Part shown: positions 1 to 56,388 of the stretch, piece after piece | Position numbering within the stretch: position 1 is the stretch's first letter | How the letters are laid out: every line of letters begins with the position of its first letter | Assembly (NCBI RefSeq): GCF_000732625.1 | Contig: NZ_JPJI01000012.1 | Coordinates: 1 to 56,388, forward strand | Length of the DNA stretch: 56,388 bases | Origin: Nonlabens ulvanivorans | GTDB taxonomy: Bacteria; Bacteroidota; Bacteroidia; Flavobacteriales; Flavobacteriaceae | Reading direction: 5' to 3' | Notes under the pieces: model-generated | Databases searched by the model: none | What the model saw: the letters and a program-made list of their open reading frames with translations, nothing else | Told to the model about the DNA's origin: nothing | Made by a program: the position numbers and the translations under genes

Positions 1-328
1 AATTATTACTACCTGCCAGTTACAAATGGGAATGACAGAATTGAAAGTAGGAAGTGTATGGAATACCATGCCAGCTCACGTGCACGATCGTAGAATGGAA
101 GTTTATTTCTACCTAGATGTACCACAAGATCAAGCGGTATGTCACTTCATGGGGCAACCACAAGAAACACGTCATATATGGATGCATAATCACCAAGCGG
201 TGATATCACCACCATGGTCTATTCACTCAGGTTCTGGAACTTCTAACTATACCTTTATTTGGGGAATGGCAGGAGAGAATCTAGATTATAACGATATGGA
301 CGTGGCAAAAATCACAGATCTTAAATAA
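1..328 (+). CDS. kduI: KduI, 5-dehydro-4-deoxy-D-glucuronate isomerase (5' partial)
   Basis: This is the C-terminal part of KduI, the cytoplasmic cupin isomerase that converts 5-keto-4-deoxyuronate (from unsaturated uronate) to 3-deoxy-D-glycero-2,5-hexodiulosonate. The open frame continues to the window edge (codons from position 2), so the gene starts upstream. About 108 residues are visible of a family usually near 278. Seen: TCQLQMG before the first internal Met, then [19 protein letters not shown], which holds the metal-site histidines of the family, and a C-terminal [10 protein letters not shown]...SIHSG stretch. It ends 6 bp before kduD, so the two are almost certainly co-transcribed, and they catalyse consecutive steps. 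The ATG at 26 is internal and not the true start. Confidence 0.95.
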
Positions 329-334
329 TCGACT

Positions 335-1123
335 ATGAATCTATTTGATATTAAAGGTAAAGTAGCATTAGTTACTGGTAGTACACATGGTCTAGGAATG
401 TCTATGGCACATGGATTAGGACTTGCTGGTGCCACTATAGTAGTCAACGGGAATTCATCTCAGCAAAAAATAGATGATGCCGTTGCTCATTATAAAGAAG
501 CTGGAATAAACGCTGTAGGATACAAATTTGATGTATCAAATGAAGCAGCTGTTGAAACCGCCATTCAACAAATAGAAAGAGAAGTTGGTCCTATAGACAT
601 TCTTATCAATAACGCAGGAATCATAAAAAGAGTTCCGCTAGCAGACATGGATGTGGAAGAGTTCAAACAAGTTGTGAATATCGACTTAGTAAGTCCTTTT
701 ATAGTTTCTAAGCATGTGGTAAAAGGCATGATGGAACGTAAGGCTGGAAAGATTATTAATATATGTTCTATGATGAGTCAATTAGGTAGAAATACGGTAG
801 GTGCTTATGCCGCTGCAAAAGGTGGACTGGTCATGCTTACTAAAAATATGGCAACAGAATGGGCAAAGCATAACATACAAGTGAATGGTATAGGTCCAGG
901 ATATTTTGCCACGACCCAAACTGCTCCCATTAGAGTAGATGGTCATCCTTTTAATGATTTTATTGTGAACCGTACACCAGCAGCAAAATGGGGCGATCCA
1001 GATGATCTAGCAGGTGCGGCAATATTCTTATCTTCACAAGCTAGCAATTTTGTAAATGGTCATATATTGTATGTTGATGGCGGTATACTAGCGACTATAG
1101 GTAAACCTTCAAATGAAGATTAA
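335..1123 (+). CDS. kduD: KduD, 2-dehydro-3-deoxy-D-gluconate 5-dehydrogenase
   Basis: A 262-residue classical short-chain dehydrogenase that reduces 2,5-diketo-3-deoxygluconate to KDG with NAD(P)H in the cytoplasm. Visible motifs: Rossmann TGSTHGLG at residues 14-21, NNAG at 92-95, catalytic Ser145, Tyr158 and Lys162 (YAAAK), and the C-terminal VDGG. Length is normal for KduD/Fabg-like enzymes. The specific KduD call rests on sequence feel plus its position directly after kduI. Its end overlaps the alternative upstream start of the next gene by 11 bp, which suggests translational coupling. Confidence 0.93.
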   Translation: MNLFDIKGKVALVTGSTHGLGMSMAHGLGLAGATIVVNGNSSQQKIDDAVAHYKEAGINAVGYKFDVSNEAAVETAIQQIEREVGPIDILINNAGIIKRVPLADMDVEEFKQVVNIDLVSPFIVSKHVVKGMMERKAGKIINICSMMSQLGRNTVGAYAAAKGGLVMLTKNMATEWAKHNIQVNGIGPGYFATTQTAPIRVDGHPFNDFIVNRTPAAKWGDPDDLAGAAIFLSSQASNFVNGHILYVDGGILATIGKPSNED

Positions 1124-2303
1124 AATGCAGAAAAGTATCTTTTTAATTCTTTTGTTGTTATGTATTTCCTGTGCTGATGAATCTGCAGAGATTATATCGG
1201 TAACTGTGAGTAATCCATTAGACATCAGTAGATCTTTTGAAACGGTTGAGATTGATATTTCAGATGTTGATTTAAATGAAAACTCTCTAGAGGTAGTAGA
1301 TGTCGAAACAAAAGAAGTTATCATATCTCAAATCGTAGATTATAGTCCAATCGGTGATGTAAATAAAGTTCTTCTTTTTCAACCTGAAATTGCCGCTAAT
1401 GGTAAATCTACATTTAAGATTAATTTGATAGAAAAAAAAGAAATCGATTCTAGCTTGATTCGCTGTTACTCGCGCTTTGTACCAGAACGCACTGATGATT
1501 ATGCGTGGGAAAACAATAGAGTCGCTTTTAGAACCTTTGGTCCTGTTGCGCAAAAAATGGTAGAAGATGGAGTCAAAGGCGGTACCTTAACTAGTGGTAT
1601 AGATGCATGGTTAAAACGTGTGGAATATCCTATTATCAATAAGTGGTATGAGAGAGGTGTTATTGAAAAAGGTGCTTATCATAAAGATATAGGTGAAGGT
1701 TTAGATAATTTTCATGTTGGCGTGAGCCGTGGTGTAGGTGGTATTGCTGTAAAAACAGATTCTTCTTATGCGGTGTCTAAAAATTTCACAACTTGGAAAA
1801 CGATTACTACAGGTCCTATACGAACCAGTTTTATTTTAGACTATGAAGACTGGGACGCTAAAGGAAATGTAATTAGTGAAAAAAAGCATATTTCTCTAGA
1901 TTATGGACAGAATCTAACTAGATATTATATTAAATTAAAAGGTACAGATAAGGTTTCTGTCGGTTTAACATCTCATAAAAAAGATGGTGAAGTTAGTACC
2001 GATAAAGACGAAGGATGGATGAGTTATTGGGAACCTTTTGATGACTCTGAATTAGGTCAAGGTGTCGTTATGGCTAACCCAGAAGGTATAACAGCTTTTA
2101 ATAATTATCTCACTGATAAAAAGGATGAAAGCAATTTATATGTCCAATCAAACATTTCTGGCTTTATTGAATACTATGCAGGGTTTGGATGGAAAAAAAG
2201 TGGTCAATTTGAATCAAAAGAAGACTGGAATAAATACTTGGCTCTTTTTTCTAAATGTTTAGAAAATCCATTGCAAGTAACGGTCCTACAATCATCAAAT
2301 TGA
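1113..2303 (+). CDS. DUF4861-type lipoprotein
   Basis: A 396-residue protein (392 if the ATG at 1125 is used) with a lipoprotein signal ending LLLLCISC, so it is probably anchored in a membrane and faces the periplasm. The body matches what I know of DUF4861: a FRTFGPVAQ segment, GIDAWLKRVEYPIINKWY, and YHKDIGEGLDNFHVGVSRGVGG. This family has no function I can name with confidence, but it recurs next to kdu genes and TRAP transporters in loci that handle unsaturated uronates. It lies between kduD (overlap) and the TRAP solute-binding gene (1 bp gap). A role in modifying or handling the uronate before import is inference only. Confidence 0.75.
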   Translation: MKIKMQKSIFLILLLLCISCADESAEIISVTVSNPLDISRSFETVEIDISDVDLNENSLEVVDVETKEVIISQIVDYSPIGDVNKVLLFQPEIAANGKSTFKINLIEKKEIDSSLIRCYSRFVPERTDDYAWENNRVAFRTFGPVAQKMVEDGVKGGTLTSGIDAWLKRVEYPIINKWYERGVIEKGAYHKDIGEGLDNFHVGVSRGVGGIAVKTDSSYAVSKNFTTWKTITTGPIRTSFILDYEDWDAKGNVISEKKHISLDYGQNLTRYYIKLKGTDKVSVGLTSHKKDGEVSTDKDEGWMSYWEPFDDSELGQGVVMANPEGITAFNNYLTDKKDESNLYVQSNISGFIEYYAGFGWKKSGQFESKEDWNKYLALFSKCLENPLQVTVLQSSN

Positions 2304-2304
2304 T

Positions 2305-3294
2305 ATGAATTTAAATAGAATAAAATTACTTTTAATGTTGATACTGTTTTTAGGAATTACCTTTTCCTGTAAACAAACATCAGATACTAAGGTGATGTAC
2401 TTAGGACATACATTACCTCAATCACATCCAGTACATAAGGGTATCGTAGAATTCCAAAAGGCACTTGAAAAAAAATCAAATGGTTCTTTAATAGTTAAGA
2501 TTTTTCCTGATGCACAATTAGGTTCAGAGAGAGAAGTGCTAGAATTACTGCAAATAGGATCTGTAGCTGCTACCAAAGTAAGTGCTGCAACACTTTCTAA
2601 TTTTGTGCCAGAATATAATGTTTTTGGGATGCCATATTTGTTTAGAGATAAACAGCATCAATTTGAAGTTCTAGAAGGTGAAATAGGTAAATCTATTTTA
2701 GAAAAAGGAAGTGAGTTTTGGTTACGTGGATTGTGTTATTATGATGCTGGTAGTAGAAGCTTTTATACTAGTGACAAGGCTATAAGAACACCGGACGACT
2801 TGAAAGGTCTCAAAATAAGAGTAATGAATAATCAGATGGCCATTAATATGGTCAACTCCATGGGTGGTTCTGCTACACCGCTATCTTATGGAGAGTTATA
2901 TACCGCGATTCAACAAGGAGTAGTAGATGGTGCTGAAAACAATCCACCTTCATTTGTTTCATCTAATCATTATGAGATTAGTAAATACTACACTTTAGAC
3001 CAGCATTCAACTTTACCAGATGTATTATTAATAGGCACTAAGTATTGGGATAAGTTATCAGATCAAGAAAAAAACTGGGTTCAAGAAGCGGCTGATGAAT
3101 CTGCTCAAGCTCAAAAAGTATTCTGGAATGAATCTGTTGAAGCATCTATGAAAACAGCAAAAGCAGCTGGAGTAGAAATTATCATTCCTGAGAAGAACTT
3201 ATTTGCTGAAAAATCAAAACCTGTCTTGGATAAATTTCTCAAGGAATTTCCTGAATTAGCGCCAATGGTAAATCAAATTAAAAATAAGGACTAA
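2305..3294 (+). CDS. TRAP transporter solute-binding subunit (DctP family)
   Basis: A 329-residue periplasmic solute receptor with a lipobox (GITFSC, Cys22), so it is lipid-anchored rather than free. DctP hallmarks are visible: the early GHTLPQSHPVHKG strand, FPDAQLGSEREVLE, TPDDLKGLKIRV with the carboxylate-binding arginine at Arg172, and LSYGELYTAIQQGVVDGAEN. The family binds organic acids including uronates. With kduI and kduD in the same operon the likely ligand is a (4,5-unsaturated) uronate or its keto acid. The stop overlaps the start of the small permease gene. Confidence 0.93.
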   Translation: MNLNRIKLLLMLILFLGITFSCKQTSDTKVMYLGHTLPQSHPVHKGIVEFQKALEKKSNGSLIVKIFPDAQLGSEREVLELLQIGSVAATKVSAATLSNFVPEYNVFGMPYLFRDKQHQFEVLEGEIGKSILEKGSEFWLRGLCYYDAGSRSFYTSDKAIRTPDDLKGLKIRVMNNQMAINMVNSMGGSATPLSYGELYTAIQQGVVDGAENNPPSFVSSNHYEISKYYTLDQHSTLPDVLLIGTKYWDKLSDQEKNWVQEAADESAQAQKVFWNESVEASMKTAKAAGVEIIIPEKNLFAEKSKPVLDKFLKEFPELAPMVNQIKNKD

Positions 3295-3785
3295 TGACTA
3301 AATCTGAACTTATCTTTAATAGAGTAAATAAAATCCTTGAATGGACTATAATTATGATTTTTGCGCTTTTAGTTCTGGACGTGCTGTTTCAAGTTTTCTC
3401 AAGATATGTTATAGGTGAATCTTTTACATGGACGGAGGAATTTGCAAGATTTTCATTAATATGGATAACTATTCTAGGAGCGGCCTATTTAAATGGAAAA
3501 AAAGAGCATTTGTCAATGGATTTTTTATATCAAAAATTCTCACCTTACAATAAAAGAAAAGTTGCGGTACTAATTGAAGTACTGATATTTTTATTTGCCC
3601 TAATCGTGATGGTAATCGGTGGCTTGAATTTAGTTTATACCACGTTACATCTAGGACAATTATCAGGAACACTGAGAATTCCACTTGGATATATTTATGC
3701 TATAATGCCATTTAGTGGTGTCTTAATTATGTGCTATTCCATATATCATATTTTAAGCATTTATTCCAACATAAACAGGAAGTAG
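3294..3785 (+). CDS. TRAP transporter small permease (DctQ family)
   Basis: A 163-residue inner-membrane protein with four hydrophobic segments (roughly residues 17-37, 51-66, 88-110 and 130-152), the layout of DctQ small subunits. WTEEFARFSLIW in the second quarter is the family signature region. Its ATG overlaps the stop of the solute-binding gene (TAATG), and the large permease starts 2 bp after its stop, so the three subunits form one tight operon. It pairs with the large permease in the sodium-driven carboxylate importer. Confidence 0.92.
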   Translation: MTKSELIFNRVNKILEWTIIMIFALLVLDVLFQVFSRYVIGESFTWTEEFARFSLIWITILGAAYLNGKKEHLSMDFLYQKFSPYNKRKVAVLIEVLIFLFALIVMVIGGLNLVYTTLHLGQLSGTLRIPLGYIYAIMPFSGVLIMCYSIYHILSIYSNINRK

Positions 3786-3787
3786 TT

Positions 3788-5092
3788 ATGAGTATAGAAG
3801 TTATAAGTATTATCGTGTTGTTTGTGAGCTTTTTTGCGCTATTGTTATTGAAAGTTCCGGTAGCATACAGTATAGGAATAGCAACTACGTTAAGCCTTTT
3901 GTTGAATATTGATAAGCTACCTGCTATAACTACAATTGCCCAACGCATGACTACAGGTATAGATAGTTTTGCATTATTAGCAATTCCGTTTTTTATTCTT
4001 GCTGGTGATATTATGAAACGAGGAGGCATAGCCACGCGGCTCATAAATTTTGCTAAATCATTGGTTTCAAGTTTACCTGGAGGATTAGCTTATGTTAATA
4101 TTTTAGCATCAATGTTGTTTGGTGCAATTTCTGGTTCTGCACTTGCAGCGGCGTCTGCCATTGGTAGTATAATGACAGACAGAATGGAAGAAGAAGGTTA
4201 TCCTAGAACCTTAAGTGCATCGGTAAATATAACGGCTTCTACTACTGGATTACTGATTCCTCCTAGTAATATATTGATTATTTATGCTTTAGCGAGTGGC
4301 GGAACAGCTTCAGTAGCGGCTTTATTCATTGCAGGCTATCTTCCTGGTATATTACTAGGGATTGCGATTATGGGTTATGTCACGTTCATTGCGATTAGTA
4401 AGAGGTATGCAAAAGGTAAACGAGCAACATTCTTTGAAATTTGGACGTATTTCAGAAAAGCATTTTTTAGTTTGTTGTTATTAGTGATTGTTGTAGGTGG
4501 TATTGTCGCAGGTGTTTTTACAGCTACAGAAGCTTCAGTAATTGCTGTGTTATACGCTGCTGTGTTATCGTTAGTGTATGGTGATATGAAAGTTAAAGAT
4601 TTTTCAGGAGTTCTTTTATCTAGTGCTAAGACTACTGCAACTGTAATGTTTTTAATCTGTACATCAATGGCTATGTCATGGTTGTTTTCTTTTGAAGGTA
4701 TTCCTGAAATGATTAGTTCATTCTTACTTGAATCTTTAAATAATAAATTTGCCCTTTTTTTAGCTATTAATCTTATCTTACTTTTGGTTGGAACATTTAT
4801 GGATATGACTCCTGCAGTTCTAATTTTCACACCAATATTTTTACCTGTTGTGACTGCCTTAGGAATGGATCCTGTGCACTTTGGGATCGTAATTGTTTTA
4901 AATTTAAGTATCGGAATTTGTACGCCACCGGTGGGAACGCTGCTCTTTGTAGGAAGTGGTGTTGCAAAAGTTTCCGTAACTCAGGTGATAAAACCACTAT
5001 TACCATTCTTACTTATTATGGTCGTTGTGTTGATGCTTATCAGTTTTATTCCAGAAATATCTATGTTTTTACCACAATTATTTGAATTGTAG
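3788..5092 (+). CDS. TRAP transporter large permease (DctM family)
   Basis: A 434-residue polytopic inner-membrane protein and the transport subunit of the TRAP system. I choose the ATG at 3788 because it follows the small-permease stop by 2 bp and begins with a typical MSIEV plus hydrophobic segment. A longer frame from 3731 would overlap the upstream gene by 55 bp. Visible DctM motifs: LLAIPFFILAGDIMKRGG, the GAISGSALAAASAIGSIM helix, LIPPSNILIIYA, and NLSIGICTPPVGTLLF near the C-terminus. It is the last gene of the kdu-TRAP cluster. An 85-bp gap separates it from a convergent gene. Confidence 0.95.
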   Translation: MSIEVISIIVLFVSFFALLLLKVPVAYSIGIATTLSLLLNIDKLPAITTIAQRMTTGIDSFALLAIPFFILAGDIMKRGGIATRLINFAKSLVSSLPGGLAYVNILASMLFGAISGSALAAASAIGSIMTDRMEEEGYPRTLSASVNITASTTGLLIPPSNILIIYALASGGTASVAALFIAGYLPGILLGIAIMGYVTFIAISKRYAKGKRATFFEIWTYFRKAFFSLLLLVIVVGGIVAGVFTATEASVIAVLYAAVLSLVYGDMKVKDFSGVLLSSAKTTATVMFLICTSMAMSWLFSFEGIPEMISSFLLESLNNKFALFLAINLILLLVGTFMDMTPAVLIFTPIFLPVVTALGMDPVHFGIVIVLNLSIGICTPPVGTLLFVGSGVAKVSVTQVIKPLLPFLLIMVVVLMLISFIPEISMFLPQLFEL

Positions 5093-5177
5093 TTAGATTT
5101 ATTTAAACCAAATAATGTTAATTGACATATTTGGAATCCAATGGTAATTCTATATCATTATCTAAGAATTGATATTC

Positions 5178-6068
5178 CTAATTTAACAAAATGGTCCATT
5201 TTATAAAGTAAGACATATCCGATTCTAAAATATCAAGTCCTATTTTATTATTGAAGCTATCAGAAATACCAGTAGTTGGTTCTATTGCTATTGTATTTCT
5301 TTTAGACGGTGTATACAATTGTAAAAAGTTGTTTTTAGATGTTGAGGAGATTTCTAGGTTATATTCTGGTGTCAAAAATTCAATTTTATTAGAGTTTAAA
5401 ATAAAACAGTCATCTAGCTGTTTGTTTTCAATTTGTAATATTTCATTAGCAGGATACTCTTCAATACCAGTAGTAATCATTCGATTGCCTAAAACTACTT
5501 TTTTATTACAGTTAAATTTCACCTTACTACTGTATAAATCCTTACTCAAAAAATATGGATGCCAGCCTATTGTGAAAGGAAAATCTTTGAAATCTGTATT
5601 TTTTACGCACACATCTAGATGTAATCGATTTTCACTTAGAATGTATGTCAATTGAATTTTATAAGTATAAGGAAAGCCTCTGCTTCTTTCAAATTCTTCG
5701 TATTCTAGTGTAATTGAAGCTTCCCATTCCGTAATCTTCTTACTAACAATTTTAAACACTTTATTATAAACAAAACCATGCAATGCATTGTTTTCCTCTT
5801 TATGGTTAGTTTTTATTTGATATTGCTTTTCATTAAAGGTGTAGATACCATCTTTGATTCTATTAGCAAACGGAAATAAAATTGATGATGCATAGGTATC
5901 CTCATACTTAAGTGGAAACAAATCTTTTATTATCGGTTTGCCCTTGATCGTTAACTCATTCAAGCTTGCTCCTTGATTTAAAGATATAGCGGCATGGGAT
6001 TTTTGACTTGAATTTATCAATTTTACCTGATGTGATTTATGATCCTTGAGATATTCTATTTTATACAT
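5178..6068 (-). CDS. Aldose 1-epimerase (mutarotase) family protein
   Basis: A 296-residue galactose-mutarotase-like protein with no signal peptide, so it is cytoplasmic. Visible family residues: HGFV (His97), the catalytic-type GWHPYF (His170), and a late AIEP with Glu264 in the position of the general base. It interconverts alpha and beta anomers of a free sugar, but which one cannot be read from the sequence. It lies 47 bp downstream of the Gfo/Idh gene on the same strand and probably shares its transcript. The locus also has a dedicated rhamnose mutarotase, so this one may serve xylose or the oxidoreductase substrate (inference). Confidence 0.85.
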   Translation of the reverse strand: MYKIEYLKDHKSHQVKLINSSQKSHAAISLNQGASLNELTIKGKPIIKDLFPLKYEDTYASSILFPFANRIKDGIYTFNEKQYQIKTNHKEENNALHGFVYNKVFKIVSKKITEWEASITLEYEEFERSRGFPYTYKIQLTYILSENRLHLDVCVKNTDFKDFPFTIGWHPYFLSKDLYSSKVKFNCNKKVVLGNRMITTGIEEYPANEILQIENKQLDDCFILNSNKIEFLTPEYNLEISSTSKNNFLQLYTPSKRNTIAIEPTTGISDSFNNKIGLDILESDMSYFIKWTILLN

Positions 6069-6115
6069 TTTAATTTAATATTTATAACAAAATAAATTCC
6101 TAAGCTATATCTGTC

Positions 6116-7087
6116 TTACTTAGTAACAATATCCATTAATTCCATAACTCTTAATCCTTCATGAGCAGAACATGGATTGTCTCGTTTACCAAGAAAATAT
6201 TCTACTGTTGCTTCAATCATAGGATATTGAATATTTTCAGGATGTTTAAATTTCAAAACTTCTAAGAAATCGCTTGTATTGATTTCTATTTGATTCCCAA
6301 AAATAGAAAGTGTAATCTCACCTGAGCTTCCATATATTTTTAATTCATCTTTTATTGAGATTTTGTTTACATTAAAAGCCCACAAACCTCTGCATTGAAT
6401 CCCATTTTTAAGTTCAATGATACCATTTACTACATCGTCGATATCATAGGTCTTACTCTGATTCCTAGCAAAACCATGTGCGTGTTTAAAATCACCTAAT
6501 AAATAGTAAATCAAATCTAATTGATGAGGTGCTAAATCATGAAAAAAACCTCCGCCAGAGATCTTTCTATTAACACGCCAGTTATCTTCAGTGTTCGCTA
6601 TAATATTTGTTTTTGGATACTGTAATAATTGTATGTCTACACAACGAATCTCTCCTATGACGTCATCAACTAAAAGCTTTTTCAGGTTTAAAAACATGGG
6701 TAACTGTCTTCTGTAATGTGCGACAGTTAACTTAGCCGTACTTGTTTGAAGAGCTTCAATAATTTGTAGTGCTTCTATAGAATTAAGTGCCATTGGTTTT
6801 TCTATATAGACATTTTTGTTACACTTTAAGGCTTTTAAAGCATATTCTAAATGGCTAGATGGCGGAGTAGCAATATAAATGGCGTTTATAGAATCGTTAT
6901 TTAGTAATTCGTTAGCATCGGTATACCATAAAGGAACTCGATGTCTCTTTGCATAATCTTTGGCCTTCTCGGCATCTCTGCGCATGACTGCGACCAGTTT
7001 TGAACCTTTTATTTTGTTAAAAGCTGGGCCGCTTTTTATTTCAGTAACGTGACCACACCCTATAATTCCCCAGTTTACAGCTTTCAT
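6116..7087 (-). CDS. Gfo/Idh/MocA family NAD(P)-dependent oxidoreductase
   Basis: A 323-residue cytoplasmic oxidoreductase. It has an N-terminal Rossmann GIIGCGHV (residues 7-14), a YIATPPSSH loop and the family EKP motif at Glu96-Pro98. A GGGFFHDLAPHQLDLIYYLLGD segment holds the usual catalytic His region of the C-terminal domain. Substrates in the family range from sugars to inositol derivatives and cannot be inferred here. It is the first gene of a two-gene minus-strand unit with the epimerase. A minus-strand copy of the locus promoter element lies 160 bp upstream (7247-7291), which ties the pair to the same regulation. Confidence 0.85.
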   Translation of the reverse strand: MKAVNWGIIGCGHVTEIKSGPAFNKIKGSKLVAVMRRDAEKAKDYAKRHRVPLWYTDANELLNNDSINAIYIATPPSSHLEYALKALKCNKNVYIEKPMALNSIEALQIIEALQTSTAKLTVAHYRRQLPMFLNLKKLLVDDVIGEIRCVDIQLLQYPKTNIIANTEDNWRVNRKISGGGFFHDLAPHQLDLIYYLLGDFKHAHGFARNQSKTYDIDDVVNGIIELKNGIQCRGLWAFNVNKISIKDELKIYGSSGEITLSIFGNQIEINTSDFLEVLKFKHPENIQYPMIEATVEYFLGKRDNPCSAHEGLRVMELMDIVTK

Positions 7088-7246
7088 ATTATTTAAGTTG
7101 AAAGTAATTTATGCAATGTGAAAATATTATTATTCATGATTTTTGTATGTGTATTTTGTTTTTCGAAAACTCATTTTTTCCAAATGTTAGACTATGCTCG
7201 TATGAGATTTTGATTATTGAGCTTTGATAAAAGGCTGTTCAACCGA

Positions 7247-7291
7247 TAAATTAACTTATTAATTTTAATTAATCCGTCCTGTGCTTTACTG
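7247..7291 (-). promoter_or_regulatory. Locus promoter element, minus copy (for Gfo/Idh and epimerase genes)
   Basis: Read on the minus strand: half-sites CAGTAAA and CAGGACG with a 3-nt spacer, 20 bp, then TTAATTTA in the -7 position. The second half-site is a good match and the -7 box is weak. The predicted leader to the ATG at 7087 is about 160 nt, longer than for the other copies. Confidence 0.55.
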
Positions 7292-7364
7292 ATTAACTTT
7301 ATGAATATATGAGAAAAGGTTAAAAGTGAATTTACTCTTAAATAATTGATTTGATCTTAAAAGG

Positions 7365-7409
7365 CAGTATAGTGCAGGACATAAGTTGTGATGCGATTTT
7401 ATAATCTTG
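7365..7409 (+). promoter_or_regulatory. Locus promoter element (for GH2-xylB-xylA-MFS operon)
   Basis: Half-sites CAGTATA and CAGGACA, spacer gtg, then 20 bp and a TAATCTTG -7 box that differs from TAnnTTTG at one fixed position. It ends 56 bp before the GH2 ATG. Confidence 0.75.
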
Positions 7410-7465
7410 TAACTATAGTTACAGATTTACATTTGCGACTTTATGGATTCAAAAATTACTCTTAG

Positions 7466-10450
7466 ATGAAGATTCAATATTTTATTAATTGCATAGTTTT
7501 TTCACTTCTGTTTTTAGGATGTGAATCTAAAAGATCGATATCATACAATGATGGTGATTTGCCTCAAGGAAACAGAACAAAGTATAATTTTAATCTAGAT
7601 TGGAAATTTATACAGGAGAATCCAGAAAATGCACAAATAGTAGACTATAATGATGGATCTTGGACAACTGTAAGCTGTCCACATACATTTAATGATGTAG
7701 ACTCATTTGATGATTATAGTCTAGGCCATCATAATGGAGAAGAAAATCAGTGGAGAGGAACCGTTTGGTATCGTAAGCATTTTAAACTACCAGATTCTGA
7801 TAAAGGAAAAAAAGTATTTATTGAATTTGAATCCGTAAGGCAAATAGCAGATGTCTACATTAATGGAAAACATATTGGGCAAAACCAAACTGGGTTTATT
7901 CCTTTTGGGTTTGACTTAACACCTTATATCAATTTCGGTTCTGAAGACAATATTATTGCAGTAAAAGTTAACAATGATAGAGGTGACCATTTTAGAGACA
8001 ACTTTCCGTTAGTATGGAATCATGAGCACTGGCATCCTACACATGGTGGCATATACAGAAATGTATTTTTACATACCATGGACCCTTTACATATAACATT
8101 ACCATTATATGATAATTTGAAAACTGTAGGAACGTATGTGTATGCTGAAAATATAAGTGATAAAAACGCAGATATTTTTGTGAATGCGGAAGTTAAAAAT
8201 GATTCTGATACTGAAAAAACGATAACCTTAGAAGCTCAAATTATAGATGAAGATGGAATGGTGGTCCAAACGTCAACTTCAGAAAAAACATTTGCTGTTG
8301 GTGAAAAATTCACATTTTCAACCCATACAAGTCTTACAAATCCAAAACGTTGGTACACACGTCACCCTTATATGTATAAAGTTTTGACACTTTTAAAAGA
8401 AGGTGATGAAATAGTGGATGCTTATGAAACACCATTAGGGATTCGTAGTTTCGAGTTTAATAAGGATACTGGATTTTCTAATAATGGTGAATATGCTAAG
8501 CTACATGGATGGGGACAAAAGCCAACGAATACTTGGGCTGGCTTAGGTGCTGCATTGCCAGATTGGTTGCGCGACCATACGTTTCAATTAATGGATGAAG
8601 CAGGTGGTAATTTTATTCGTTGGGGACACTGTGCAGGTTCACCAGCTGAAATTGACATGGGAGATAAATATGGTTTTGTAACCTTAATGCCAGGAGTTAG
8701 TGGAGAGTCTGAAGATGAAGGTGAAACTTGGGACATTCGTATTGCTGCCTTTAGAGATATGATTGTCTATTATAGAAATCACCCTTCAATTTTTATATGG
8801 GAAGGCGGTAATTGGGCTGAAAGTGCAGCACATTATGAAGAGATTCTGGAAATCATTAATACTTATGACCCAAGCGGAAAGCGTTTAATGGGAAATAGAA
8901 GAGCTGATGTAAAAACGGATTCTGAGGATTATATATCTATTGAAATAGGTACCGAAGGTTGGGAAAGAGAATATCCAAATTTACCTATTGTAGAAAGTGA
9001 ATATATGCGAGAAGAAGCACCAAGACGTATTTGGGACAAACATTCACCAGATGATAATTTCTTTAGCCATCCAAATATTCAAAAAAACACGTATAAGATT
9101 ACTTCAGAACAGTATGCAGTTCGGCAAGTAGAGCATTGGTGGGATAAAATGGGGAAAAAAGCCTATCATGTTGGTGGAGCTAATTGGGTTTTTTCGGATG
9201 GAACTCATGGTGGTCGTGGTCAAACCGAAGCGACACGAGCAAGTGGAGAAGTGGATGCTGTACGTTTGCCTAAAGAGGCGTTTTATACTACTAAAGCCAT
9301 GTGGAGACCAGAACCACAGGTCCATATTGTTGGTCACTGGAATTATAAAGAAGGTACCAAAAAAGACATATTCGTGGTTTCAAACACAGCTAGTGTAAAA
9401 TTATACATCAACGATAAATTGATATCTGAAAATAAAACACCAGAAAGTGGATACCTCTATACATTTAAAAGTGTTGATTGGACAGCCGGAGAAATTAAGG
9501 CAGAAGGTATTATCAATAACGAGGTTAAAGTTACTCAAACTAAGTCAACAGCAGGACAACCTGTGGCTTTAAAATTAACACCAATTACAGGTCCAAAAGG
9601 TTGGCAAGCTGATGGTTCTGATATTGCACTTATTGATGTCGAAGTGGTTGATGCCAAAGGTAGAAGATGTCCATTAGCCACAGGACGTGTAGATTTTACT
9701 ATTTCAGGGCCAGCAATTTGGCGTGGTGGCTATAATAGTGGTAAAGAGCATTCAACAAATAACCTGTATTTAGATATTGAAGCAGGTATCAATCGAGTTG
9801 CAGTGCGTTCGATTTTAGAAGCAGGAACCGTTTCAATTATCGCTACTCAAAAGGGCTTGCCTTCCGCTAGTATAGAGTTAACTTCTAATCCTGTAGAAAT
9901 TAAAAACGGATTAACAACGGTTTTACCTCAGGTATTTGAAGATGTATTGACTGAAGAGCCTATGCCTGTGCATACACCTGAAATTCCTGAGTACATTCCA
10001 GGTAAAACGAATAAAAGTAAGTTGTTTACAAAGTTTAGTTATACTGGTGATGGTAAAGCTATGCTTCGTACCAATATGCATTGGGGAAAAAAGGCATATA
10101 CCGATATGGAGGAGAACTATACTGTTGTGCCAAAGTATTTGAGAGGTGCAGAATATATTAGAACACCAAATTCGGATAACAGGTATTGGGCGCGCGATTT
10201 ATTACAATTCATAGCAGGCGCAAATATGGATATTTATGTGTTTCACGATGACACAGTGCCACGACCAGAATTTCTTTTAGAGGATTTTAAGGATACTGGA
10301 GATGATATCACTGTGGGAAAAGTAAAGATGTCTATTTTTTATAGAAAATCAGTTAAAGGTGAGAGTATTGTTATGGCAGGTAATAGTGATGACGATGCAC
10401 CAGATGAGAGCAGAATGTATACTGTAGTTGCTAAAAAGAGAAACAATTAA
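7466..10450 (+). CDS. Glycoside hydrolase family 2 lipoprotein with altered acid/base motif
   Basis: A 994-residue GH2-type enzyme with a lipobox (LFLGC), so it is exported and membrane-anchored. Order: sugar-binding jelly roll (about 40-200, with RGTVWYRKHF and DVYINGKHIGQNQTGF), Ig-like domain (about 210-325), TIM barrel (about 330-620), then DUF4982/GH2-C5-like sandwiches and a further C-terminal region of about 130 residues that I do not recognise. Glu512 in VESEY fits the nucleophile. The usual GNE acid/base motif reads WEGGNW (445-450), so the expected Glu is Trp450 and the nearest acid is Glu446. It heads an operon with three xylose genes, which hints at xylose- or uronate-containing substrates. 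A beta-galactosidase or beta-glucuronidase role is equally open. Confidence 0.85.
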   Translation: MKIQYFINCIVFSLLFLGCESKRSISYNDGDLPQGNRTKYNFNLDWKFIQENPENAQIVDYNDGSWTTVSCPHTFNDVDSFDDYSLGHHNGEENQWRGTVWYRKHFKLPDSDKGKKVFIEFESVRQIADVYINGKHIGQNQTGFIPFGFDLTPYINFGSEDNIIAVKVNNDRGDHFRDNFPLVWNHEHWHPTHGGIYRNVFLHTMDPLHITLPLYDNLKTVGTYVYAENISDKNADIFVNAEVKNDSDTEKTITLEAQIIDEDGMVVQTSTSEKTFAVGEKFTFSTHTSLTNPKRWYTRHPYMYKVLTLLKEGDEIVDAYETPLGIRSFEFNKDTGFSNNGEYAKLHGWGQKPTNTWAGLGAALPDWLRDHTFQLMDEAGGNFIRWGHCAGSPAEIDMGDKYGFVTLMPGVSGESEDEGETWDIRIAAFRDMIVYYRNHPSIFIWEGGNWAESAAHYEEILEIINTYDPSGKRLMGNRRADVKTDSEDYISIEIGTEGWEREYPNLPIVESEYMREEAPRRIWDKHSPDDNFFSHPNIQKNTYKITSEQYAVRQVEHWWDKMGKKAYHVGGANWVFSDGTHGGRGQTEATRASGEVDAVRLPKEAFYTTKAMWRPEPQVHIVGHWNYKEGTKKDIFVVSNTASVKLYINDKLISENKTPESGYLYTFKSVDWTAGEIKAEGIINNEVKVTQTKSTAGQPVALKLTPITGPKGWQADGSDIALIDVEVVDAKGRRCPLATGRVDFTISGPAIWRGGYNSGKEHSTNNLYLDIEAGINRVAVRSILEAGTVSIIATQKGLPSASIELTSNPVEIKNGLTTVLPQVFEDVLTEEPMPVHTPEIPEYIPGKTNKSKLFTKFSYTGDGKAMLRTNMHWGKKAYTDMEENYTVVPKYLRGAEYIRTPNSDNRYWARDLLQFIAGANMDIYVFHDDTVPRPEFLLEDFKDTGDDITVGKVKMSIFYRKSVKGESIVMAGNSDDDAPDESRMYTVVAKKRNN

Positions 10451-10475
10451 AATAATATTAAGGGTTAGTCGATAA

Positions 10476-11960
10476 ATGAATTATTACTTAGGATTAGATA
10501 TAGGGAGTTCATCCATAAAAGCGGCTTTAGTAGAAGTTGAATCAGGAAAGAGTTTAGGAGTTGTACAAGAACCAAAAGAAGAAATGGGTATGTATGCTCA
10601 AAAAAATGGTTGGGCAGAACAAAACCCGAATGATTGGTGGCAACATATCTGTACAGCAATTAAACGACTTAAAAAAGAACACAACATCAATAGGACGCAA
10701 ATAAAAGGTATCGGCATATCTTATCAGATGCATGGCCTTGTTTTAATCGATAAAGCAGGTAACCCATTACGCAAAAGCATCATTTGGTGTGATAGTAGAG
10801 CTGTTGATATAGGAAATAAAGCCTTTGATGAAATTGGCAATGAGAAATGTTCATCTCATCTATTAAACTCTCCAGCAAACTTCACTGCATCTAAATTAAA
10901 ATGGGTACAGGAAAATGAGCCAGATATTTATGAGAAAACATATAAATTCATGTTGCCTGGCGATTATATAGCCTATAGGTTTTCAAATACCATAAACACA
11001 GCTATTTCTGGATTATCAGAAGGTATCTTTTGGGATTTTAAAAACAATAGTATAGCCGATTTTCTATTAGAATATTATGGTTTCAATAAAGAACTAGTTC
11101 CTGAAATTGTTGAAACATTTGGCGTTCAATCTTTAGTAGATGAAAAAGGAGAAGCAGAAAGCGGACTGGCAGCAGGAACACCTATCTTATATAGAGCTGG
11201 TGATCAACCTAATAATGCACTTTCTTTAAATGTATTTAATCCAGGAGAAGTTGCTGCCACAGGTGGAACATCTGGCGTCTTTTACGCGGTTACAAAAAGT
11301 TTATCTGGAAAAGAAAGCACGCGAGTCAATAATTTTGCACATGTTAATTATTCAGCCGGAAATAAAACAATAGGTAAATTATTAAATATTAATGGAGCAG
11401 GAATTCAATATCGATGGTTATTAAATAACCTATCAGTTGATTCTTATGAAGAAATGAATAACTTGTCTTCGCAAATTCCTGTAGGCTCAGACGGTTTATG
11501 TATTATTCCCTTTGGAAATGGTGCAGAACGTATGCTTAATAATAAAAGCATAGGAACCCATATAGTAAACATAAATTTAAATAACCATCATAAAGGACAT
11601 CTCTGTAGAGCTGCTTTAGAAGGTATTGCATTCTCTTTTGTATATGGTATGGAAATTCTGAAATCAGATGGTATAGAACCTAGTGTTATCCGTGCTGGTA
11701 ACGACAACTTATTCCGTTCAGAAATATTTACAAAAACTGTAGCTACTTTAATAGGTCAGGATATTGAAATTTACAATACCACAGGTGCTATTGGTGCAGC
11801 TCGTGCAGCGCATTTGCACAAAGGTGACTTTGAAGCGTTCGGTAAAGTGATTATGAATAATGATTTTGTAATGACATTTAAACCACTAATAGATAAGATA
11901 CCTTATGAAGATGCATATAAAAATTGGAAAAAAGAATTGAAATTAACTTTGAATAAATAG
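10476..11960 (+). CDS. xylB: Xylulokinase (FGGY family)
   Basis: A 494-residue cytoplasmic FGGY kinase that phosphorylates D-xylulose to xylulose 5-phosphate. Seen: N-terminal LGLDIGSSSIKAAL nucleotide-binding loop, GISYQMHGLVLID (substrate-side MHG), IIWCDSRA, AGDQPNNA with the catalytic-type Asp, and GGTSGVFYAV, plus a C-terminal GAIGAARAA. It sits 25 bp after the GH2 gene and 149 bp before xylA, the enzyme that supplies its substrate. The pairing with xylA makes xylulokinase far more likely than other FGGY kinases. Xylose is a minor sugar of ulvan. Confidence 0.93.
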   Translation: MNYYLGLDIGSSSIKAALVEVESGKSLGVVQEPKEEMGMYAQKNGWAEQNPNDWWQHICTAIKRLKKEHNINRTQIKGIGISYQMHGLVLIDKAGNPLRKSIIWCDSRAVDIGNKAFDEIGNEKCSSHLLNSPANFTASKLKWVQENEPDIYEKTYKFMLPGDYIAYRFSNTINTAISGLSEGIFWDFKNNSIADFLLEYYGFNKELVPEIVETFGVQSLVDEKGEAESGLAAGTPILYRAGDQPNNALSLNVFNPGEVAATGGTSGVFYAVTKSLSGKESTRVNNFAHVNYSAGNKTIGKLLNINGAGIQYRWLLNNLSVDSYEEMNNLSSQIPVGSDGLCIIPFGNGAERMLNNKSIGTHIVNINLNNHHKGHLCRAALEGIAFSFVYGMEILKSDGIEPSVIRAGNDNLFRSEIFTKTVATLIGQDIEIYNTTGAIGAARAAHLHKGDFEAFGKVIMNNDFVMTFKPLIDKIPYEDAYKNWKKELKLTLNK

Positions 11961-11965
11961 TTTTT

Positions 11966-12050
11966 GAGCGTTACCTAAAAGGTCGGGCTTTCCGTTTCAA
12001 TCTTTTTATTCGTTCCTTGTAAAAAGGATTTTCACTGCAATCCCTAACGC
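11966..12050. repeat. Intergenic hairpin repeat between xylB and xylA
   Basis: About 85 bp bounded by inverted GCGTTA (11968-11973) and TAACGC (12045-12050). Inside are GGTCGGGCTTTCCG and the near-inverted pair AATCTTTTTA / AAAAAGGATT. I recognise this as a dispersed intergenic repeat that I recall from many flavobacterial genomes. It may fold into a hairpin and attenuate or stabilise the xylB-xylA transcript. Only one copy is in this window. Confidence 0.6.
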
Positions 12051-12109
12051 AAATGCAGTGTTATCATAAAAATACGATTATATAAAAAACAAAATTAAAT
12101 AAACTTATA

Positions 12110-13435
12110 ATGGCGATAATAGGAAATAGAGAATACTACAAAGATATAGATCAAATTAAGTATGAAGGTAAAACCTCAGATAATCCTTTGGCTTTTAAAT
12201 ACTATAATCCAGAGCAAGTTATTGCAGGTAAAACCATGCGCGAGCATTTTAAATTTGCCATAGCCTACTGGCATACATTCTGTGGTCAAGGTAGTGATCC
12301 GTTTGGTCCTGGCACACAAAATTTTGCTTGGGATCAATCGTCAGATCCTGTACAAGCCGCAAAAGATAAAGCAGATGCTGCTTTTGAATTCATTAGTAAA
12401 ATGGGATTTGATTATTTCTGTTTTCACGATTATGATTTAATTCAGGAAGGCGCAACATTTGCAGAGTCTGAAGAAAGATTAGCTACCATTACAGATTATA
12501 TAAAAGAGAAACAAGCTCAGTCGGGTATCAAATTACTTTGGGGAACGGCAAACTGTTTTTCTAATCCTCGATATATGAATGGCGCATCTACAAATCCAGA
12601 TTTTGATGTGGTTGCAAGAGCAGGTGGACAGATTAAATTAGCCTTAGACGCTACCATTAAATTAGATGGAGAAAATTACGTTTTTTGGGGAGGAAGAGAA
12701 GGTTACATGTCTTTGTTAAATACAGACATGGGACGTGAATTAGATCACATGGGACAATTCCTAGCAATGGCAAGAGATTACGCACGTTCTCAAGGTTTTA
12801 AGGGAACGTTCTTTATAGAGCCTAAACCTATGGAACCTATGAAACATCAGTATGATTTTGATTGTGCAACAGCAATAGGCTTTTTAAAAGAATATGGTCT
12901 AGATAAAGATTTCAAAATGAATATTGAGGTGAACCATGCTACGCTGGCACAACATACCATGCAGCATGAATTAGCCGTAGCAGCTAAAGCAGGAATGTTG
13001 GGAAGCATAGATGCTAATAGAGGAGATTACCAAAACGGCTGGGACACAGATCAATTTCCTAACAATATACAAGAGACAACAGAAGCTATGTTGCTATTTC
13101 TTAAGGCTGGAGGCTTGCAAGGTGGAGGAATAAATTTTGATGCAAAAATTAGAAGAAATTCAACTGATATAGAAGATGTGTTCCATGCACACATAGGTGG
13201 AGCAGATACATTTGCTAGAGCCTTACTCACAGCAGATAAAATCATCACATCTTCACCTTATGAAAAACTAAGAAAAGAGCGCTATGCTTCATTCGATTCA
13301 GGTAAAGGGAAAGATTTTGAAAATGGCAAATTAGCATTACAGGATTTATACAAGATTGCACAGGAAAATGGTGAACTTCAGCTTAAAAGTGGTAAGCAAG
13401 AACTATTTGAAAATATTATTAATCAACATATCTAA
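12110..13435 (+). CDS. xylA: Xylose isomerase
   Basis: A 441-residue enzyme that converts D-xylose to D-xylulose in the cytoplasm with divalent metals. It matches the class II size (E. coli about 440). Seen: FCFHDYDL with the ring-opening pair His106/Asp109, [26 protein letters not shown] with the metal-binding Glu, [12 protein letters not shown], and a DAN/GD metal loop ([19 protein letters not shown]). It lies between xylB and the sugar transporter and is likely co-transcribed with both, though a hairpin repeat sits upstream. Confidence 0.97.
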
Positions 13436-13461
13436 ACGCTTACTAATTAATTTAACTAACC

Positions 13462-14889
13462 ATGGCAACATCTGCAAAATCAGGATACCTTTTAAAACTT
13501 ACATTAGTAGCAACTTTGGGTGGTTTGTTATTTGGGTATGATACAGGAGTGATCTCGGGAACAGTAGGTTCTTTAGAGAGCTTCTTTGTAATTCCTAAGG
13601 GCCTATCAGAAAATGAGGCAAATGCATTTAAAGGCTTTTTAGTTTCCAGTGCACTAATTGGCTGTATAATTGGTGGTTTTTTTGGTGGTCTTGTAAGTAA
13701 AAAGCTAGGAAGAAAAAAAGGTCTCATATTAGCTGCAATTCTATTCTTGATTTCTGCTCTCGGTTCAGCAATGCCCGAAATGTTCATTAAACCTATTGGG
13801 GAATTAGATCATACGTTTTCAACCATCTTTATAGTATATAGAATTTTAGGAGGTATTGGCGTTGGTTTAGCCTCCATGCTATCACCACTATATATCGCAG
13901 AAATTGCTCCGGCAAAAAGCAGAGGGAAGTTGGTGTCTTTTAACCAATTAGCTATTGTAGGAGGTTTTATGGTTGTTTATTTTGTGAACTATTTTATCTC
14001 TAAAGGTGGAGGTTCTGATGGATGGTTGAACGAGGTTGGATGGAGATGGATGTTTGCTTCAGAAGTTATACCAGCTGGTTTGTTTTTAGGGCTTTTATTT
14101 GTTGTGCCAGACACACCACGATCTTTAATCTTGAGGAATAAACAGGATGAAGCTCTTGATGTTCTTGTAAAAGTGAATGGAGAAAAAGAAGGAAACATTA
14201 TATTAGAAGAAATAAAAGGCTCGGTAGTTCAAACCTCTGGGAAACTCTTGTCTTTTGGATGGTTCGTGATTCTTATTGGTGTTACGCTTTCAATTTTACA
14301 ACAATTTGTGGGTATTAATGTCGTCTTATACTATGCACCAGAAATTTTCAAGAAAATAGACCCAAATACAGATGGGGCTTTATTACTTACAATTGTAGTT
14401 GGTGTTGTGAACTTCCTTTTTACAATAATAGCGATTAGAACAGTAGATAAATATGGAAGGAGGCCATTAATGATAATCGGTGCTCTAGGTATGGCTGTAG
14501 CGATGTTCTTGTTAGGGTTTGTTTTTTATGGTGGCGCAACCGGCTATGTAGCACTCGCATGTATGATGTTGTATGTAGCGAGTTTTGCCATGAGTTGGGG
14601 ACCTATAACTTGGGTGATGCTTTCAGAAATATTTCCTAATAAAATTAGAGGTAAAGCGATGGCTATAGCGGTCGCAGCACAATGGATATCTAATTACTTG
14701 GTGTCATTAACCTTCCCAATGATGGATGATAATACATACTTAACCGAACAATTCAATCATGGCTTTGCATACTGGATTTATGGGATTATGTCATTGTTAG
14801 CCATGATTTTTATCTGGAAATTGGTTCCGGAAACTAAAGGCATCACATTGGAAGATATGGGGTTACTATGGGATAAAAAGAATGGCTAA
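13462..14889 (+). CDS. MFS sugar porter, probable D-xylose:H+ symporter
   Basis: A 475-residue inner-membrane transporter of the sugar porter branch of the major facilitator superfamily, with about 12 hydrophobic segments. Seen: GGLLFGYDTGVISG in helix 1, GRKKG after helix 2, the QQFVGINVVLYYAPEIF helix 7 signature shared with XylE-type proteins, DKYGRRP, and a C-terminal VPETKG. It follows xylA by 26 bp, which makes xylose the likely cargo; this is context, not a residue-level proof. I use the ATG at 13462. No signal peptide is expected. Confidence 0.9.
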   Translation: MATSAKSGYLLKLTLVATLGGLLFGYDTGVISGTVGSLESFFVIPKGLSENEANAFKGFLVSSALIGCIIGGFFGGLVSKKLGRKKGLILAAILFLISALGSAMPEMFIKPIGELDHTFSTIFIVYRILGGIGVGLASMLSPLYIAEIAPAKSRGKLVSFNQLAIVGGFMVVYFVNYFISKGGGSDGWLNEVGWRWMFASEVIPAGLFLGLLFVVPDTPRSLILRNKQDEALDVLVKVNGEKEGNIILEEIKGSVVQTSGKLLSFGWFVILIGVTLSILQQFVGINVVLYYAPEIFKKIDPNTDGALLLTIVVGVVNFLFTIIAIRTVDKYGRRPLMIIGALGMAVAMFLLGFVFYGGATGYVALACMMLYVASFAMSWGPITWVMLSEIFPNKIRGKAMAIAVAAQWISNYLVSLTFPMMDDNTYLTEQFNHGFAYWIYGIMSLLAMIFIWKLVPETKGITLEDMGLLWDKKNG

Positions 14890-15046
14890 AAGTGTAATTA
14901 CATTTAGTTTTGATTTTTTATTTAATTGAATTTAGAATTTAGCATATACTTCTTCGATTACCTGTGCCTATTGAATAAAGGGGTGAAGTGCTATCTATAT
15001 AGCAACTATATGATGCTGTAGGTATCTTACGAAAACGTGGTAGTGG

Positions 15047-15091
15047 CAGTATAGTACAGGATACCGTTACCTGATATTATTTATAAAATTG
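15047..15091 (+). promoter_or_regulatory. Locus promoter element (for susC-susD operon)
   Basis: Half-sites CAGTATA and CAGGATA, spacer gta, then 20 bp and TAAAATTG, one mismatch from TAnnTTTG. It ends 81 bp before the chosen susC ATG at 15173. This copy is closest to the consensus on both half-sites. Confidence 0.78.
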
Positions 15092-15172
15092 TTAAGAATT
15101 ATTTAATGTATGATTGATCTTGATTTATCAATTTTTCTTAACAACTCTAATTTAACTAAAATTAAACTACAG

Positions 15173-18100
15173 ATGAAACAAATTTTTAAAGTACGGTTGC
15201 CTTTATCGATGCTCTCATTGTTTATGGCAATAATGTTTTCCAGTTTCACTACAGCTCTACATGCACAAAACACGATTACTGGTAAAATTATTGGTGAGGA
15301 TGGAGAGCCACTTCTTGCCGTAAATGTTTTTCAAAAAGGTACTAGTGTAGGTACGACTACTGATATTGATGGGAATTATTCCATAAACATGGTGTCTTCT
15401 GGAGAGCCTGTTTTAATATTTTCATTCGTAGGATATGAAACTAAAGAAATATTAGTAGGATTGGAAACTTCAATAAATATTACATTAGTTGAAGAACTCG
15501 AAAGTCTTGATACTGTCGTTATCATAGGATATCAGGCTGTGGATAGAGAGAAAGTTCTAGGTGCAGTGTCAACGGTTAAAGCCAAAGAAATTGAAAAGGC
15601 TACACCTGTCCAGGCTTTTGATGCTGTTCAAGGTAGAGTAGCAGGTGTACAAATTTTAAATAACAATGGTCCCGGTCAGGGTTTCGATATTCGTGTAAGA
15701 GGGGTTTCTACATTTGGTAGTGGTACCTCACCGCTTTACGTTGTAGATGGTCAGCAACTTGATAATATTGATAATTTAGATCCTGGAGATATTGCATCTT
15801 TAGAAGTTTTAAAAGATGGAGCTACTGCTGCTATTTATGGTTCTAAAGCGGCTAATGGTGTAGTTATAATCACTACCAAAGGTGGGAAAACCGGTAAAAC
15901 ACGAATTGATGTTACAAATATTACTGGTTTTAATAGTCTTGTAGGTGATTTACGCGTGGTAAATACTGAGGAACGTTTTCTCCTAGAAAGATTAAGATCT
16001 GGAAATCCAGACAACTTAACAAGATTAGAAAGGGATAGTCTAAGTTTACTTAGAAGAAATGATTTTGATTTACAGGACTTACTTACTAGAACAGCTGTTA
16101 GAAGTCAAACAAATGTCGCGTTTAGCGGTGGAACTGAAAAAGTTAAATATTATTGGAATACTGGATTTTTAAGAGAAGATGGAATTGTAATTAATAGTGG
16201 ATTTAAAAGAATCAATACGCAATTAAGGCTAGATTTTTCACCTACCAAGAAATTTAAATTTGGTACTAGAAATACGATCACGCATCAAGATAAAGAAGGA
16301 CTAACTGAGGGTGGTATTTTCACCCATTTAGTTGAAAGATTACCTTATCTACCTTTGAGAAATCCTGATGGGAGCTTTACACCCACCATCGGTGGTCGTA
16401 AAAACCCACTTGCCTTCGCAAACCTTCAGAAGAGGGATGATAGAGATTGGAGGATACAAACTTTTAATTACGCGCAATATGAAATCCTTCCAAAGCTAAC
16501 CTTTAAATCTACCTTGGGAATCAATTTTAGATATAGAAAGCGCGATGATTTTGATACTAGGTTAATAGCTAACAGGTTTGAAACTGGATTTGATCAAGGT
16601 CGTGTACGTCAAGATTTAACTTACGATATTCAGCAGGAAAACTTTATGAATTATAATAACAAATGGAACGATCATAGTTTCGGAGCATTTGCTGGTATGC
16701 AATTTCAAAGATATGTCATTGAAAATACTGATTTTAGATCTAGAGAGTTTGCTAATGGGTACATTGAAACGTTGAATAATGCTAATCCGGGAACAATTAC
16801 AGGTGATAATAATTCTAATCAAAGACATAATCTATATTCCTTATTTGGTGGTTTTAATTATGATTATAAGAATAAGTATCTTCTAGGCGCAACTATTAGA
16901 CGTGACGGTTCGTCAAGATTTGGAGCACAGAATAAGTTCGGTTATTTTCCATCAGCTACACTTGGGTGGAGAGCCAGTAAAGAAAAGTTTCTCGAAGATA
17001 GCAGAGTAGTAAATAACTTACTGTTCAAAGCTAGTTGGGGTATTGTAGGTAACGAAAGAATAGGTAACTATTTGTTTACAGGTGTTCTTGAGCCTGGATC
17101 TGCATATGCTGGAATATCTGGAATTGCACCTACTAGACTTGGTAACCCTGAATTATCATGGGAACAAACAGAGTCTATAAATTTAGGTGTTGATTTAGGG
17201 CTTTTTAAAAATAGACTTCAGCTTAATTTAGATTTTTGGCAAAAAACCACTACGGATCTATTGGCTACAACACCATTGCCAGAAGAATCAGGGTTTACAG
17301 GAATAATTAGGAATGCTGGAGCCGTAGATAATCGTGGTGTCGATTTTAATATTACAGGTGATATCATCGATACAGAAGATTTTACTTGGACTAGTAATTT
17401 CAATATAGGATACTTACAAAATAAAGTGACAAGTTTAGCAAACGGAACTGAGTTTTTTGCTGGTCCTAATTCTAGTTATGTTATAAGAGAAGGTGAATCA
17501 ATCGGTAGTATTTTTGGTTATGATAATCTGGGAGTTTATCAATATGATGAATCTAATGCTTATGCTGACAACGGTACGAGATTAACACCAAATTTTGATC
17601 AGGACGGTAATTTTGAAAATTATACTTTAAATGGTGAGCTTTACACCGGTAATGTTAATCAGATTAGATTATCAGGTAGAACTCTTCAAGGAGGAGATAT
17701 TATTTGGAACGACATTAATGGAGATTTTTTAATAACCGCAGATGATAGGAAAATACTAGGAAATGGTTTAGGTACCACTTATGGAGGTTTCTCTAATGAT
17801 TTCAGGTATAAAAACTTTACGGTAAGTGTGCTTTTTGACTATACATTAAATGTTGATATCTATAGTAGGTGGGATGAATTGAGAAATGACTTTGCTGCTG
17901 GTTCAGAAAGTCCAGGCCCAGAGCGTATTTATGGTGCGTGGACTCAACCTGGAGACGATACTGTCTATCCTAGACTTGATAGGGTTCCTCAAAATAGATT
18001 GAGACCTAATAGTTTCTTTGTTACTGACGGAAGCTTTATTAAGTGGCGTTACATACGTTTCGAATATAAATTCAATGAAAAGTTATTATCTAAATTACCT

Positions 18101-18274
18101 TTTGTTCAAGGGGCTTCAGTTAATTTAGCTATTAATAATGTATTAACTTGGACTAATTACAACGGCTATAATCCTGAACTTGGAAATAGAGGTAGTGCGT
18201 TAACACCTGGATTGGATGATTTAAGATATCCTAATGATAGAGAAGTTATATTGGGATTAAGGGTTAACTTATAA
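15173..18274 (+). CDS. SusC-like TonB-dependent outer-membrane transporter
   Basis: A 1033-residue outer-membrane importer that moves oligosaccharides into the periplasm with TonB energy. Order: signal peptide ending ALHAQ, CarboxypepD_reg-like domain (about 35-115, ITGKIIGEDGEPL...DGNYSI), plug (about 125-240, with QGRVAGVQI, RVRGVSTFG, LYVVDGQQL and AIYGSKAANGVVIITTK), then the beta-barrel to a terminal Leu. I choose the ATG at 15173 because it opens a classic signal peptide; the frame from 15110 adds 21 residues with no such logic. susD follows 3 bp later. It is the only SusC in the window, so it probably serves the whole locus. Confidence 0.95.
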   Translation: MKQIFKVRLPLSMLSLFMAIMFSSFTTALHAQNTITGKIIGEDGEPLLAVNVFQKGTSVGTTTDIDGNYSINMVSSGEPVLIFSFVGYETKEILVGLETSINITLVEELESLDTVVIIGYQAVDREKVLGAVSTVKAKEIEKATPVQAFDAVQGRVAGVQILNNNGPGQGFDIRVRGVSTFGSGTSPLYVVDGQQLDNIDNLDPGDIASLEVLKDGATAAIYGSKAANGVVIITTKGGKTGKTRIDVTNITGFNSLVGDLRVVNTEERFLLERLRSGNPDNLTRLERDSLSLLRRNDFDLQDLLTRTAVRSQTNVAFSGGTEKVKYYWNTGFLREDGIVINSGFKRINTQLRLDFSPTKKFKFGTRNTITHQDKEGLTEGGIFTHLVERLPYLPLRNPDGSFTPTIGGRKNPLAFANLQKRDDRDWRIQTFNYAQYEILPKLTFKSTLGINFRYRKRDDFDTRLIANRFETGFDQGRVRQDLTYDIQQENFMNYNNKWNDHSFGAFAGMQFQRYVIENTDFRSREFANGYIETLNNANPGTITGDNNSNQRHNLYSLFGGFNYDYKNKYLLGATIRRDGSSRFGAQNKFGYFPSATLGWRASKEKFLEDSRVVNNLLFKASWGIVGNERIGNYLFTGVLEPGSAYAGISGIAPTRLGNPELSWEQTESINLGVDLGLFKNRLQLNLDFWQKTTTDLLATTPLPEESGFTGIIRNAGAVDNRGVDFNITGDIIDTEDFTWTSNFNIGYLQNKVTSLANGTEFFAGPNSSYVIREGESIGSIFGYDNLGVYQYDESNAYADNGTRLTPNFDQDGNFENYTLNGELYTGNVNQIRLSGRTLQGGDIIWNDINGDFLITADDRKILGNGLGTTYGGFSNDFRYKNFTVSVLFDYTLNVDIYSRWDELRNDFAAGSESPGPERIYGAWTQPGDDTVYPRLDRVPQNRLRPNSFFVTDGSFIKWRYIRFEYKFNEKLLSKLPFVQGASVNLAINNVLTWTNYNGYNPELGNRGSALTPGLDDLRYPNDREVILGLRVNL

Positions 18275-18277
18275 AAG

Positions 18278-19879
18278 ATGAACATTATGTTAAAATTAAA
18301 TAAAATGAAACTGTTTAAAACTTTTGCATATACAGGAATTATCTTATTCCTTTTTGCCTCATGTGAAGACTTAGTGGACGAAGACCCTATCAGTGAAATT
18401 GGAGAAAATAATTTTTATGCCAATAATGATGATTTATTAGCAGCGGTAATCTCTGGGTATGATGGAATGCAATCCTTTTATAGGGATCAATACTTTTTTT
18501 GGGGAGAATTTAGAGCAGATAATCATGCTCCTTCAAGTAACGTGAACGCTAATAACCAAGAGATAGCAGATAATGCAATCACGGAAGGTAATAGCGCAGC
18601 GCGCTGGCAAGATCTTTACCGAACAATTAGTCGTGCAAATAATGTTATTAAAAATGCTCCAGATGTCCCTAGTTTTGATGAAAACTTATTAGCTGAAGCA
18701 TTAGCCATGCGTGCTAAATGTTATTTTGATGCGATTCGTGTGTGGGGTGATGTTCCATTGTTTATTGAGCCTGTTGAGGTAATATCAGAAACGGCAAAAC
18801 CAGCCACTAATGCTGCCACCATTCTGAACGATGTGATAATCCCAGATATGATACTAGCTCAAGATTTGATGCAAATACCTTCAGACGATTTTAGATTTTC
18901 TAAATCTAGTATTTATGCATTACAAGCTGAGGTTTATGTTTACGCTGGTGATTACCCGAATGCGAAAATTGCAATTCAAAATTTAATGAATTTAGGAAGT
19001 CACAGTTTAGTGACTACACCGTTAGAATGGAGAGAACTTTTCTTTAATAGTAATGGAGATGCAGCTACTGATGACGCCTTGGACGGAAAAATTCAAGAAG
19101 GTTCAGAATTAATAATGTCCATCAGGTACAGTGTAGATGAAGAAGCCGGATCAGGAAATCTTAATAGATCTGCAATTGCTCAACTATTCCGTGGTGGAGT
19201 TCCACAATTTTTGATGTCTGAGGAAATTGAAAATAAATGGATCAACAGATTCCCAACTGATTCTGTAGATTGGGAAACAAAATATCCATCTACAGACCCA
19301 GCTCTAACAAGAACCGTAATTGAACCAGATGGTATGGGCGGTACAGTTGAGGTGCAAAGATTTAATTATGGAGATTGGAGATATTTTTATTCACGTCAAG
19401 GTGGTTATGATGGATTAGGTTCAATCTCGATTGGTCAAGCCAAAACTGGTAAATGGGGAGATTCTGTTTTTCCATCAAATGAAGATATCACTGACGTGGT
19501 TGTATATCGTTATGCTGATATGCTATTATTATTAGCTGAAATTGAGCATGAATTAAATCCAACTGATGCTGCTACACCCTTAGGGATTATTAATCAACTT
19601 AGAACTGCTAGACAATTACCTCAAGTGACACTGGCGGAGTTTGGAGCAACACCAGATGAAAGATTGGATTATATTTTAGTAGAACGTCAGTTAGAATTAT
19701 ACGGTGAAGCAAAAAGATGGTGGGATTTATTAAGGAATGATAAAGCTATTCAAACAATGACACCTATTCTTCAAGCTAGAGGTGTGACCGTGCCGTTAAC
19801 TCAAGATCGACTAAAGTGGCCTATCTTTTTTGAGCACCTTATTGAGAATCCACAATTAAATCAAAATTCAGGTTATTAA
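18278..19879 (+). CDS. SusD-like surface glycan-binding lipoprotein
   Basis: A 533-residue SusD/RagB family lipoprotein that caps SusC and captures oligosaccharides at the cell surface. Seen: lipobox FLFASC followed by acidic EDLVDEDP, an early NNFYANNDDLLAAVISGYDGMQ segment, RWQDLYRTISRANNVIKNAP, and a C-terminal RQLELYGEAKRWWDLLRND, all typical of SusD. Three in-frame ATGs (18278, 18287, 18305) precede the signal, and the sequence alone does not decide the start. It is coupled to susC (3 bp gap) and followed by a third lipoprotein gene. Confidence 0.95.
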   Translation: MNIMLKLNKMKLFKTFAYTGIILFLFASCEDLVDEDPISEIGENNFYANNDDLLAAVISGYDGMQSFYRDQYFFWGEFRADNHAPSSNVNANNQEIADNAITEGNSAARWQDLYRTISRANNVIKNAPDVPSFDENLLAEALAMRAKCYFDAIRVWGDVPLFIEPVEVISETAKPATNAATILNDVIIPDMILAQDLMQIPSDDFRFSKSSIYALQAEVYVYAGDYPNAKIAIQNLMNLGSHSLVTTPLEWRELFFNSNGDAATDDALDGKIQEGSELIMSIRYSVDEEAGSGNLNRSAIAQLFRGGVPQFLMSEEIENKWINRFPTDSVDWETKYPSTDPALTRTVIEPDGMGGTVEVQRFNYGDWRYFYSRQGGYDGLGSISIGQAKTGKWGDSVFPSNEDITDVVVYRYADMLLLLAEIEHELNPTDAATPLGIINQLRTARQLPQVTLAEFGATPDERLDYILVERQLELYGEAKRWWDLLRNDKAIQTMTPILQARGVTVPLTQDRLKWPIFFEHLIENPQLNQNSGY

Positions 19880-19891
19880 AAAAAGTAAAAA

Positions 19892-20662
19892 ATGAAAACA
19901 GTTGTTAAAATTAAGATTACAGTTCTACTTTTCGCTACTATACTTTTTAGTTCATGCGAATTGGAATTACAAGACAATTATGATTTCCAAAGCAGTGCTG
20001 TCTTTGAAGAGCCATTTGGAGAAATTACAGCATATGAATTTCTTCAGCAATTTACCACTCCAGTGACTGAAGATGATAACTACAATCCTGAGCACTTCAA
20101 TTATATGGAGGCGGCAATAAGAAAAGCGGGAATGGTAGATGAATTCAATCAAACAGCAGATACGTTAAGAACATATTTACTTCTTAATAATAATGCTTTT
20201 GTAGGAAATGGAGATGTTATACAAATTGTTACTGGTAGTGCAGCAACACGTGAAACCGTTTTAGATAATGCTGGAAATCCTGTTCTAGATGCAGATGGTA
20301 ATGAAGTGACAGTACTTTTAACTCCAGATGAAGTTATGGAAAGAGTTGATACACCTGAAGAGTTAGAAAAACTAAGAACCTTGTTAAATTATCACATTAC
20401 AATGGATTATGTTGACCAAGTTCCCACCCTAGCTGTAACTCAGGCTTGGTATACATTCCAGACTTTGATTCCTGGCGTTGACGGAACCATCTCGTACAAA
20501 AGAGATGATGATTGGGACGTACAGATTAATGGTAGTGGTTCACCTATGCCAGCATCAGCAAGAACAGGTGGTTGGACAGAAAATGTCAGAAATCACAATT
20601 ATGTTTTCAATAATGGTTTAGGTCATATTATAGCTGATCCAGTAAGAAATCAGCCTTATTAA
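19892..20662 (+). CDS. Surface lipoprotein in the SusE position, possibly fasciclin-like
   Basis: A 256-residue lipoprotein (lipobox LFSSC, Cys22, followed by ELELQD) encoded 12 bp after susD, where surface glycan-binding proteins usually sit. The middle has a fasciclin-like feel: YMEAAIRKAGMVDEFN, LRTYLLLNNNAFVG, and LEKLRTLLNYHITMDYV resemble FAS1 strands. I see no catalytic motif. It is probably a glycan-binding partner of SusC/SusD, but neither the fold nor the ligand is certain. A strong terminator follows its stop by about 40 bp, so it ends this operon. Confidence 0.7.
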   Translation: MKTVVKIKITVLLFATILFSSCELELQDNYDFQSSAVFEEPFGEITAYEFLQQFTTPVTEDDNYNPEHFNYMEAAIRKAGMVDEFNQTADTLRTYLLLNNNAFVGNGDVIQIVTGSAATRETVLDNAGNPVLDADGNEVTVLLTPDEVMERVDTPEELEKLRTLLNYHITMDYVDQVPTLAVTQAWYTFQTLIPGVDGTISYKRDDDWDVQINGSGSPMPASARTGGWTENVRNHNYVFNNGLGHIIADPVRNQPY

Positions 20663-20700
20663 TGATGGATTAAGATTTAGCCAATACGATGATTAGGATA

Positions 20701-20741
20701 AAATCCTTTTACTACACATGATGTAGTGAAGGGATTTTTTT
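20701..20741 (+). terminator. Rho-independent terminator after the sus operon
   Basis: A stem of about 15 bp with G-U pairs (AATCCTTTTACTACA against TGTAGTGAAGGGATT), a 5-nt loop and a run of T. It lies about 40 bp after the third lipoprotein gene. Confidence 0.8.
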
Positions 20742-20855
20742 GTGAATATCTCTATTCTTGATAATCATAATCTTCCAATTGGTGTTATAATATCACAAAT
20801 GAAGAACTCCACAATTTACTAGTAATTTGCGATACTCACTGATGGTAAATTCTCC

Positions 20856-20869
20856 GCTTTCGCGAAAGC
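20856..20869. repeat. GCTTTCGCGAAAGC palindrome, copy 1 (intergenic)
   Basis: A perfect 14-bp palindrome. There are six copies in the window. No T-run follows, so it is not a typical terminator. Confidence 0.85.
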
Positions 20870-21113
20870 ATTATAAATACTAAATTGTCTTTCAAAATGA
20901 ACTTTTAAAAAATAAAACATTAGGAAGATCTGTATTTTGGATGTAGAAAATTATATAATATTTAATGTTACTAGGAGCTTACATCTAACATGGAAACGAT
21001 TTAATTTCAGATTCTAAAAATGTTCCCTTCAATTTTGATATTGAGTTTTATTCTTATGCCATATTTTTAACTGCTTTCATCTCAGATTTTTGTGTTTTTA
21101 TAGAAGTAATCCT

Positions 21114-21158
21114 CAGGATAGAACAGGATAGAGCTTGTGACATATATTTTTATTTTTA
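21114..21158 (+). promoter_or_regulatory. Locus promoter element (for sulfatase-GH78, GH3, GH105)
   Basis: Two identical half-sites CAGGATA with spacer gaa, then 20 bp and TATTTTTA in the -7 position. It ends 60 bp before the ATG at 21219. Confidence 0.75.
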
Positions 21159-21218
21159 TTAATTAAGAGTTTTGGCAGTTCTTGTTTAAGTTTATCTAAT
21201 AATTAATTCCTCTGACAT

Positions 21219-24200
21219 ATGTGTAAACCGTTTTATTTCCTAGTAATATTTTGTTTGTTTTATGTGTCACATACTGCAATAGCACAAGATGATACCGTTG
21301 GAGAAAAGCCTAATATTATTTTTATACTTACTGATGACCAGCGTTTTGACGCTATAGGTTATGCTGGTAATAAATATGTTGAAACTCCAGAAATGGATGG
21401 TTTAGCACAAGCTGGGACTTATTTTAAAACAGCTATAGTTACTACACCTATTTGTGCTGCAAGTAGAGCTAGTATTTTAACAGGTTTACACGAGCGAGCG
21501 CACAATTTTAATTTTCAAACGGGTAATGTACGAGAAGAATACATGGAGAACTCATATCCTAGATTGTTAAAGGATAATGGGTATTACACTGGGTTTTATG
21601 GTAAATATGGAGTGCGTTATAACGATCTAGATAAGCAATTTGATGAATACGAATCCTATGATAGAAATAATAGGTTCAAGGATAGAAGAGGATATTATTA
21701 TAAAACCATAGACAACGACACGGTGCATTTAACACGTTACACCGGACAGAAAGCCTTAGATTTTATCGATAATAATGCTTCTAATGATAAACCGTTCTGT
21801 TTATCATTAAGTTTTAGTGCGCCACATGCTCATGATCCTGCAGAGGATCAGTACTTCTGGCAGTCTGAAATGGACGATATGTTAGCGAGTACAAAAATGC
21901 CTGATCCAGAGTTAGATGATGATAAATATTTTGATGCGCAACCAGAAATTGTAAAAAAAGGCTTTAATAGATTGCGATGGACATGGAGATACGATACTCC
22001 AGAGAAATATCAGCACAGTGTAAAAGGATATTATAGAATGATTTCTGGTGTAGACTTAGAAATTAAAAAAATTAGAGAAAAACTTAAGGCTAATGGTCTA
22101 GATAAGAATACGGTTATCATCGTTATGGGAGATAACGGTTATTTCCTAGGAGAACGTCAGATGGCAGGTAAATGGTTAATGTATGATAACTCTATACGTG
22201 TACCATTAATTGTTTTTGATCCAAGAGTAGATAAGCATCAGGATATAAATGAAATGGTTCTCAATATAGATGTTCCTCAGACTATTGTTGATTTAGCAGG
22301 ATTAAGAGCACCAGAGTCATGGCAAGGGAAAAGTTTATTACCTATCGTGCAACAGGAAACCAATACCATTGCTAGAGATACTGTACTTATTGAGCATATT
22401 TGGGATTTTGAAAATATTGCTCCTAGTGAAGGTGTACGTACAGAAGAATGGAAGTTTTTTAGATATGTAAACGACAAATCCATTGAGGAACTTTACAATT
22501 TAAAGAAAGACCCTAAAGAAACTAAAAATTTAATAGGAAAGAAAAAATACAAAGCTGTTGCAGATAAACTTCGTAAGAAACTAGACGAATTAATAAAGAA
22601 AAACAGTAACGAGTATAGAGCAGCGCCAACGGATCTAACAGTAGAGTTAATAAGAGAACCAGCTTCAGATGTAAAAATTTTTGATCTTAAGCCAGAGTTT
22701 GGGTGGACTGTTCCATTAGGTTCTAAGTTTCAAGGAGCTTACCAGATATTAGTGGCTTCAAATAAAACTGATATTGATAATAATAATGGCGATGTATGGG
22801 ATAGTGGGCGAGTAGCCTCTGCAAAATCTACAGATGTGGAATATGCTGGAAACCCTTTACAAATAGGGAAAACATATTACTGGAAAGTTAGAATCTGGGA
22901 ACAAGAAAATCGTTTAGTTGATTATTCTGAAGCACAAAAGTTTACTACCGGAAAACCAGATGATTATATCATTTCAACAGAAAATAAATATGAGGTTGAT
23001 AGAGTAAAGCCAGTACTTTTTGAAAACAGAGGTGATTTTTACTTTATGGATTTTGGTAAGGCAGCATTTGCAACGATAGATTTTAATTATGTAGCTCAAG
23101 ATCCTCACACGCTTACCTTTAGAATAGGAGAAATGGTAGATGATAATGGGAATGTAAATAGAACTCCACCTGCAAAAAGTAATATACGCTATCAACAAAT
23201 TACGATAGATGTAAAGCCTGGGAAAACGAAATACCAAATCGAAATTAATCCAGTTCCAGACAAACGTATGAAAGGACCTAGTAAAGCGATTCCTTTACCA
23301 GAAGGATTTCCAGTGCTACAACCTTTTAGATATGCTGAAGTTGAAGGAGCAAAAGGAGCTTTAAAAGCAGCAGATTTTGAACAGTTAAGACATACCAGTT
23401 TTTGGGATGATCATGCAAGTAGTTTTAAAAGTAATAATGATATTCTAAATCAAGTATGGGATTTTTCTAAATACTCTATTAAAGCAACAACTTTTAATGG
23501 ATTGTATGTAGATGGAGATAGAGAGCGTATTCCCTATGAAGCAGACGCTTATCTAAATCAATTAAGCCACTATACCACCGACAGAGAGTTTGCGATGGCT
23601 AGACGCACCATTGAGTATTTTATGGAGCATCCTACATGGCCTACAGAATGGCAACAGCACGTTGCGCTTTTGATTTATGCAGATTACATGTATACAGGAA
23701 ATACAGAGTTAATTGAGCGTTATTATGAGCGGTTAAAGCATAAAACGCTGTATGAACTTTCTAATGAAGATGGCTTAATTACCTCTACCAAGGTTACTGA
23801 AGAATTTATGTATAAACTAGGTTTTAAGCCTGGTTATAAAAAGCCATTAACAGATATTGTAGACTGGCCGTCCAAGAATTTTGCAGGAAGTAAAACTAAA
23901 GGTGAACGTGATGGTTTTGTATTTAGACCATATAGCACGGTTATTAATTCATTCTTTTATGAGAATATGAAAATTATGACTGAGTTTGCAACCATACTAG
24001 GTAAGACAGAAGAAGCTTTAGATTTTGAATATAGAGCAGCAAAGGCAAAAAAGGCAGTTAATGAACAAATGTTTGACAAAGAACGTGGTATTTATGTAGA
24101 TGGAATAGGTACAGATCATGCCTCTCTACACGCAAATATGATGCCTCTAGCATTTGGACTTGTTCCAGAAGAACACTATGAATCTGTAGTAGAATTTGTG

Positions 24201-24752
24201 AAATCCAGAGGAATGGCATGTAGCGTTTATGGGGCACAATTTTTAATGGATGGCTTGTACAATGCAGGAGAAGAAGATTATGCACTAGAATTGCTGGCTA
24301 GTAAAGCTAAAAGAAGTTGGTACAATATGATCCGTGTAGGCTCAACAATTAGTTTAGAGGCTTGGGATTATGAGTATAAAGTTAATTTAGATTGGAATCA
24401 TGCATGGGGCGCTGCACCAGCTAATGTAATCCCTAGAGGCTTATGGGGAATTAAACCTCAAACCGCAGGATTTGGTGTTGCTACCATTAAACCTCAAATG
24501 AGTATATTAAAAAATAGCGAGATAGAAGTACCTACTGTAAGAGGTACTATCAAAGCAAAATATACCTATAACGGTAAAAGATTACAAACTTATGAAATCG
24601 AAATACCTGGTAATATGGTGGCTGAGTTCTCATTAAATGATTTAGATGGAAAGGACTTAATTCATAATGGGGAGAAAGTGCCGTCTGCTTTTGATTACAT
24701 TAGACTAGCTCCTGGAAAGCACGTTATTCAACTTAAAATAAATTCCTTTTAA
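21219..24752 (+). CDS. Bifunctional S1 sulfatase - GH78 alpha-L-rhamnosidase fusion
   Basis: A 1177-residue exported protein (signal peptide ending HTAIAQ) with two catalytic parts. Residues about 29-470 are an S1 sulfatase: [11 protein letters not shown] metal site, CAASR with Cys79 as the formylglycine precursor, and [15 protein letters not shown]. Residues about 475-1177 are GH78-like: Fn3-type domain (FGWTV...AYQILVAS), a beta domain, and an (alpha/alpha)6 region whose acid loop reads [12 protein letters not shown] (Asp765 to Asp776). Formosa agariphila has an S1_25-GH78 protein of the same design, so desulfation of terminal rhamnose-3-sulfate followed by release of rhamnose is likely. 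It heads a unit with GH3 and GH105. Confidence 0.9.
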
Positions 24753-24919
24753 GCAAAAAACATCTATCTGTTTGTATACACCACGTTTTAACTTAAATAT
24801 GATCTTTAAGGAAAAATTTCTTCTGGAATTCAATAGTGATATTAAGAAGATTAATGGCTCGTATTTATATTTCAATGCAGTGCATGAATGAGATAAACTT
24901 ATCATAAAAGTAAAGACCA

Positions 24920-27184
24920 ATGAAGAAATTAATTTTTTTAGCAGCACTTTTAATCGTAGTGTCATGTAATACTCAACAATCTAGCTCTAATGATTATAAA
25001 GATGGTTCTTTATCAATTGATGAACGAGTAGAAGCATTACTTTCAAAATTATCTATTGAAGAGAAAGTAGCACAAATGAGAATTTTTCATGCCAATATCG
25101 GTACTAAACCAGATGAAAACGGCAATTTGAAACTTTCTAAAAAAGTTATTGAAAAACTAAAACTAGGAATTGCAGGAATTAAAAATCCAGGCGAGCATAT
25201 TGATCCTGTTGCAGCTGCAAAATTAAATAACGAACTTCAAAAATATATTATCGAGAATAATCGATGGGGCATTCCAGCATTGTTTGTGACGGAATCTTAC
25301 AATGGTGTAGATGCAGAAGGTTGTACCAAATTTGGCCGTCCTATGACATCTGCAGCATCATTTAACCCAGAATTAGTGCAACGTCAGTGGGATGTAGTAG
25401 GTAGAGAAGCACGATTGAGAGGTATGCACATGTGTCACTCGCCAGAGGCAGATATTGTACGTGATCCTCGATTTGGTAGAATGAGTGAAGCGTTTGGTGA
25501 AGATACTTATCTGACAACACAAATGGTAGTTAGTGCAATTAAAGGTGTGCAAGGTGATTATGAAGGACTGGGAAAAGGAACGCATATCGGTGCGGTTGCA
25601 AAACATTTTGCAGGATATGGACAAGTGCTAGGTGGCTCTAACTTTGCTGCGATCGAGATCTCTGAAAGAACACTTATCGATGAAATTTATCCGCCGTTTG
25701 AGGCCGCTGTAAAGGAAGCTAATACGTTGGGAATTATGGCTTCACATGGAGATTTAAATGGTGTTGCGAGTCATGGTAATCCAGAATTATTAACCGGTGT
25801 GCTTCGCGATCAATGGGGATTTGAAGGTTATGTAGTATCTGATTCTAATGATATTGCACGATTATTTTATTTTATGAAAGTAGCTGAAAGTCCAGAAGCC
25901 GCAGCTCAAATGGGTCTAGAAGCTGGAATTGATATCGATTTATATGCAGAGGATTCTTATTCATATTTACCAGAAATGGTAAAGAATAATCCGGATTTAG
26001 AAGAGTTAATCGACCGTTCAGTACGTCGTGTATTAAGAACAAAATTCATTTTAGGATTATTTGATAATCCATATATCGATATTGAAGAAACTAAAAAAGG
26101 TGTTCGATCTGCTGCATCATTGGAACTGGCAAAAGAGTCGGATTTAGAATCTATTATTTTATTAAAAAATGAAAATAAAACCTTGCCTTTAAGCAAGGAA
26201 AAATCAACTAAAGTAGCACTTTTAGGACCTTTATTGAAGGAGAATACGAAAGAGATGTTTGAGTCAGTTTCAGGTCCGAATATTAAGTTTGTTGCAGAAA
26301 AAGGTTTTCAGTTAACTAATGAAAAAGGTGGTGCGCCAGAATTGTTAGAAAGAGACCCAAAGGCGATTGCTAAATTAGTAAACACAGCAAAATCTGCTGA
26401 TGTAATTGTTTTGTTTCTTGGAGGTGACAAGTTTACCGCTAAGGAAGCATATTTTAGTAATAGTACCTTAGGAGATAGAGCTACGATTGATCCAGTTGGT
26501 CCACAAAATGAGCTGGTAGAAAAAATCAAAACGTTAGGCAAACCAGTAATTGTAGTCTTAAAACATAGAAGAACACTGTCTATTAATACCATAGCTTCAG
26601 AAGCAGATGCGATCCTAGATACTTGGGATTTAAGTGAATTTGGAGATGAATCTACAGCTAAGATTATTTTTGGTGATGTGTCTCCTTCAGGTAAATCTCC
26701 AGTGACTATTCCAAGATCCATAGGTCAGTTGCCTTATCACTATAGCATGAAAGAGATTAATTATAAAAAAGAATATTTATTCTTAGGAAAAGGACCATTG
26801 TATCCTTTTGGTCATGGTTTAAGCTATGGCGATTTTGAATATTCTAATATCTCAATTTCTAGTGGAGAAATAACTCGAGAAACAGAGCTTACGGTGAGCG
26901 TTAAAGTAACTAACAATGGTAACATAAAAGCTAAAGAAGTAGTTCAAATGTATATTAAAGATGAGATAGGTTCTGTTACTAGACCAGATAAAGAACTTAA
27001 AGGCTTTGAAAAAATAGAATTAGATGCTGGCGAAAGCAAAACAGTCACATTTACCATCACTCCTAAAATGTTAGAGTTCACAGGGATTTCTATGAAGAAA
27101 GTGTTAGAAGCCGGAGATTACACCGTTAAATTGGGGACTTCTTCTCAAGATTATTTGGAAACCACATTCAAATTAAAAAAATAG
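24920..27184 (+). CDS. GH3 family glycosidase lipoprotein (divergent)
   Basis: A 754-residue GH3 enzyme with lipobox VVSC. Order: TIM barrel (about 35-370), alpha/beta sandwich (about 390-620), Fn3-like C-terminal domain (about 650-750). Asp308 in VVSDSND is the expected nucleophile; KHFAGYG and RDPRFGR...EAFGEDTYL are present. Two usually conserved stretches differ from its paralogue at 40935: the NGRPL loop reads KHRRTL and the ETWYLG loop reads DTWDLSEFG. Substrate specificity, or even activity, may therefore differ. Beta-xylosidase or beta-glucosidase are the usual GH3 options, and xylose removal from ulvan oligomers would fit. It precedes GH105 by 7 bp. Confidence 0.88.
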
Positions 27185-27191
27185 ATTTACA

Positions 27192-28325
27192 ATGAATAAA
27201 TCAATCTTATTACTGGTTACTTTATTAAGCCTTTATAGTTGTACTGATACTGAAAAAACACCATTAGAGGAGAAGGATGTTTTTAATGAAGATTATATAA
27301 AAACTTCTATGATAAAAGCACTAGAGTGGCAAGAAGCACACCCTATTTTTGCTATACATCCTACAGACTGGACTAATGGTGCATACTATACAGGTGTTGC
27401 AAGAGCACATCATACGACTAAAAACATGATGTATATGGCTGCGTTAAAAAATCAAGCAGTGGCTAATAATTGGCAACCATACACACGTTTGTATCATGCT
27501 GATGATGTCGCTATTTCATATAGCTATTTGTATGTAGCTGAAAACGAAAAACGAAGGAATTTTTCAGATTTAGAGCCTACGAAAAAGTTTTTAGATACAC
27601 ATTTGTATGAGGATAATGCTTGGAAAGCAGGAACTAATAGAAGTAAAGAAGACAAAACCATTTTATGGTGGTGGTGTGATGCTTTATTTATGGCACCACC
27701 TGTAATTAATTTGTATGCAAAACAGTCAGAGCAACCTGAGTATCTAGACGAAATGCACAAATATTATATGGAAACCTATAACAGATTGTATGATAAAGAA
27801 GAAAAGTTATTTGCAAGAGATTCAAGATTTGTTTGGGACGGTGATGATGAAGACAAAAAAGAACCAAATGGTGAAAAAGTATTTTGGTCTAGAGGAAATG
27901 GATGGGTAATCGGCGGTTTAGCATTATTGCTAGAGGATATGCCAGAAGACTACAAGCATAGAGATTTCTACGTGAACTTGTATAAAGAAATGGCTAGTAG
28001 AATATTAGAAATTCAACCAGAAGATGGTTTATGGAGAACAAGTTTGTTAAGTCCAGAATCTTACGATCACGGTGAGGTTAGTGGTAGTGCTTTCCATACT
28101 TTTGCTTTGGCTTGGGGAATTAATAAAGGTTTAATAGATAAAAAATATACACCTGCCGTTAAGAAAGCGTGGAAAGCTATGGCTAATTGTCAGCATGATG
28201 ATGGTCGTGTAGGTTGGGTACAAAACATAGGTGCTTTTCCAGAGCCAGCTTCTAAGGATAGTTATCAGAATTTTGGAACTGGAGCTTTTTTGTTAGCTGG
28301 AAGTGAAATTCTAAAAATGAGATAA
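27192..28325 (+). CDS. GH105 unsaturated uronyl hydrolase
   Basis: A 377-residue lipoprotein (lipobox LYSC, Cys17) of the (alpha/alpha)6-barrel family GH105. The enzyme hydrates the 4,5 double bond of a terminal unsaturated uronate and so releases it as 5-keto-4-deoxyuronate, the KduI substrate. Seen: [41 protein letters not shown] with Asp163 in the catalytic position, and [11 protein letters not shown]. Length is normal. It completes the chain from lyase products to the kdu genes at the window start. A broader GH88/GH105 uncertainty is small. Confidence 0.93.
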
Positions 28326-28371
28326 TGTTATTCAATCAATTAGACAAATTATAGTGTATTTCCGTTAAAAT

Positions 28372-28416
28372 CAGCATAGTTCAGGATGGTGTTTTTTAAA
28401 GATTTATTCATCTTTA
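28372..28416 (+). promoter_or_regulatory. Locus promoter element (for PL28 ulvan lyase)
   Basis: Half-sites CAGCATA and CAGGATG, spacer gtt, then 20 bp and CATCTTTA. It lies across the apparent longer start at 28386, which supports the ATG at 28452 as the true start. Confidence 0.7.
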
Positions 28417-28451
28417 AATCTTTAATTAAAGGATCTTTATATTCAGGACAC

Positions 28452-29990
28452 ATGAAAAAAAAATTATTGAATTATTTACCATTGTTTGCATTGATGCTAT
28501 TTACAGTGTCAATGATGGCTCAAACAGCGCCTGATGAGGATACAAATTCTAGTATAGCTTGTCCTAGCTCAGGTGTTTTTCAAAATAATACGACTAGAGA
28601 TGTAGATATAGCCAATCCTGATAATGTGGGTACTGTTGATGATAGAACCTGTTATGCAGATTATTATGAAACTAGTGTTTATGGAGAAACTTGGGGAGCA
28701 TATAACATAACCTTTAATTCTAATCATTGGGATGCACCTAACACATTACAACCTAGAATAGAGCGATCATTATCAAGGTCTCAAGAAACTGGTGTGGGAA
28801 GTTATGCGCGATTCACTGGGACATTGAGAATTCTTGAAGTTGGTAATACCGGTACTTTCGGTAGTACTGGAAGTTATCTGATGCAGGCCAAAGGTAAGCA
28901 CACGGGCGGTGGTGGATCAAATGATCCGGCGATCTGTTTGTATTTAGCAAGACCAGTTTATGGACCTGACGCTAATGGTAATCAAGTACAGGTATCATTT
29001 GATATTTGGAGGGAACAGATCAATTTTAGAGGTGGATCCGGAGCAGCTGGAAGAACCGAGGTCTTTCTTAGAAATGTTTTAAAAGATGAAATAATTGATA
29101 TAGAATTAGAAGTAGGATTTAGACAAGATCCTAATGATCCTAATTTAAAAATACACTATTCTGATGCTATCATAGGTGGTCAAGTATTTAATTGGAATAT
29201 TCCGGAACCAGAACGAGGAAGAGAATCTGGTATCAGATATGGGGTTTACCGTGTAAAAGGAGGAAGAGCACAAATGAGATGGGCAAATACGACTTATCAG
29301 AAAGTAGAAGTTGTAGATAATAGTACTATCCCTGCAGCAGATATTTACAGGATAAAAAATGTAGAGACTGGAGAATATTTAACATCATCAGGTTCAAGCA
29401 TTATCGCAAGTACGTCAGGAACTGGTTCAGATAAAGAATGGGAGATAATCTCAGCTGGATCTGGCTCTAGCTATGTCAATATCGATAGTCAAGTTAGAGG
29501 AATAATAAGATTTACTGGTGGATCGTCAAATCCAGGATTAGTAAGTACAAATTTTTCACCGCCAAATACAGATACAGATAAAGTATGGACTGTTATTGAT
29601 AATAATGATGGAACTGTTAGTTTTGAAACACGTAATCTGGGTAGGTTTTTATATCATGATACCAATAATATGATAACACATTCAGCTAATATAGATGATA
29701 GAAGTAAATGGAATCTTGAATCCACTACTTTAAGTGTTGATAGTCAGCAAATTGCTTCTGTAGGTGTGTATCCTAACCCTACGGTTGATGGCTTTACAAT
29801 ATCCTTAGATAATATTAGTGCTGAGAAAGTTCAAATTTTCAACCTTTTAGGAATGTTGGTATACGAACAAAAGACAAATGAGTCAAGTATCCACATAGAT
29901 AACATGGATAACTTTGATTCAGGTATGTATATCATTAGTGTCACCGCAAATGATAACAAGGTTTATCAAACCAAGCTCATTGTAAATTAG
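28452..29990 (+). CDS. Secreted PL28 ulvan lyase with C-terminal binding module and T9SS signal
   Basis: A 512-residue exported protein (signal peptide ending MMAQ). Residues about 35-287 are a PL28-type jelly roll: [56 protein letters not shown] and a [17 protein letters not shown] end. The lysines near 147-149 and Tyr282 are plausible catalytic residues by analogy with the Nonlabens enzyme. Residues about 297-430 are a RICIN-like module ([14 protein letters not shown]) shared with the PL24 at 45067, and about 440-512 is a type IX sorting domain ([10 protein letters not shown]...KLIVN). It cleaves ulvan outside the cell by beta-elimination. Start chosen from the signal peptide and the promoter position. 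Confidence 0.92.
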
Positions 29991-30015
29991 AGATTTCTAA
30001 AATTTCGTAAAACTT

Positions 30016-30050
30016 AAAGTCAAACATTAATTTGTTTGACTTTTGTTTTT
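30016..30050 (+). terminator. Rho-independent terminator after PL28
   Basis: A perfect 10-bp stem AAAGTCAAAC / GTTTGACTTT, an 8-nt loop and a T-rich tail. It begins 26 bp after the PL28 stop. Confidence 0.82.
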
Positions 30051-30104
30051 TATAATTTCCGCGAGTGAAAGAACCATGATTGTGCTGGACTTGTGGCTTC
30101 TTTG

Positions 30105-30130
30105 TATTACGCTTTCGCGAAAGCGTAATA
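30105..30130. repeat. GCTTTCGCGAAAGC palindrome, copy 2, extended to 26 bp
   Basis: TATTACGCTTTCG followed by its exact reverse complement gives a 26-bp perfect palindrome. This is the longest copy in the window. It is intergenic, about 60 bp upstream of a promoter element. Confidence 0.87.
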
Positions 30131-30191
30131 AACAACAGACCTTATAGTCTTTAACGTCTCTAAGCTTTTCTTTTGCTTAGACTCATAACCA

Positions 30192-30236
30192 CAGGACAAA
30201 ACAGGATGGGTGTTTTGAATGCTAATCTTAACTTGA
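30192..30236 (+). promoter_or_regulatory. Locus promoter element (for dehydratase-like gene and two GH78)
   Basis: Half-sites CAGGACA and CAGGATG, spacer aaa, then 20 bp and TAACTTGA, a weaker -7 box. It ends 21 bp before the ATG at 30258, which argues against the ATG at 30240 as the start. Confidence 0.7.
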
Positions 30237-30257
30237 ATATTGCTTAATGAAACACAC

Positions 30258-32177
30258 ATGAAAAGACGAAACTTTATAAAATTTTCTGCAATAGCAGGCG
30301 TAGGCTTATCACTTCCTATTTCAGGATTATTACATTCTTGTACGAGCCATCCTGAGCATTCTTTAGAATTTAAAAATTTAATCACAGGTTTGTTGAAGCG
30401 CTGGAGTGATGGAATGTTAAACGTACAGATTAATGATCCTTCTAATTTAGAGGTGCATGGTGCATTAGGTTGTCCGTCGTGTTCTCATATCCACGGACGT
30501 TGTATGGATGCCGTATATCCGTTTTTATACATGGCAGATAAAACAGGTGATAAAAAGTATATAGAAGGTGCTAAATTAGTAATGACCTGGGCAGAAAATA
30601 ATGTCTCTCAAGAAAATGGCGCGTGGACGGTAATACGTAACCCAAAATCTTGGAAAGGGATTACCATTTTTGGAGCTATCGCTCTAGCAGAAGCATTGCA
30701 TTATCATGGACACGTTTTAGATGAAGACACGCGCACGGCTTGGACTAATCGTCTGGATAAAGCAGGTCAGTATATTTACGACACCTTTACCATAGACTTT
30801 ACTAACATTAATTATCCAGGAACAGCGGTTTATGGATTAAACTTAATAGGTGATGTGTTAAATAGAACTGATTTTAAAGTCAAGAGTAAAACACTAGCTT
30901 CTCAAGTAAAAGACTATTTTACACCTAATGAAGGCTTACTTTTTGGAGAATGTAAAAAAAGCTCGAGCAAATTAAGTGAAAAAGGACTGCACGGTGTTGA
31001 TTTAGGATATAATGTAGAAGAGACGCTGAATAGTTTAGTGATGTATGCGCTCAAAGAGAAGGATGAAGAGCTATTAGAAATCTTAACCAAATCTCTAAAT
31101 AGTCACTTAGAATTTATGTTGCCAGATGGCGCATGGGATAATAGTTGGGGAAATAGAATGTACAAGTGGAGCTATTGGGGAAGCAGAACCTGTGATGGTA
31201 GCCAGCCAGCCTTTGGGATGATGGCGCACATCAATCCTGCATTTGGAACGGCAGCAGTAAAAAATACCGAACTATTACAACGTTGCACTGCAGATGGATT
31301 AATCCATGGCGGTCTTGGTTTTATAGAAGCAGGAATTCCACCATGTGTGCATCATACCTTTACACATGCAAAACCATTAGCGGCATTATTAGACCATTGG
31401 GATCATTTACCAGAAATAAATGCAAATACTAGTCTACCAAGAGCTACAGCAGATGGTGTTACACATTTTAAAGATTTAGATGTGTTCTTATTTGCTAGAG
31501 GAGATTGGAGAGGAACCGTGAGTGCTTATGATGCAGAGTATCATTATAAGGAAGATTATCGTCAGGCATCTGGTGGTGCTTTAGGCGTTTTATATCATGA
31601 TAAAGTAGGATTGCTATGTGCAGCAAGCATGGCAGAATATGCGCTAGTAGAAAAAAACAATCAACAAGTACAACCTAATAAAGATATCTGTTTAACACCA
31701 CGTGTTGAGGTGTTTAAAGACGATGTGTGGTACACTAATTTATATGATTTACCAGCAACGGTAGCTTCAGAAGATACAGGTGATATTATTAAAATAATAG
31801 CAGATGTAAAACTGAAAAATGTGAATAGAAAAGAAGTAGAAGGAACAGCATCTGCTTTTGATATCACTTACAAATGTGCTGTAGATAAAACAGAAATTAA
31901 AGTAACTACAAAACAAGATATTACAGCGCAAACGGCTTTTGTATTGCCTATAGTCTCGCCAAATAACGAAGTCGTTACTCACGTTTCCGATTCAGAAATC
32001 ACAATTCAGAAACCAGAAGCTGTAGTGACGATTAAAGCTAATGTCCCTTTAAAAATAAAAGAAATGGCTGGAAGTAGAACCTTTAATATGGTGCCAGGTG
32101 TGGAAGCTATTCCTATTGAAGCATACTTTGATAAGGAAACAAATGAAGTTTTAGAAATTTCTGTATCAGTAAGTTGA
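30258..32177 (+). CDS. Toroid-fold lyase/dehydratase-like protein, candidate ulvan oligosaccharide dehydratase
   Basis: A 639-residue protein with a twin-arginine-like start (MKRRNFIKFS) that runs into a lipobox (LLHSC, Cys28), so it is an exported lipoprotein. The first about 400 residues read as an alpha-helical toroid (repeated GDKKYIEGAKLVMTWAENN-type helices; CSHIHGRCMDAVYPFLYMA; CVHHTFTHAKPLAALLDHW), and the rest as a beta-sandwich. This is the design of heparinase/alginate-lyase-like enzymes. In Formosa agariphila a dehydratase (P29_PDnc) that acts on ulvan oligomers is, as I recall, encoded beside the PL28, so I propose that homology from context. His residues in HIHGR and HHTFTH are candidate catalytic groups. 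A polysaccharide lyase is the alternative. Confidence 0.55.
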   Translation: MKRRNFIKFSAIAGVGLSLPISGLLHSCTSHPEHSLEFKNLITGLLKRWSDGMLNVQINDPSNLEVHGALGCPSCSHIHGRCMDAVYPFLYMADKTGDKKYIEGAKLVMTWAENNVSQENGAWTVIRNPKSWKGITIFGAIALAEALHYHGHVLDEDTRTAWTNRLDKAGQYIYDTFTIDFTNINYPGTAVYGLNLIGDVLNRTDFKVKSKTLASQVKDYFTPNEGLLFGECKKSSSKLSEKGLHGVDLGYNVEETLNSLVMYALKEKDEELLEILTKSLNSHLEFMLPDGAWDNSWGNRMYKWSYWGSRTCDGSQPAFGMMAHINPAFGTAAVKNTELLQRCTADGLIHGGLGFIEAGIPPCVHHTFTHAKPLAALLDHWDHLPEINANTSLPRATADGVTHFKDLDVFLFARGDWRGTVSAYDAEYHYKEDYRQASGGALGVLYHDKVGLLCAASMAEYALVEKNNQQVQPNKDICLTPRVEVFKDDVWYTNLYDLPATVASEDTGDIIKIIADVKLKNVNRKEVEGTASAFDITYKCAVDKTEIKVTTKQDITAQTAFVLPIVSPNNEVVTHVSDSEITIQKPEAVVTIKANVPLKIKEMAGSRTFNMVPGVEAIPIEAYFDKETNEVLEISVSVS

Positions 32178-32222
32178 TGTTTTATGTAGCCAAAAGCCAA
32201 TCAAGTAAATCAACATATCTAT

Positions 32223-35200
32223 ATGAAGTTATTCAAACTACTACTGCTTACGGTGGTAATATGCCTAACAAGCTGCAGTTCAAATTCAAAAGTCTCAATA
32301 TCAGACCTTAAATGTGAATACCGTACTAACCCATTAGGTATAGATAATACTGCACCTAGATTAAGTTGGAAACTCACAGAATACCATCAAACCAGAGGAC
32401 AAAAACAAACTGCTTATCAAATATTAGTAGCGAGTAGTTTAGAGCTGTTAAATGATAATACAGGCGATGTTTGGGATTCTGGTAAGGTAGAATCCAATCA
32501 ATCTGTAAATAATACCTATCGAGGCACAGTACTAGAATCTGCAAAACAGTATTTCTGGAAAGTAAAGATTTGGGACAAGGATGGTGTCGTTTCAAACTGG
32601 AGTGATTACGGCAAATTCTCAATGGGTTTATTACAACAATCGGATTGGAAAGGCGACTGGATTCTAAAGTCCGACCAGAAAAAAACGGACCACAATTGGT
32701 ACCGAAAAAATGTAACACTTTCAGATGATGCTGAATCGGCATTTGTATTTGTAGGGTCTTTTGGGTATCACGAATTGTATGTGAATGGAGAAAAAATCAC
32801 TCAGAATGTGATGAATCCAGTGTCAACCTACATGAAAAAAAGGATAGCCTATTTAACCTACGATATTTCTGACCAATTAAAAGAAGGAGATAATGTCATA
32901 GCGATTTGGCATGCTGCAGGATGGTCACGTTGGAGACGTATTAGTGAATACAGAAATATCCCTTTTGTATTTAAAGCACAAGCCGAAATTGTAGCAGGAG
33001 GCAAGCAAATTACCTTAAAATCTGACACCACTTGGAAAACTAAAAAAAGCCATACTGAATATTATGGCGATTGGGATATCTTACGTTTTGGTGGTGAAAC
33101 CATCGACGATAGAAACCGAGAGGACGATTGGAATACAGTAGCATATGATGATAGCAACTGGATGAATGCAAGTGTTTACAATCATGAGATTTTAAACGCT
33201 CAAATTCCTGAAGGCAATAATATTAGTTTTGCATTGAATAGCAGAAAAAATAGAGAAGTACGTGCGTTATATAAGCCTATCACGGCTCAGTTAAGCGCTC
33301 AAATGGTAGAACCTCAGGTAAAATTTAAGGAGCTTAAAGCCATAGCAGTAGATAAAAATCATGATGGTACCTATCGCATTGATATGGGCGAAAACTACAC
33401 CGGATTTTTTGAAATGGACTTGTATAATGGCATTGAAGGCGATTCTATTCTATTTGAAATTACAGATAGAACAGAAGTGAGGTCTAATTGGAATCAAAAG
33501 AGTAAGTACATCTTTGGGAAATCAGGAAAGGGAAAATTCCAAAATCGATTTAATGTTGCTGGTGGGCGATGGATTACAGTTCACGGTTTAAAATATGAGC
33601 CTAAACTAGAAGATGCAAAGGGCTACGTTATTACCAATGATAGAGAGCAAATCAGCAAATTCGAATCTTCAAGTGAGCAATTGAATCAAATTTATCAAAT
33701 CAATCTAAATACTTATTTAGCCAATACTATGGATGGTATTTTGGTCGATTGTCCACATCGAGAACGCCGAGGTTGGGGAGAAGTTACAGTAGCTGCAATG
33801 TATGGTGATGCCTTACCTAATTTTGAGAGTGGTGCCTATATGGATCAATATCTACAATTTACCAGAGATGCACAATTTCCTGATGGTAGAACACGAGCTG
33901 TCATTAACGAAGAAGACCGTCCATTCTTAATGTGGAAAGCAAATAATCCATTAACCGTTTGGGAAACCTATAGAATGTTAGGTGATAAAAAGGTGTTGGA
34001 GGACAATTATGAATCCATGCAGAAATGGATGACATGGTTGCTCGAAAATTCAAATTATGAAACAGGAGGTGCCATAAAAGCAGGAACACAAGGCTTAAGA
34101 GAATTCCCAGGATTAGGCGATTGGTGCACACCTCGTGGTAATTTCTGGACCAGCAGTAACTCGCCAGAAGCAGTTCATTTTAATAATTGTCTGTATGCGT
34201 TCATGCTAGAAAATGCTATGCATATTTCAGAAACTTTAGGTAAAACAGACGATGCTAAAACATTTAAAGATCGTTTAAAAGTTCAGCGAGAAGCGACTCA
34301 TAAATTGTCTTACAATTCAGAAACTGGCAAATACATAAAAGGCTATCAGGTAGATCAAGCCTTTGCATTAGTCTCTGGTGTGACACCTGAATCTGAGAAG
34401 GAAAAAGTAACTGCAAACCTAGTTGATAATGTGTTGTATAAATTTCCATATTACGATACAGGTAGTTCTGGGCAAGCCTTGTACACACGATATTTCACAG
34501 AATCAGGTGAACGCATGGATTTAATTTATGAGTTGTTAAGAGACAAGCATCACCCAAGCTATGGTTACTTTTTAGAGCAAGGCAAAACCGTTTGGCCGGA
34601 ACGTTGGTCAGCGGTAGGTAATAGTCAAATACACACCTGTTATACCGGAATTGGAGGCTATTTCATAAAAGGTTTTGGTGGCATTCGACCAAACTCTGAA
34701 CATTTAGGAATGCAACATATGATTATTAAACCTGCACCTGTGGGAGATTTAACCTTTGCAAATACCGAATATGAATCTATGTATGGAAACATAGTCGTGA
34801 ACTGGAAAAAAGAAGATAATACCGCTACATTTCATATTGAAATCCCTGCAAATACAAGCGCTCAAATATATCTTCCGGCTACGAGTAAGGATGTTATACA
34901 GGAAAGTGGTAATCCTGTTGACGCTTTCGCGAAAGCGGAATATATCAAGTTTATAGGAACAGAAAAAAACAAAGCGGTAGGCAATTATGTGATTTTTAAC
35001 GTGTCATCAGGAATCTATGATTTTAAAGTAGACGAATTACCGGTAATACAATTTCCAGAGCCTTTAAATGATTTAAAGAATTTGGCGAAATTAGGACGAG
35101 TAAATGCGTCGTCTATGTTTATTCAATCTGAAAAACTACCCGTTTTTGAGGCGTTTAGAGTTAATGACGACGACGAGGAAACACGCTGGCTAGCTACCGA

Positions 35201-35486
35201 AACTGCAGATCAATACCTAGAAGTAGAATGGGTGAAACCGCAAACCTTTAATCAAGTGATTATTGATGAATTTGAAAATAACATAACCTCTTACAAACTT
35301 CAATATTGGGATAATTCAGAATGGAAAGATATACAGTCAGGAAGTTCTTGTGGTGCCAATAAAACCCATCAATTTGATGCGATTGTAGCTTCAAAATTCA
35401 GAATTTTTATTGTGGATGCTAAACAACCACCATCAATTAAAGAGCTTGAAATTTTTAATACAAATACCTTTGAAAACAATTTTTAA
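32223..35486 (+). CDS. GH78 alpha-L-rhamnosidase-like lipoprotein with discoidin-type C-terminal domain
   Basis: A 1087-residue protein with lipobox CLTSC. Order: Fn3-like GH78 N-domain (LSWKLTE...AYQILVASS), beta domains with WYRKNVTL...ELYVNGEKI, (alpha/alpha)6 barrel, C-terminal sandwich, and an F5/8-type domain (about 955-1080, ASSMFIQSE...TRWLATETADQYLEVEW). The acid loop reads DCPHRERRGWGE (Asp509 to Glu520): Glu514 fits the general acid, but the usual GWTGD is shortened to GWGE. A GCTTTCGCGAAAGC palindrome lies inside the gene at 34923 and encodes DAFAKAE. Release of rhamnose from unsulfated oligomer ends is the expected role. The downstream gene overlaps or closely follows. Confidence 0.88.
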   Translation: MKLFKLLLLTVVICLTSCSSNSKVSISDLKCEYRTNPLGIDNTAPRLSWKLTEYHQTRGQKQTAYQILVASSLELLNDNTGDVWDSGKVESNQSVNNTYRGTVLESAKQYFWKVKIWDKDGVVSNWSDYGKFSMGLLQQSDWKGDWILKSDQKKTDHNWYRKNVTLSDDAESAFVFVGSFGYHELYVNGEKITQNVMNPVSTYMKKRIAYLTYDISDQLKEGDNVIAIWHAAGWSRWRRISEYRNIPFVFKAQAEIVAGGKQITLKSDTTWKTKKSHTEYYGDWDILRFGGETIDDRNREDDWNTVAYDDSNWMNASVYNHEILNAQIPEGNNISFALNSRKNREVRALYKPITAQLSAQMVEPQVKFKELKAIAVDKNHDGTYRIDMGENYTGFFEMDLYNGIEGDSILFEITDRTEVRSNWNQKSKYIFGKSGKGKFQNRFNVAGGRWITVHGLKYEPKLEDAKGYVITNDREQISKFESSSEQLNQIYQINLNTYLANTMDGILVDCPHRERRGWGEVTVAAMYGDALPNFESGAYMDQYLQFTRDAQFPDGRTRAVINEEDRPFLMWKANNPLTVWETYRMLGDKKVLEDNYESMQKWMTWLLENSNYETGGAIKAGTQGLREFPGLGDWCTPRGNFWTSSNSPEAVHFNNCLYAFMLENAMHISETLGKTDDAKTFKDRLKVQREATHKLSYNSETGKYIKGYQVDQAFALVSGVTPESEKEKVTANLVDNVLYKFPYYDTGSSGQALYTRYFTESGERMDLIYELLRDKHHPSYGYFLEQGKTVWPERWSAVGNSQIHTCYTGIGGYFIKGFGGIRPNSEHLGMQHMIIKPAPVGDLTFANTEYESMYGNIVVNWKKEDNTATFHIEIPANTSAQIYLPATSKDVIQESGNPVDAFAKAEYIKFIGTEKNKAVGNYVIFNVSSGIYDFKVDELPVIQFPEPLNDLKNLAKLGRVNASSMFIQSEKLPVFEAFRVNDDDEETRWLATETADQYLEVEWVKPQTFNQVIIDEFENNITSYKLQYWDNSEWKDIQSGSSCGANKTHQFDAIVASKFRIFIVDAKQPPSIKELEIFNTNTFENNF
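34923..34936. repeat. GCTTTCGCGAAAGC palindrome, copy 3, inside a GH78 gene
   Basis: A perfect palindrome in frame within the coding sequence; with its flanks it encodes Asp-Ala-Phe-Ala-Lys-Ala-Glu. It lies between the rhamnosidase body and the discoidin-like domain. Confidence 0.87.
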
Positions 35487-35487
35487 A

Positions 35488-38343
35488 ATGACAAAACAAG
35501 CTATCTTATTTTTATTACTTGCTTTATGTATTTCATGCGATAAAAACAATGAAGAAAATAACACGCTGATTTTTCAAAAATTATTAGTCAACTTTAAAGA
35601 GAATCCATCAACTGTTGAAAGTAAACAGCCATTATTTTCATGGATAGTTGAAGCTGATGGTTATAATAAATCACAATCATCGTATCATATTCTGGTAGCA
35701 ACCTCTGAAGATAAATTAAATGAGAATGATGCCGATGTATGGAATTCTAAAAAGGTAGAAAGTGACCAATCAACCTTTGTAAAATATCAAGGGGAAGATC
35801 TTCAAGCCTTGCATAATTACTTCTGGAAAGTAAAGATTTCAGATAATGAAGGCGTTGCTTCTAATTGGTCCCAAATCCAGAAATTTGAAATGGGAATATT
35901 GAATAAAACTAATTGGGGAGATTCTAAATGGATTACTTTAAATAAGGATACTAGAACATCGACGCATCGTTTCAGAGATTACAAAACAGGACGGATGAAA
36001 GAACCACTAGCTGTTGATGGTTTTGCGGCAAGTTACTTTAGAAATGAAATTGATATAACTAAGAAAATTAAAAATGCTCAAGCCTATATCTGTGGATTGG
36101 GATATTATGAATTTTATTTAAATGGTGAAAAAGTAGGCGATCATGTGTTAGACCCAGCACCATCAAATTATGATAAACAGGCGTATTACGTAAATTATGA
36201 TATTACCGAAGAACTAAAAACAGGAAAGAATGCAATCGGAATTATTTTAGGTAATGGGTTTTACGGACAAAATATTTCTTGGAAACGCGATCCAGAATCA
36301 GACAAAGATTTAGCTTATGGTCCACCTACGGTTAAACTATTAGTGAAGTTAATCTATGAAGACGACTCTGAAGCTGATTTTTATACTGATGAAACCTGGA
36401 AAGAAGCGACAGGTCCCATTGTGTTCAATAATATTTATGGAGGTGATACTTACGATGCCAATTTCGAATTAGGTGATTGGTCTAGCGTAGGTTATGATGA
36501 TAGCTCTTGGGGAAATACAATGGTAACATCCCCAAAATTAAAAACCATAAGTGCACAACAAATACCACCAATAAAAAAACTAAAGGAACTAGAACCAAAA
36601 AAGGTTTTTAAAGGTGCTGATGGTGATTGGATTGTAGATTTTGGGCAAAACATTGCAGGTTGGGTGAAAATCAATGTGCAAGAAAAGAAAAACCAGTTGA
36701 TTGAAATCGTTACTACGGAAGCTTTGTTAACCAATGGAGAAGATATTTTTAAAGGTTCTACAGGTGGTGGTGCTAATGGAATGCCACAGATTTACAAATA
36801 CATCTGTAAAGGAGATGGCATAGAATCTTGGGAACCAAAATTCAGTTACCACGGATTTAGATATGCAAAAATTAAAGGTGTTTCTAGAAAACCAAATGTA
36901 GATATGATTAAGGCAGTATTAGTAGCTACTGATGTAGAAGAAACAGGAAGTTTTACATCATCTGATGCCTTATTCAACAAAATGCATACGATCAGTAAAT
37001 GGACGATAGTAGATAATTTACACGGGATTCCAGAAGACTGTCCGCATCGCGAAAAATGCGGTTGGTTAGGTGATGCGCACGCTTTTTGTGAATATGCTTT
37101 ATATAATTATGACATGTACGATTTCTATAAAAAGTATATGGAAGATATCCGTACACAAATGCGAGCGACTAAAGGGCATAATAATCCAGAAACTAATTTT
37201 CAAGTACCTACGATGATCGCACCTGGAAAACGAACGTCCACTTATGCTAAAATAGACTGGGGCGTGGCAACCATGTATTTACCATGGTATAATTATTTAC
37301 ATTATGGTGATGATGCGATTGTTAAAGAGTACTATAGCGATATGAAAAACTTAACTGATTTTTACTTGAATTTCAAAGATGACAATGGGATTATGCAAGA
37401 TGGTATGGGTGACTGGTGCCCACCACTTTGGGATAGAAGAAAAAACCCGAGTGCTATGGAATGCGATCCTATCATTTCTGCTAACGCCTATTTCTATGAT
37501 GTTTTAGGAATTATGGAACGTTTTGCAAGAATGAATAATGATGGAGTTTATGAAGTAAAAATGAAACAGGAGAAAGAGGCTTTGAAAAAGGCGTTTAACA
37601 AGGAGTTTTTAGTTAATATTCCTAATACAAATCACCAGTGGTATCAAAGTCAGACAGCTACTGTCCAAGCTTTACAATTTAATATGGTGCCAGAAGATAA
37701 AATTGAAACGGTTGTCAATGGTTTGGTTCACGATATTATTGAAGTAAAAGGTGTGCATCATTCCACCGGAATCCATGGTAACAGATATATCTATACCGTT
37801 TTATCCAAATACGGAAAGGCAGATTTAGCTTATCAAATACTAACCACACCAGATTTTCCTAGTCAGACTTATGTGATGAACTCAGGTTTCACAACTTGGC
37901 CAGAACGCCAGTTTATATGGGAAGATATGGAAGGTCCAACCAATTCATTAAATCATCCGATGCATAGTGGATTTGCAGCTTATTTTTATGAATCTTTAGG
38001 AGGTATTACCACTTCGGAGTCTCAGCCCGGATATAAAATGTTTACTGTTAATCCCGAATTTCCAAGTGAAATAAGCAGTACAACAGTTTCTGTTCCTACA
38101 CCGTATGGTGCGATAAAAAATGATTGGAAAGTTAACAATGGTCTTTTAACTATGAACCTTTATGTTCCATTTAACACCAAAGCAAAAGTTGATTTAACAG
38201 ATTCAGAATTTGAATCATTAAAAATAAATGAAGAATCGCTTAAAAATTTTAAAAAGCAAAATACAATGGAAATTATATATGGAGCTGTGATTTTGGGTTC
38301 AGGGAAATATGAAATTGAATACCTTAAACAAATTAATGATTAG
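35488..38343 (+). CDS. GH78 alpha-L-rhamnosidase-like lipoprotein
   Basis: A 951-residue GH78 protein with lipobox LCISC. I use the ATG at 35488, 1 bp after the upstream stop, because it opens the lipoprotein signal; the frame from 35410 overlaps the upstream gene. Order: Fn3-like domain (FSWIVEA...SYHILVATS), jelly roll with FRNEIDI and YYEFYLNGEKVGDHVLDPAPSNY, a second beta domain (WIVDFGQNIAGWV), (alpha/alpha)6 barrel, and a C-terminal sandwich. The acid loop DCPHREKCGWLGD (Asp517 to Asp529) keeps the expected Glu522 and terminal GD. It is coupled to the preceding GH78, so the two probably act on different linkages or sulfation states. A strong terminator follows. Confidence 0.9.
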   Translation: MTKQAILFLLLALCISCDKNNEENNTLIFQKLLVNFKENPSTVESKQPLFSWIVEADGYNKSQSSYHILVATSEDKLNENDADVWNSKKVESDQSTFVKYQGEDLQALHNYFWKVKISDNEGVASNWSQIQKFEMGILNKTNWGDSKWITLNKDTRTSTHRFRDYKTGRMKEPLAVDGFAASYFRNEIDITKKIKNAQAYICGLGYYEFYLNGEKVGDHVLDPAPSNYDKQAYYVNYDITEELKTGKNAIGIILGNGFYGQNISWKRDPESDKDLAYGPPTVKLLVKLIYEDDSEADFYTDETWKEATGPIVFNNIYGGDTYDANFELGDWSSVGYDDSSWGNTMVTSPKLKTISAQQIPPIKKLKELEPKKVFKGADGDWIVDFGQNIAGWVKINVQEKKNQLIEIVTTEALLTNGEDIFKGSTGGGANGMPQIYKYICKGDGIESWEPKFSYHGFRYAKIKGVSRKPNVDMIKAVLVATDVEETGSFTSSDALFNKMHTISKWTIVDNLHGIPEDCPHREKCGWLGDAHAFCEYALYNYDMYDFYKKYMEDIRTQMRATKGHNNPETNFQVPTMIAPGKRTSTYAKIDWGVATMYLPWYNYLHYGDDAIVKEYYSDMKNLTDFYLNFKDDNGIMQDGMGDWCPPLWDRRKNPSAMECDPIISANAYFYDVLGIMERFARMNNDGVYEVKMKQEKEALKKAFNKEFLVNIPNTNHQWYQSQTATVQALQFNMVPEDKIETVVNGLVHDIIEVKGVHHSTGIHGNRYIYTVLSKYGKADLAYQILTTPDFPSQTYVMNSGFTTWPERQFIWEDMEGPTNSLNHPMHSGFAAYFYESLGGITTSESQPGYKMFTVNPEFPSEISSTTVSVPTPYGAIKNDWKVNNGLLTMNLYVPFNTKAKVDLTDSEFESLKINEESLKNFKKQNTMEIIYGAVILGSGKYEIEYLKQIND

Positions 38344-38366
38344 GTTTCTAGTAGTATTTAATAAAT

Positions 38367-38399
38367 AAAAAAAGGTTGGATTATCCCCAACCTTTTTTT
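38367..38399. terminator. Bidirectional terminator between convergent GH78 and PL28 genes
   Basis: The stem AAAAAAAGGTTGG / CCAACCTTTTTTT with a 7-nt loop has an A-run on one side and a T-run on the other, so it can stop transcripts from both convergent genes. Confidence 0.88.
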
Positions 38400-38418
38400 A
38401 TTTGCACTTTCTCATAAA

Positions 38419-39330
38419 TTAGTTTACCTCATCTTTTGTATAGCTAGTATTAGCCCATCTAAACTGAGCTCTACCACCTTTAACACGGTAGGCACCATAT
38501 CTAATACCTGATTCTATTCCTCTTTCTGGTTCAGGGATATTCCAGTTAAATTCCTCACCGCCAATTTTTGCATCTGCATAGTGCAATGTTTGACCAGGAT
38601 TGTTAGGGTCATCTCTAAACCCAACTTCTAACTCAATGTCTATCTGTTCGTTTTTTAATACATTTTTAAGAAAAACTTCAGTTCTTCCAGCAGAACCTGA
38701 ACCTCCTCTAAAATTGATTTGCTCTCGCCATATATCGAAAGATACTTGTACTTGGTTTCCATTACCGTCGTCACCATATACAGGATGTGCTCTATATAAA
38801 CAGATCGCAGGATCCGGCGACCCACCACCACCTGTGTGTTTGCCTTTAGCCTGCATAAAGTAGCTCCCAGAACTACTAAAAGTTCCCGTGTCTCCAACTT
38901 CTAAAATTCTTAAAACTCCTCTAAATCTAGCATAACTTCCAGCACCAGTAGCTTGTGACCTGCTCAAGGAACGTTCTATCCTAGGCTGTAATGTGTTTGG
39001 TGCGTCCATATGATTGGAACCATCTGTAATATTATAGATACCCCAAAACTTCCCGAGTATAGAACTTTCAGAATAGTTGGCATAGCAACTTCTGTCGTCA
39101 ATATCACCGATGTTTCTTGGGTTAGGTATATCAGTGTCTCTAGTGGGGTTAGTACCTTGGTTAGTACAATCAACTACAGGTCCTGTGTCTTCATCAGTCT
39201 GAGCTACTGGGTCTGGATCAGGAATAACTTGTTCTTCCTCGATCATTGCATCTTCTGAAGAACATGCTGAGAGACTTATAAAAGCAATCATTAAAATTAC
39301 TCTAGTAGTATTATATTTTAATTTTCTCAT
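38419..39330 (-). CDS. PL28 ulvan lyase, lipoprotein form, catalytic domain only
   Basis: A 303-residue paralogue of the PL28 at 28452, on the opposite strand from its surroundings. It has a lipobox (LSAC, Cys23) followed by an acidic linker ([11 protein letters not shown]), which suggests export to the outer face. By hand alignment the catalytic domains differ at about 33 of about 190 compared positions. The same motifs are present: [40 protein letters not shown] and [10 protein letters not shown]. The gene stops right after the catalytic domain, with no RICIN-like module and no T9SS tail. It likely trims bound ulvan at the cell surface while the other is released. Its own promoter element lies just upstream. 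Confidence 0.92.
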
Positions 39331-39346
39331 AATTTTTACTTTTTAT

Positions 39347-39391
39347 CAAATATAATCGCTGTACTAATATGATCTATCCTGAACAATACTG
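39347..39391 (-). promoter_or_regulatory. Locus promoter element (for lipoprotein PL28)
   Basis: On the minus strand: CAGTATT, spacer gtt, CAGGATA, 20 bp, then TATATTTG, a perfect TAnnTTTG. It ends 16 bp before the ATG, and this copy anchors the assignment of the -7 position in the others. Confidence 0.8.
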
Positions 39392-39453
39392 ATTGGTTAT
39401 ACTGATATTGTGATTTTATACTTTGAATGCTTATCACCTGTGGTAAGTCAGTA

Positions 39454-39498
39454 CCATATAGTGCAGGGTAATAATGAAATTGACATCATTTATATTGC
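39454..39498 (+). promoter_or_regulatory. Locus promoter element (for GH5-like and GH3 genes)
   Basis: CCATATA, spacer gtg, CAGGGTA, 20 bp, then TATATTGC. The half-sites are less perfect but the spacing holds. It covers the apparent longer start at 39474, which supports the ATG at 39522. Confidence 0.6.
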
Positions 39499-39521
39499 TT
39501 TGGATTTATAATACTTATTCA

Positions 39522-40916
39522 ATGAAACCTTTTTTACTAACTGTATTGTTGTTTTGCATTTTTATAGGATCATCAGCTCAAATTAAACATGGTTTAAGAG
39601 ATGACGTAGGACGCCATATCATTCCTAGAGGTTTTGTAGTTAATACAAACGATCATAAAGGCGAAGTTTTTTTTAATAATGATGACTATGCCAGAATGGT
39701 CAGAATGGGTGCTAATATGCAAGTAATCCGCTTAGAATTAGGTAAACTAAGTTACTTTCCGGGAGGTCAACTAGAACTAGATTATCTTAAAAAATTAGAC
39801 ACGCTTGTTGATCTTGGTAGAGTTCATGGGATTAAAACCGTTTTTAAAATGACGGTTTATGGTGTGGATGAGTTTATTTGGGAAGAATTTTGGCTCAATA
39901 AAAAAGGAGAATACAATACGTATATCGATGCATGGAAGGTAATTTGGAATCGATTTTCAGATAACGATGCTGTTTTTGGATACGATGTAGTTAATGAACC
40001 CAGAAAATTAACGATGGATATTTCGTATGAGGACTTAACTAACAAATATCTTATTCCGTTGTATCAAAACATTATTGACGAAAGTCAAAAAATTAATGCT
40101 GAAAAAATGATTTTGTTTCAATCTATCTTTATGAATAAAGGTGAGAAAATAGACAACAATCAGTATTCAGAAATAAAAACACCGATAAATAGGAAAAACA
40201 TCATTTTTGCACCGCACATATATCAAAACGATATTGACTTCATAAAGCGCAATATGAATCGGTTTGATAAAGAATCTGACATGTTGAAGGTACCTATTTT
40301 AATAGGTGAATGGGGCTTTCCAACATTTGCAAGAACAGATACATTGATCGATGGTAAATTAGGACAATTAAAATATCGTGAGTTGTACATTAGAACCGCT
40401 GAGGTTTTTGATCGTATGGGTGTAGGTTCCATTAAAGCTTGGTTTCTTGGGAATAGATCGATGCAGAATTTTTTACCTGGTGGTCCATCAACATGGGCTA
40501 TTTTTAGTGATAGCACTGATGCTGCTACTGTGGAGCGCAAATACATCACTGACGTAATATCTAGACCATTTCCGCAAGCGATGGCTGGAGACATACAATC
40601 TTTTTTCTTTAATCATGCAACAAGAACACTCGACTTTAAAATAAAGACAGATAACAGTAAAGGCGCATCTAAAATCTTTATTGGAGCCAATAGGCACTAT
40701 CCTGATGGGTTTTCAATACTTATAGATTCAGATATTGTGATGTTTTATAATCCGCTAAAAAATGTAGGATTGGAAACTTACAAATCGCCAAGTAATTTTG
40801 ATCCCTCTAATTACATTTGGGATTCCAACACTCAAAAATTAATAATTCTTACATGGCCAACAGATCAAGCTTTTTTAAATATTAAAATTGTTCCAGGATT
40901 ACGAAATTTTGACTAA
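39522..40916 (+). CDS. GH5-like (endoglycoceramidase-type) glycosidase
   Basis: A 464-residue exported protein (signal peptide ending GSSAQ). A TIM barrel covers about residues 25-350 with clan GH-A residues: acid/base Glu159 in VVNEP and nucleophile Glu263 in LIGEWGF; IPRGFVVNTND and QVIRLELGKL fit the first barrel strands. A beta-sandwich of about 90 residues closes the protein. The pattern is closest to endoglycoceramidase-like GH5. I know of no GH5 in the textbook ulvan scheme, so its substrate here is open: a glucuronyl or xylosyl linkage in ulvan, or a co-occurring glycan. A GH3 gene follows 18 bp later, which suggests a shared pathway. Confidence 0.72.
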   Translation: MKPFLLTVLLFCIFIGSSAQIKHGLRDDVGRHIIPRGFVVNTNDHKGEVFFNNDDYARMVRMGANMQVIRLELGKLSYFPGGQLELDYLKKLDTLVDLGRVHGIKTVFKMTVYGVDEFIWEEFWLNKKGEYNTYIDAWKVIWNRFSDNDAVFGYDVVNEPRKLTMDISYEDLTNKYLIPLYQNIIDESQKINAEKMILFQSIFMNKGEKIDNNQYSEIKTPINRKNIIFAPHIYQNDIDFIKRNMNRFDKESDMLKVPILIGEWGFPTFARTDTLIDGKLGQLKYRELYIRTAEVFDRMGVGSIKAWFLGNRSMQNFLPGGPSTWAIFSDSTDAATVERKYITDVISRPFPQAMAGDIQSFFFNHATRTLDFKIKTDNSKGASKIFIGANRHYPDGFSILIDSDIVMFYNPLKNVGLETYKSPSNFDPSNYIWDSNTQKLIILTWPTDQAFLNIKIVPGLRNFD

Positions 40917-40934
40917 TAAACTAAAAAGAGAAAA

Positions 40935-43109
40935 ATGAAGAAATTATTGCTAGCCATATGCGTTGTAATCTCATGTTACGGCTGTAAATCAGAGTCGGGT
41001 AATCAGCAAGGGATAAGTGAGAAAGATAAGGAAATCGCTGAAAAAGTAGAGAGCCTTATCAACAAAATGACATTAGATGAAAAGATCGCTGAAATGACTC
41101 AAGATGCTCCAGCTAATGATCGCTTAGGTATTCCGTATATGAAGTATGCTGAGGCATTACACGGTATGTGGCTTGTACTGGATTACTATGGTAATACAAC
41201 AGTTTATCCACAGGCTATTGCTGCTGGATCTACTTGGGAACCTGAACTCGTTAAAAAAATGGCTTCCCAAACAGCAATAGAGGCTCGTGCTTTAGGTGTT
41301 ACGCATTGTTATTCTCCTAATTTAGATGTGATTTCTGGAGATCCAAGGTATGGTAGAGTAGAAGAATCTTATGGAGAAGATCCTTATTTAGTATCTAGAA
41401 TGGGCGTTGCTTTTATAGAAGGTTTACAAGGAATAGGTGATGAGCGATTTGATGAGAATCATGTTATTGCAACGGCTAAGCATTTTATAGGCTATCCAGA
41501 GAACCGTCGTGGAATCAATGGTGGTTTTAGTGATATGTCAGAGCGTCGTTTACGTGAAGTTTATTTACCACCTTTTGAAGCGGCTATAAAAGAAGCAAAG
41601 GTAGGTTCTATTATGCCTGGACATCAAGATTATAACGGAATTCCAAATCATATGAACACCTGGTTACTAAACGATGTTTTACGAGATGAGCTAGATTTTG
41701 ACGGTTTTATTATTTCTGATAATAATGATATTGCTCGATTAGGAACCATGCATTTCATTGCCGAAACTAGAACTGAGTCAGCTATTTTAGGCTTAAAAGC
41801 AGGTGTCGATATGGACTTAGTCATCGGTAAAAATGAGAAGTTAGCAGCATATAATTCCAAAGTGTTGAAGGATACAGTTACTCAGAATCCTAATTTATTA
41901 AAGTACATTGATAAAGCAGCATCTCGTATTCTAACTGCAAAATATAAATTAGGTTTATTTGATGAAGAGTCGAAAGAAATTGATACTAAAACGGTTTATA
42001 CCAGTACAGAGGAACATCAAGAATTCTCTTATGAAATGGCAAAGAAAGCCATGATCTTATTAAAAAATGATAATAATCTTCTACCGTTAGATATCAATAA
42101 TATTAAATCACTAGCGGTCATAGGTCCTAACGCACATGAGGAACAGCCTAAAAAAGGAACTTATTCTTTACTAGGTGGTTATTCAGGATTACCACCATAT
42201 TATACTTCTGTATTAGAAGGATTAACGAGTAAAACAGAAGGCAAGGTAAAAATAAATTATGCTCAAGGTTGTGACCTCTTAAGTGATTCTAAAGAAGGGT
42301 TTTCAGAAGCTATAACAGCTGCAAAAAAATCAGATGCTGTCGTGCTGGTTGTAGGAGGTTCTCGTAAGACAGGTGGAGAAGGTGTGGACCGTTCAGATCT
42401 GGATTTATACGGTGTTCAAAATGAATTAGTTGAAGCGATTCATAAAACGGGAAAACCCGTAATTGTGGTGTTAATAAATGGCCGTCCGTTGACGATTAAT
42501 TATATCGCAGAGAATATCCCATCTGTATTAGAAACCTGGTATTTAGGTATGCGTTCTGGTGATGCAATTGCAGATGCTATTTTTGGAGATACTAATCCAG
42601 GAGGCAAACTTACCGTTTCATTTCCTCGTGATGTGGGGCAGGTTCCTGTGACTTATCTAGAGCGTCCAGATTTTATAGGTTCAGGAAAAGGACTTTATAA
42701 AGATGCAGATAAATCACCATTATTTCCATTTGGTTTTGGTATGAGCTATACCACCTTTGCATACAGCACGCCCAAGCTCGAGAATACAACCATTAACGTA
42801 GATGGCTCTACTACAGTTTCTATAGATGTTACAAATACTGGAGAAAGAGAAGGAGATGAAGTGGTACAAATGTATGTGAGAGACGATTATGCTTCTGTAG
42901 GACGATATCTTAAAATGTTAAAAGGTTTTGAACGTGTTACCTTAAAACCTGGTGAAAAAAGAACGATCACTTTTGACCTAGGATTTGATGAACTGAATAT
43001 TTTAAATCAGGAGATGAAAAAAGTTGTAGAACCTGGTACGTTTACCATTTTAGTCGGAGCATCGTCTATAGATGAGGATTTAAAGAAAGTGACGCTTAAA
43101 GTTGATTGA
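40935..43109 (+). CDS. GH3 family glycosidase lipoprotein
   Basis: A 724-residue GH3 with a lipoprotein signal (VISCYGC; either Cys could be modified). Order: TIM barrel, alpha/beta sandwich, Fn3-like domain (VVQMYVRDDYASVGRYLKMLKGFERV). Asp262 in IISDNND is the nucleophile; VEESYGEDPYL, KHFIGY and the canonical INGRPLTI are all present, unlike in the paralogue at 24920. Beta-xylosidase or beta-glucosidase activity is typical; release of xylose from ulvan oligomers fits the xyl genes in the locus. It is co-transcribed with the GH5-like gene. Confidence 0.9.
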   Translation: MKKLLLAICVVISCYGCKSESGNQQGISEKDKEIAEKVESLINKMTLDEKIAEMTQDAPANDRLGIPYMKYAEALHGMWLVLDYYGNTTVYPQAIAAGSTWEPELVKKMASQTAIEARALGVTHCYSPNLDVISGDPRYGRVEESYGEDPYLVSRMGVAFIEGLQGIGDERFDENHVIATAKHFIGYPENRRGINGGFSDMSERRLREVYLPPFEAAIKEAKVGSIMPGHQDYNGIPNHMNTWLLNDVLRDELDFDGFIISDNNDIARLGTMHFIAETRTESAILGLKAGVDMDLVIGKNEKLAAYNSKVLKDTVTQNPNLLKYIDKAASRILTAKYKLGLFDEESKEIDTKTVYTSTEEHQEFSYEMAKKAMILLKNDNNLLPLDINNIKSLAVIGPNAHEEQPKKGTYSLLGGYSGLPPYYTSVLEGLTSKTEGKVKINYAQGCDLLSDSKEGFSEAITAAKKSDAVVLVVGGSRKTGGEGVDRSDLDLYGVQNELVEAIHKTGKPVIVVLINGRPLTINYIAENIPSVLETWYLGMRSGDAIADAIFGDTNPGGKLTVSFPRDVGQVPVTYLERPDFIGSGKGLYKDADKSPLFPFGFGMSYTTFAYSTPKLENTTINVDGSTTVSIDVTNTGEREGDEVVQMYVRDDYASVGRYLKMLKGFERVTLKPGEKRTITFDLGFDELNILNQEMKKVVEPGTFTILVGASSIDEDLKKVTLKVD

Positions 43110-43403
43110 AAATAGAAATGTTATGGATTCTTTATTTTTCTAAGATAAAGTAACAAATCAATTAGTACCTTAAAGTTATTTAGTTATCAGATTTGAAATA
43201 GCTCAATATTGAAATCTATAGACACAGGTACCATACATACGTTTACTGATATGATTTGAATAGTAGTTGTCAAATTGCTTTTTGATTTCAGGTTTGCCAT
43301 GTCTGAAAATGATTTTACAAAGGTTTCTTACTTGAAGAATACGAGCAATAAATATGTTATCGATCAAACTGTTAATTGTGCAAATCGATGAAATCCTATT
43401 AAC

Positions 43404-43417
43404 GCTTTCGCGAAAGC
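43404..43417. repeat. GCTTTCGCGAAAGC palindrome, copy 4 (intergenic)
   Basis: Perfect 14-bp palindrome, extended to 18 bp as ACGCTTTCG and its complement (43402-43419). Confidence 0.86.
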
Positions 43418-43565
43418 GTAATGAAACGACATGATTTTAATTAATCAAGATTTTGAATAGTGAAAACTAGTAGTCAAAGCAATTTTCATTAAGAACGCTT
43501 AATAGAAAAAATTGAAATTGAAATATTCATACTCAAAGCCTAAATAATTTATCCTAAATAAAATA

Positions 43566-43610
43566 CAGGATAGAACAGGATAAGAATGAGCGTTTATCTT
43601 TTTAAAATTG
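43566..43610 (+). promoter_or_regulatory. Locus promoter element (for CBM protein, perhaps rhaM and PL24)
   Basis: Two identical CAGGATA half-sites, spacer gaa, then 20 bp and TAAAATTG. The double half-site and spacer are identical to the copy at 21114. It ends 34 bp before the ATG at 43645. Confidence 0.77.
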
Positions 43611-43644
43611 TGTGAAACAAATCAATTATTTTAAACTAATTCTT

Positions 43645-44583
43645 ATGAAAACATCTCTACTTAATACATTATGCTCATTAGGGCTTATATTTTTTGGACT
43701 GCACATGTCAAGTGCTCAATACTTAGGATTTCCCTTTGGTGGTACAGCGCCTGCTACTAGTACTGTCCCAGGCAACTCTATCATCATAGAATGTGAGAAT
43801 TTTGATAGTTCTGATGCTGCTGGTACTGATGATGGTGCTAACTATAATGATAATTCTACAACGCCTCCATCTGGAGTAGTAGGAACTTATAACGATAAAT
43901 CATCTGCAAATCTTGGGACTAGCGCTTATAGAGTGAATACAGAAGTAGATATAAGTGATTATACTGATGCTTCAACTGGTCTTCCTGTGACTGCAATAAG
44001 CAATGGTCAAGGACAGGAATATCAAATGTATACGGTACAAATTGCTCAAGATGGAAATTATACAATGAGCCTAAGATATGCTACTGGAGGTTCTGGGAAA
44101 AGACAGCAACTATTTTTAAGAAGTGTTACAGATTTATCTACGGTACATCGTTTTGATGATAGTGAGGACTTAATGCCTACTGGTAACTCTTTTACGTTTA
44201 TGGATTTTACATCTCCAACACAAGGGACTACTGATCTAGTTGCAGGTACTTATGTTATTCAATCAAGAGTTGTTGTAAACGGACCTAATTTTGACTACAT
44301 CACAATCACTACAAATTCTGTATTAAGCAATGATGAGTTTGATAATAATTCTATAACTTTCAATAACCCAGTGAAAGATATTTTTACTTTGAGTGGTTTA
44401 AACGGAGATGTTGAACAAGTTGTTATTTATGATTTAGTAGGAAAGCAAGTCTTAACTAAGGAAGTTGAACAAAATGATGCTGAATTTTCTATGGATTTAA
44501 GTACACTTAACAACGGTATGTATATTGTGAAATTACAAGGTGAAAATGTAAGTGATTTTAGCCAAAAAATAGTAAAGGAGTAA
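43645..44583 (+). CDS. Secreted carbohydrate-binding protein (CBM6/35-like) with T9SS signal, no catalytic domain
   Basis: A 312-residue exported protein with a signal peptide ending MSSAQ. Residues about 45-230 look like one CBM6/CBM35-type jelly roll: SIIIECENFDSSDAAGTDDGANYNDN, the YRVNTEVDISDY strand, GQEYQMYTVQIAQDGNYTMSLRYATGG, and a closing FDYITIT. Residues about 240-312 are a type IX sorting domain (FNNPVKDIFTLSGL...SQKIVKE). I find no enzymatic motif. It probably binds ulvan outside the cell or on the surface and may help the lyases. The frame extends back to a GTG at 43612, but that would lie at the predicted transcription start. Confidence 0.8.
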   Translation: MKTSLLNTLCSLGLIFFGLHMSSAQYLGFPFGGTAPATSTVPGNSIIIECENFDSSDAAGTDDGANYNDNSTTPPSGVVGTYNDKSSANLGTSAYRVNTEVDISDYTDASTGLPVTAISNGQGQEYQMYTVQIAQDGNYTMSLRYATGGSGKRQQLFLRSVTDLSTVHRFDDSEDLMPTGNSFTFMDFTSPTQGTTDLVAGTYVIQSRVVVNGPNFDYITITTNSVLSNDEFDNNSITFNNPVKDIFTLSGLNGDVEQVVIYDLVGKQVLTKEVEQNDAEFSMDLSTLNNGMYIVKLQGENVSDFSQKIVKE

Positions 44584-44607
44584 TTTTAATTATCTTTTGA
44601 TTTATTT

Positions 44608-44645
44608 AAAATCCGTCATTTTTAATAAAAAGGCGGATTTTTTTA
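44608..44645 (+). terminator. Rho-independent terminator between the CBM gene and rhaM
   Basis: A hairpin pairs AATCCG...TTTTT with AAAAA...CGGATT and is followed by a T-run. Some read-through is likely if rhaM depends on the upstream promoter. Confidence 0.72.
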
Positions 44646-44664
44646 TATCTTAAATTTTGATCAG

Positions 44665-44979
44665 ATGCAACGACTAGCATTTAAAATGAAAATTAAAGAA
44701 GGACAGAAGGAAGCTTATAAAAAGCGTCACGATGAACTATGGCCTGAACTCAAAAACCTCTTAAAAGCTAATGGCATCAGCGAGTATTCCATATTTTTTG
44801 ATGATGAAACAAATACCTTGTTTGCATTTCAAAAAGTATCTGGAAGTGGTGGTTCTCAGGATTTATCTAATGACCCAATTGTCCAAAAGTGGTGGCGATT
44901 CATGGCTGATATTATGGAAGTAAATCCAGATTATTCGCCGATTTCCAAACCAATGGAGGAAGTATTCTTCATGGAATAA
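44665..44979 (+). CDS. rhaM: L-rhamnose mutarotase
   Basis: A 104-residue cytoplasmic enzyme that interconverts the anomers of L-rhamnose, with normal length for RhaM. Seen: QRLAFKMKIKEGQKEAYKKRHDELWPEL with His22 in the catalytic position, FAFQKVSG, and WWRFMADIMEVNPD. It is the only rhamnose catabolic gene in the window; the isomerase, kinase and aldolase must lie elsewhere. Its place between the CBM protein and PL24 ties it to rhamnose released from ulvan. Confidence 0.93.
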   Translation: MQRLAFKMKIKEGQKEAYKKRHDELWPELKNLLKANGISEYSIFFDDETNTLFAFQKVSGSGGSQDLSNDPIVQKWWRFMADIMEVNPDYSPISKPMEEVFFME

Positions 44980-45066
44980 GGAAGGATTAAAAAATATAAT
45001 ACCATAAAAATATTTATATAGAATACAACTGTGTCGTATCACGATAAAAATAAGGACTATAGAATT

Positions 45067-47520
45067 ATGAAAAACTTTATGCTTTGCTTACATCAGTTCT
45101 TTAAAACTTTTGCCGTTTTAATCATTTTGTGTGCTGCACCATTGCTATTTGGTCAGGTAGTACTGGATAGTGAGGTTAAAATCACAGACTTTGGTCTGCA
45201 TTTTAATGGAGCAAAAGTCCCCAATTCATCGCCTGATAATGGTAGCACTACCACTTATGATTATGTTTTTGGAAATCGTATTTCTGCACATGGAGATTGC
45301 ATTAAGACTTTTGGCGATTTTGTATTCATGACCTGGTATCATGGAGGTAAAACGAATAGACATGTCATATTAACGAGGTATAATAAAATTACAGGTTCTA
45401 TGGTAACCATACAATTCCCTCACACACATACTGGTTTTCAGAATAAATGGTGGTTGGGTGAATCGCATAATACTATAGCTATAGGAATTAGTCCTATAGA
45501 TGGCACCATACATTTGATCTATGACATGCACGCTTATAGTGCGACAAAACCTTCAAATGGAAGCTTAGCCAATGATTATTTTAGATATTCTTATTCTGTG
45601 CCTAATGTAGCAACAGTACCAGATGCCCAATTTACCTTAAGTCAATTTGTTCAAAATACGAGCGGTGGCTACAAGCATTTAAGATTAAATGGTAATGAAA
45701 GCCAAAGTGAATTTGACGGATTAACCTATCCGAAGTTTTTCCTTAATGATTCTGACGATTTGTTCATGTATATCCGCGAAGGAGGAAATAATAATGGGAA
45801 GTATAAGTTTACAAAATATGACGCAAGTACAGGTGTTTGGTCAAATTTCATAGATTTTAATGCGTTAAATGCGCAAAATCAACCAAACGTAAGTTATAAT
45901 TGGGGACTTTATGGAAGTATGAAATATGTAGACGGTAAAATGCGTATTGGTTTTCAACGTCGATCTGGAAATAACAATGATAAATATCTCTATCAGAATG
46001 GCGTTTACTATGCTTACTCAGATGATCAAAGTGGTGCAATGAACTGGAAAAATCATCAAGGACAAAACTTTTCTCTTCCATTATACGATGCTGATTTTAT
46101 AAAAGTGATGGAGCCAGGCGATTATGTGCAAACCACACAAGCAAATCAAGTTTATGTTGTACAAGGTTTTGACTGGACAGTAACAGATAATGGTGATGTA
46201 CACATCATAAGCAGAGTAAGAGATGATGAATTTAATGTGACTAAAAACCTTCATACTTACAAACCTGCTGGTGCCACAAGTTTTACAACTTCTGAAAATT
46301 TTTCTGGAGCTGAAGCTATTTATACAGCAGGAAGTGATGTGTTTATAATAGGATTAAATGGAGGACGTGTTAGAATCCAGAAAACACTAGGTGGTACTAA
46401 CAGTTTTACTACGGTGTATCAAGCAACGACTGGAAGAACTTTTAGCCATGGACAAGTATATATAAAAGATGGCAAATTGTATTACTATCTCATGGAAAAC
46501 GCTACAGGAAGTGCTAGACCGTTATATCTTCAAATTATCGATTTGGATATTATTGTAGATCCATTTAGAGTGTCATTGACAGCTCCTTTTGATGGTGAGA
46601 CTTTTGATATAGGACTAACGGTTCAGATTTCTGCAGATGCAGTTGATGATAATGGAAGTATTTCAAGAGTTGAGTTTATGGTTGATGGTTCGCTATTGGG
46701 CCAAGATACAACTGCTCCTTATTCTATAGATTGGACAGCAACTGTAGAAGCAGCTTATAATGTTCAGGCGGTTGCTTATAATATTTCTAATGCCACGGTA
46801 TCTTCAAATCCGATAACCATTAACTGGCGTATCGATGATCCTAATGATCTCACTGGAGATATTTATCGCATAAAGAATTTTGTAACTGGTAAGTATTTAC
46901 ATTCTGTAGGTGCAGATGTAATAGAAAGTGATAACGCTAGTAATGTAGCTCCAGGAGACAAAGAATGGGAATTTGTTCAAGCAGGGAATTTCTACAATAT
47001 TGAAAGTAAGAAGACGGACAGAGGTATCTTAAGAGCTGTCGGTAATCCACCTAATGATGTCATCAATACTGGATTTGGCGCGCCCAGAGAAGATTCTGAT
47101 AAGCAGTTTACAGTGATTTATAATAGTACTGATAACACCTATCAATTTGAAACTAGAAATGGTGCAAACTATATATACCACAATGTAAATGGAGTAATTG
47201 AACACATTAATAATGCTGGTGATAGATCTAAATGGATCGTAGAATCGACTACATTGAGTACGCCAGAAGTTGATAATGAAATTAGTGATATTCGCGTTTT
47301 TCCTAACCCTGCAAAGGATGAGTTCACGATTCTCATGAAAGATGAGATCGGTGCACGTATTCAGATATATAATATGCTAGGAAAATTAGTTTATGACAAG
47401 ACTATGAATTCAAATAGGATAGACATTTTAAATAAAGGTAGATTTAATTCTGGGATCTATTTAATTAGAGTTACTGATGAAAATCAAAGAGTTTTTCATT
47501 CAAAACTAGTTATCAACTAA
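45067..47520 (+). CDS. Secreted PL24-type ulvan lyase with Ig-like, RICIN-like and T9SS domains
   Basis: An 817-residue exported protein (signal peptide ending LLFGQ). Residues about 30-495 form a BNR-type beta-propeller of the PL24/PL25 kind: KWWLGESHNTI and IHLIYDMHAYS supply His134 and His155, 21 apart, as in the catalytic His pair of PL24 enzymes. About 500-590 is an Ig-like domain (VSLTAPFDGETFD), about 598-725 is the same RICIN-like module as in the PL28 (DIYRIKNFVTGKYL), and 745-817 is a type IX sorting domain. It depolymerises ulvan outside the cell. The GTG frame from 45031 adds 12 residues; the ATG at 45067 opens a better signal peptide. PL25 cannot be excluded. Confidence 0.83.
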   Translation: MKNFMLCLHQFFKTFAVLIILCAAPLLFGQVVLDSEVKITDFGLHFNGAKVPNSSPDNGSTTTYDYVFGNRISAHGDCIKTFGDFVFMTWYHGGKTNRHVILTRYNKITGSMVTIQFPHTHTGFQNKWWLGESHNTIAIGISPIDGTIHLIYDMHAYSATKPSNGSLANDYFRYSYSVPNVATVPDAQFTLSQFVQNTSGGYKHLRLNGNESQSEFDGLTYPKFFLNDSDDLFMYIREGGNNNGKYKFTKYDASTGVWSNFIDFNALNAQNQPNVSYNWGLYGSMKYVDGKMRIGFQRRSGNNNDKYLYQNGVYYAYSDDQSGAMNWKNHQGQNFSLPLYDADFIKVMEPGDYVQTTQANQVYVVQGFDWTVTDNGDVHIISRVRDDEFNVTKNLHTYKPAGATSFTTSENFSGAEAIYTAGSDVFIIGLNGGRVRIQKTLGGTNSFTTVYQATTGRTFSHGQVYIKDGKLYYYLMENATGSARPLYLQIIDLDIIVDPFRVSLTAPFDGETFDIGLTVQISADAVDDNGSISRVEFMVDGSLLGQDTTAPYSIDWTATVEAAYNVQAVAYNISNATVSSNPITINWRIDDPNDLTGDIYRIKNFVTGKYLHSVGADVIESDNASNVAPGDKEWEFVQAGNFYNIESKKTDRGILRAVGNPPNDVINTGFGAPREDSDKQFTVIYNSTDNTYQFETRNGANYIYHNVNGVIEHINNAGDRSKWIVESTTLSTPEVDNEISDIRVFPNPAKDEFTILMKDEIGARIQIYNMLGKLVYDKTMNSNRIDILNKGRFNSGIYLIRVTDENQRVFHSKLVIN

Positions 47521-47540
47521 TTAATATAAGTTTAAATGTG

Positions 47541-47574
47541 AAAAGCCAGAGTGTGTCAAACTTCTAGCTTTTTA
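47541..47574 (+). terminator. Probable terminator after PL24
   Basis: A 10-bp stem with one mismatch (AAAAGCCAGA / TCTAGCTTTT), a 14-nt loop and a T-rich tail, 20 bp after the stop. Confidence 0.65.
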
Positions 47575-47611
47575 TTTGCGCAGATTTCATCCGACTCTTC
47601 AAACACTATAT

Positions 47612-47656
47612 CTAGACAGTACAGGATGGTTCTTTTTGCTAAAAATCGGATTTTTC
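47612..47656 (+). promoter_or_regulatory. Locus promoter element (for GH78 and downstream genes)
   Basis: CTAGACA (weak first half), spacer gta, CAGGATG, 20 bp, then GATTTTTC in the -7 position. It ends 35 bp before the ATG at 47692. Confidence 0.6.
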
Positions 47657-47691
47657 AATAGTTTGGAAGTTATCAAATGAATCTAATTTAA

Positions 47692-50478
47692 ATGTTCAAA
47701 AATTCAATTAGTAATTACGTAATACTGATTCTAAGTGTATTCATATTATTTAATGTGACTGCTTGTGTTCAACAAACTGTGCTACAAAAACCACAAGATT
47801 TAACCATTTCTGAAGGTTTTACAAACCCGGTAGGTTTTTATGATGCATCTCCTACATTTTCTTGGAAGTTACCAGTTTCCGAGAATAATAAAAGTCAGTC
47901 TGCATATCATATAGTTGTAGCATCTAGTGAAGATCTTCTGCCAAATAATCCTGATTTATGGGATTCTAAGATGCAAGAGTCAGATCAATCTACATGGATT
48001 AATTATGCAGGAGAAGAATTAGAATCACGCCAAAAAGTATACTGGCAGATAAAATATTGGAATCAAGATGGTGAAGCTTCAGATTGGAGTGCTATCAATC
48101 ATTTTGAATTAGGATTATTACAAAATAGTGACTGGAAAGCTAAATGGGTTGGACTTGATACAGCGCAAGACAGTATTCGTGGGAATGAAGAGGTGTTGAT
48201 TCACAAACCACAGTATTTACGTAAAGAATTTGAAATATCTGAAGATATCGTTGAAGCAAGATTGTACATCACAGCTAAAGGTGTTTTTGATGTATCTGTT
48301 AATGGTAAAAATGTAAGTGATGACGTAATGTCTCCTGGATTTACCACTTATGATAAAAGAATTGAGACGCTCACCTATGATGTGACAGATCTATTTAAGT
48401 CTGGTCAAAATGCAATAGGTGTTGAAATAGCCTCTGGTTGGTATTCAGGAAGATTACTATGGGGAACAACGCCATGGGATAATTCTATTTCACCAAAAGT
48501 CTTAGCGCAACTAGAAATAACACTTGAAGACGGAAGTAAGGAATACATTCTTTCAGATCAATCTTGGAAAGGAACCATTAATGGACCGCTACAGTTTGCC
48601 GAAATTTACGATGGAGAAATTTACGATGCTAATCTTGAAATGCCCGATTGGACCATTGCTGATTTTGATGATAAAGATTGGACTAATGTAGAGGTTTCAA
48701 ATCTTGATAAGGATGTAGCACTAGAGCCTAAACGTCATACCACAGTTAAAAATAAAATAGTGTTAAGTCCAAAAGAGATTACCCAAAAGGACGGCGCGAT
48801 CATTTTTGACTTAGAACAAAATATGGTAGGTGTACCTCTGGTAAAAGTACCCATGAAAAAAGGAGATACTCTTACTATTAGATTTGCTGAAATGCTGTCT
48901 CCAGATGGAACTTTTTATACTAAAAATTATAGAAGTGCACATTCAACAGACTATTACGTTGCTGCAAAAGATGGTGTCATAGAGTACATGCCAAAATTCA
49001 CATTTCATGGGTTTAGATTTGTGGAATTAAGTGGTTTTGATACCTCAAAAACACCGAAAAATGATTGGGTAACCGGAATGGTTCAATATTCAGATTTTGA
49101 GGATAACGGTTCCTTTACATCATCGCATGATAAATTAAATCAATTACAAAGCAATATTGTTTGGGGTTTACGTGGTAACTTTTTAGATATCCCTACAGAT
49201 TGTCCACAACGTAATGAACGCTTAGGATGGACAGGTGATGCGCAGGTATTTGGACCTACATCTATGTTTAATGCAGACGTTTATAAATTCTGGGCAAGCT
49301 GGTTACAAAGTGTGCGCGAAGCGCAATTAGAAGATGGAGCGATTCCATGGACAGTGCCAGATTCACGAGGTAATAAAATTGCGAGTTCTGGATGGGGCGA
49401 TGTTGGAACCATCATTCCTTGGAAAATTTATATGCGCACAGGAGACGTTGGGTTTTTAGGAGATAATTTTGAGATGATGGAACAATGGGTAGCCTATCAT
49501 CAGAAGAAATCAAAAAACCATATTTCAAATATGATGTCTTTTTCAGACTGGTTACAACCGTATCCTGAAAGTGGCAAGAATACCGGAGACACCTCTAGAA
49601 ATTTAATTGGCACTGCATTTTTTGCACACTCGGTTAAATTAACTGCTCAAGCTGCAGCAGCTTTAGGTAAAACAGAAGAACAGGCTAAATACCAAGCGCT
49701 TTACAAAACAGTTGCTAGTGCATTTGATGAGCGATTTTTTGACGAAACAGGAAAAGTGAAAGGTGTCACAGAAACTCAAACCTCTTATTTATTAGCCTTA
49801 GCATTTGATTTATTACCAGAATCTAAGATTGAAAATGCGCAGGCAAATTTATTACGTAAACTAAAAGAGGCTGACTACCATTTACGAACGGGCTTTTTAG
49901 GAACACCATTGTTGTCACGCGTTTTAGATGATATGGGTGAAGTAGATATGGTGTATCAGTTACTGTTTAAAGAAACCTATCCTTCATGGTTTTATTCTAT
50001 TAATCAAGGTGCTACTACGATCTGGGAACGATGGAATAGTTATAGTAAAACAGAAGGCTACAATCCTATGAGTATGAATAGTCTAAATCACTATGCTTAT
50101 GGCGCTATAGGTGAATGGATGTATGAACGTATTGCGGGAATCGCGCCCTTAGAACCTGGATATAAAGTCATTAAAATCGCACCACAACCAAGGCAACCGC
50201 TCCATTCAGCTGCGGCGTCATTAAACACTCCTTTTGGTGCAGTATCTTCTTCATGGGAGATTGTAGATAATAGTTTTAATTTAGAAGTGGTTGTGCCACC
50301 TAATACATCTGCGATAGTTGTCATTCCAGCTAATACCCAAAAAGATCTGTTAGTAGATGGCACTATATTTACTAGCCATAATGATGTTAAACTGCTACAA
50401 AAGTCAAATGCCACATTTGAATTAGAAGTACAACCTGGAACTTATACTTTTCAGTCAAAACTAGATAATCAGAGATAA
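47692..50478 (+). CDS. GH78 alpha-L-rhamnosidase lipoprotein (canonical acid loop)
   Basis: A 928-residue GH78 with lipobox VTAC. Order: Fn3-like domain (FSWKLPVSENNKSQSAYHIVVASS), jelly rolls (YLRKEFEIS, VFDVSVNGKNVSDDVMSPGFTTYD), (alpha/alpha)6 barrel, C-terminal sandwich with PNTSAIVVIPA. The acid loop DCPQRNERLGWTGD (Asp503 to Asp516, Glu509) is the textbook GH78 sequence, so it is the most likely standard alpha-L-rhamnosidase of the four in the locus. Its stop overlaps the start of the next gene (TAATG), which indicates coupling. Confidence 0.94.
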   Translation: MFKNSISNYVILILSVFILFNVTACVQQTVLQKPQDLTISEGFTNPVGFYDASPTFSWKLPVSENNKSQSAYHIVVASSEDLLPNNPDLWDSKMQESDQSTWINYAGEELESRQKVYWQIKYWNQDGEASDWSAINHFELGLLQNSDWKAKWVGLDTAQDSIRGNEEVLIHKPQYLRKEFEISEDIVEARLYITAKGVFDVSVNGKNVSDDVMSPGFTTYDKRIETLTYDVTDLFKSGQNAIGVEIASGWYSGRLLWGTTPWDNSISPKVLAQLEITLEDGSKEYILSDQSWKGTINGPLQFAEIYDGEIYDANLEMPDWTIADFDDKDWTNVEVSNLDKDVALEPKRHTTVKNKIVLSPKEITQKDGAIIFDLEQNMVGVPLVKVPMKKGDTLTIRFAEMLSPDGTFYTKNYRSAHSTDYYVAAKDGVIEYMPKFTFHGFRFVELSGFDTSKTPKNDWVTGMVQYSDFEDNGSFTSSHDKLNQLQSNIVWGLRGNFLDIPTDCPQRNERLGWTGDAQVFGPTSMFNADVYKFWASWLQSVREAQLEDGAIPWTVPDSRGNKIASSGWGDVGTIIPWKIYMRTGDVGFLGDNFEMMEQWVAYHQKKSKNHISNMMSFSDWLQPYPESGKNTGDTSRNLIGTAFFAHSVKLTAQAAAALGKTEEQAKYQALYKTVASAFDERFFDETGKVKGVTETQTSYLLALAFDLLPESKIENAQANLLRKLKEADYHLRTGFLGTPLLSRVLDDMGEVDMVYQLLFKETYPSWFYSINQGATTIWERWNSYSKTEGYNPMSMNSLNHYAYGAIGEWMYERIAGIAPLEPGYKVIKIAPQPRQPLHSAAASLNTPFGAVSSSWEIVDNSFNLEVVVPPNTSAIVVIPANTQKDLLVDGTIFTSHNDVKLLQKSNATFELEVQPGTYTFQSKLDNQR

Positions 50479-52481
50479 TGAGAATTCTATATTTTTTATT
50501 GCTACTATCAGTTGTGCAATTAAATGCCCAAAAAGGACTATCAAATATGCCTTTAGTGAGTGATCAGGTAATTTTTCAAGAAAATAATGGTGCTGTTGCA
50601 GTCGAAGCAGAATATTTCTACAAGCAGAGCAAATCAGAGATCAGACAATGGTATGTCAAATCAAAAGAAGCCATTTCTTCTGATGATCTTAGTGCTTCTA
50701 AGCAAACTCATTTAAAAGCTAGTAACAACGCTTATATTGAAATACTTCCAGATACACGGATCACCCATTCTGATGCCTTTGTTAAAGGTGAAAATTTCTC
50801 TAATAAAGGTGGTGAATTAGGGATTCTACATTATAAAGTTAGAATTAATGAGCCAGGAAGATACTACGTTTGGGTACGTGCTTTTAGCACAGGAAGTGAA
50901 GATAACGGTATACACGTAGGTTTAAATGGAGAATGGCCAGCGCATGGTCAACGTATGCAATGGTGCAAAGGAAAGAATAAATGGACCTGGGAAAGCAAGC
51001 AACGCACTAAAAAAGAGCACTGTGGCGTACCTAAAGAAATCTATTTAGATATTGAAAAATCAGGCATCCACGATATACAGTTCAGTATGCGTGAAGATGG
51101 TTTTGAGTTTGATAAGTTCATTCTTACTAAAGACAGCAATTTCACACCAAAAAACGAAGGCTTAAAAGTCACGACGCTTTGGCCTATGAAATCGTATTAC
51201 AAACAAATTGCGGCTTCTGTGATGGGTAATAAAACCTTGCCCATTGATGACTTTCCAATTAAAAATACAGGATTTTATAAACACGCTGGTGGTTACTGGC
51301 TAGGTATAAATCCTAACAAACATAAAGAAGCACAGACTACGACTCCTTTTACATTTAAAAATGGAACCTATGATTTAGTATTTGTAGCTGTTGGTGAAAA
51401 TGATGGACAGTCAGAATTTACGATACGTATCAACGGTAAAAAACTAGGCACTTTCAAACCACCATTATCTAAAGATCTTTTTGAAGAAGGTGAGCATAAC
51501 AATGCGCTTTGGGAAAATGTAAAACTTAAAAAGGGAGATAGAATTACAGTTCATGCTAGAATAGGTAGTGCAGATGGTAAAGAATGGGCAAGAGCGCGAT
51601 GGTCAGGTATCATTTTTACACCAGCAGGTAAAGGTAAAGAGGTCATTAAAACGCCATTTGAAAGTAATATAGAAGTGGTTCAAAACATTGTTCCTGCCAT
51701 TAATCCACCATCAGGTCGTATTGCTATCGTTGCAGATGGTAACTCACCAGATCCTGATGATTTAGGTGGGACCGCTGTTTCTATTGCTTTGTTAAGAGCT
51801 TCTGGTCTTGAGGAACGATTAGTCCATTACTCGCATAGTTGTGATTTAATAAGAAATCAAAGAATTTCTGAAAAGGCAGAAAAAGAACGCCATCACTTAA
51901 TGCAAAGTGCTTGCGATGTCACCTCAAGACGATGGGAAGGATTTGAATCTCTTACGTTTCTAGATGCAAAATGGAATAAGGATGAAACTGTAAAAGATTT
52001 AGCAAAGGCTATTAACGCCTCTACGGCTACTGATCCATTGTGGATCATAGAAGCTGGAGAACCAGATATTATTGGATTTGCATTGCAAGCTTCATCAAAA
52101 GAAAAACATCAATTTGTAAAAGTGATTACTCATCATCCAGCAAATGATGACGCTGGTGACTTTTTTGAGTGGCAACAGATACTAGATTTTGGAGTAGAAG
52201 AAGTGCGTATTCCAGACCAGAATATTAAATTAAAAGTACCCATTGAAAAATGGAATTGGGCTAGAGATCATAAAGACTCAAGAATTCAACAAGTGTGGAC
52301 CTTTGGTAAACTGGCTGAGGTTGATGATGTGGTTAAATTCCAAAAAGGAAAATGGGATTGTTCTGACGCTGGTATGATTTTATACTGGATCACTGGAGCA
52401 AATGTCAATAACGGACTGGAACAAGGAACGGTAAGTGATGTTAAAAGTATGTTGCTGGATTATATTTCGGCAAATGATTAA
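50478..52481 (+). CDS. Nucleoside-hydrolase-like (Sde182-type) protein with N-terminal binding modules
   Basis: A 667-residue exported protein (signal peptide ending LNAQ). Residues about 25-220 look like a CBM-type jelly roll (NNGAVAVEAEYFY...GRYYVWVRAFSTG), about 225-400 like a second beta-sandwich (TYDLVFVAVGENDGQSEFTIRING), and about 413-667 like the Sde182/nucleoside-hydrolase-like fold: IAIVADGNSPDPDDLGGTAVSIALL has the Asp cluster at 420-426 that binds Ca2+ in nucleoside hydrolases, and DPLWIIEAGEPDIIGFAL follows. Its substrate is not known. Translational coupling to GH78 and proximity to two sulfatases place it in ulvan oligomer breakdown. It could cleave an N- or O-glycosidic bond by a mechanism outside the usual GH set (inference). 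Confidence 0.65.
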   Translation: MRILYFLLLLSVVQLNAQKGLSNMPLVSDQVIFQENNGAVAVEAEYFYKQSKSEIRQWYVKSKEAISSDDLSASKQTHLKASNNAYIEILPDTRITHSDAFVKGENFSNKGGELGILHYKVRINEPGRYYVWVRAFSTGSEDNGIHVGLNGEWPAHGQRMQWCKGKNKWTWESKQRTKKEHCGVPKEIYLDIEKSGIHDIQFSMREDGFEFDKFILTKDSNFTPKNEGLKVTTLWPMKSYYKQIAASVMGNKTLPIDDFPIKNTGFYKHAGGYWLGINPNKHKEAQTTTPFTFKNGTYDLVFVAVGENDGQSEFTIRINGKKLGTFKPPLSKDLFEEGEHNNALWENVKLKKGDRITVHARIGSADGKEWARARWSGIIFTPAGKGKEVIKTPFESNIEVVQNIVPAINPPSGRIAIVADGNSPDPDDLGGTAVSIALLRASGLEERLVHYSHSCDLIRNQRISEKAEKERHHLMQSACDVTSRRWEGFESLTFLDAKWNKDETVKDLAKAINASTATDPLWIIEAGEPDIIGFALQASSKEKHQFVKVITHHPANDDAGDFFEWQQILDFGVEEVRIPDQNIKLKVPIEKWNWARDHKDSRIQQVWTFGKLAEVDDVVKFQKGKWDCSDAGMILYWITGANVNNGLEQGTVSDVKSMLLDYISAND

Positions 52482-52526
52482 AAAAATATCGTAGACATTA
52501 ATGCCTTGATTGTAATTATTTATGCC

Positions 52527-52540
52527 GCTTTCGCGAAAGC
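52527..52540. repeat. GCTTTCGCGAAAGC palindrome, copy 5 (intergenic)
   Basis: Perfect palindrome in the 125-bp gap before a sulfatase gene. It is followed by GTAATAAACA, the same tail as copy 2. Confidence 0.86.
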
Positions 52541-52606
52541 GTAATAAACACAACTTTGGAGTAAGAATCCATCTTTAAATTTTTAATTGTAGATGACCAT
52601 AAAACA

Positions 52607-54091
52607 ATGATAAATAGAAATATAATTATCGCATTTTGCCTTTTTTCAATAGTTAGTTGTAAAAACGACCCAAATAATGGCAATCAAGAAGTAAGTAGTA
52701 ATGAAGGTTCAAAAAAGCCAAATATTATTTACATTCTTACAGATCAATGGCGAGGATCTGCATTAGGTTATGCAGGAAATCCAGATGTAAAAACGCCACA
52801 TTTAGATGAGCTGGCACAGTCATCTGTAAATTTCACAAATGCCGTTTCAGTAACACCAGTTTGTACACCGCATAGAGCGGCATTACTTACCGGAAAGTTC
52901 CCGACTACAACAGGTATGTTTTTAAATGACCTCTATTTTCCTGAAGAAGAAGTCACCATGGCAGAGTTGTTTAAGGAACAAGATTATTCCACAGCTTATT
53001 GGGGAAAATGGCACCTAGATGGACACGGAAGAACAAATTTTATTCCTAAAGAACGACGTCAAGGTTTTGAATATTGGAAAGCTGTAGAGTGTTCTCATAA
53101 CTATACAAAAATGCCTTATTACGATAATGATAATACAGCATTAAAACACTGGGAAGAGTATTCACCATTTGCCATAGTAAACGACGCAAATCAATATCTT
53201 ACAGACCACGCAAATGATGAAAATCCATTTATAGCAGTCATTTCTATCGCCACGCCTCATTATCCTCATGGTAGTGCGCCTAAGAAATATAAAAACATGT
53301 ATCCGCCAGAAACTTTGACTTTGAATCCTAATATTTCAGAAGAATTTAAAGAAAGAGCCCGCAAAGAATTGCAAGGTTATTATGCGCATGCAACGGCTAC
53401 TGATGAGGCAATAGGTAGCTTATTATCTAAAATTGAAGAACTAGAATTAACAGAAAATACGATTGTTGTTTTTTCATCAGACCATGGTGAGATGATGGGA
53501 GCACATGGTGTAAAACCTTTTGTTAAACAACTCGCCTGGGATGAAGCGGCAAGAGTGCCGTTTTTAATACGTTATCCTGGTATAGGACAAAACAAAGGAA
53601 AAGTGGTAAATGCTCCATTAACTACTCCAGATATTCTACCATCATTATTAGGCCTAGCAAATATTGAAATTCCCGAAGATATAGAAGGAGAGAATCTATC
53701 AGAATTGATAAAAAATCCAGATCCTAATGTGGATAGAGCTGCGCTTATTATGAATGTTGCACCTTTTGGGTCAAATTTTAAGGACGCACCATATAGAGCT
53801 ATCAGAACAAGACAATATACTTATGCGGTCACACCTGATGGTCCTACTATGTTTTATGATAACATAAGCGATCCATTACAACAAAATAACCTGCTCGGTA
53901 AGACAGAATTACAAGAAATTCAGAAAGATCTAGACCACAAATTACAGCAACAATTGCAACATATAGGAGATTCAGTAAGACCACGAGATTATTACATGAA
54001 GAAGTGGAATTATGTTTTTGATAAAAAACGGAATGCCATTGACTGGTGGAGCTGGAAAGAAGGAACCGGCACAGTACAATCACCTCAATAA
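52607..54091 (+). CDS. S1 family sulfatase lipoprotein (CTPHR motif)
   Basis: A 494-residue sulfatase with lipobox IVSC (Cys18), so it is periplasmic or surface anchored. Seen: NIIYILTDQWRGSALGYAG (metal ligands), CTPHR at 86-90 with Cys86 as formylglycine precursor, WGKWHLDGHGR, and VVFSSDHGEMMGAHG. The usual Ser of CxPSR is His, which still fits CxPxR. It removes a sulfate ester, probably from rhamnose-3-sulfate in ulvan, but the position and subfamily cannot be read here. No formylglycine-generating enzyme lies in the window. A further sulfatase gene follows 19 bp later. Confidence 0.92.
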   Translation: MINRNIIIAFCLFSIVSCKNDPNNGNQEVSSNEGSKKPNIIYILTDQWRGSALGYAGNPDVKTPHLDELAQSSVNFTNAVSVTPVCTPHRAALLTGKFPTTTGMFLNDLYFPEEEVTMAELFKEQDYSTAYWGKWHLDGHGRTNFIPKERRQGFEYWKAVECSHNYTKMPYYDNDNTALKHWEEYSPFAIVNDANQYLTDHANDENPFIAVISIATPHYPHGSAPKKYKNMYPPETLTLNPNISEEFKERARKELQGYYAHATATDEAIGSLLSKIEELELTENTIVVFSSDHGEMMGAHGVKPFVKQLAWDEAARVPFLIRYPGIGQNKGKVVNAPLTTPDILPSLLGLANIEIPEDIEGENLSELIKNPDPNVDRAALIMNVAPFGSNFKDAPYRAIRTRQYTYAVTPDGPTMFYDNISDPLQQNNLLGKTELQEIQKDLDHKLQQQLQHIGDSVRPRDYYMKKWNYVFDKKRNAIDWWSWKEGTGTVQSPQ

Positions 54092-54110
54092 TTAAAATCA
54101 ATTTTTTAAG

Positions 54111-55556
54111 ATGAAAAAATTACTATTATTATTTTGTGTTATTCTTTGTTTTTCAAAGGCCTACTGTCAGACTGAGAAACCTAACGTGCTGATTTTTTAC
54201 GTCGATGATTTAAGAGCAGAATTAGGTTGTTACGGCAGTGAAACAGCGATAACACCGCACATAGATGAGCTAGCCGCAGATGGTGTCATGTTTAATAAAG
54301 CTTATGTGCAACAGGCCATTTGCGCACCTTCTAGAATGAGTACCTTAACAGGTTTGCGTCCAGAAAATTTAGGAATTTACAGCATTTTCACACCACTGCG
54401 CAAAGTGCATAAAGAAGTGGTTTCAATGCCACAATTGTTTAAAGAAAATGGATACAAAACCGTGAGTATAGGAAAAGTATTCCATCATGGTAGAGACGAT
54501 AAAGACCAATGGACCACGTACTTTGAAAAAGAACCAAATACGTATGCAAAAACAGAAAATATTCAATTACTGGAACGTTTAAAAGCTGAAGGCGTAAAAC
54601 GAGTAAAAGGTCCTGCCTTTGAAGATGCAGATGTCGCAGATGAAGTCTATAAAGATGGTCGCGCAGCAAAATATGCTATAGAAACCCTACATAAGGTTAA
54701 AGAAGATAATTTCTTGATGATTGTAGGTTTTAGTAAACCACACCTACCTTTTAATGCACCTAAAAAGTATTGGGATCTATATGATAGAGATCAATTTCAG
54801 GTTCCATCTAGACAGAAACCAGATGGAGCTTATAGACTCGCATTACCTAAATGGGGCGAGTTAAAAGGCTATCATGGTATACCTAAAGAAGGAGATTTAG
54901 ATGATGCGTTAACACTAGAGTTAATACATGGTTATCACGCCTCTATCAGCTACGTGGACGAACAGGTAGGTAAAGTCATGAAAACTTTAGAAGAATTGGA
55001 TTTAAGAAAAAACACTATCGTTATTTTTATGAGTGATCACGGTTATAAAATCGGAGAATATGCGTCATGGTGTAAGCAATCTAACCTAGAAATAGATGTA
55101 AGAGTTCCGCTTATTGTTAGTAGAGAAACCAGCTATAAAAAAAGAGTTACTGGTAAAACCTCAGATGCGTTAATTGAGAATGTAGATATATTCCCAACCC
55201 TAGTAGAATATTGTGGTCTAGAAGGTCCAGTTTCTGATGGAAAAAGCATTCTTCCTGTAATTAATAAACCTCATAAAAAATGGGATAAAGCCGCTTATAG
55301 CGTTTATGCCAGAGGTAAAAAAATAATAGGTTGCACGGTCACAGACGGCAAGTGGAGATATACAGAATGGAGGAATTCAGCAACTAACGAGATCCTGCAG
55401 GCAGAGCTTTATGAGCATAAAAATAGCCTATTAGCTTACACAAATTTGTCTGGTGATCCCGCTTTCGCGAAAGCGGAAAAGAAAATGAAAAAACTGCTAG
55501 AAATACAATTCCCAAAAGACAAGATACTTCCTCAAAATGATGTGCATAGAAATTAA
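54111..55556 (+). CDS. S1 family sulfatase, iduronate-2-sulfatase-like (probable S1_7)
   Basis: A 481-residue exported sulfatase with a signal peptide ending AYCQ and no lipobox consensus I trust. Seen: [23 protein letters not shown] at 71-75 with Cys71, [16 protein letters not shown], and [16 protein letters not shown], all typical of the iduronate-2-sulfatase branch (S1_7). Formosa agariphila has an S1_7 ulvan sulfatase, so sulfate removal from rhamnose next to a uronate is plausible. A palindrome copy at 55461 near the 3' end encodes PAFAKAE. It is the last gene of the unit that starts with GH78. Confidence 0.92.
55461..55474. repeat. GCTTTCGCGAAAGC palindrome, copy 6, inside a sulfatase gene
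   Basis: A perfect palindrome in frame close to the 3' end of the coding sequence. It is read in the same frame as copy 3 and encodes Pro-Ala-Phe-Ala-Lys-Ala-Glu. Confidence 0.87.
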
Positions 55557-55728
55557 TTAGCGCCTTGAGGTTTAAATTACATTTACCAGATCAGTTTTCA
55601 AAAGGTGTGTGAAATAATTTCAATGGGTTTTATAGAAGGGTAAATTATCATTCTCAGTAGAATATTCAATTTATCTATTCTGCTATTTAATTTATAATAC
55701 ATTTAATTTACAAACTAATTAATAAGAA

Positions 55729-56388
55729 ATGAAGCAAAAGGTAGTTACTATAGGAGAAGTCTTGATGAGACTTACGGTTCCAGATTATAAAAGATTATTT
55801 CAAACAGTTAATTTTGATGTCACTTTTGGTGGTTCAGAGGCAAATGTTGGAGTTTCTTTAGCCCATTTTGGTTTGGATAGTACACATATAACGGCCTTAC
55901 CAGATCATAATTTAGGAGAACGTGTAGAGCGTTTTTTAAAACTTAATGGCGTGAGCGATGAAGGCATCGTGCGCAAAGAAGGTCGTCTAGGTGTATACTA
56001 TCTAGAAACAGGAGCGATGCAGCGTCCATCGCGTATTGTCTATGATCGATTTGATAGCACCTTTGTACATCTTAAAGAAGATGAGGTGAATTGGGAAGTC
56101 GTTTTTAAAGACGCATCATGGTTTCATTACAGCGGTATCACACCAGCAATATCTCAAAATGCTGCAGACATCACACTTAGAGCATTAAAAGAGGCTAAGA
56201 AAAGAGGTGTTACTACAAGTGGAGATATTAACTATAGGCGTAATTTATGGCAATATGGTAAACAACCACTAGATATTATGCCAGGATTAGTAGAGTTAAC
56301 AGATGTGATAATAGGTGGAAGAGTGGATTTAGAAAACTGTCTAGGTATACAAGATGAAGACTGGCAAGCTAACTGTGATAAGGTGCTC
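55729..56388 (+). CDS. kdgK: 2-dehydro-3-deoxygluconokinase (KDG kinase), 3' partial
   Basis: The first 220 codons of a PfkB-family kinase, open at the window edge. It phosphorylates KDG, the product of KduD, to KDPG in the cytoplasm. Seen: start MKQKVVTIGEVLMRL, the PfkB GGSEANVGVSLAHFG motif, GRLGVYYLETGAMQRPSRIVYDR, and DINYRRNLW, all as in KdgK. I find no copy of the locus promoter element in the 172 bp upstream. A KDPG aldolase gene is expected just downstream, outside the window. Confidence 0.93.
   Translation, partial: MKQKVVTIGEVLMRLTVPDYKRLFQTVNFDVTFGGSEANVGVSLAHFGLDSTHITALPDHNLGERVERFLKLNGVSDEGIVRKEGRLGVYYLETGAMQRPSRIVYDRFDSTFVHLKEDEVNWEVVFKDASWFHYSGITPAISQNAADITLRALKEAKKRGVTTSGDINYRRNLWQYGKQPLDIMPGLVELTDVIIGGRVDLENCLGIQDEDWQANCDKVL

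Follow-up and report, generated by a model that had tools for sequence, protein, structure and literature searches.

Composite promoter elements of the ulvan locus

The window, i.e. the whole analysed stretch of 56,388 nucleotides from Nonlabens ulvanivorans (genome G000 in our comparisons), is an ulvan polysaccharide utilisation locus, in which genes for PL28 lyases, a BNR_4 lyase-like protein, GH88/105 and GH78 enzymes, sulfatases and SusC/D proteins occur together. An earlier note on this DNA had described ten 45-bp elements, and all of them were found where it had placed them. Each combines a tandem repeat with a period of 10 bp (pattern CAGNATANNNCAGGATR), a fixed 20-bp spacer and a sigmaA -7 box, supporting the composite that had been proposed. 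Mismatches to the repeat and to TAnnTTTG exactly 20 bp after it are given below in this order (for example 2+2), followed by the PWM score and by the rank and bit score in the genome.

The element at 7247..7291(-), with the repeat CAGTAAAGCACAGGACG and the -7 box TTAATTTA, heads a GFO/IDH/MocA - aldose epimerase unit (2+2, PWM 25.3, rank 9, 18.7 bits), and the one at 7365..7409(+) heads genes for a GH2 enzyme, a xylulokinase-like protein, a xylose isomerase and a sugar permease (1+1, PWM 24.6, rank 11, 16.2 bits). The SusC-SusD operon follows the element at 15047..15091(+) (0+1, PWM 38.2, rank 2, 30.3 bits), and genes for a sulfatase/GH78 fusion, GH3 and GH105 (GH88 family model) follow that at 21114..21158(+) (0+1, PWM 39.3, rank 1, 32.2 bits). 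The gene for a PL28 ulvan lyase is headed by 28372..28416(+) (0+2, PWM 30.6, rank 8, tied with 30192, 19.3 bits), and an unknown 639-aa protein (ATG 30258) with two GH78 enzymes by 30192..30236(+) (1+2, PWM 28.3, rank 7, 19.3 bits). Upstream of the second PL28 gene, the element at 39347..39391(-) contains a perfect -7 box, TATATTTG (1+0, PWM 28.0, rank 5, 19.5 bits); divergent from it, 39454..39498(+) heads GH5-GH3 (3+2, PWM 8.3, rank 16, 12.1 bits). The element at 43566..43610(+) precedes genes for a secreted protein (ATG 43645), L-rhamnose mutarotase and a BNR_4/beta-trefoil lyase-like protein (0+1, PWM 32.8, rank 3, 25.1 bits), and that at 47612..47656(+) precedes genes for GH78, a GH115_C-like protein and sulfatases (3+2, PWM 21.3, rank 6, 19.5 bits).

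Nine of the ten elements are well supported, and the one at 39454 is weak; with its PWM score it would be doubtful if taken alone. The GH5 gene of genome G045, 84% identical to that of the window, is likewise divergent from a PL28 gene, and two exact sites are present there. Both minus-strand sites are real, but the positions 7247 and 39347 reported for them are left ends, and the 17-mers start at 7291 and 39391. The list of one-mismatch boxes (7402, 15084 and 43603) is correct but omitted the 21114 element. The proposal that the elements bear on four start codons also held: the called starts 28386, 30240, 39474 and 43612 lie inside or at most 4 bp from an element, and later ATGs exist. For the PL28 ulvan lyase, the called ATG 28386 lies inside the 28372 repeat and the next ATGs are at 28452 and 28494.

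The exact repeat pattern was found four times in the 3.21 Mb genome, always in the window, and its reversed form was not found there. Allowing one mismatch yielded eleven matches genome-wide: seven lie in the window, one precedes an operon on the adjoining contig, and three (C12:125329, C32:402648 and C32:449255) were rejected as regulon sites, all being inside open reading frames. The chance expectation at this threshold is about 0.13 per window (first-order Markov sequence). With two mismatches the repeat alone gave 133 matches, hardly above the 102 of the reversed control; thus, the sites at 7291, 39454 and 47612 are supported by the composite and not by the repeat.

The genome was ranked with a composite model (R1) trained on 107 of 116 sites from other genomes; nine were excluded manually because their ORF was remote or the site was neighbouring or odd, and the -7 columns of R1 may therefore be slightly sharpened. 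Among the 150 of 4254 first-look candidates that were scored, ranks 1 to 9 were locus sites, eight in the window and one on contig C23; the site L005:9016-9059(-) was missed there and found by a separate scan. The four best matches outside the locus all lie inside ORFs, and an extension of the regulon to unrelated genes of this genome was rejected. The earlier note had named genome-wide hits without enrichment at ulvan or carbohydrate genes as evidence against its reading; the reading survived this test. Taken together, these data confirmed that the ten-element observation is real and far from chance, and established that the element is nearly confined to the locus in this genome.

The elements continue on the adjacent contig C23, at the GH106/lyase, kdu and rhamnose operons; the presumed order is rhamnose operon - GH106 - kdu - window. 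The window begins with the 3' end of kduI (5-dehydro-4-deoxy-glucuronate isomerase; 1..328, plus strand), which is split across the contigs: residues 172-279 of a relative's protein correspond to the window and 1-64 to the C23 end, with a sequence gap between the two, and NCBIfam NF002091 matches both pieces. Because the 5' end of kduI sits at the C23 end, the kdu/TRAP unit at the left edge of the window is probably headed by the element C23:321320(+).

Spacing and conservation in relatives

Comparison of upstream regions with relatives, as suggested earlier, showed that sites precede the same genes as in the window; a site lies before the counterpart of the 21114-headed gene in G163, G045 and G265 and of the 30192-headed gene in G163 and G265. 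The sigmaA -7 box, a feature of Bacteroidota promoters with the sequence TAnnTTTG (PMC9723704), is present at one offset. With at most one mismatch it was found exactly 20 bp after the 17-bp repeat in 91 of 116 sites of relatives, and at any other offset between 0 and 69 the count never rose above five. Including the eight sites of this genome (6/8) the count is 97 of 124, and in the best 80 of 96 loci of the gntR gene described below it is 95 of 109, overlapping registers included. The counts 91/116 and 97/124 are independent of the hand selection for R1; all site sets were pre-selected at no more than one mismatch in the repeat, and the 10-bp period in relatives is set by the pattern. Most sites (129 of 143) lie between genes and have an ORF start on the same strand no more than 450 bp away, the median distance being 70 bp.

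A column profile from -60 to +90 was computed from the 124 sites (eight from this genome) that remained of 129 once overlapping array registers had been taken out, the loci having been chosen among genomes with strict matches, many with several. Besides the repeat and the -7 box it contained no further strongly conserved column. Two units are present in 114 of 118 sites (those of the 129 with a box within two mismatches, L016 being counted twice), with up to six in L016, and a third upstream unit as a rule was rejected. Inspection of the column frequencies revealed a CAGGATA direct repeat and no dyad beyond GTAC, so that a palindromic operator, as expected of the AraR subfamily, was rejected as well. 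GntR regulators of the AraR, HutC and FadR types usually bind palindromes, and for proteins built in this way a direct repeat of 10 bp is an unusual site.

A GntR/LacI-type gene that accompanies the element

The earlier note had reported no regulator gene in the window, and none was found inside it. A gntR gene encoding 346 aa lies at C23:305056-306093, about 18 kb from the contig end that abuts the left side of the window, and is divergent from the rhamnose operon. Its product carries an N-terminal GntR winged helix (PF00392, also in 36 of 36 orthologs), for which the PDB profile match was 4egy (AraR, Bacillus subtilis). A C-terminal LacI/GalR-type sugar-binding domain (PF13377) was detected in 34 of 36 orthologs at E<=1e-3, member 1 being below the gathering score; in the G000 protein itself it was not found at E<=1e-4. 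The predicted structure (mean pLDDT 88.6) shows a LacI-type fold, with LacI, RbsR and SghR as top Foldseek matches (probability 1.00, query TM 0.5-0.6). An FCD domain was not matched in the G000 protein or its orthologs.

Co-occurrence of motif and gene was established from complete per-genome counts, with genome lists transferred by hand: of the family genomes, 60 have a gntR ortholog (E<=1e-90) and 50 of these carry the motif, versus 22 of the 239 that have none (p=2e-29), and at least two matches per genome occur in 34/60 versus 2/239. With one genome per genus the counts were 45/52 and 15/183. Genomes with more distant GntR homologues alone had the motif in 6 of 64 cases. Twenty of the 22 ortholog-free motif genomes have one match and two have two, and among 30 sampled loci the match was inside an ORF in 5/5 from ortholog-free genomes versus 2/25 from ortholog carriers. 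No strict site is present in ten of the 60 ortholog genomes; one of these, G271, has both PL28 and a 51% ortholog. In PL28-negative genomes the motif was present in 35 of 44 with a gntR ortholog versus 22 of 238 without, and sites there head SusC-type, GH106/GH78 rhamnosidase, sulfatase and RhaD genes. The shared regulon proposed before is supported, and its reach is wider than this locus and than ulvan.

Loci were also fetched by gntR homology and not by motif, and the best 80 of 96 were analysed, which established co-location. A divergent site lies at most 1.8 kb upstream of gntR in 72 of these 80 loci (8/11 on contigs sampled before versus 64/69 of the others), and they contain 172 sites versus one in reversed sequence. 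The reversed control understates chance because the strict pattern well exceeds it in ortholog-free genomes and outside the family (67 of 315 genomes, at most three each, versus a handful of reversed matches); the ortholog-free family genomes, with 24 matches in 239, are the better background. In a hand-picked subset, 11 of 34 genes lie within 350 bp of the motif. Neighbours of gntR in the 80 loci are RhaD-type aldolase/dehydrogenase genes (72/80) and, assigned by length and order of those in G000, FGGY kinase (68/80), rhamnose-isomerase-like (68/80) and L-lactate-dehydrogenase-like (42/80) genes. Sites at the core rhamnose-catabolic operon, a feature of a rhamnose regulon, are present in the gntR loci; in G000 the site between gntR and this operon, C23:304870-304910(-), is weak (11.3 bits). 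Autoregulation as a textbook cue is weak here because the site mostly points away from gntR.

Proposed activation by rhamnose and its alternatives

From these sequence comparisons we consider it probable that sigmaA polymerase is recruited by a rhamnose-responsive GntR/LacI-type activator bound to the 10-bp tandem repeat, at about -49 to -32; both the single shared regulon and a position like that of an activator, where the -33 region would be, are supported as proposed earlier. The ten elements would be operator-promoters of this regulon, at which the regulator would bind, on one helix face, two 10-bp units arranged head to tail, CAGGATAGTA-CAGGATAS. Sitting exactly 20 bp upstream of the -7 box TAnnTTTR it would replace the -33 box and activate transcription once L-rhamnose or an early rhamnose catabolite builds up. 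It would therefore switch on, as one monosaccharide-linked regulator, its own rhamnose operon and the entire ulvan locus; that the whole ulvan cluster is turned on in this way is probable. Operator binding by this protein, rhamnose as effector and activation over repression are what we infer. The chances are about even that this GntR/LacI chimera is a class II activator whose units stack head to tail on 10-bp repeats in helical phase (two to six), the distance to the -7 box being fixed, and that it has taken over sulfated-polysaccharide loci in many Flavobacteriaceae genera, having started with one rhamnose operon and expanded to at least a dozen promoters per genome.

It is unlikely, though the least so of the alternatives, that the same protein represses from an operator extending over the -33 region until rhamnose releases it. 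The entry for the solved structure of B. subtilis AraR, whose winged-helix domain is related, calls that protein a repressor, and repression from a direct-repeat operator is described for the GntR protein NanR (PMC8012715). The fixed spacing between repeat and box, both among the relatives (91/116) and in the best 80 of 96 gntR loci (95/109), counts against repression because repressor sites need no such register; in addition, the repeat always precedes the box, and no other strongly conserved column was found between -60 and +90. AraR resembles the candidate activator in its GntR winged helix, in its LacI-type sugar-binding fold and in the location of the gene here beside a sugar catabolic operon; that it represses runs against our preferred reading. 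Here, however, the operator is a 10-bp direct repeat and not a palindrome, the position suggests activation, and whole polysaccharide loci would be controlled. NanR carries an FCD-type domain. Direct-repeat operators are on record for E. coli NanR and for FarR and NagQ (HutC-type) and GabR, TauR and PdxR (MocR-type) (PMC4494728, PMC8012715), with no Bacteroidota case found in the excerpts of these two papers; NanR represses, whereas the position here suggests activation.

We regard it as improbable that a different regulator binds the repeat and that gntR is a mere fellow traveller in rhamnose/ulvan gene islands. Co-location involves the whole catabolic operon and not gntR alone, regulators can be encoded elsewhere, and other regulators near the loci were sought by eye and through ORF clustering; co-location is also expected of a plain rhamnose/ulvan gene island. 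However, the motif follows gntR even in PL28-negative genomes (35/44), G246 has PL28 but neither a gntR ortholog nor the motif, and the 32 most frequent gene clusters in the best 80 of 96 gntR loci include no other recognised regulator. An FCD-type GntR gene next to the locus (L001:1563-2279) was rejected as the regulator: its carriers have the motif in 34 of 74 cases, and the association vanishes once genomes with gntR (p=0.17) and without it (p=0.25) are considered separately.

The AraC-type or HTCS activator favoured in the earlier note now appears very unlikely. AraC proteins contact two successive major grooves, which would suit such a repeat, the ulvan cluster of G163 has an HTCS gene about 10 kb past its outermost strict site, and among the matches listed HTH_18 open frames of 1356 and 1391 aa occur within the G169 and G229 clusters. 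The four HTH_18 genes of this genome (C26:36 kb, C23:155 kb, C32:476 kb and C32:1108 kb) all lie outside the window and the stretches examined beside it, and the motif co-occurs and co-locates with the GntR/LacI-type gene. HTCS and SusR are membrane sensors of oligosaccharides, whereas the candidate regulator here is predicted to be cytoplasmic and LacI-like in fold. Both control SusC/D-type loci through direct repeats, which in B. thetaiotaomicron average 21 bp in spacing for HTCS and 67/77 bp for SusR (PMC3878776), compared to 10 bp here. The rhamnose regulator RhaR (BT3768) of this organism belongs to the AraC family, and FucR (BT1272) and ManR (BT2103) are GntR-family monosaccharide regulators; the reconstructed regulons of RhaR and FucR are single operons and not PULs (PMC3878776).

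That the repeat is itself the promoter core of an alternative sigma factor, acting without a separate activator, would account for the fixed spacing but is hardly credible, given a -7 box of the sigmaA type TAnnTTTG (PMC9723704), two and in L016 up to six 10-bp units, unlike a sigma -35 element, and the tracking of the motif with the regulator gene.

Ulvan loci have so far been studied enzyme by enzyme, and titles and abstract openings among the literature matches listed named no regulator or operator of such loci. The analysis yields a candidate gene, a base-resolved predicted operator and a predicted inducer. If true, activation by the GntR/LacI-type protein would mean PUL control by a monosaccharide-linked cytoplasmic regulator, and monosaccharide sensing for polysaccharide catabolism has been called uncommon (PMC12125979). 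The operator model R1 can locate rhamnose-polysaccharide genes via the promoter rather than by homology, and it predicts transcription starts and start codons.

Composite promoter elements at the ulvan locus

All ten site positions proposed by the earlier note were confirmed in the sequence. The exact repeat pattern CAGnATA-3 nt-CAGGATR matched four times in the 3.21-Mb genome, each time inside the window (4/4), and the reversed pattern had no match. Up to one mismatch gave 11 genome-wide matches, seven of them in the window; among the others, C23:321320(+) precedes an operon, and C12:125329, C32:402648 and C32:449255 lie within ORFs. The repeat alone at two mismatches yielded 133 matches in the genome scan versus 102 for the reversed pattern, and since this barely exceeds the control, the weaker window sites are credible only as composites of repeat and -7 box. 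A sequence model was trained on 107 composite sites taken from other genomes only. When this genome was scanned with it, the top nine matches were all locus sites; sites 7365 and 39454 followed at ranks 11 and 16, and the four top-scoring non-locus matches each lie within an ORF. Full scoring covered 150 of the 4254 first-look candidates; weak sites can therefore escape, as L005:9016-9059 did.

The window and the loci fetched for the early comparison yielded 143 sites whose repeat has no more than one mismatch. Most of them, 129, are intergenic and have an ORF starting on the same strand no more than 450 bp away (median 70 bp); another 11 are within ORFs. TAnnTTTG (at most one mismatch) was found exactly 20 bp past the 17-mer in 97 of the 124 intergenic sites used, and in at most 5 of the 124 at any other offset from 0 to 69. 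The fixed spacing claimed by the earlier note holds in relatives: among the 116 sites from other genomes, 91 carry the box at +20 and at most 5 at any other offset. In the loci fetched by regulator homology (best 80 of 96; 11 are contigs already sampled), 95/109 sites have the box at +20, and none of the neighbouring offsets tested exceeded 6. The resulting consensus is CAG(G/T)ATAGTACAGGAT(A/G)(G/C)-N19-TAnnTTT(G/A); column frequencies from -60 to +90 around the 124 sites showed no further strongly conserved columns. The sigmaA box TAnnTTTG of F. psychrophilum is reported at -12 to -5 (PMC9723704); on that numbering the repeat would span roughly -49 to -32. Two repeat units are present at most sites; three occur in L021 and L029 and six in L016, the extra units extending on the promoter-distal side. 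In-phase 10-bp arrays of three to six units were seen at L016:1481-1537, L021:1501-1527, L148:18768-18804 and L151:13435-13461. Such multi-unit arrays suggest cooperative binding by more than one dimer.

Co-occurrence with a GntR/LacI-type gene

The candidate regulator gene, gntR, encodes a 346-aa GntR/LacI-type protein on contig C23. Among 299 Flavobacteriaceae genomes, the strict motif is present in 72 and a gntR ortholog (E<=1e-90) in 60; the motif occurs in 50/60 ortholog carriers versus 22/239 others (Fisher p=2e-29), and at least two matches in 34/60 versus 2/239. With one genome per genus the motif was found in 45/52 carriers versus 15/183 others. Genomes with more distant GntR homologues only have the motif in 6/64, none with two matches. 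Among the 30 match loci listed, the match lies within an ORF in all five from ortholog-free genomes (G207, G266, G104, G024, G231) versus 2/25 from ortholog carriers. The PL28 ulvan lyase is present in 17/299 genomes, and in the 282 PL28-negative genomes the motif still occurs in 35/44 carriers versus 22/238 others. G246 has PL28 and lacks both ortholog and motif; two other genomes of the genus Nonlabens lack all three. Counter-evidence comes from 10/60 ortholog carriers without a strict site, and from 67/315 genomes outside the family (G299-G618) with the strict pattern, far more than the reversed control; this may reflect either biased coding sequence or a broader distribution of the element. 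Two matches in one of these genomes, G333, resemble the full consensus. The ortholog loci L191 and G271 (51-53% identity) showed no site in these scans; a changed operator specificity is possible there.

The 80 loci fetched by gntR homology come from public genomes (best 80 of 96; Winogradskyella, Algibacter, Polaribacter, Arenibacter, Zobellia, Maribacter and others). They contain 172 sites above threshold versus 1 in reversed sequence, and a site directed away from gntR lies within 1.8 kb upstream in 72/80 loci and within 800 bp in 65/80. The commonest gntR neighbours agree with the rhamnose catabolic genes of N. ulvanivorans in length and order. Among the 32 commonest gene clusters of the 80 loci, compared by length and first residues, no second regulator was recognised.

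Genes downstream of the element

The first ORF of the window, at the start of contig C12, is the end of a 5-dehydro-4-deoxy-glucuronate isomerase (matching residues 172-279 of the 279 in a relative's protein), and C23 ends with its beginning (residues 1-64 of that protein). Because both contig ends hold pieces of one gene, the order is very probably C23 followed by C12. C23 carries a divergent element pair, with a lyase-GH106-GH106 unit behind 321043(-) and an SDR-UxuA-KduI unit behind 321320(+). About 16 kb left of this pair lies a rhamnose operon, preceded by a weaker element (C23:304870-304910(-), 11.3 bits with the model from other genomes) and divergent from gntR. Its RhaD aldolase/dehydrogenase scores above the NCBIfam cut-off; the rhamnose-isomerase-like, rhamnulokinase-like and lactate-dehydrogenase-like genes are all below theirs. 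The kinase and isomerase genes at window 10476-13435 constitute a module for xylose rather than rhamnose. At window 10476-14889, genes for a xylulokinase-like kinase, xylose isomerase and a sugar permease share the unit of GH2 under element 7365, fitting the xylose content of ulvan.

Four PL28-positive clusters (G163, G132, G045, G265) were read gene by gene, the comparison with related ulvan loci that the note had suggested. Across them, many sites precede homologues of window genes (PL28, BNR_4 lyase-like, sulfatase/GH78, GH5 and the 639-aa protein); others precede genes absent from the window. The 48 first downstream genes surveyed in PL28-negative genomes include SusC-type genes (CarbopepD_reg_2 in 16, TonB plug domain in 15), glycosidases (GH106 in 6, GH78 six-hairpin domain in 3), 6 sulfatases and 6 genes encoding a RhaD-like class II aldolase domain. 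The thread common to the genes headed by the element is rhamnose.

Directly beyond the window, an FCD-type GntR gene (L001:1563-2279; C12:57951-58667) is flanked by KDPG-aldolase-like and uronate-isomerase-like genes, both named by eye. It probably encodes a uronate regulator and showed no independent association with the motif. N runs with an identical stretch on both sides interrupt two genes, KDG-kinase-like and uronate-isomerase-like by eye, at the window end/L001 start and at L001:2411-3970; they are probably scaffolding artefacts rather than biological breaks. Downstream of the locus, the ORF at L001:4456-5487 resembles by eye an RHS-repeat core protein.

Probable mode of action of the candidate regulator

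The GntR winged helix was detected in 36/36 gntR orthologs and PF13377 in 34/36 (E<=1e-3). AlphaFold2 prediction on 36 orthologs had a mean pLDDT of 88.6, and the best-matching solved structures are LacI, RbsR and SghR. The predicted architecture is of the AraR type; nevertheless, the presumed operator is a direct repeat, as is known for FarR, NagQ, NanR, GabR, TauR and PdxR (PMC4494728). For NanR, three repeats occupied by three dimers are described (PMC8012715). The repeat keeps one fixed distance to the -7 box and stands where the -33 region would be, both typical of a class II activator, and the protein bound to it would probably act as one. An activator is likely at these promoters, as a repressor would have no need of such a register. 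From gene content and the predicted sugar-binding fold, L-rhamnose or a compound formed early in its catabolism is the probable inducer.

In B. thetaiotaomicron the rhamnose regulator is described as AraC-type, and HTCS repeats as 21 bp on average (PMC3878776). In searches of non-subscription literature, no title or abstract opening among the records listed dealt with this motif or with the regulator of any ulvan locus or its operator. In G132, a distant GntR/LacI-type homologue (L048:8198-9244, 33% identity) lies inside an operon of xylose type, which the composite element heads as well, and may be a xylose-specific sister regulator.
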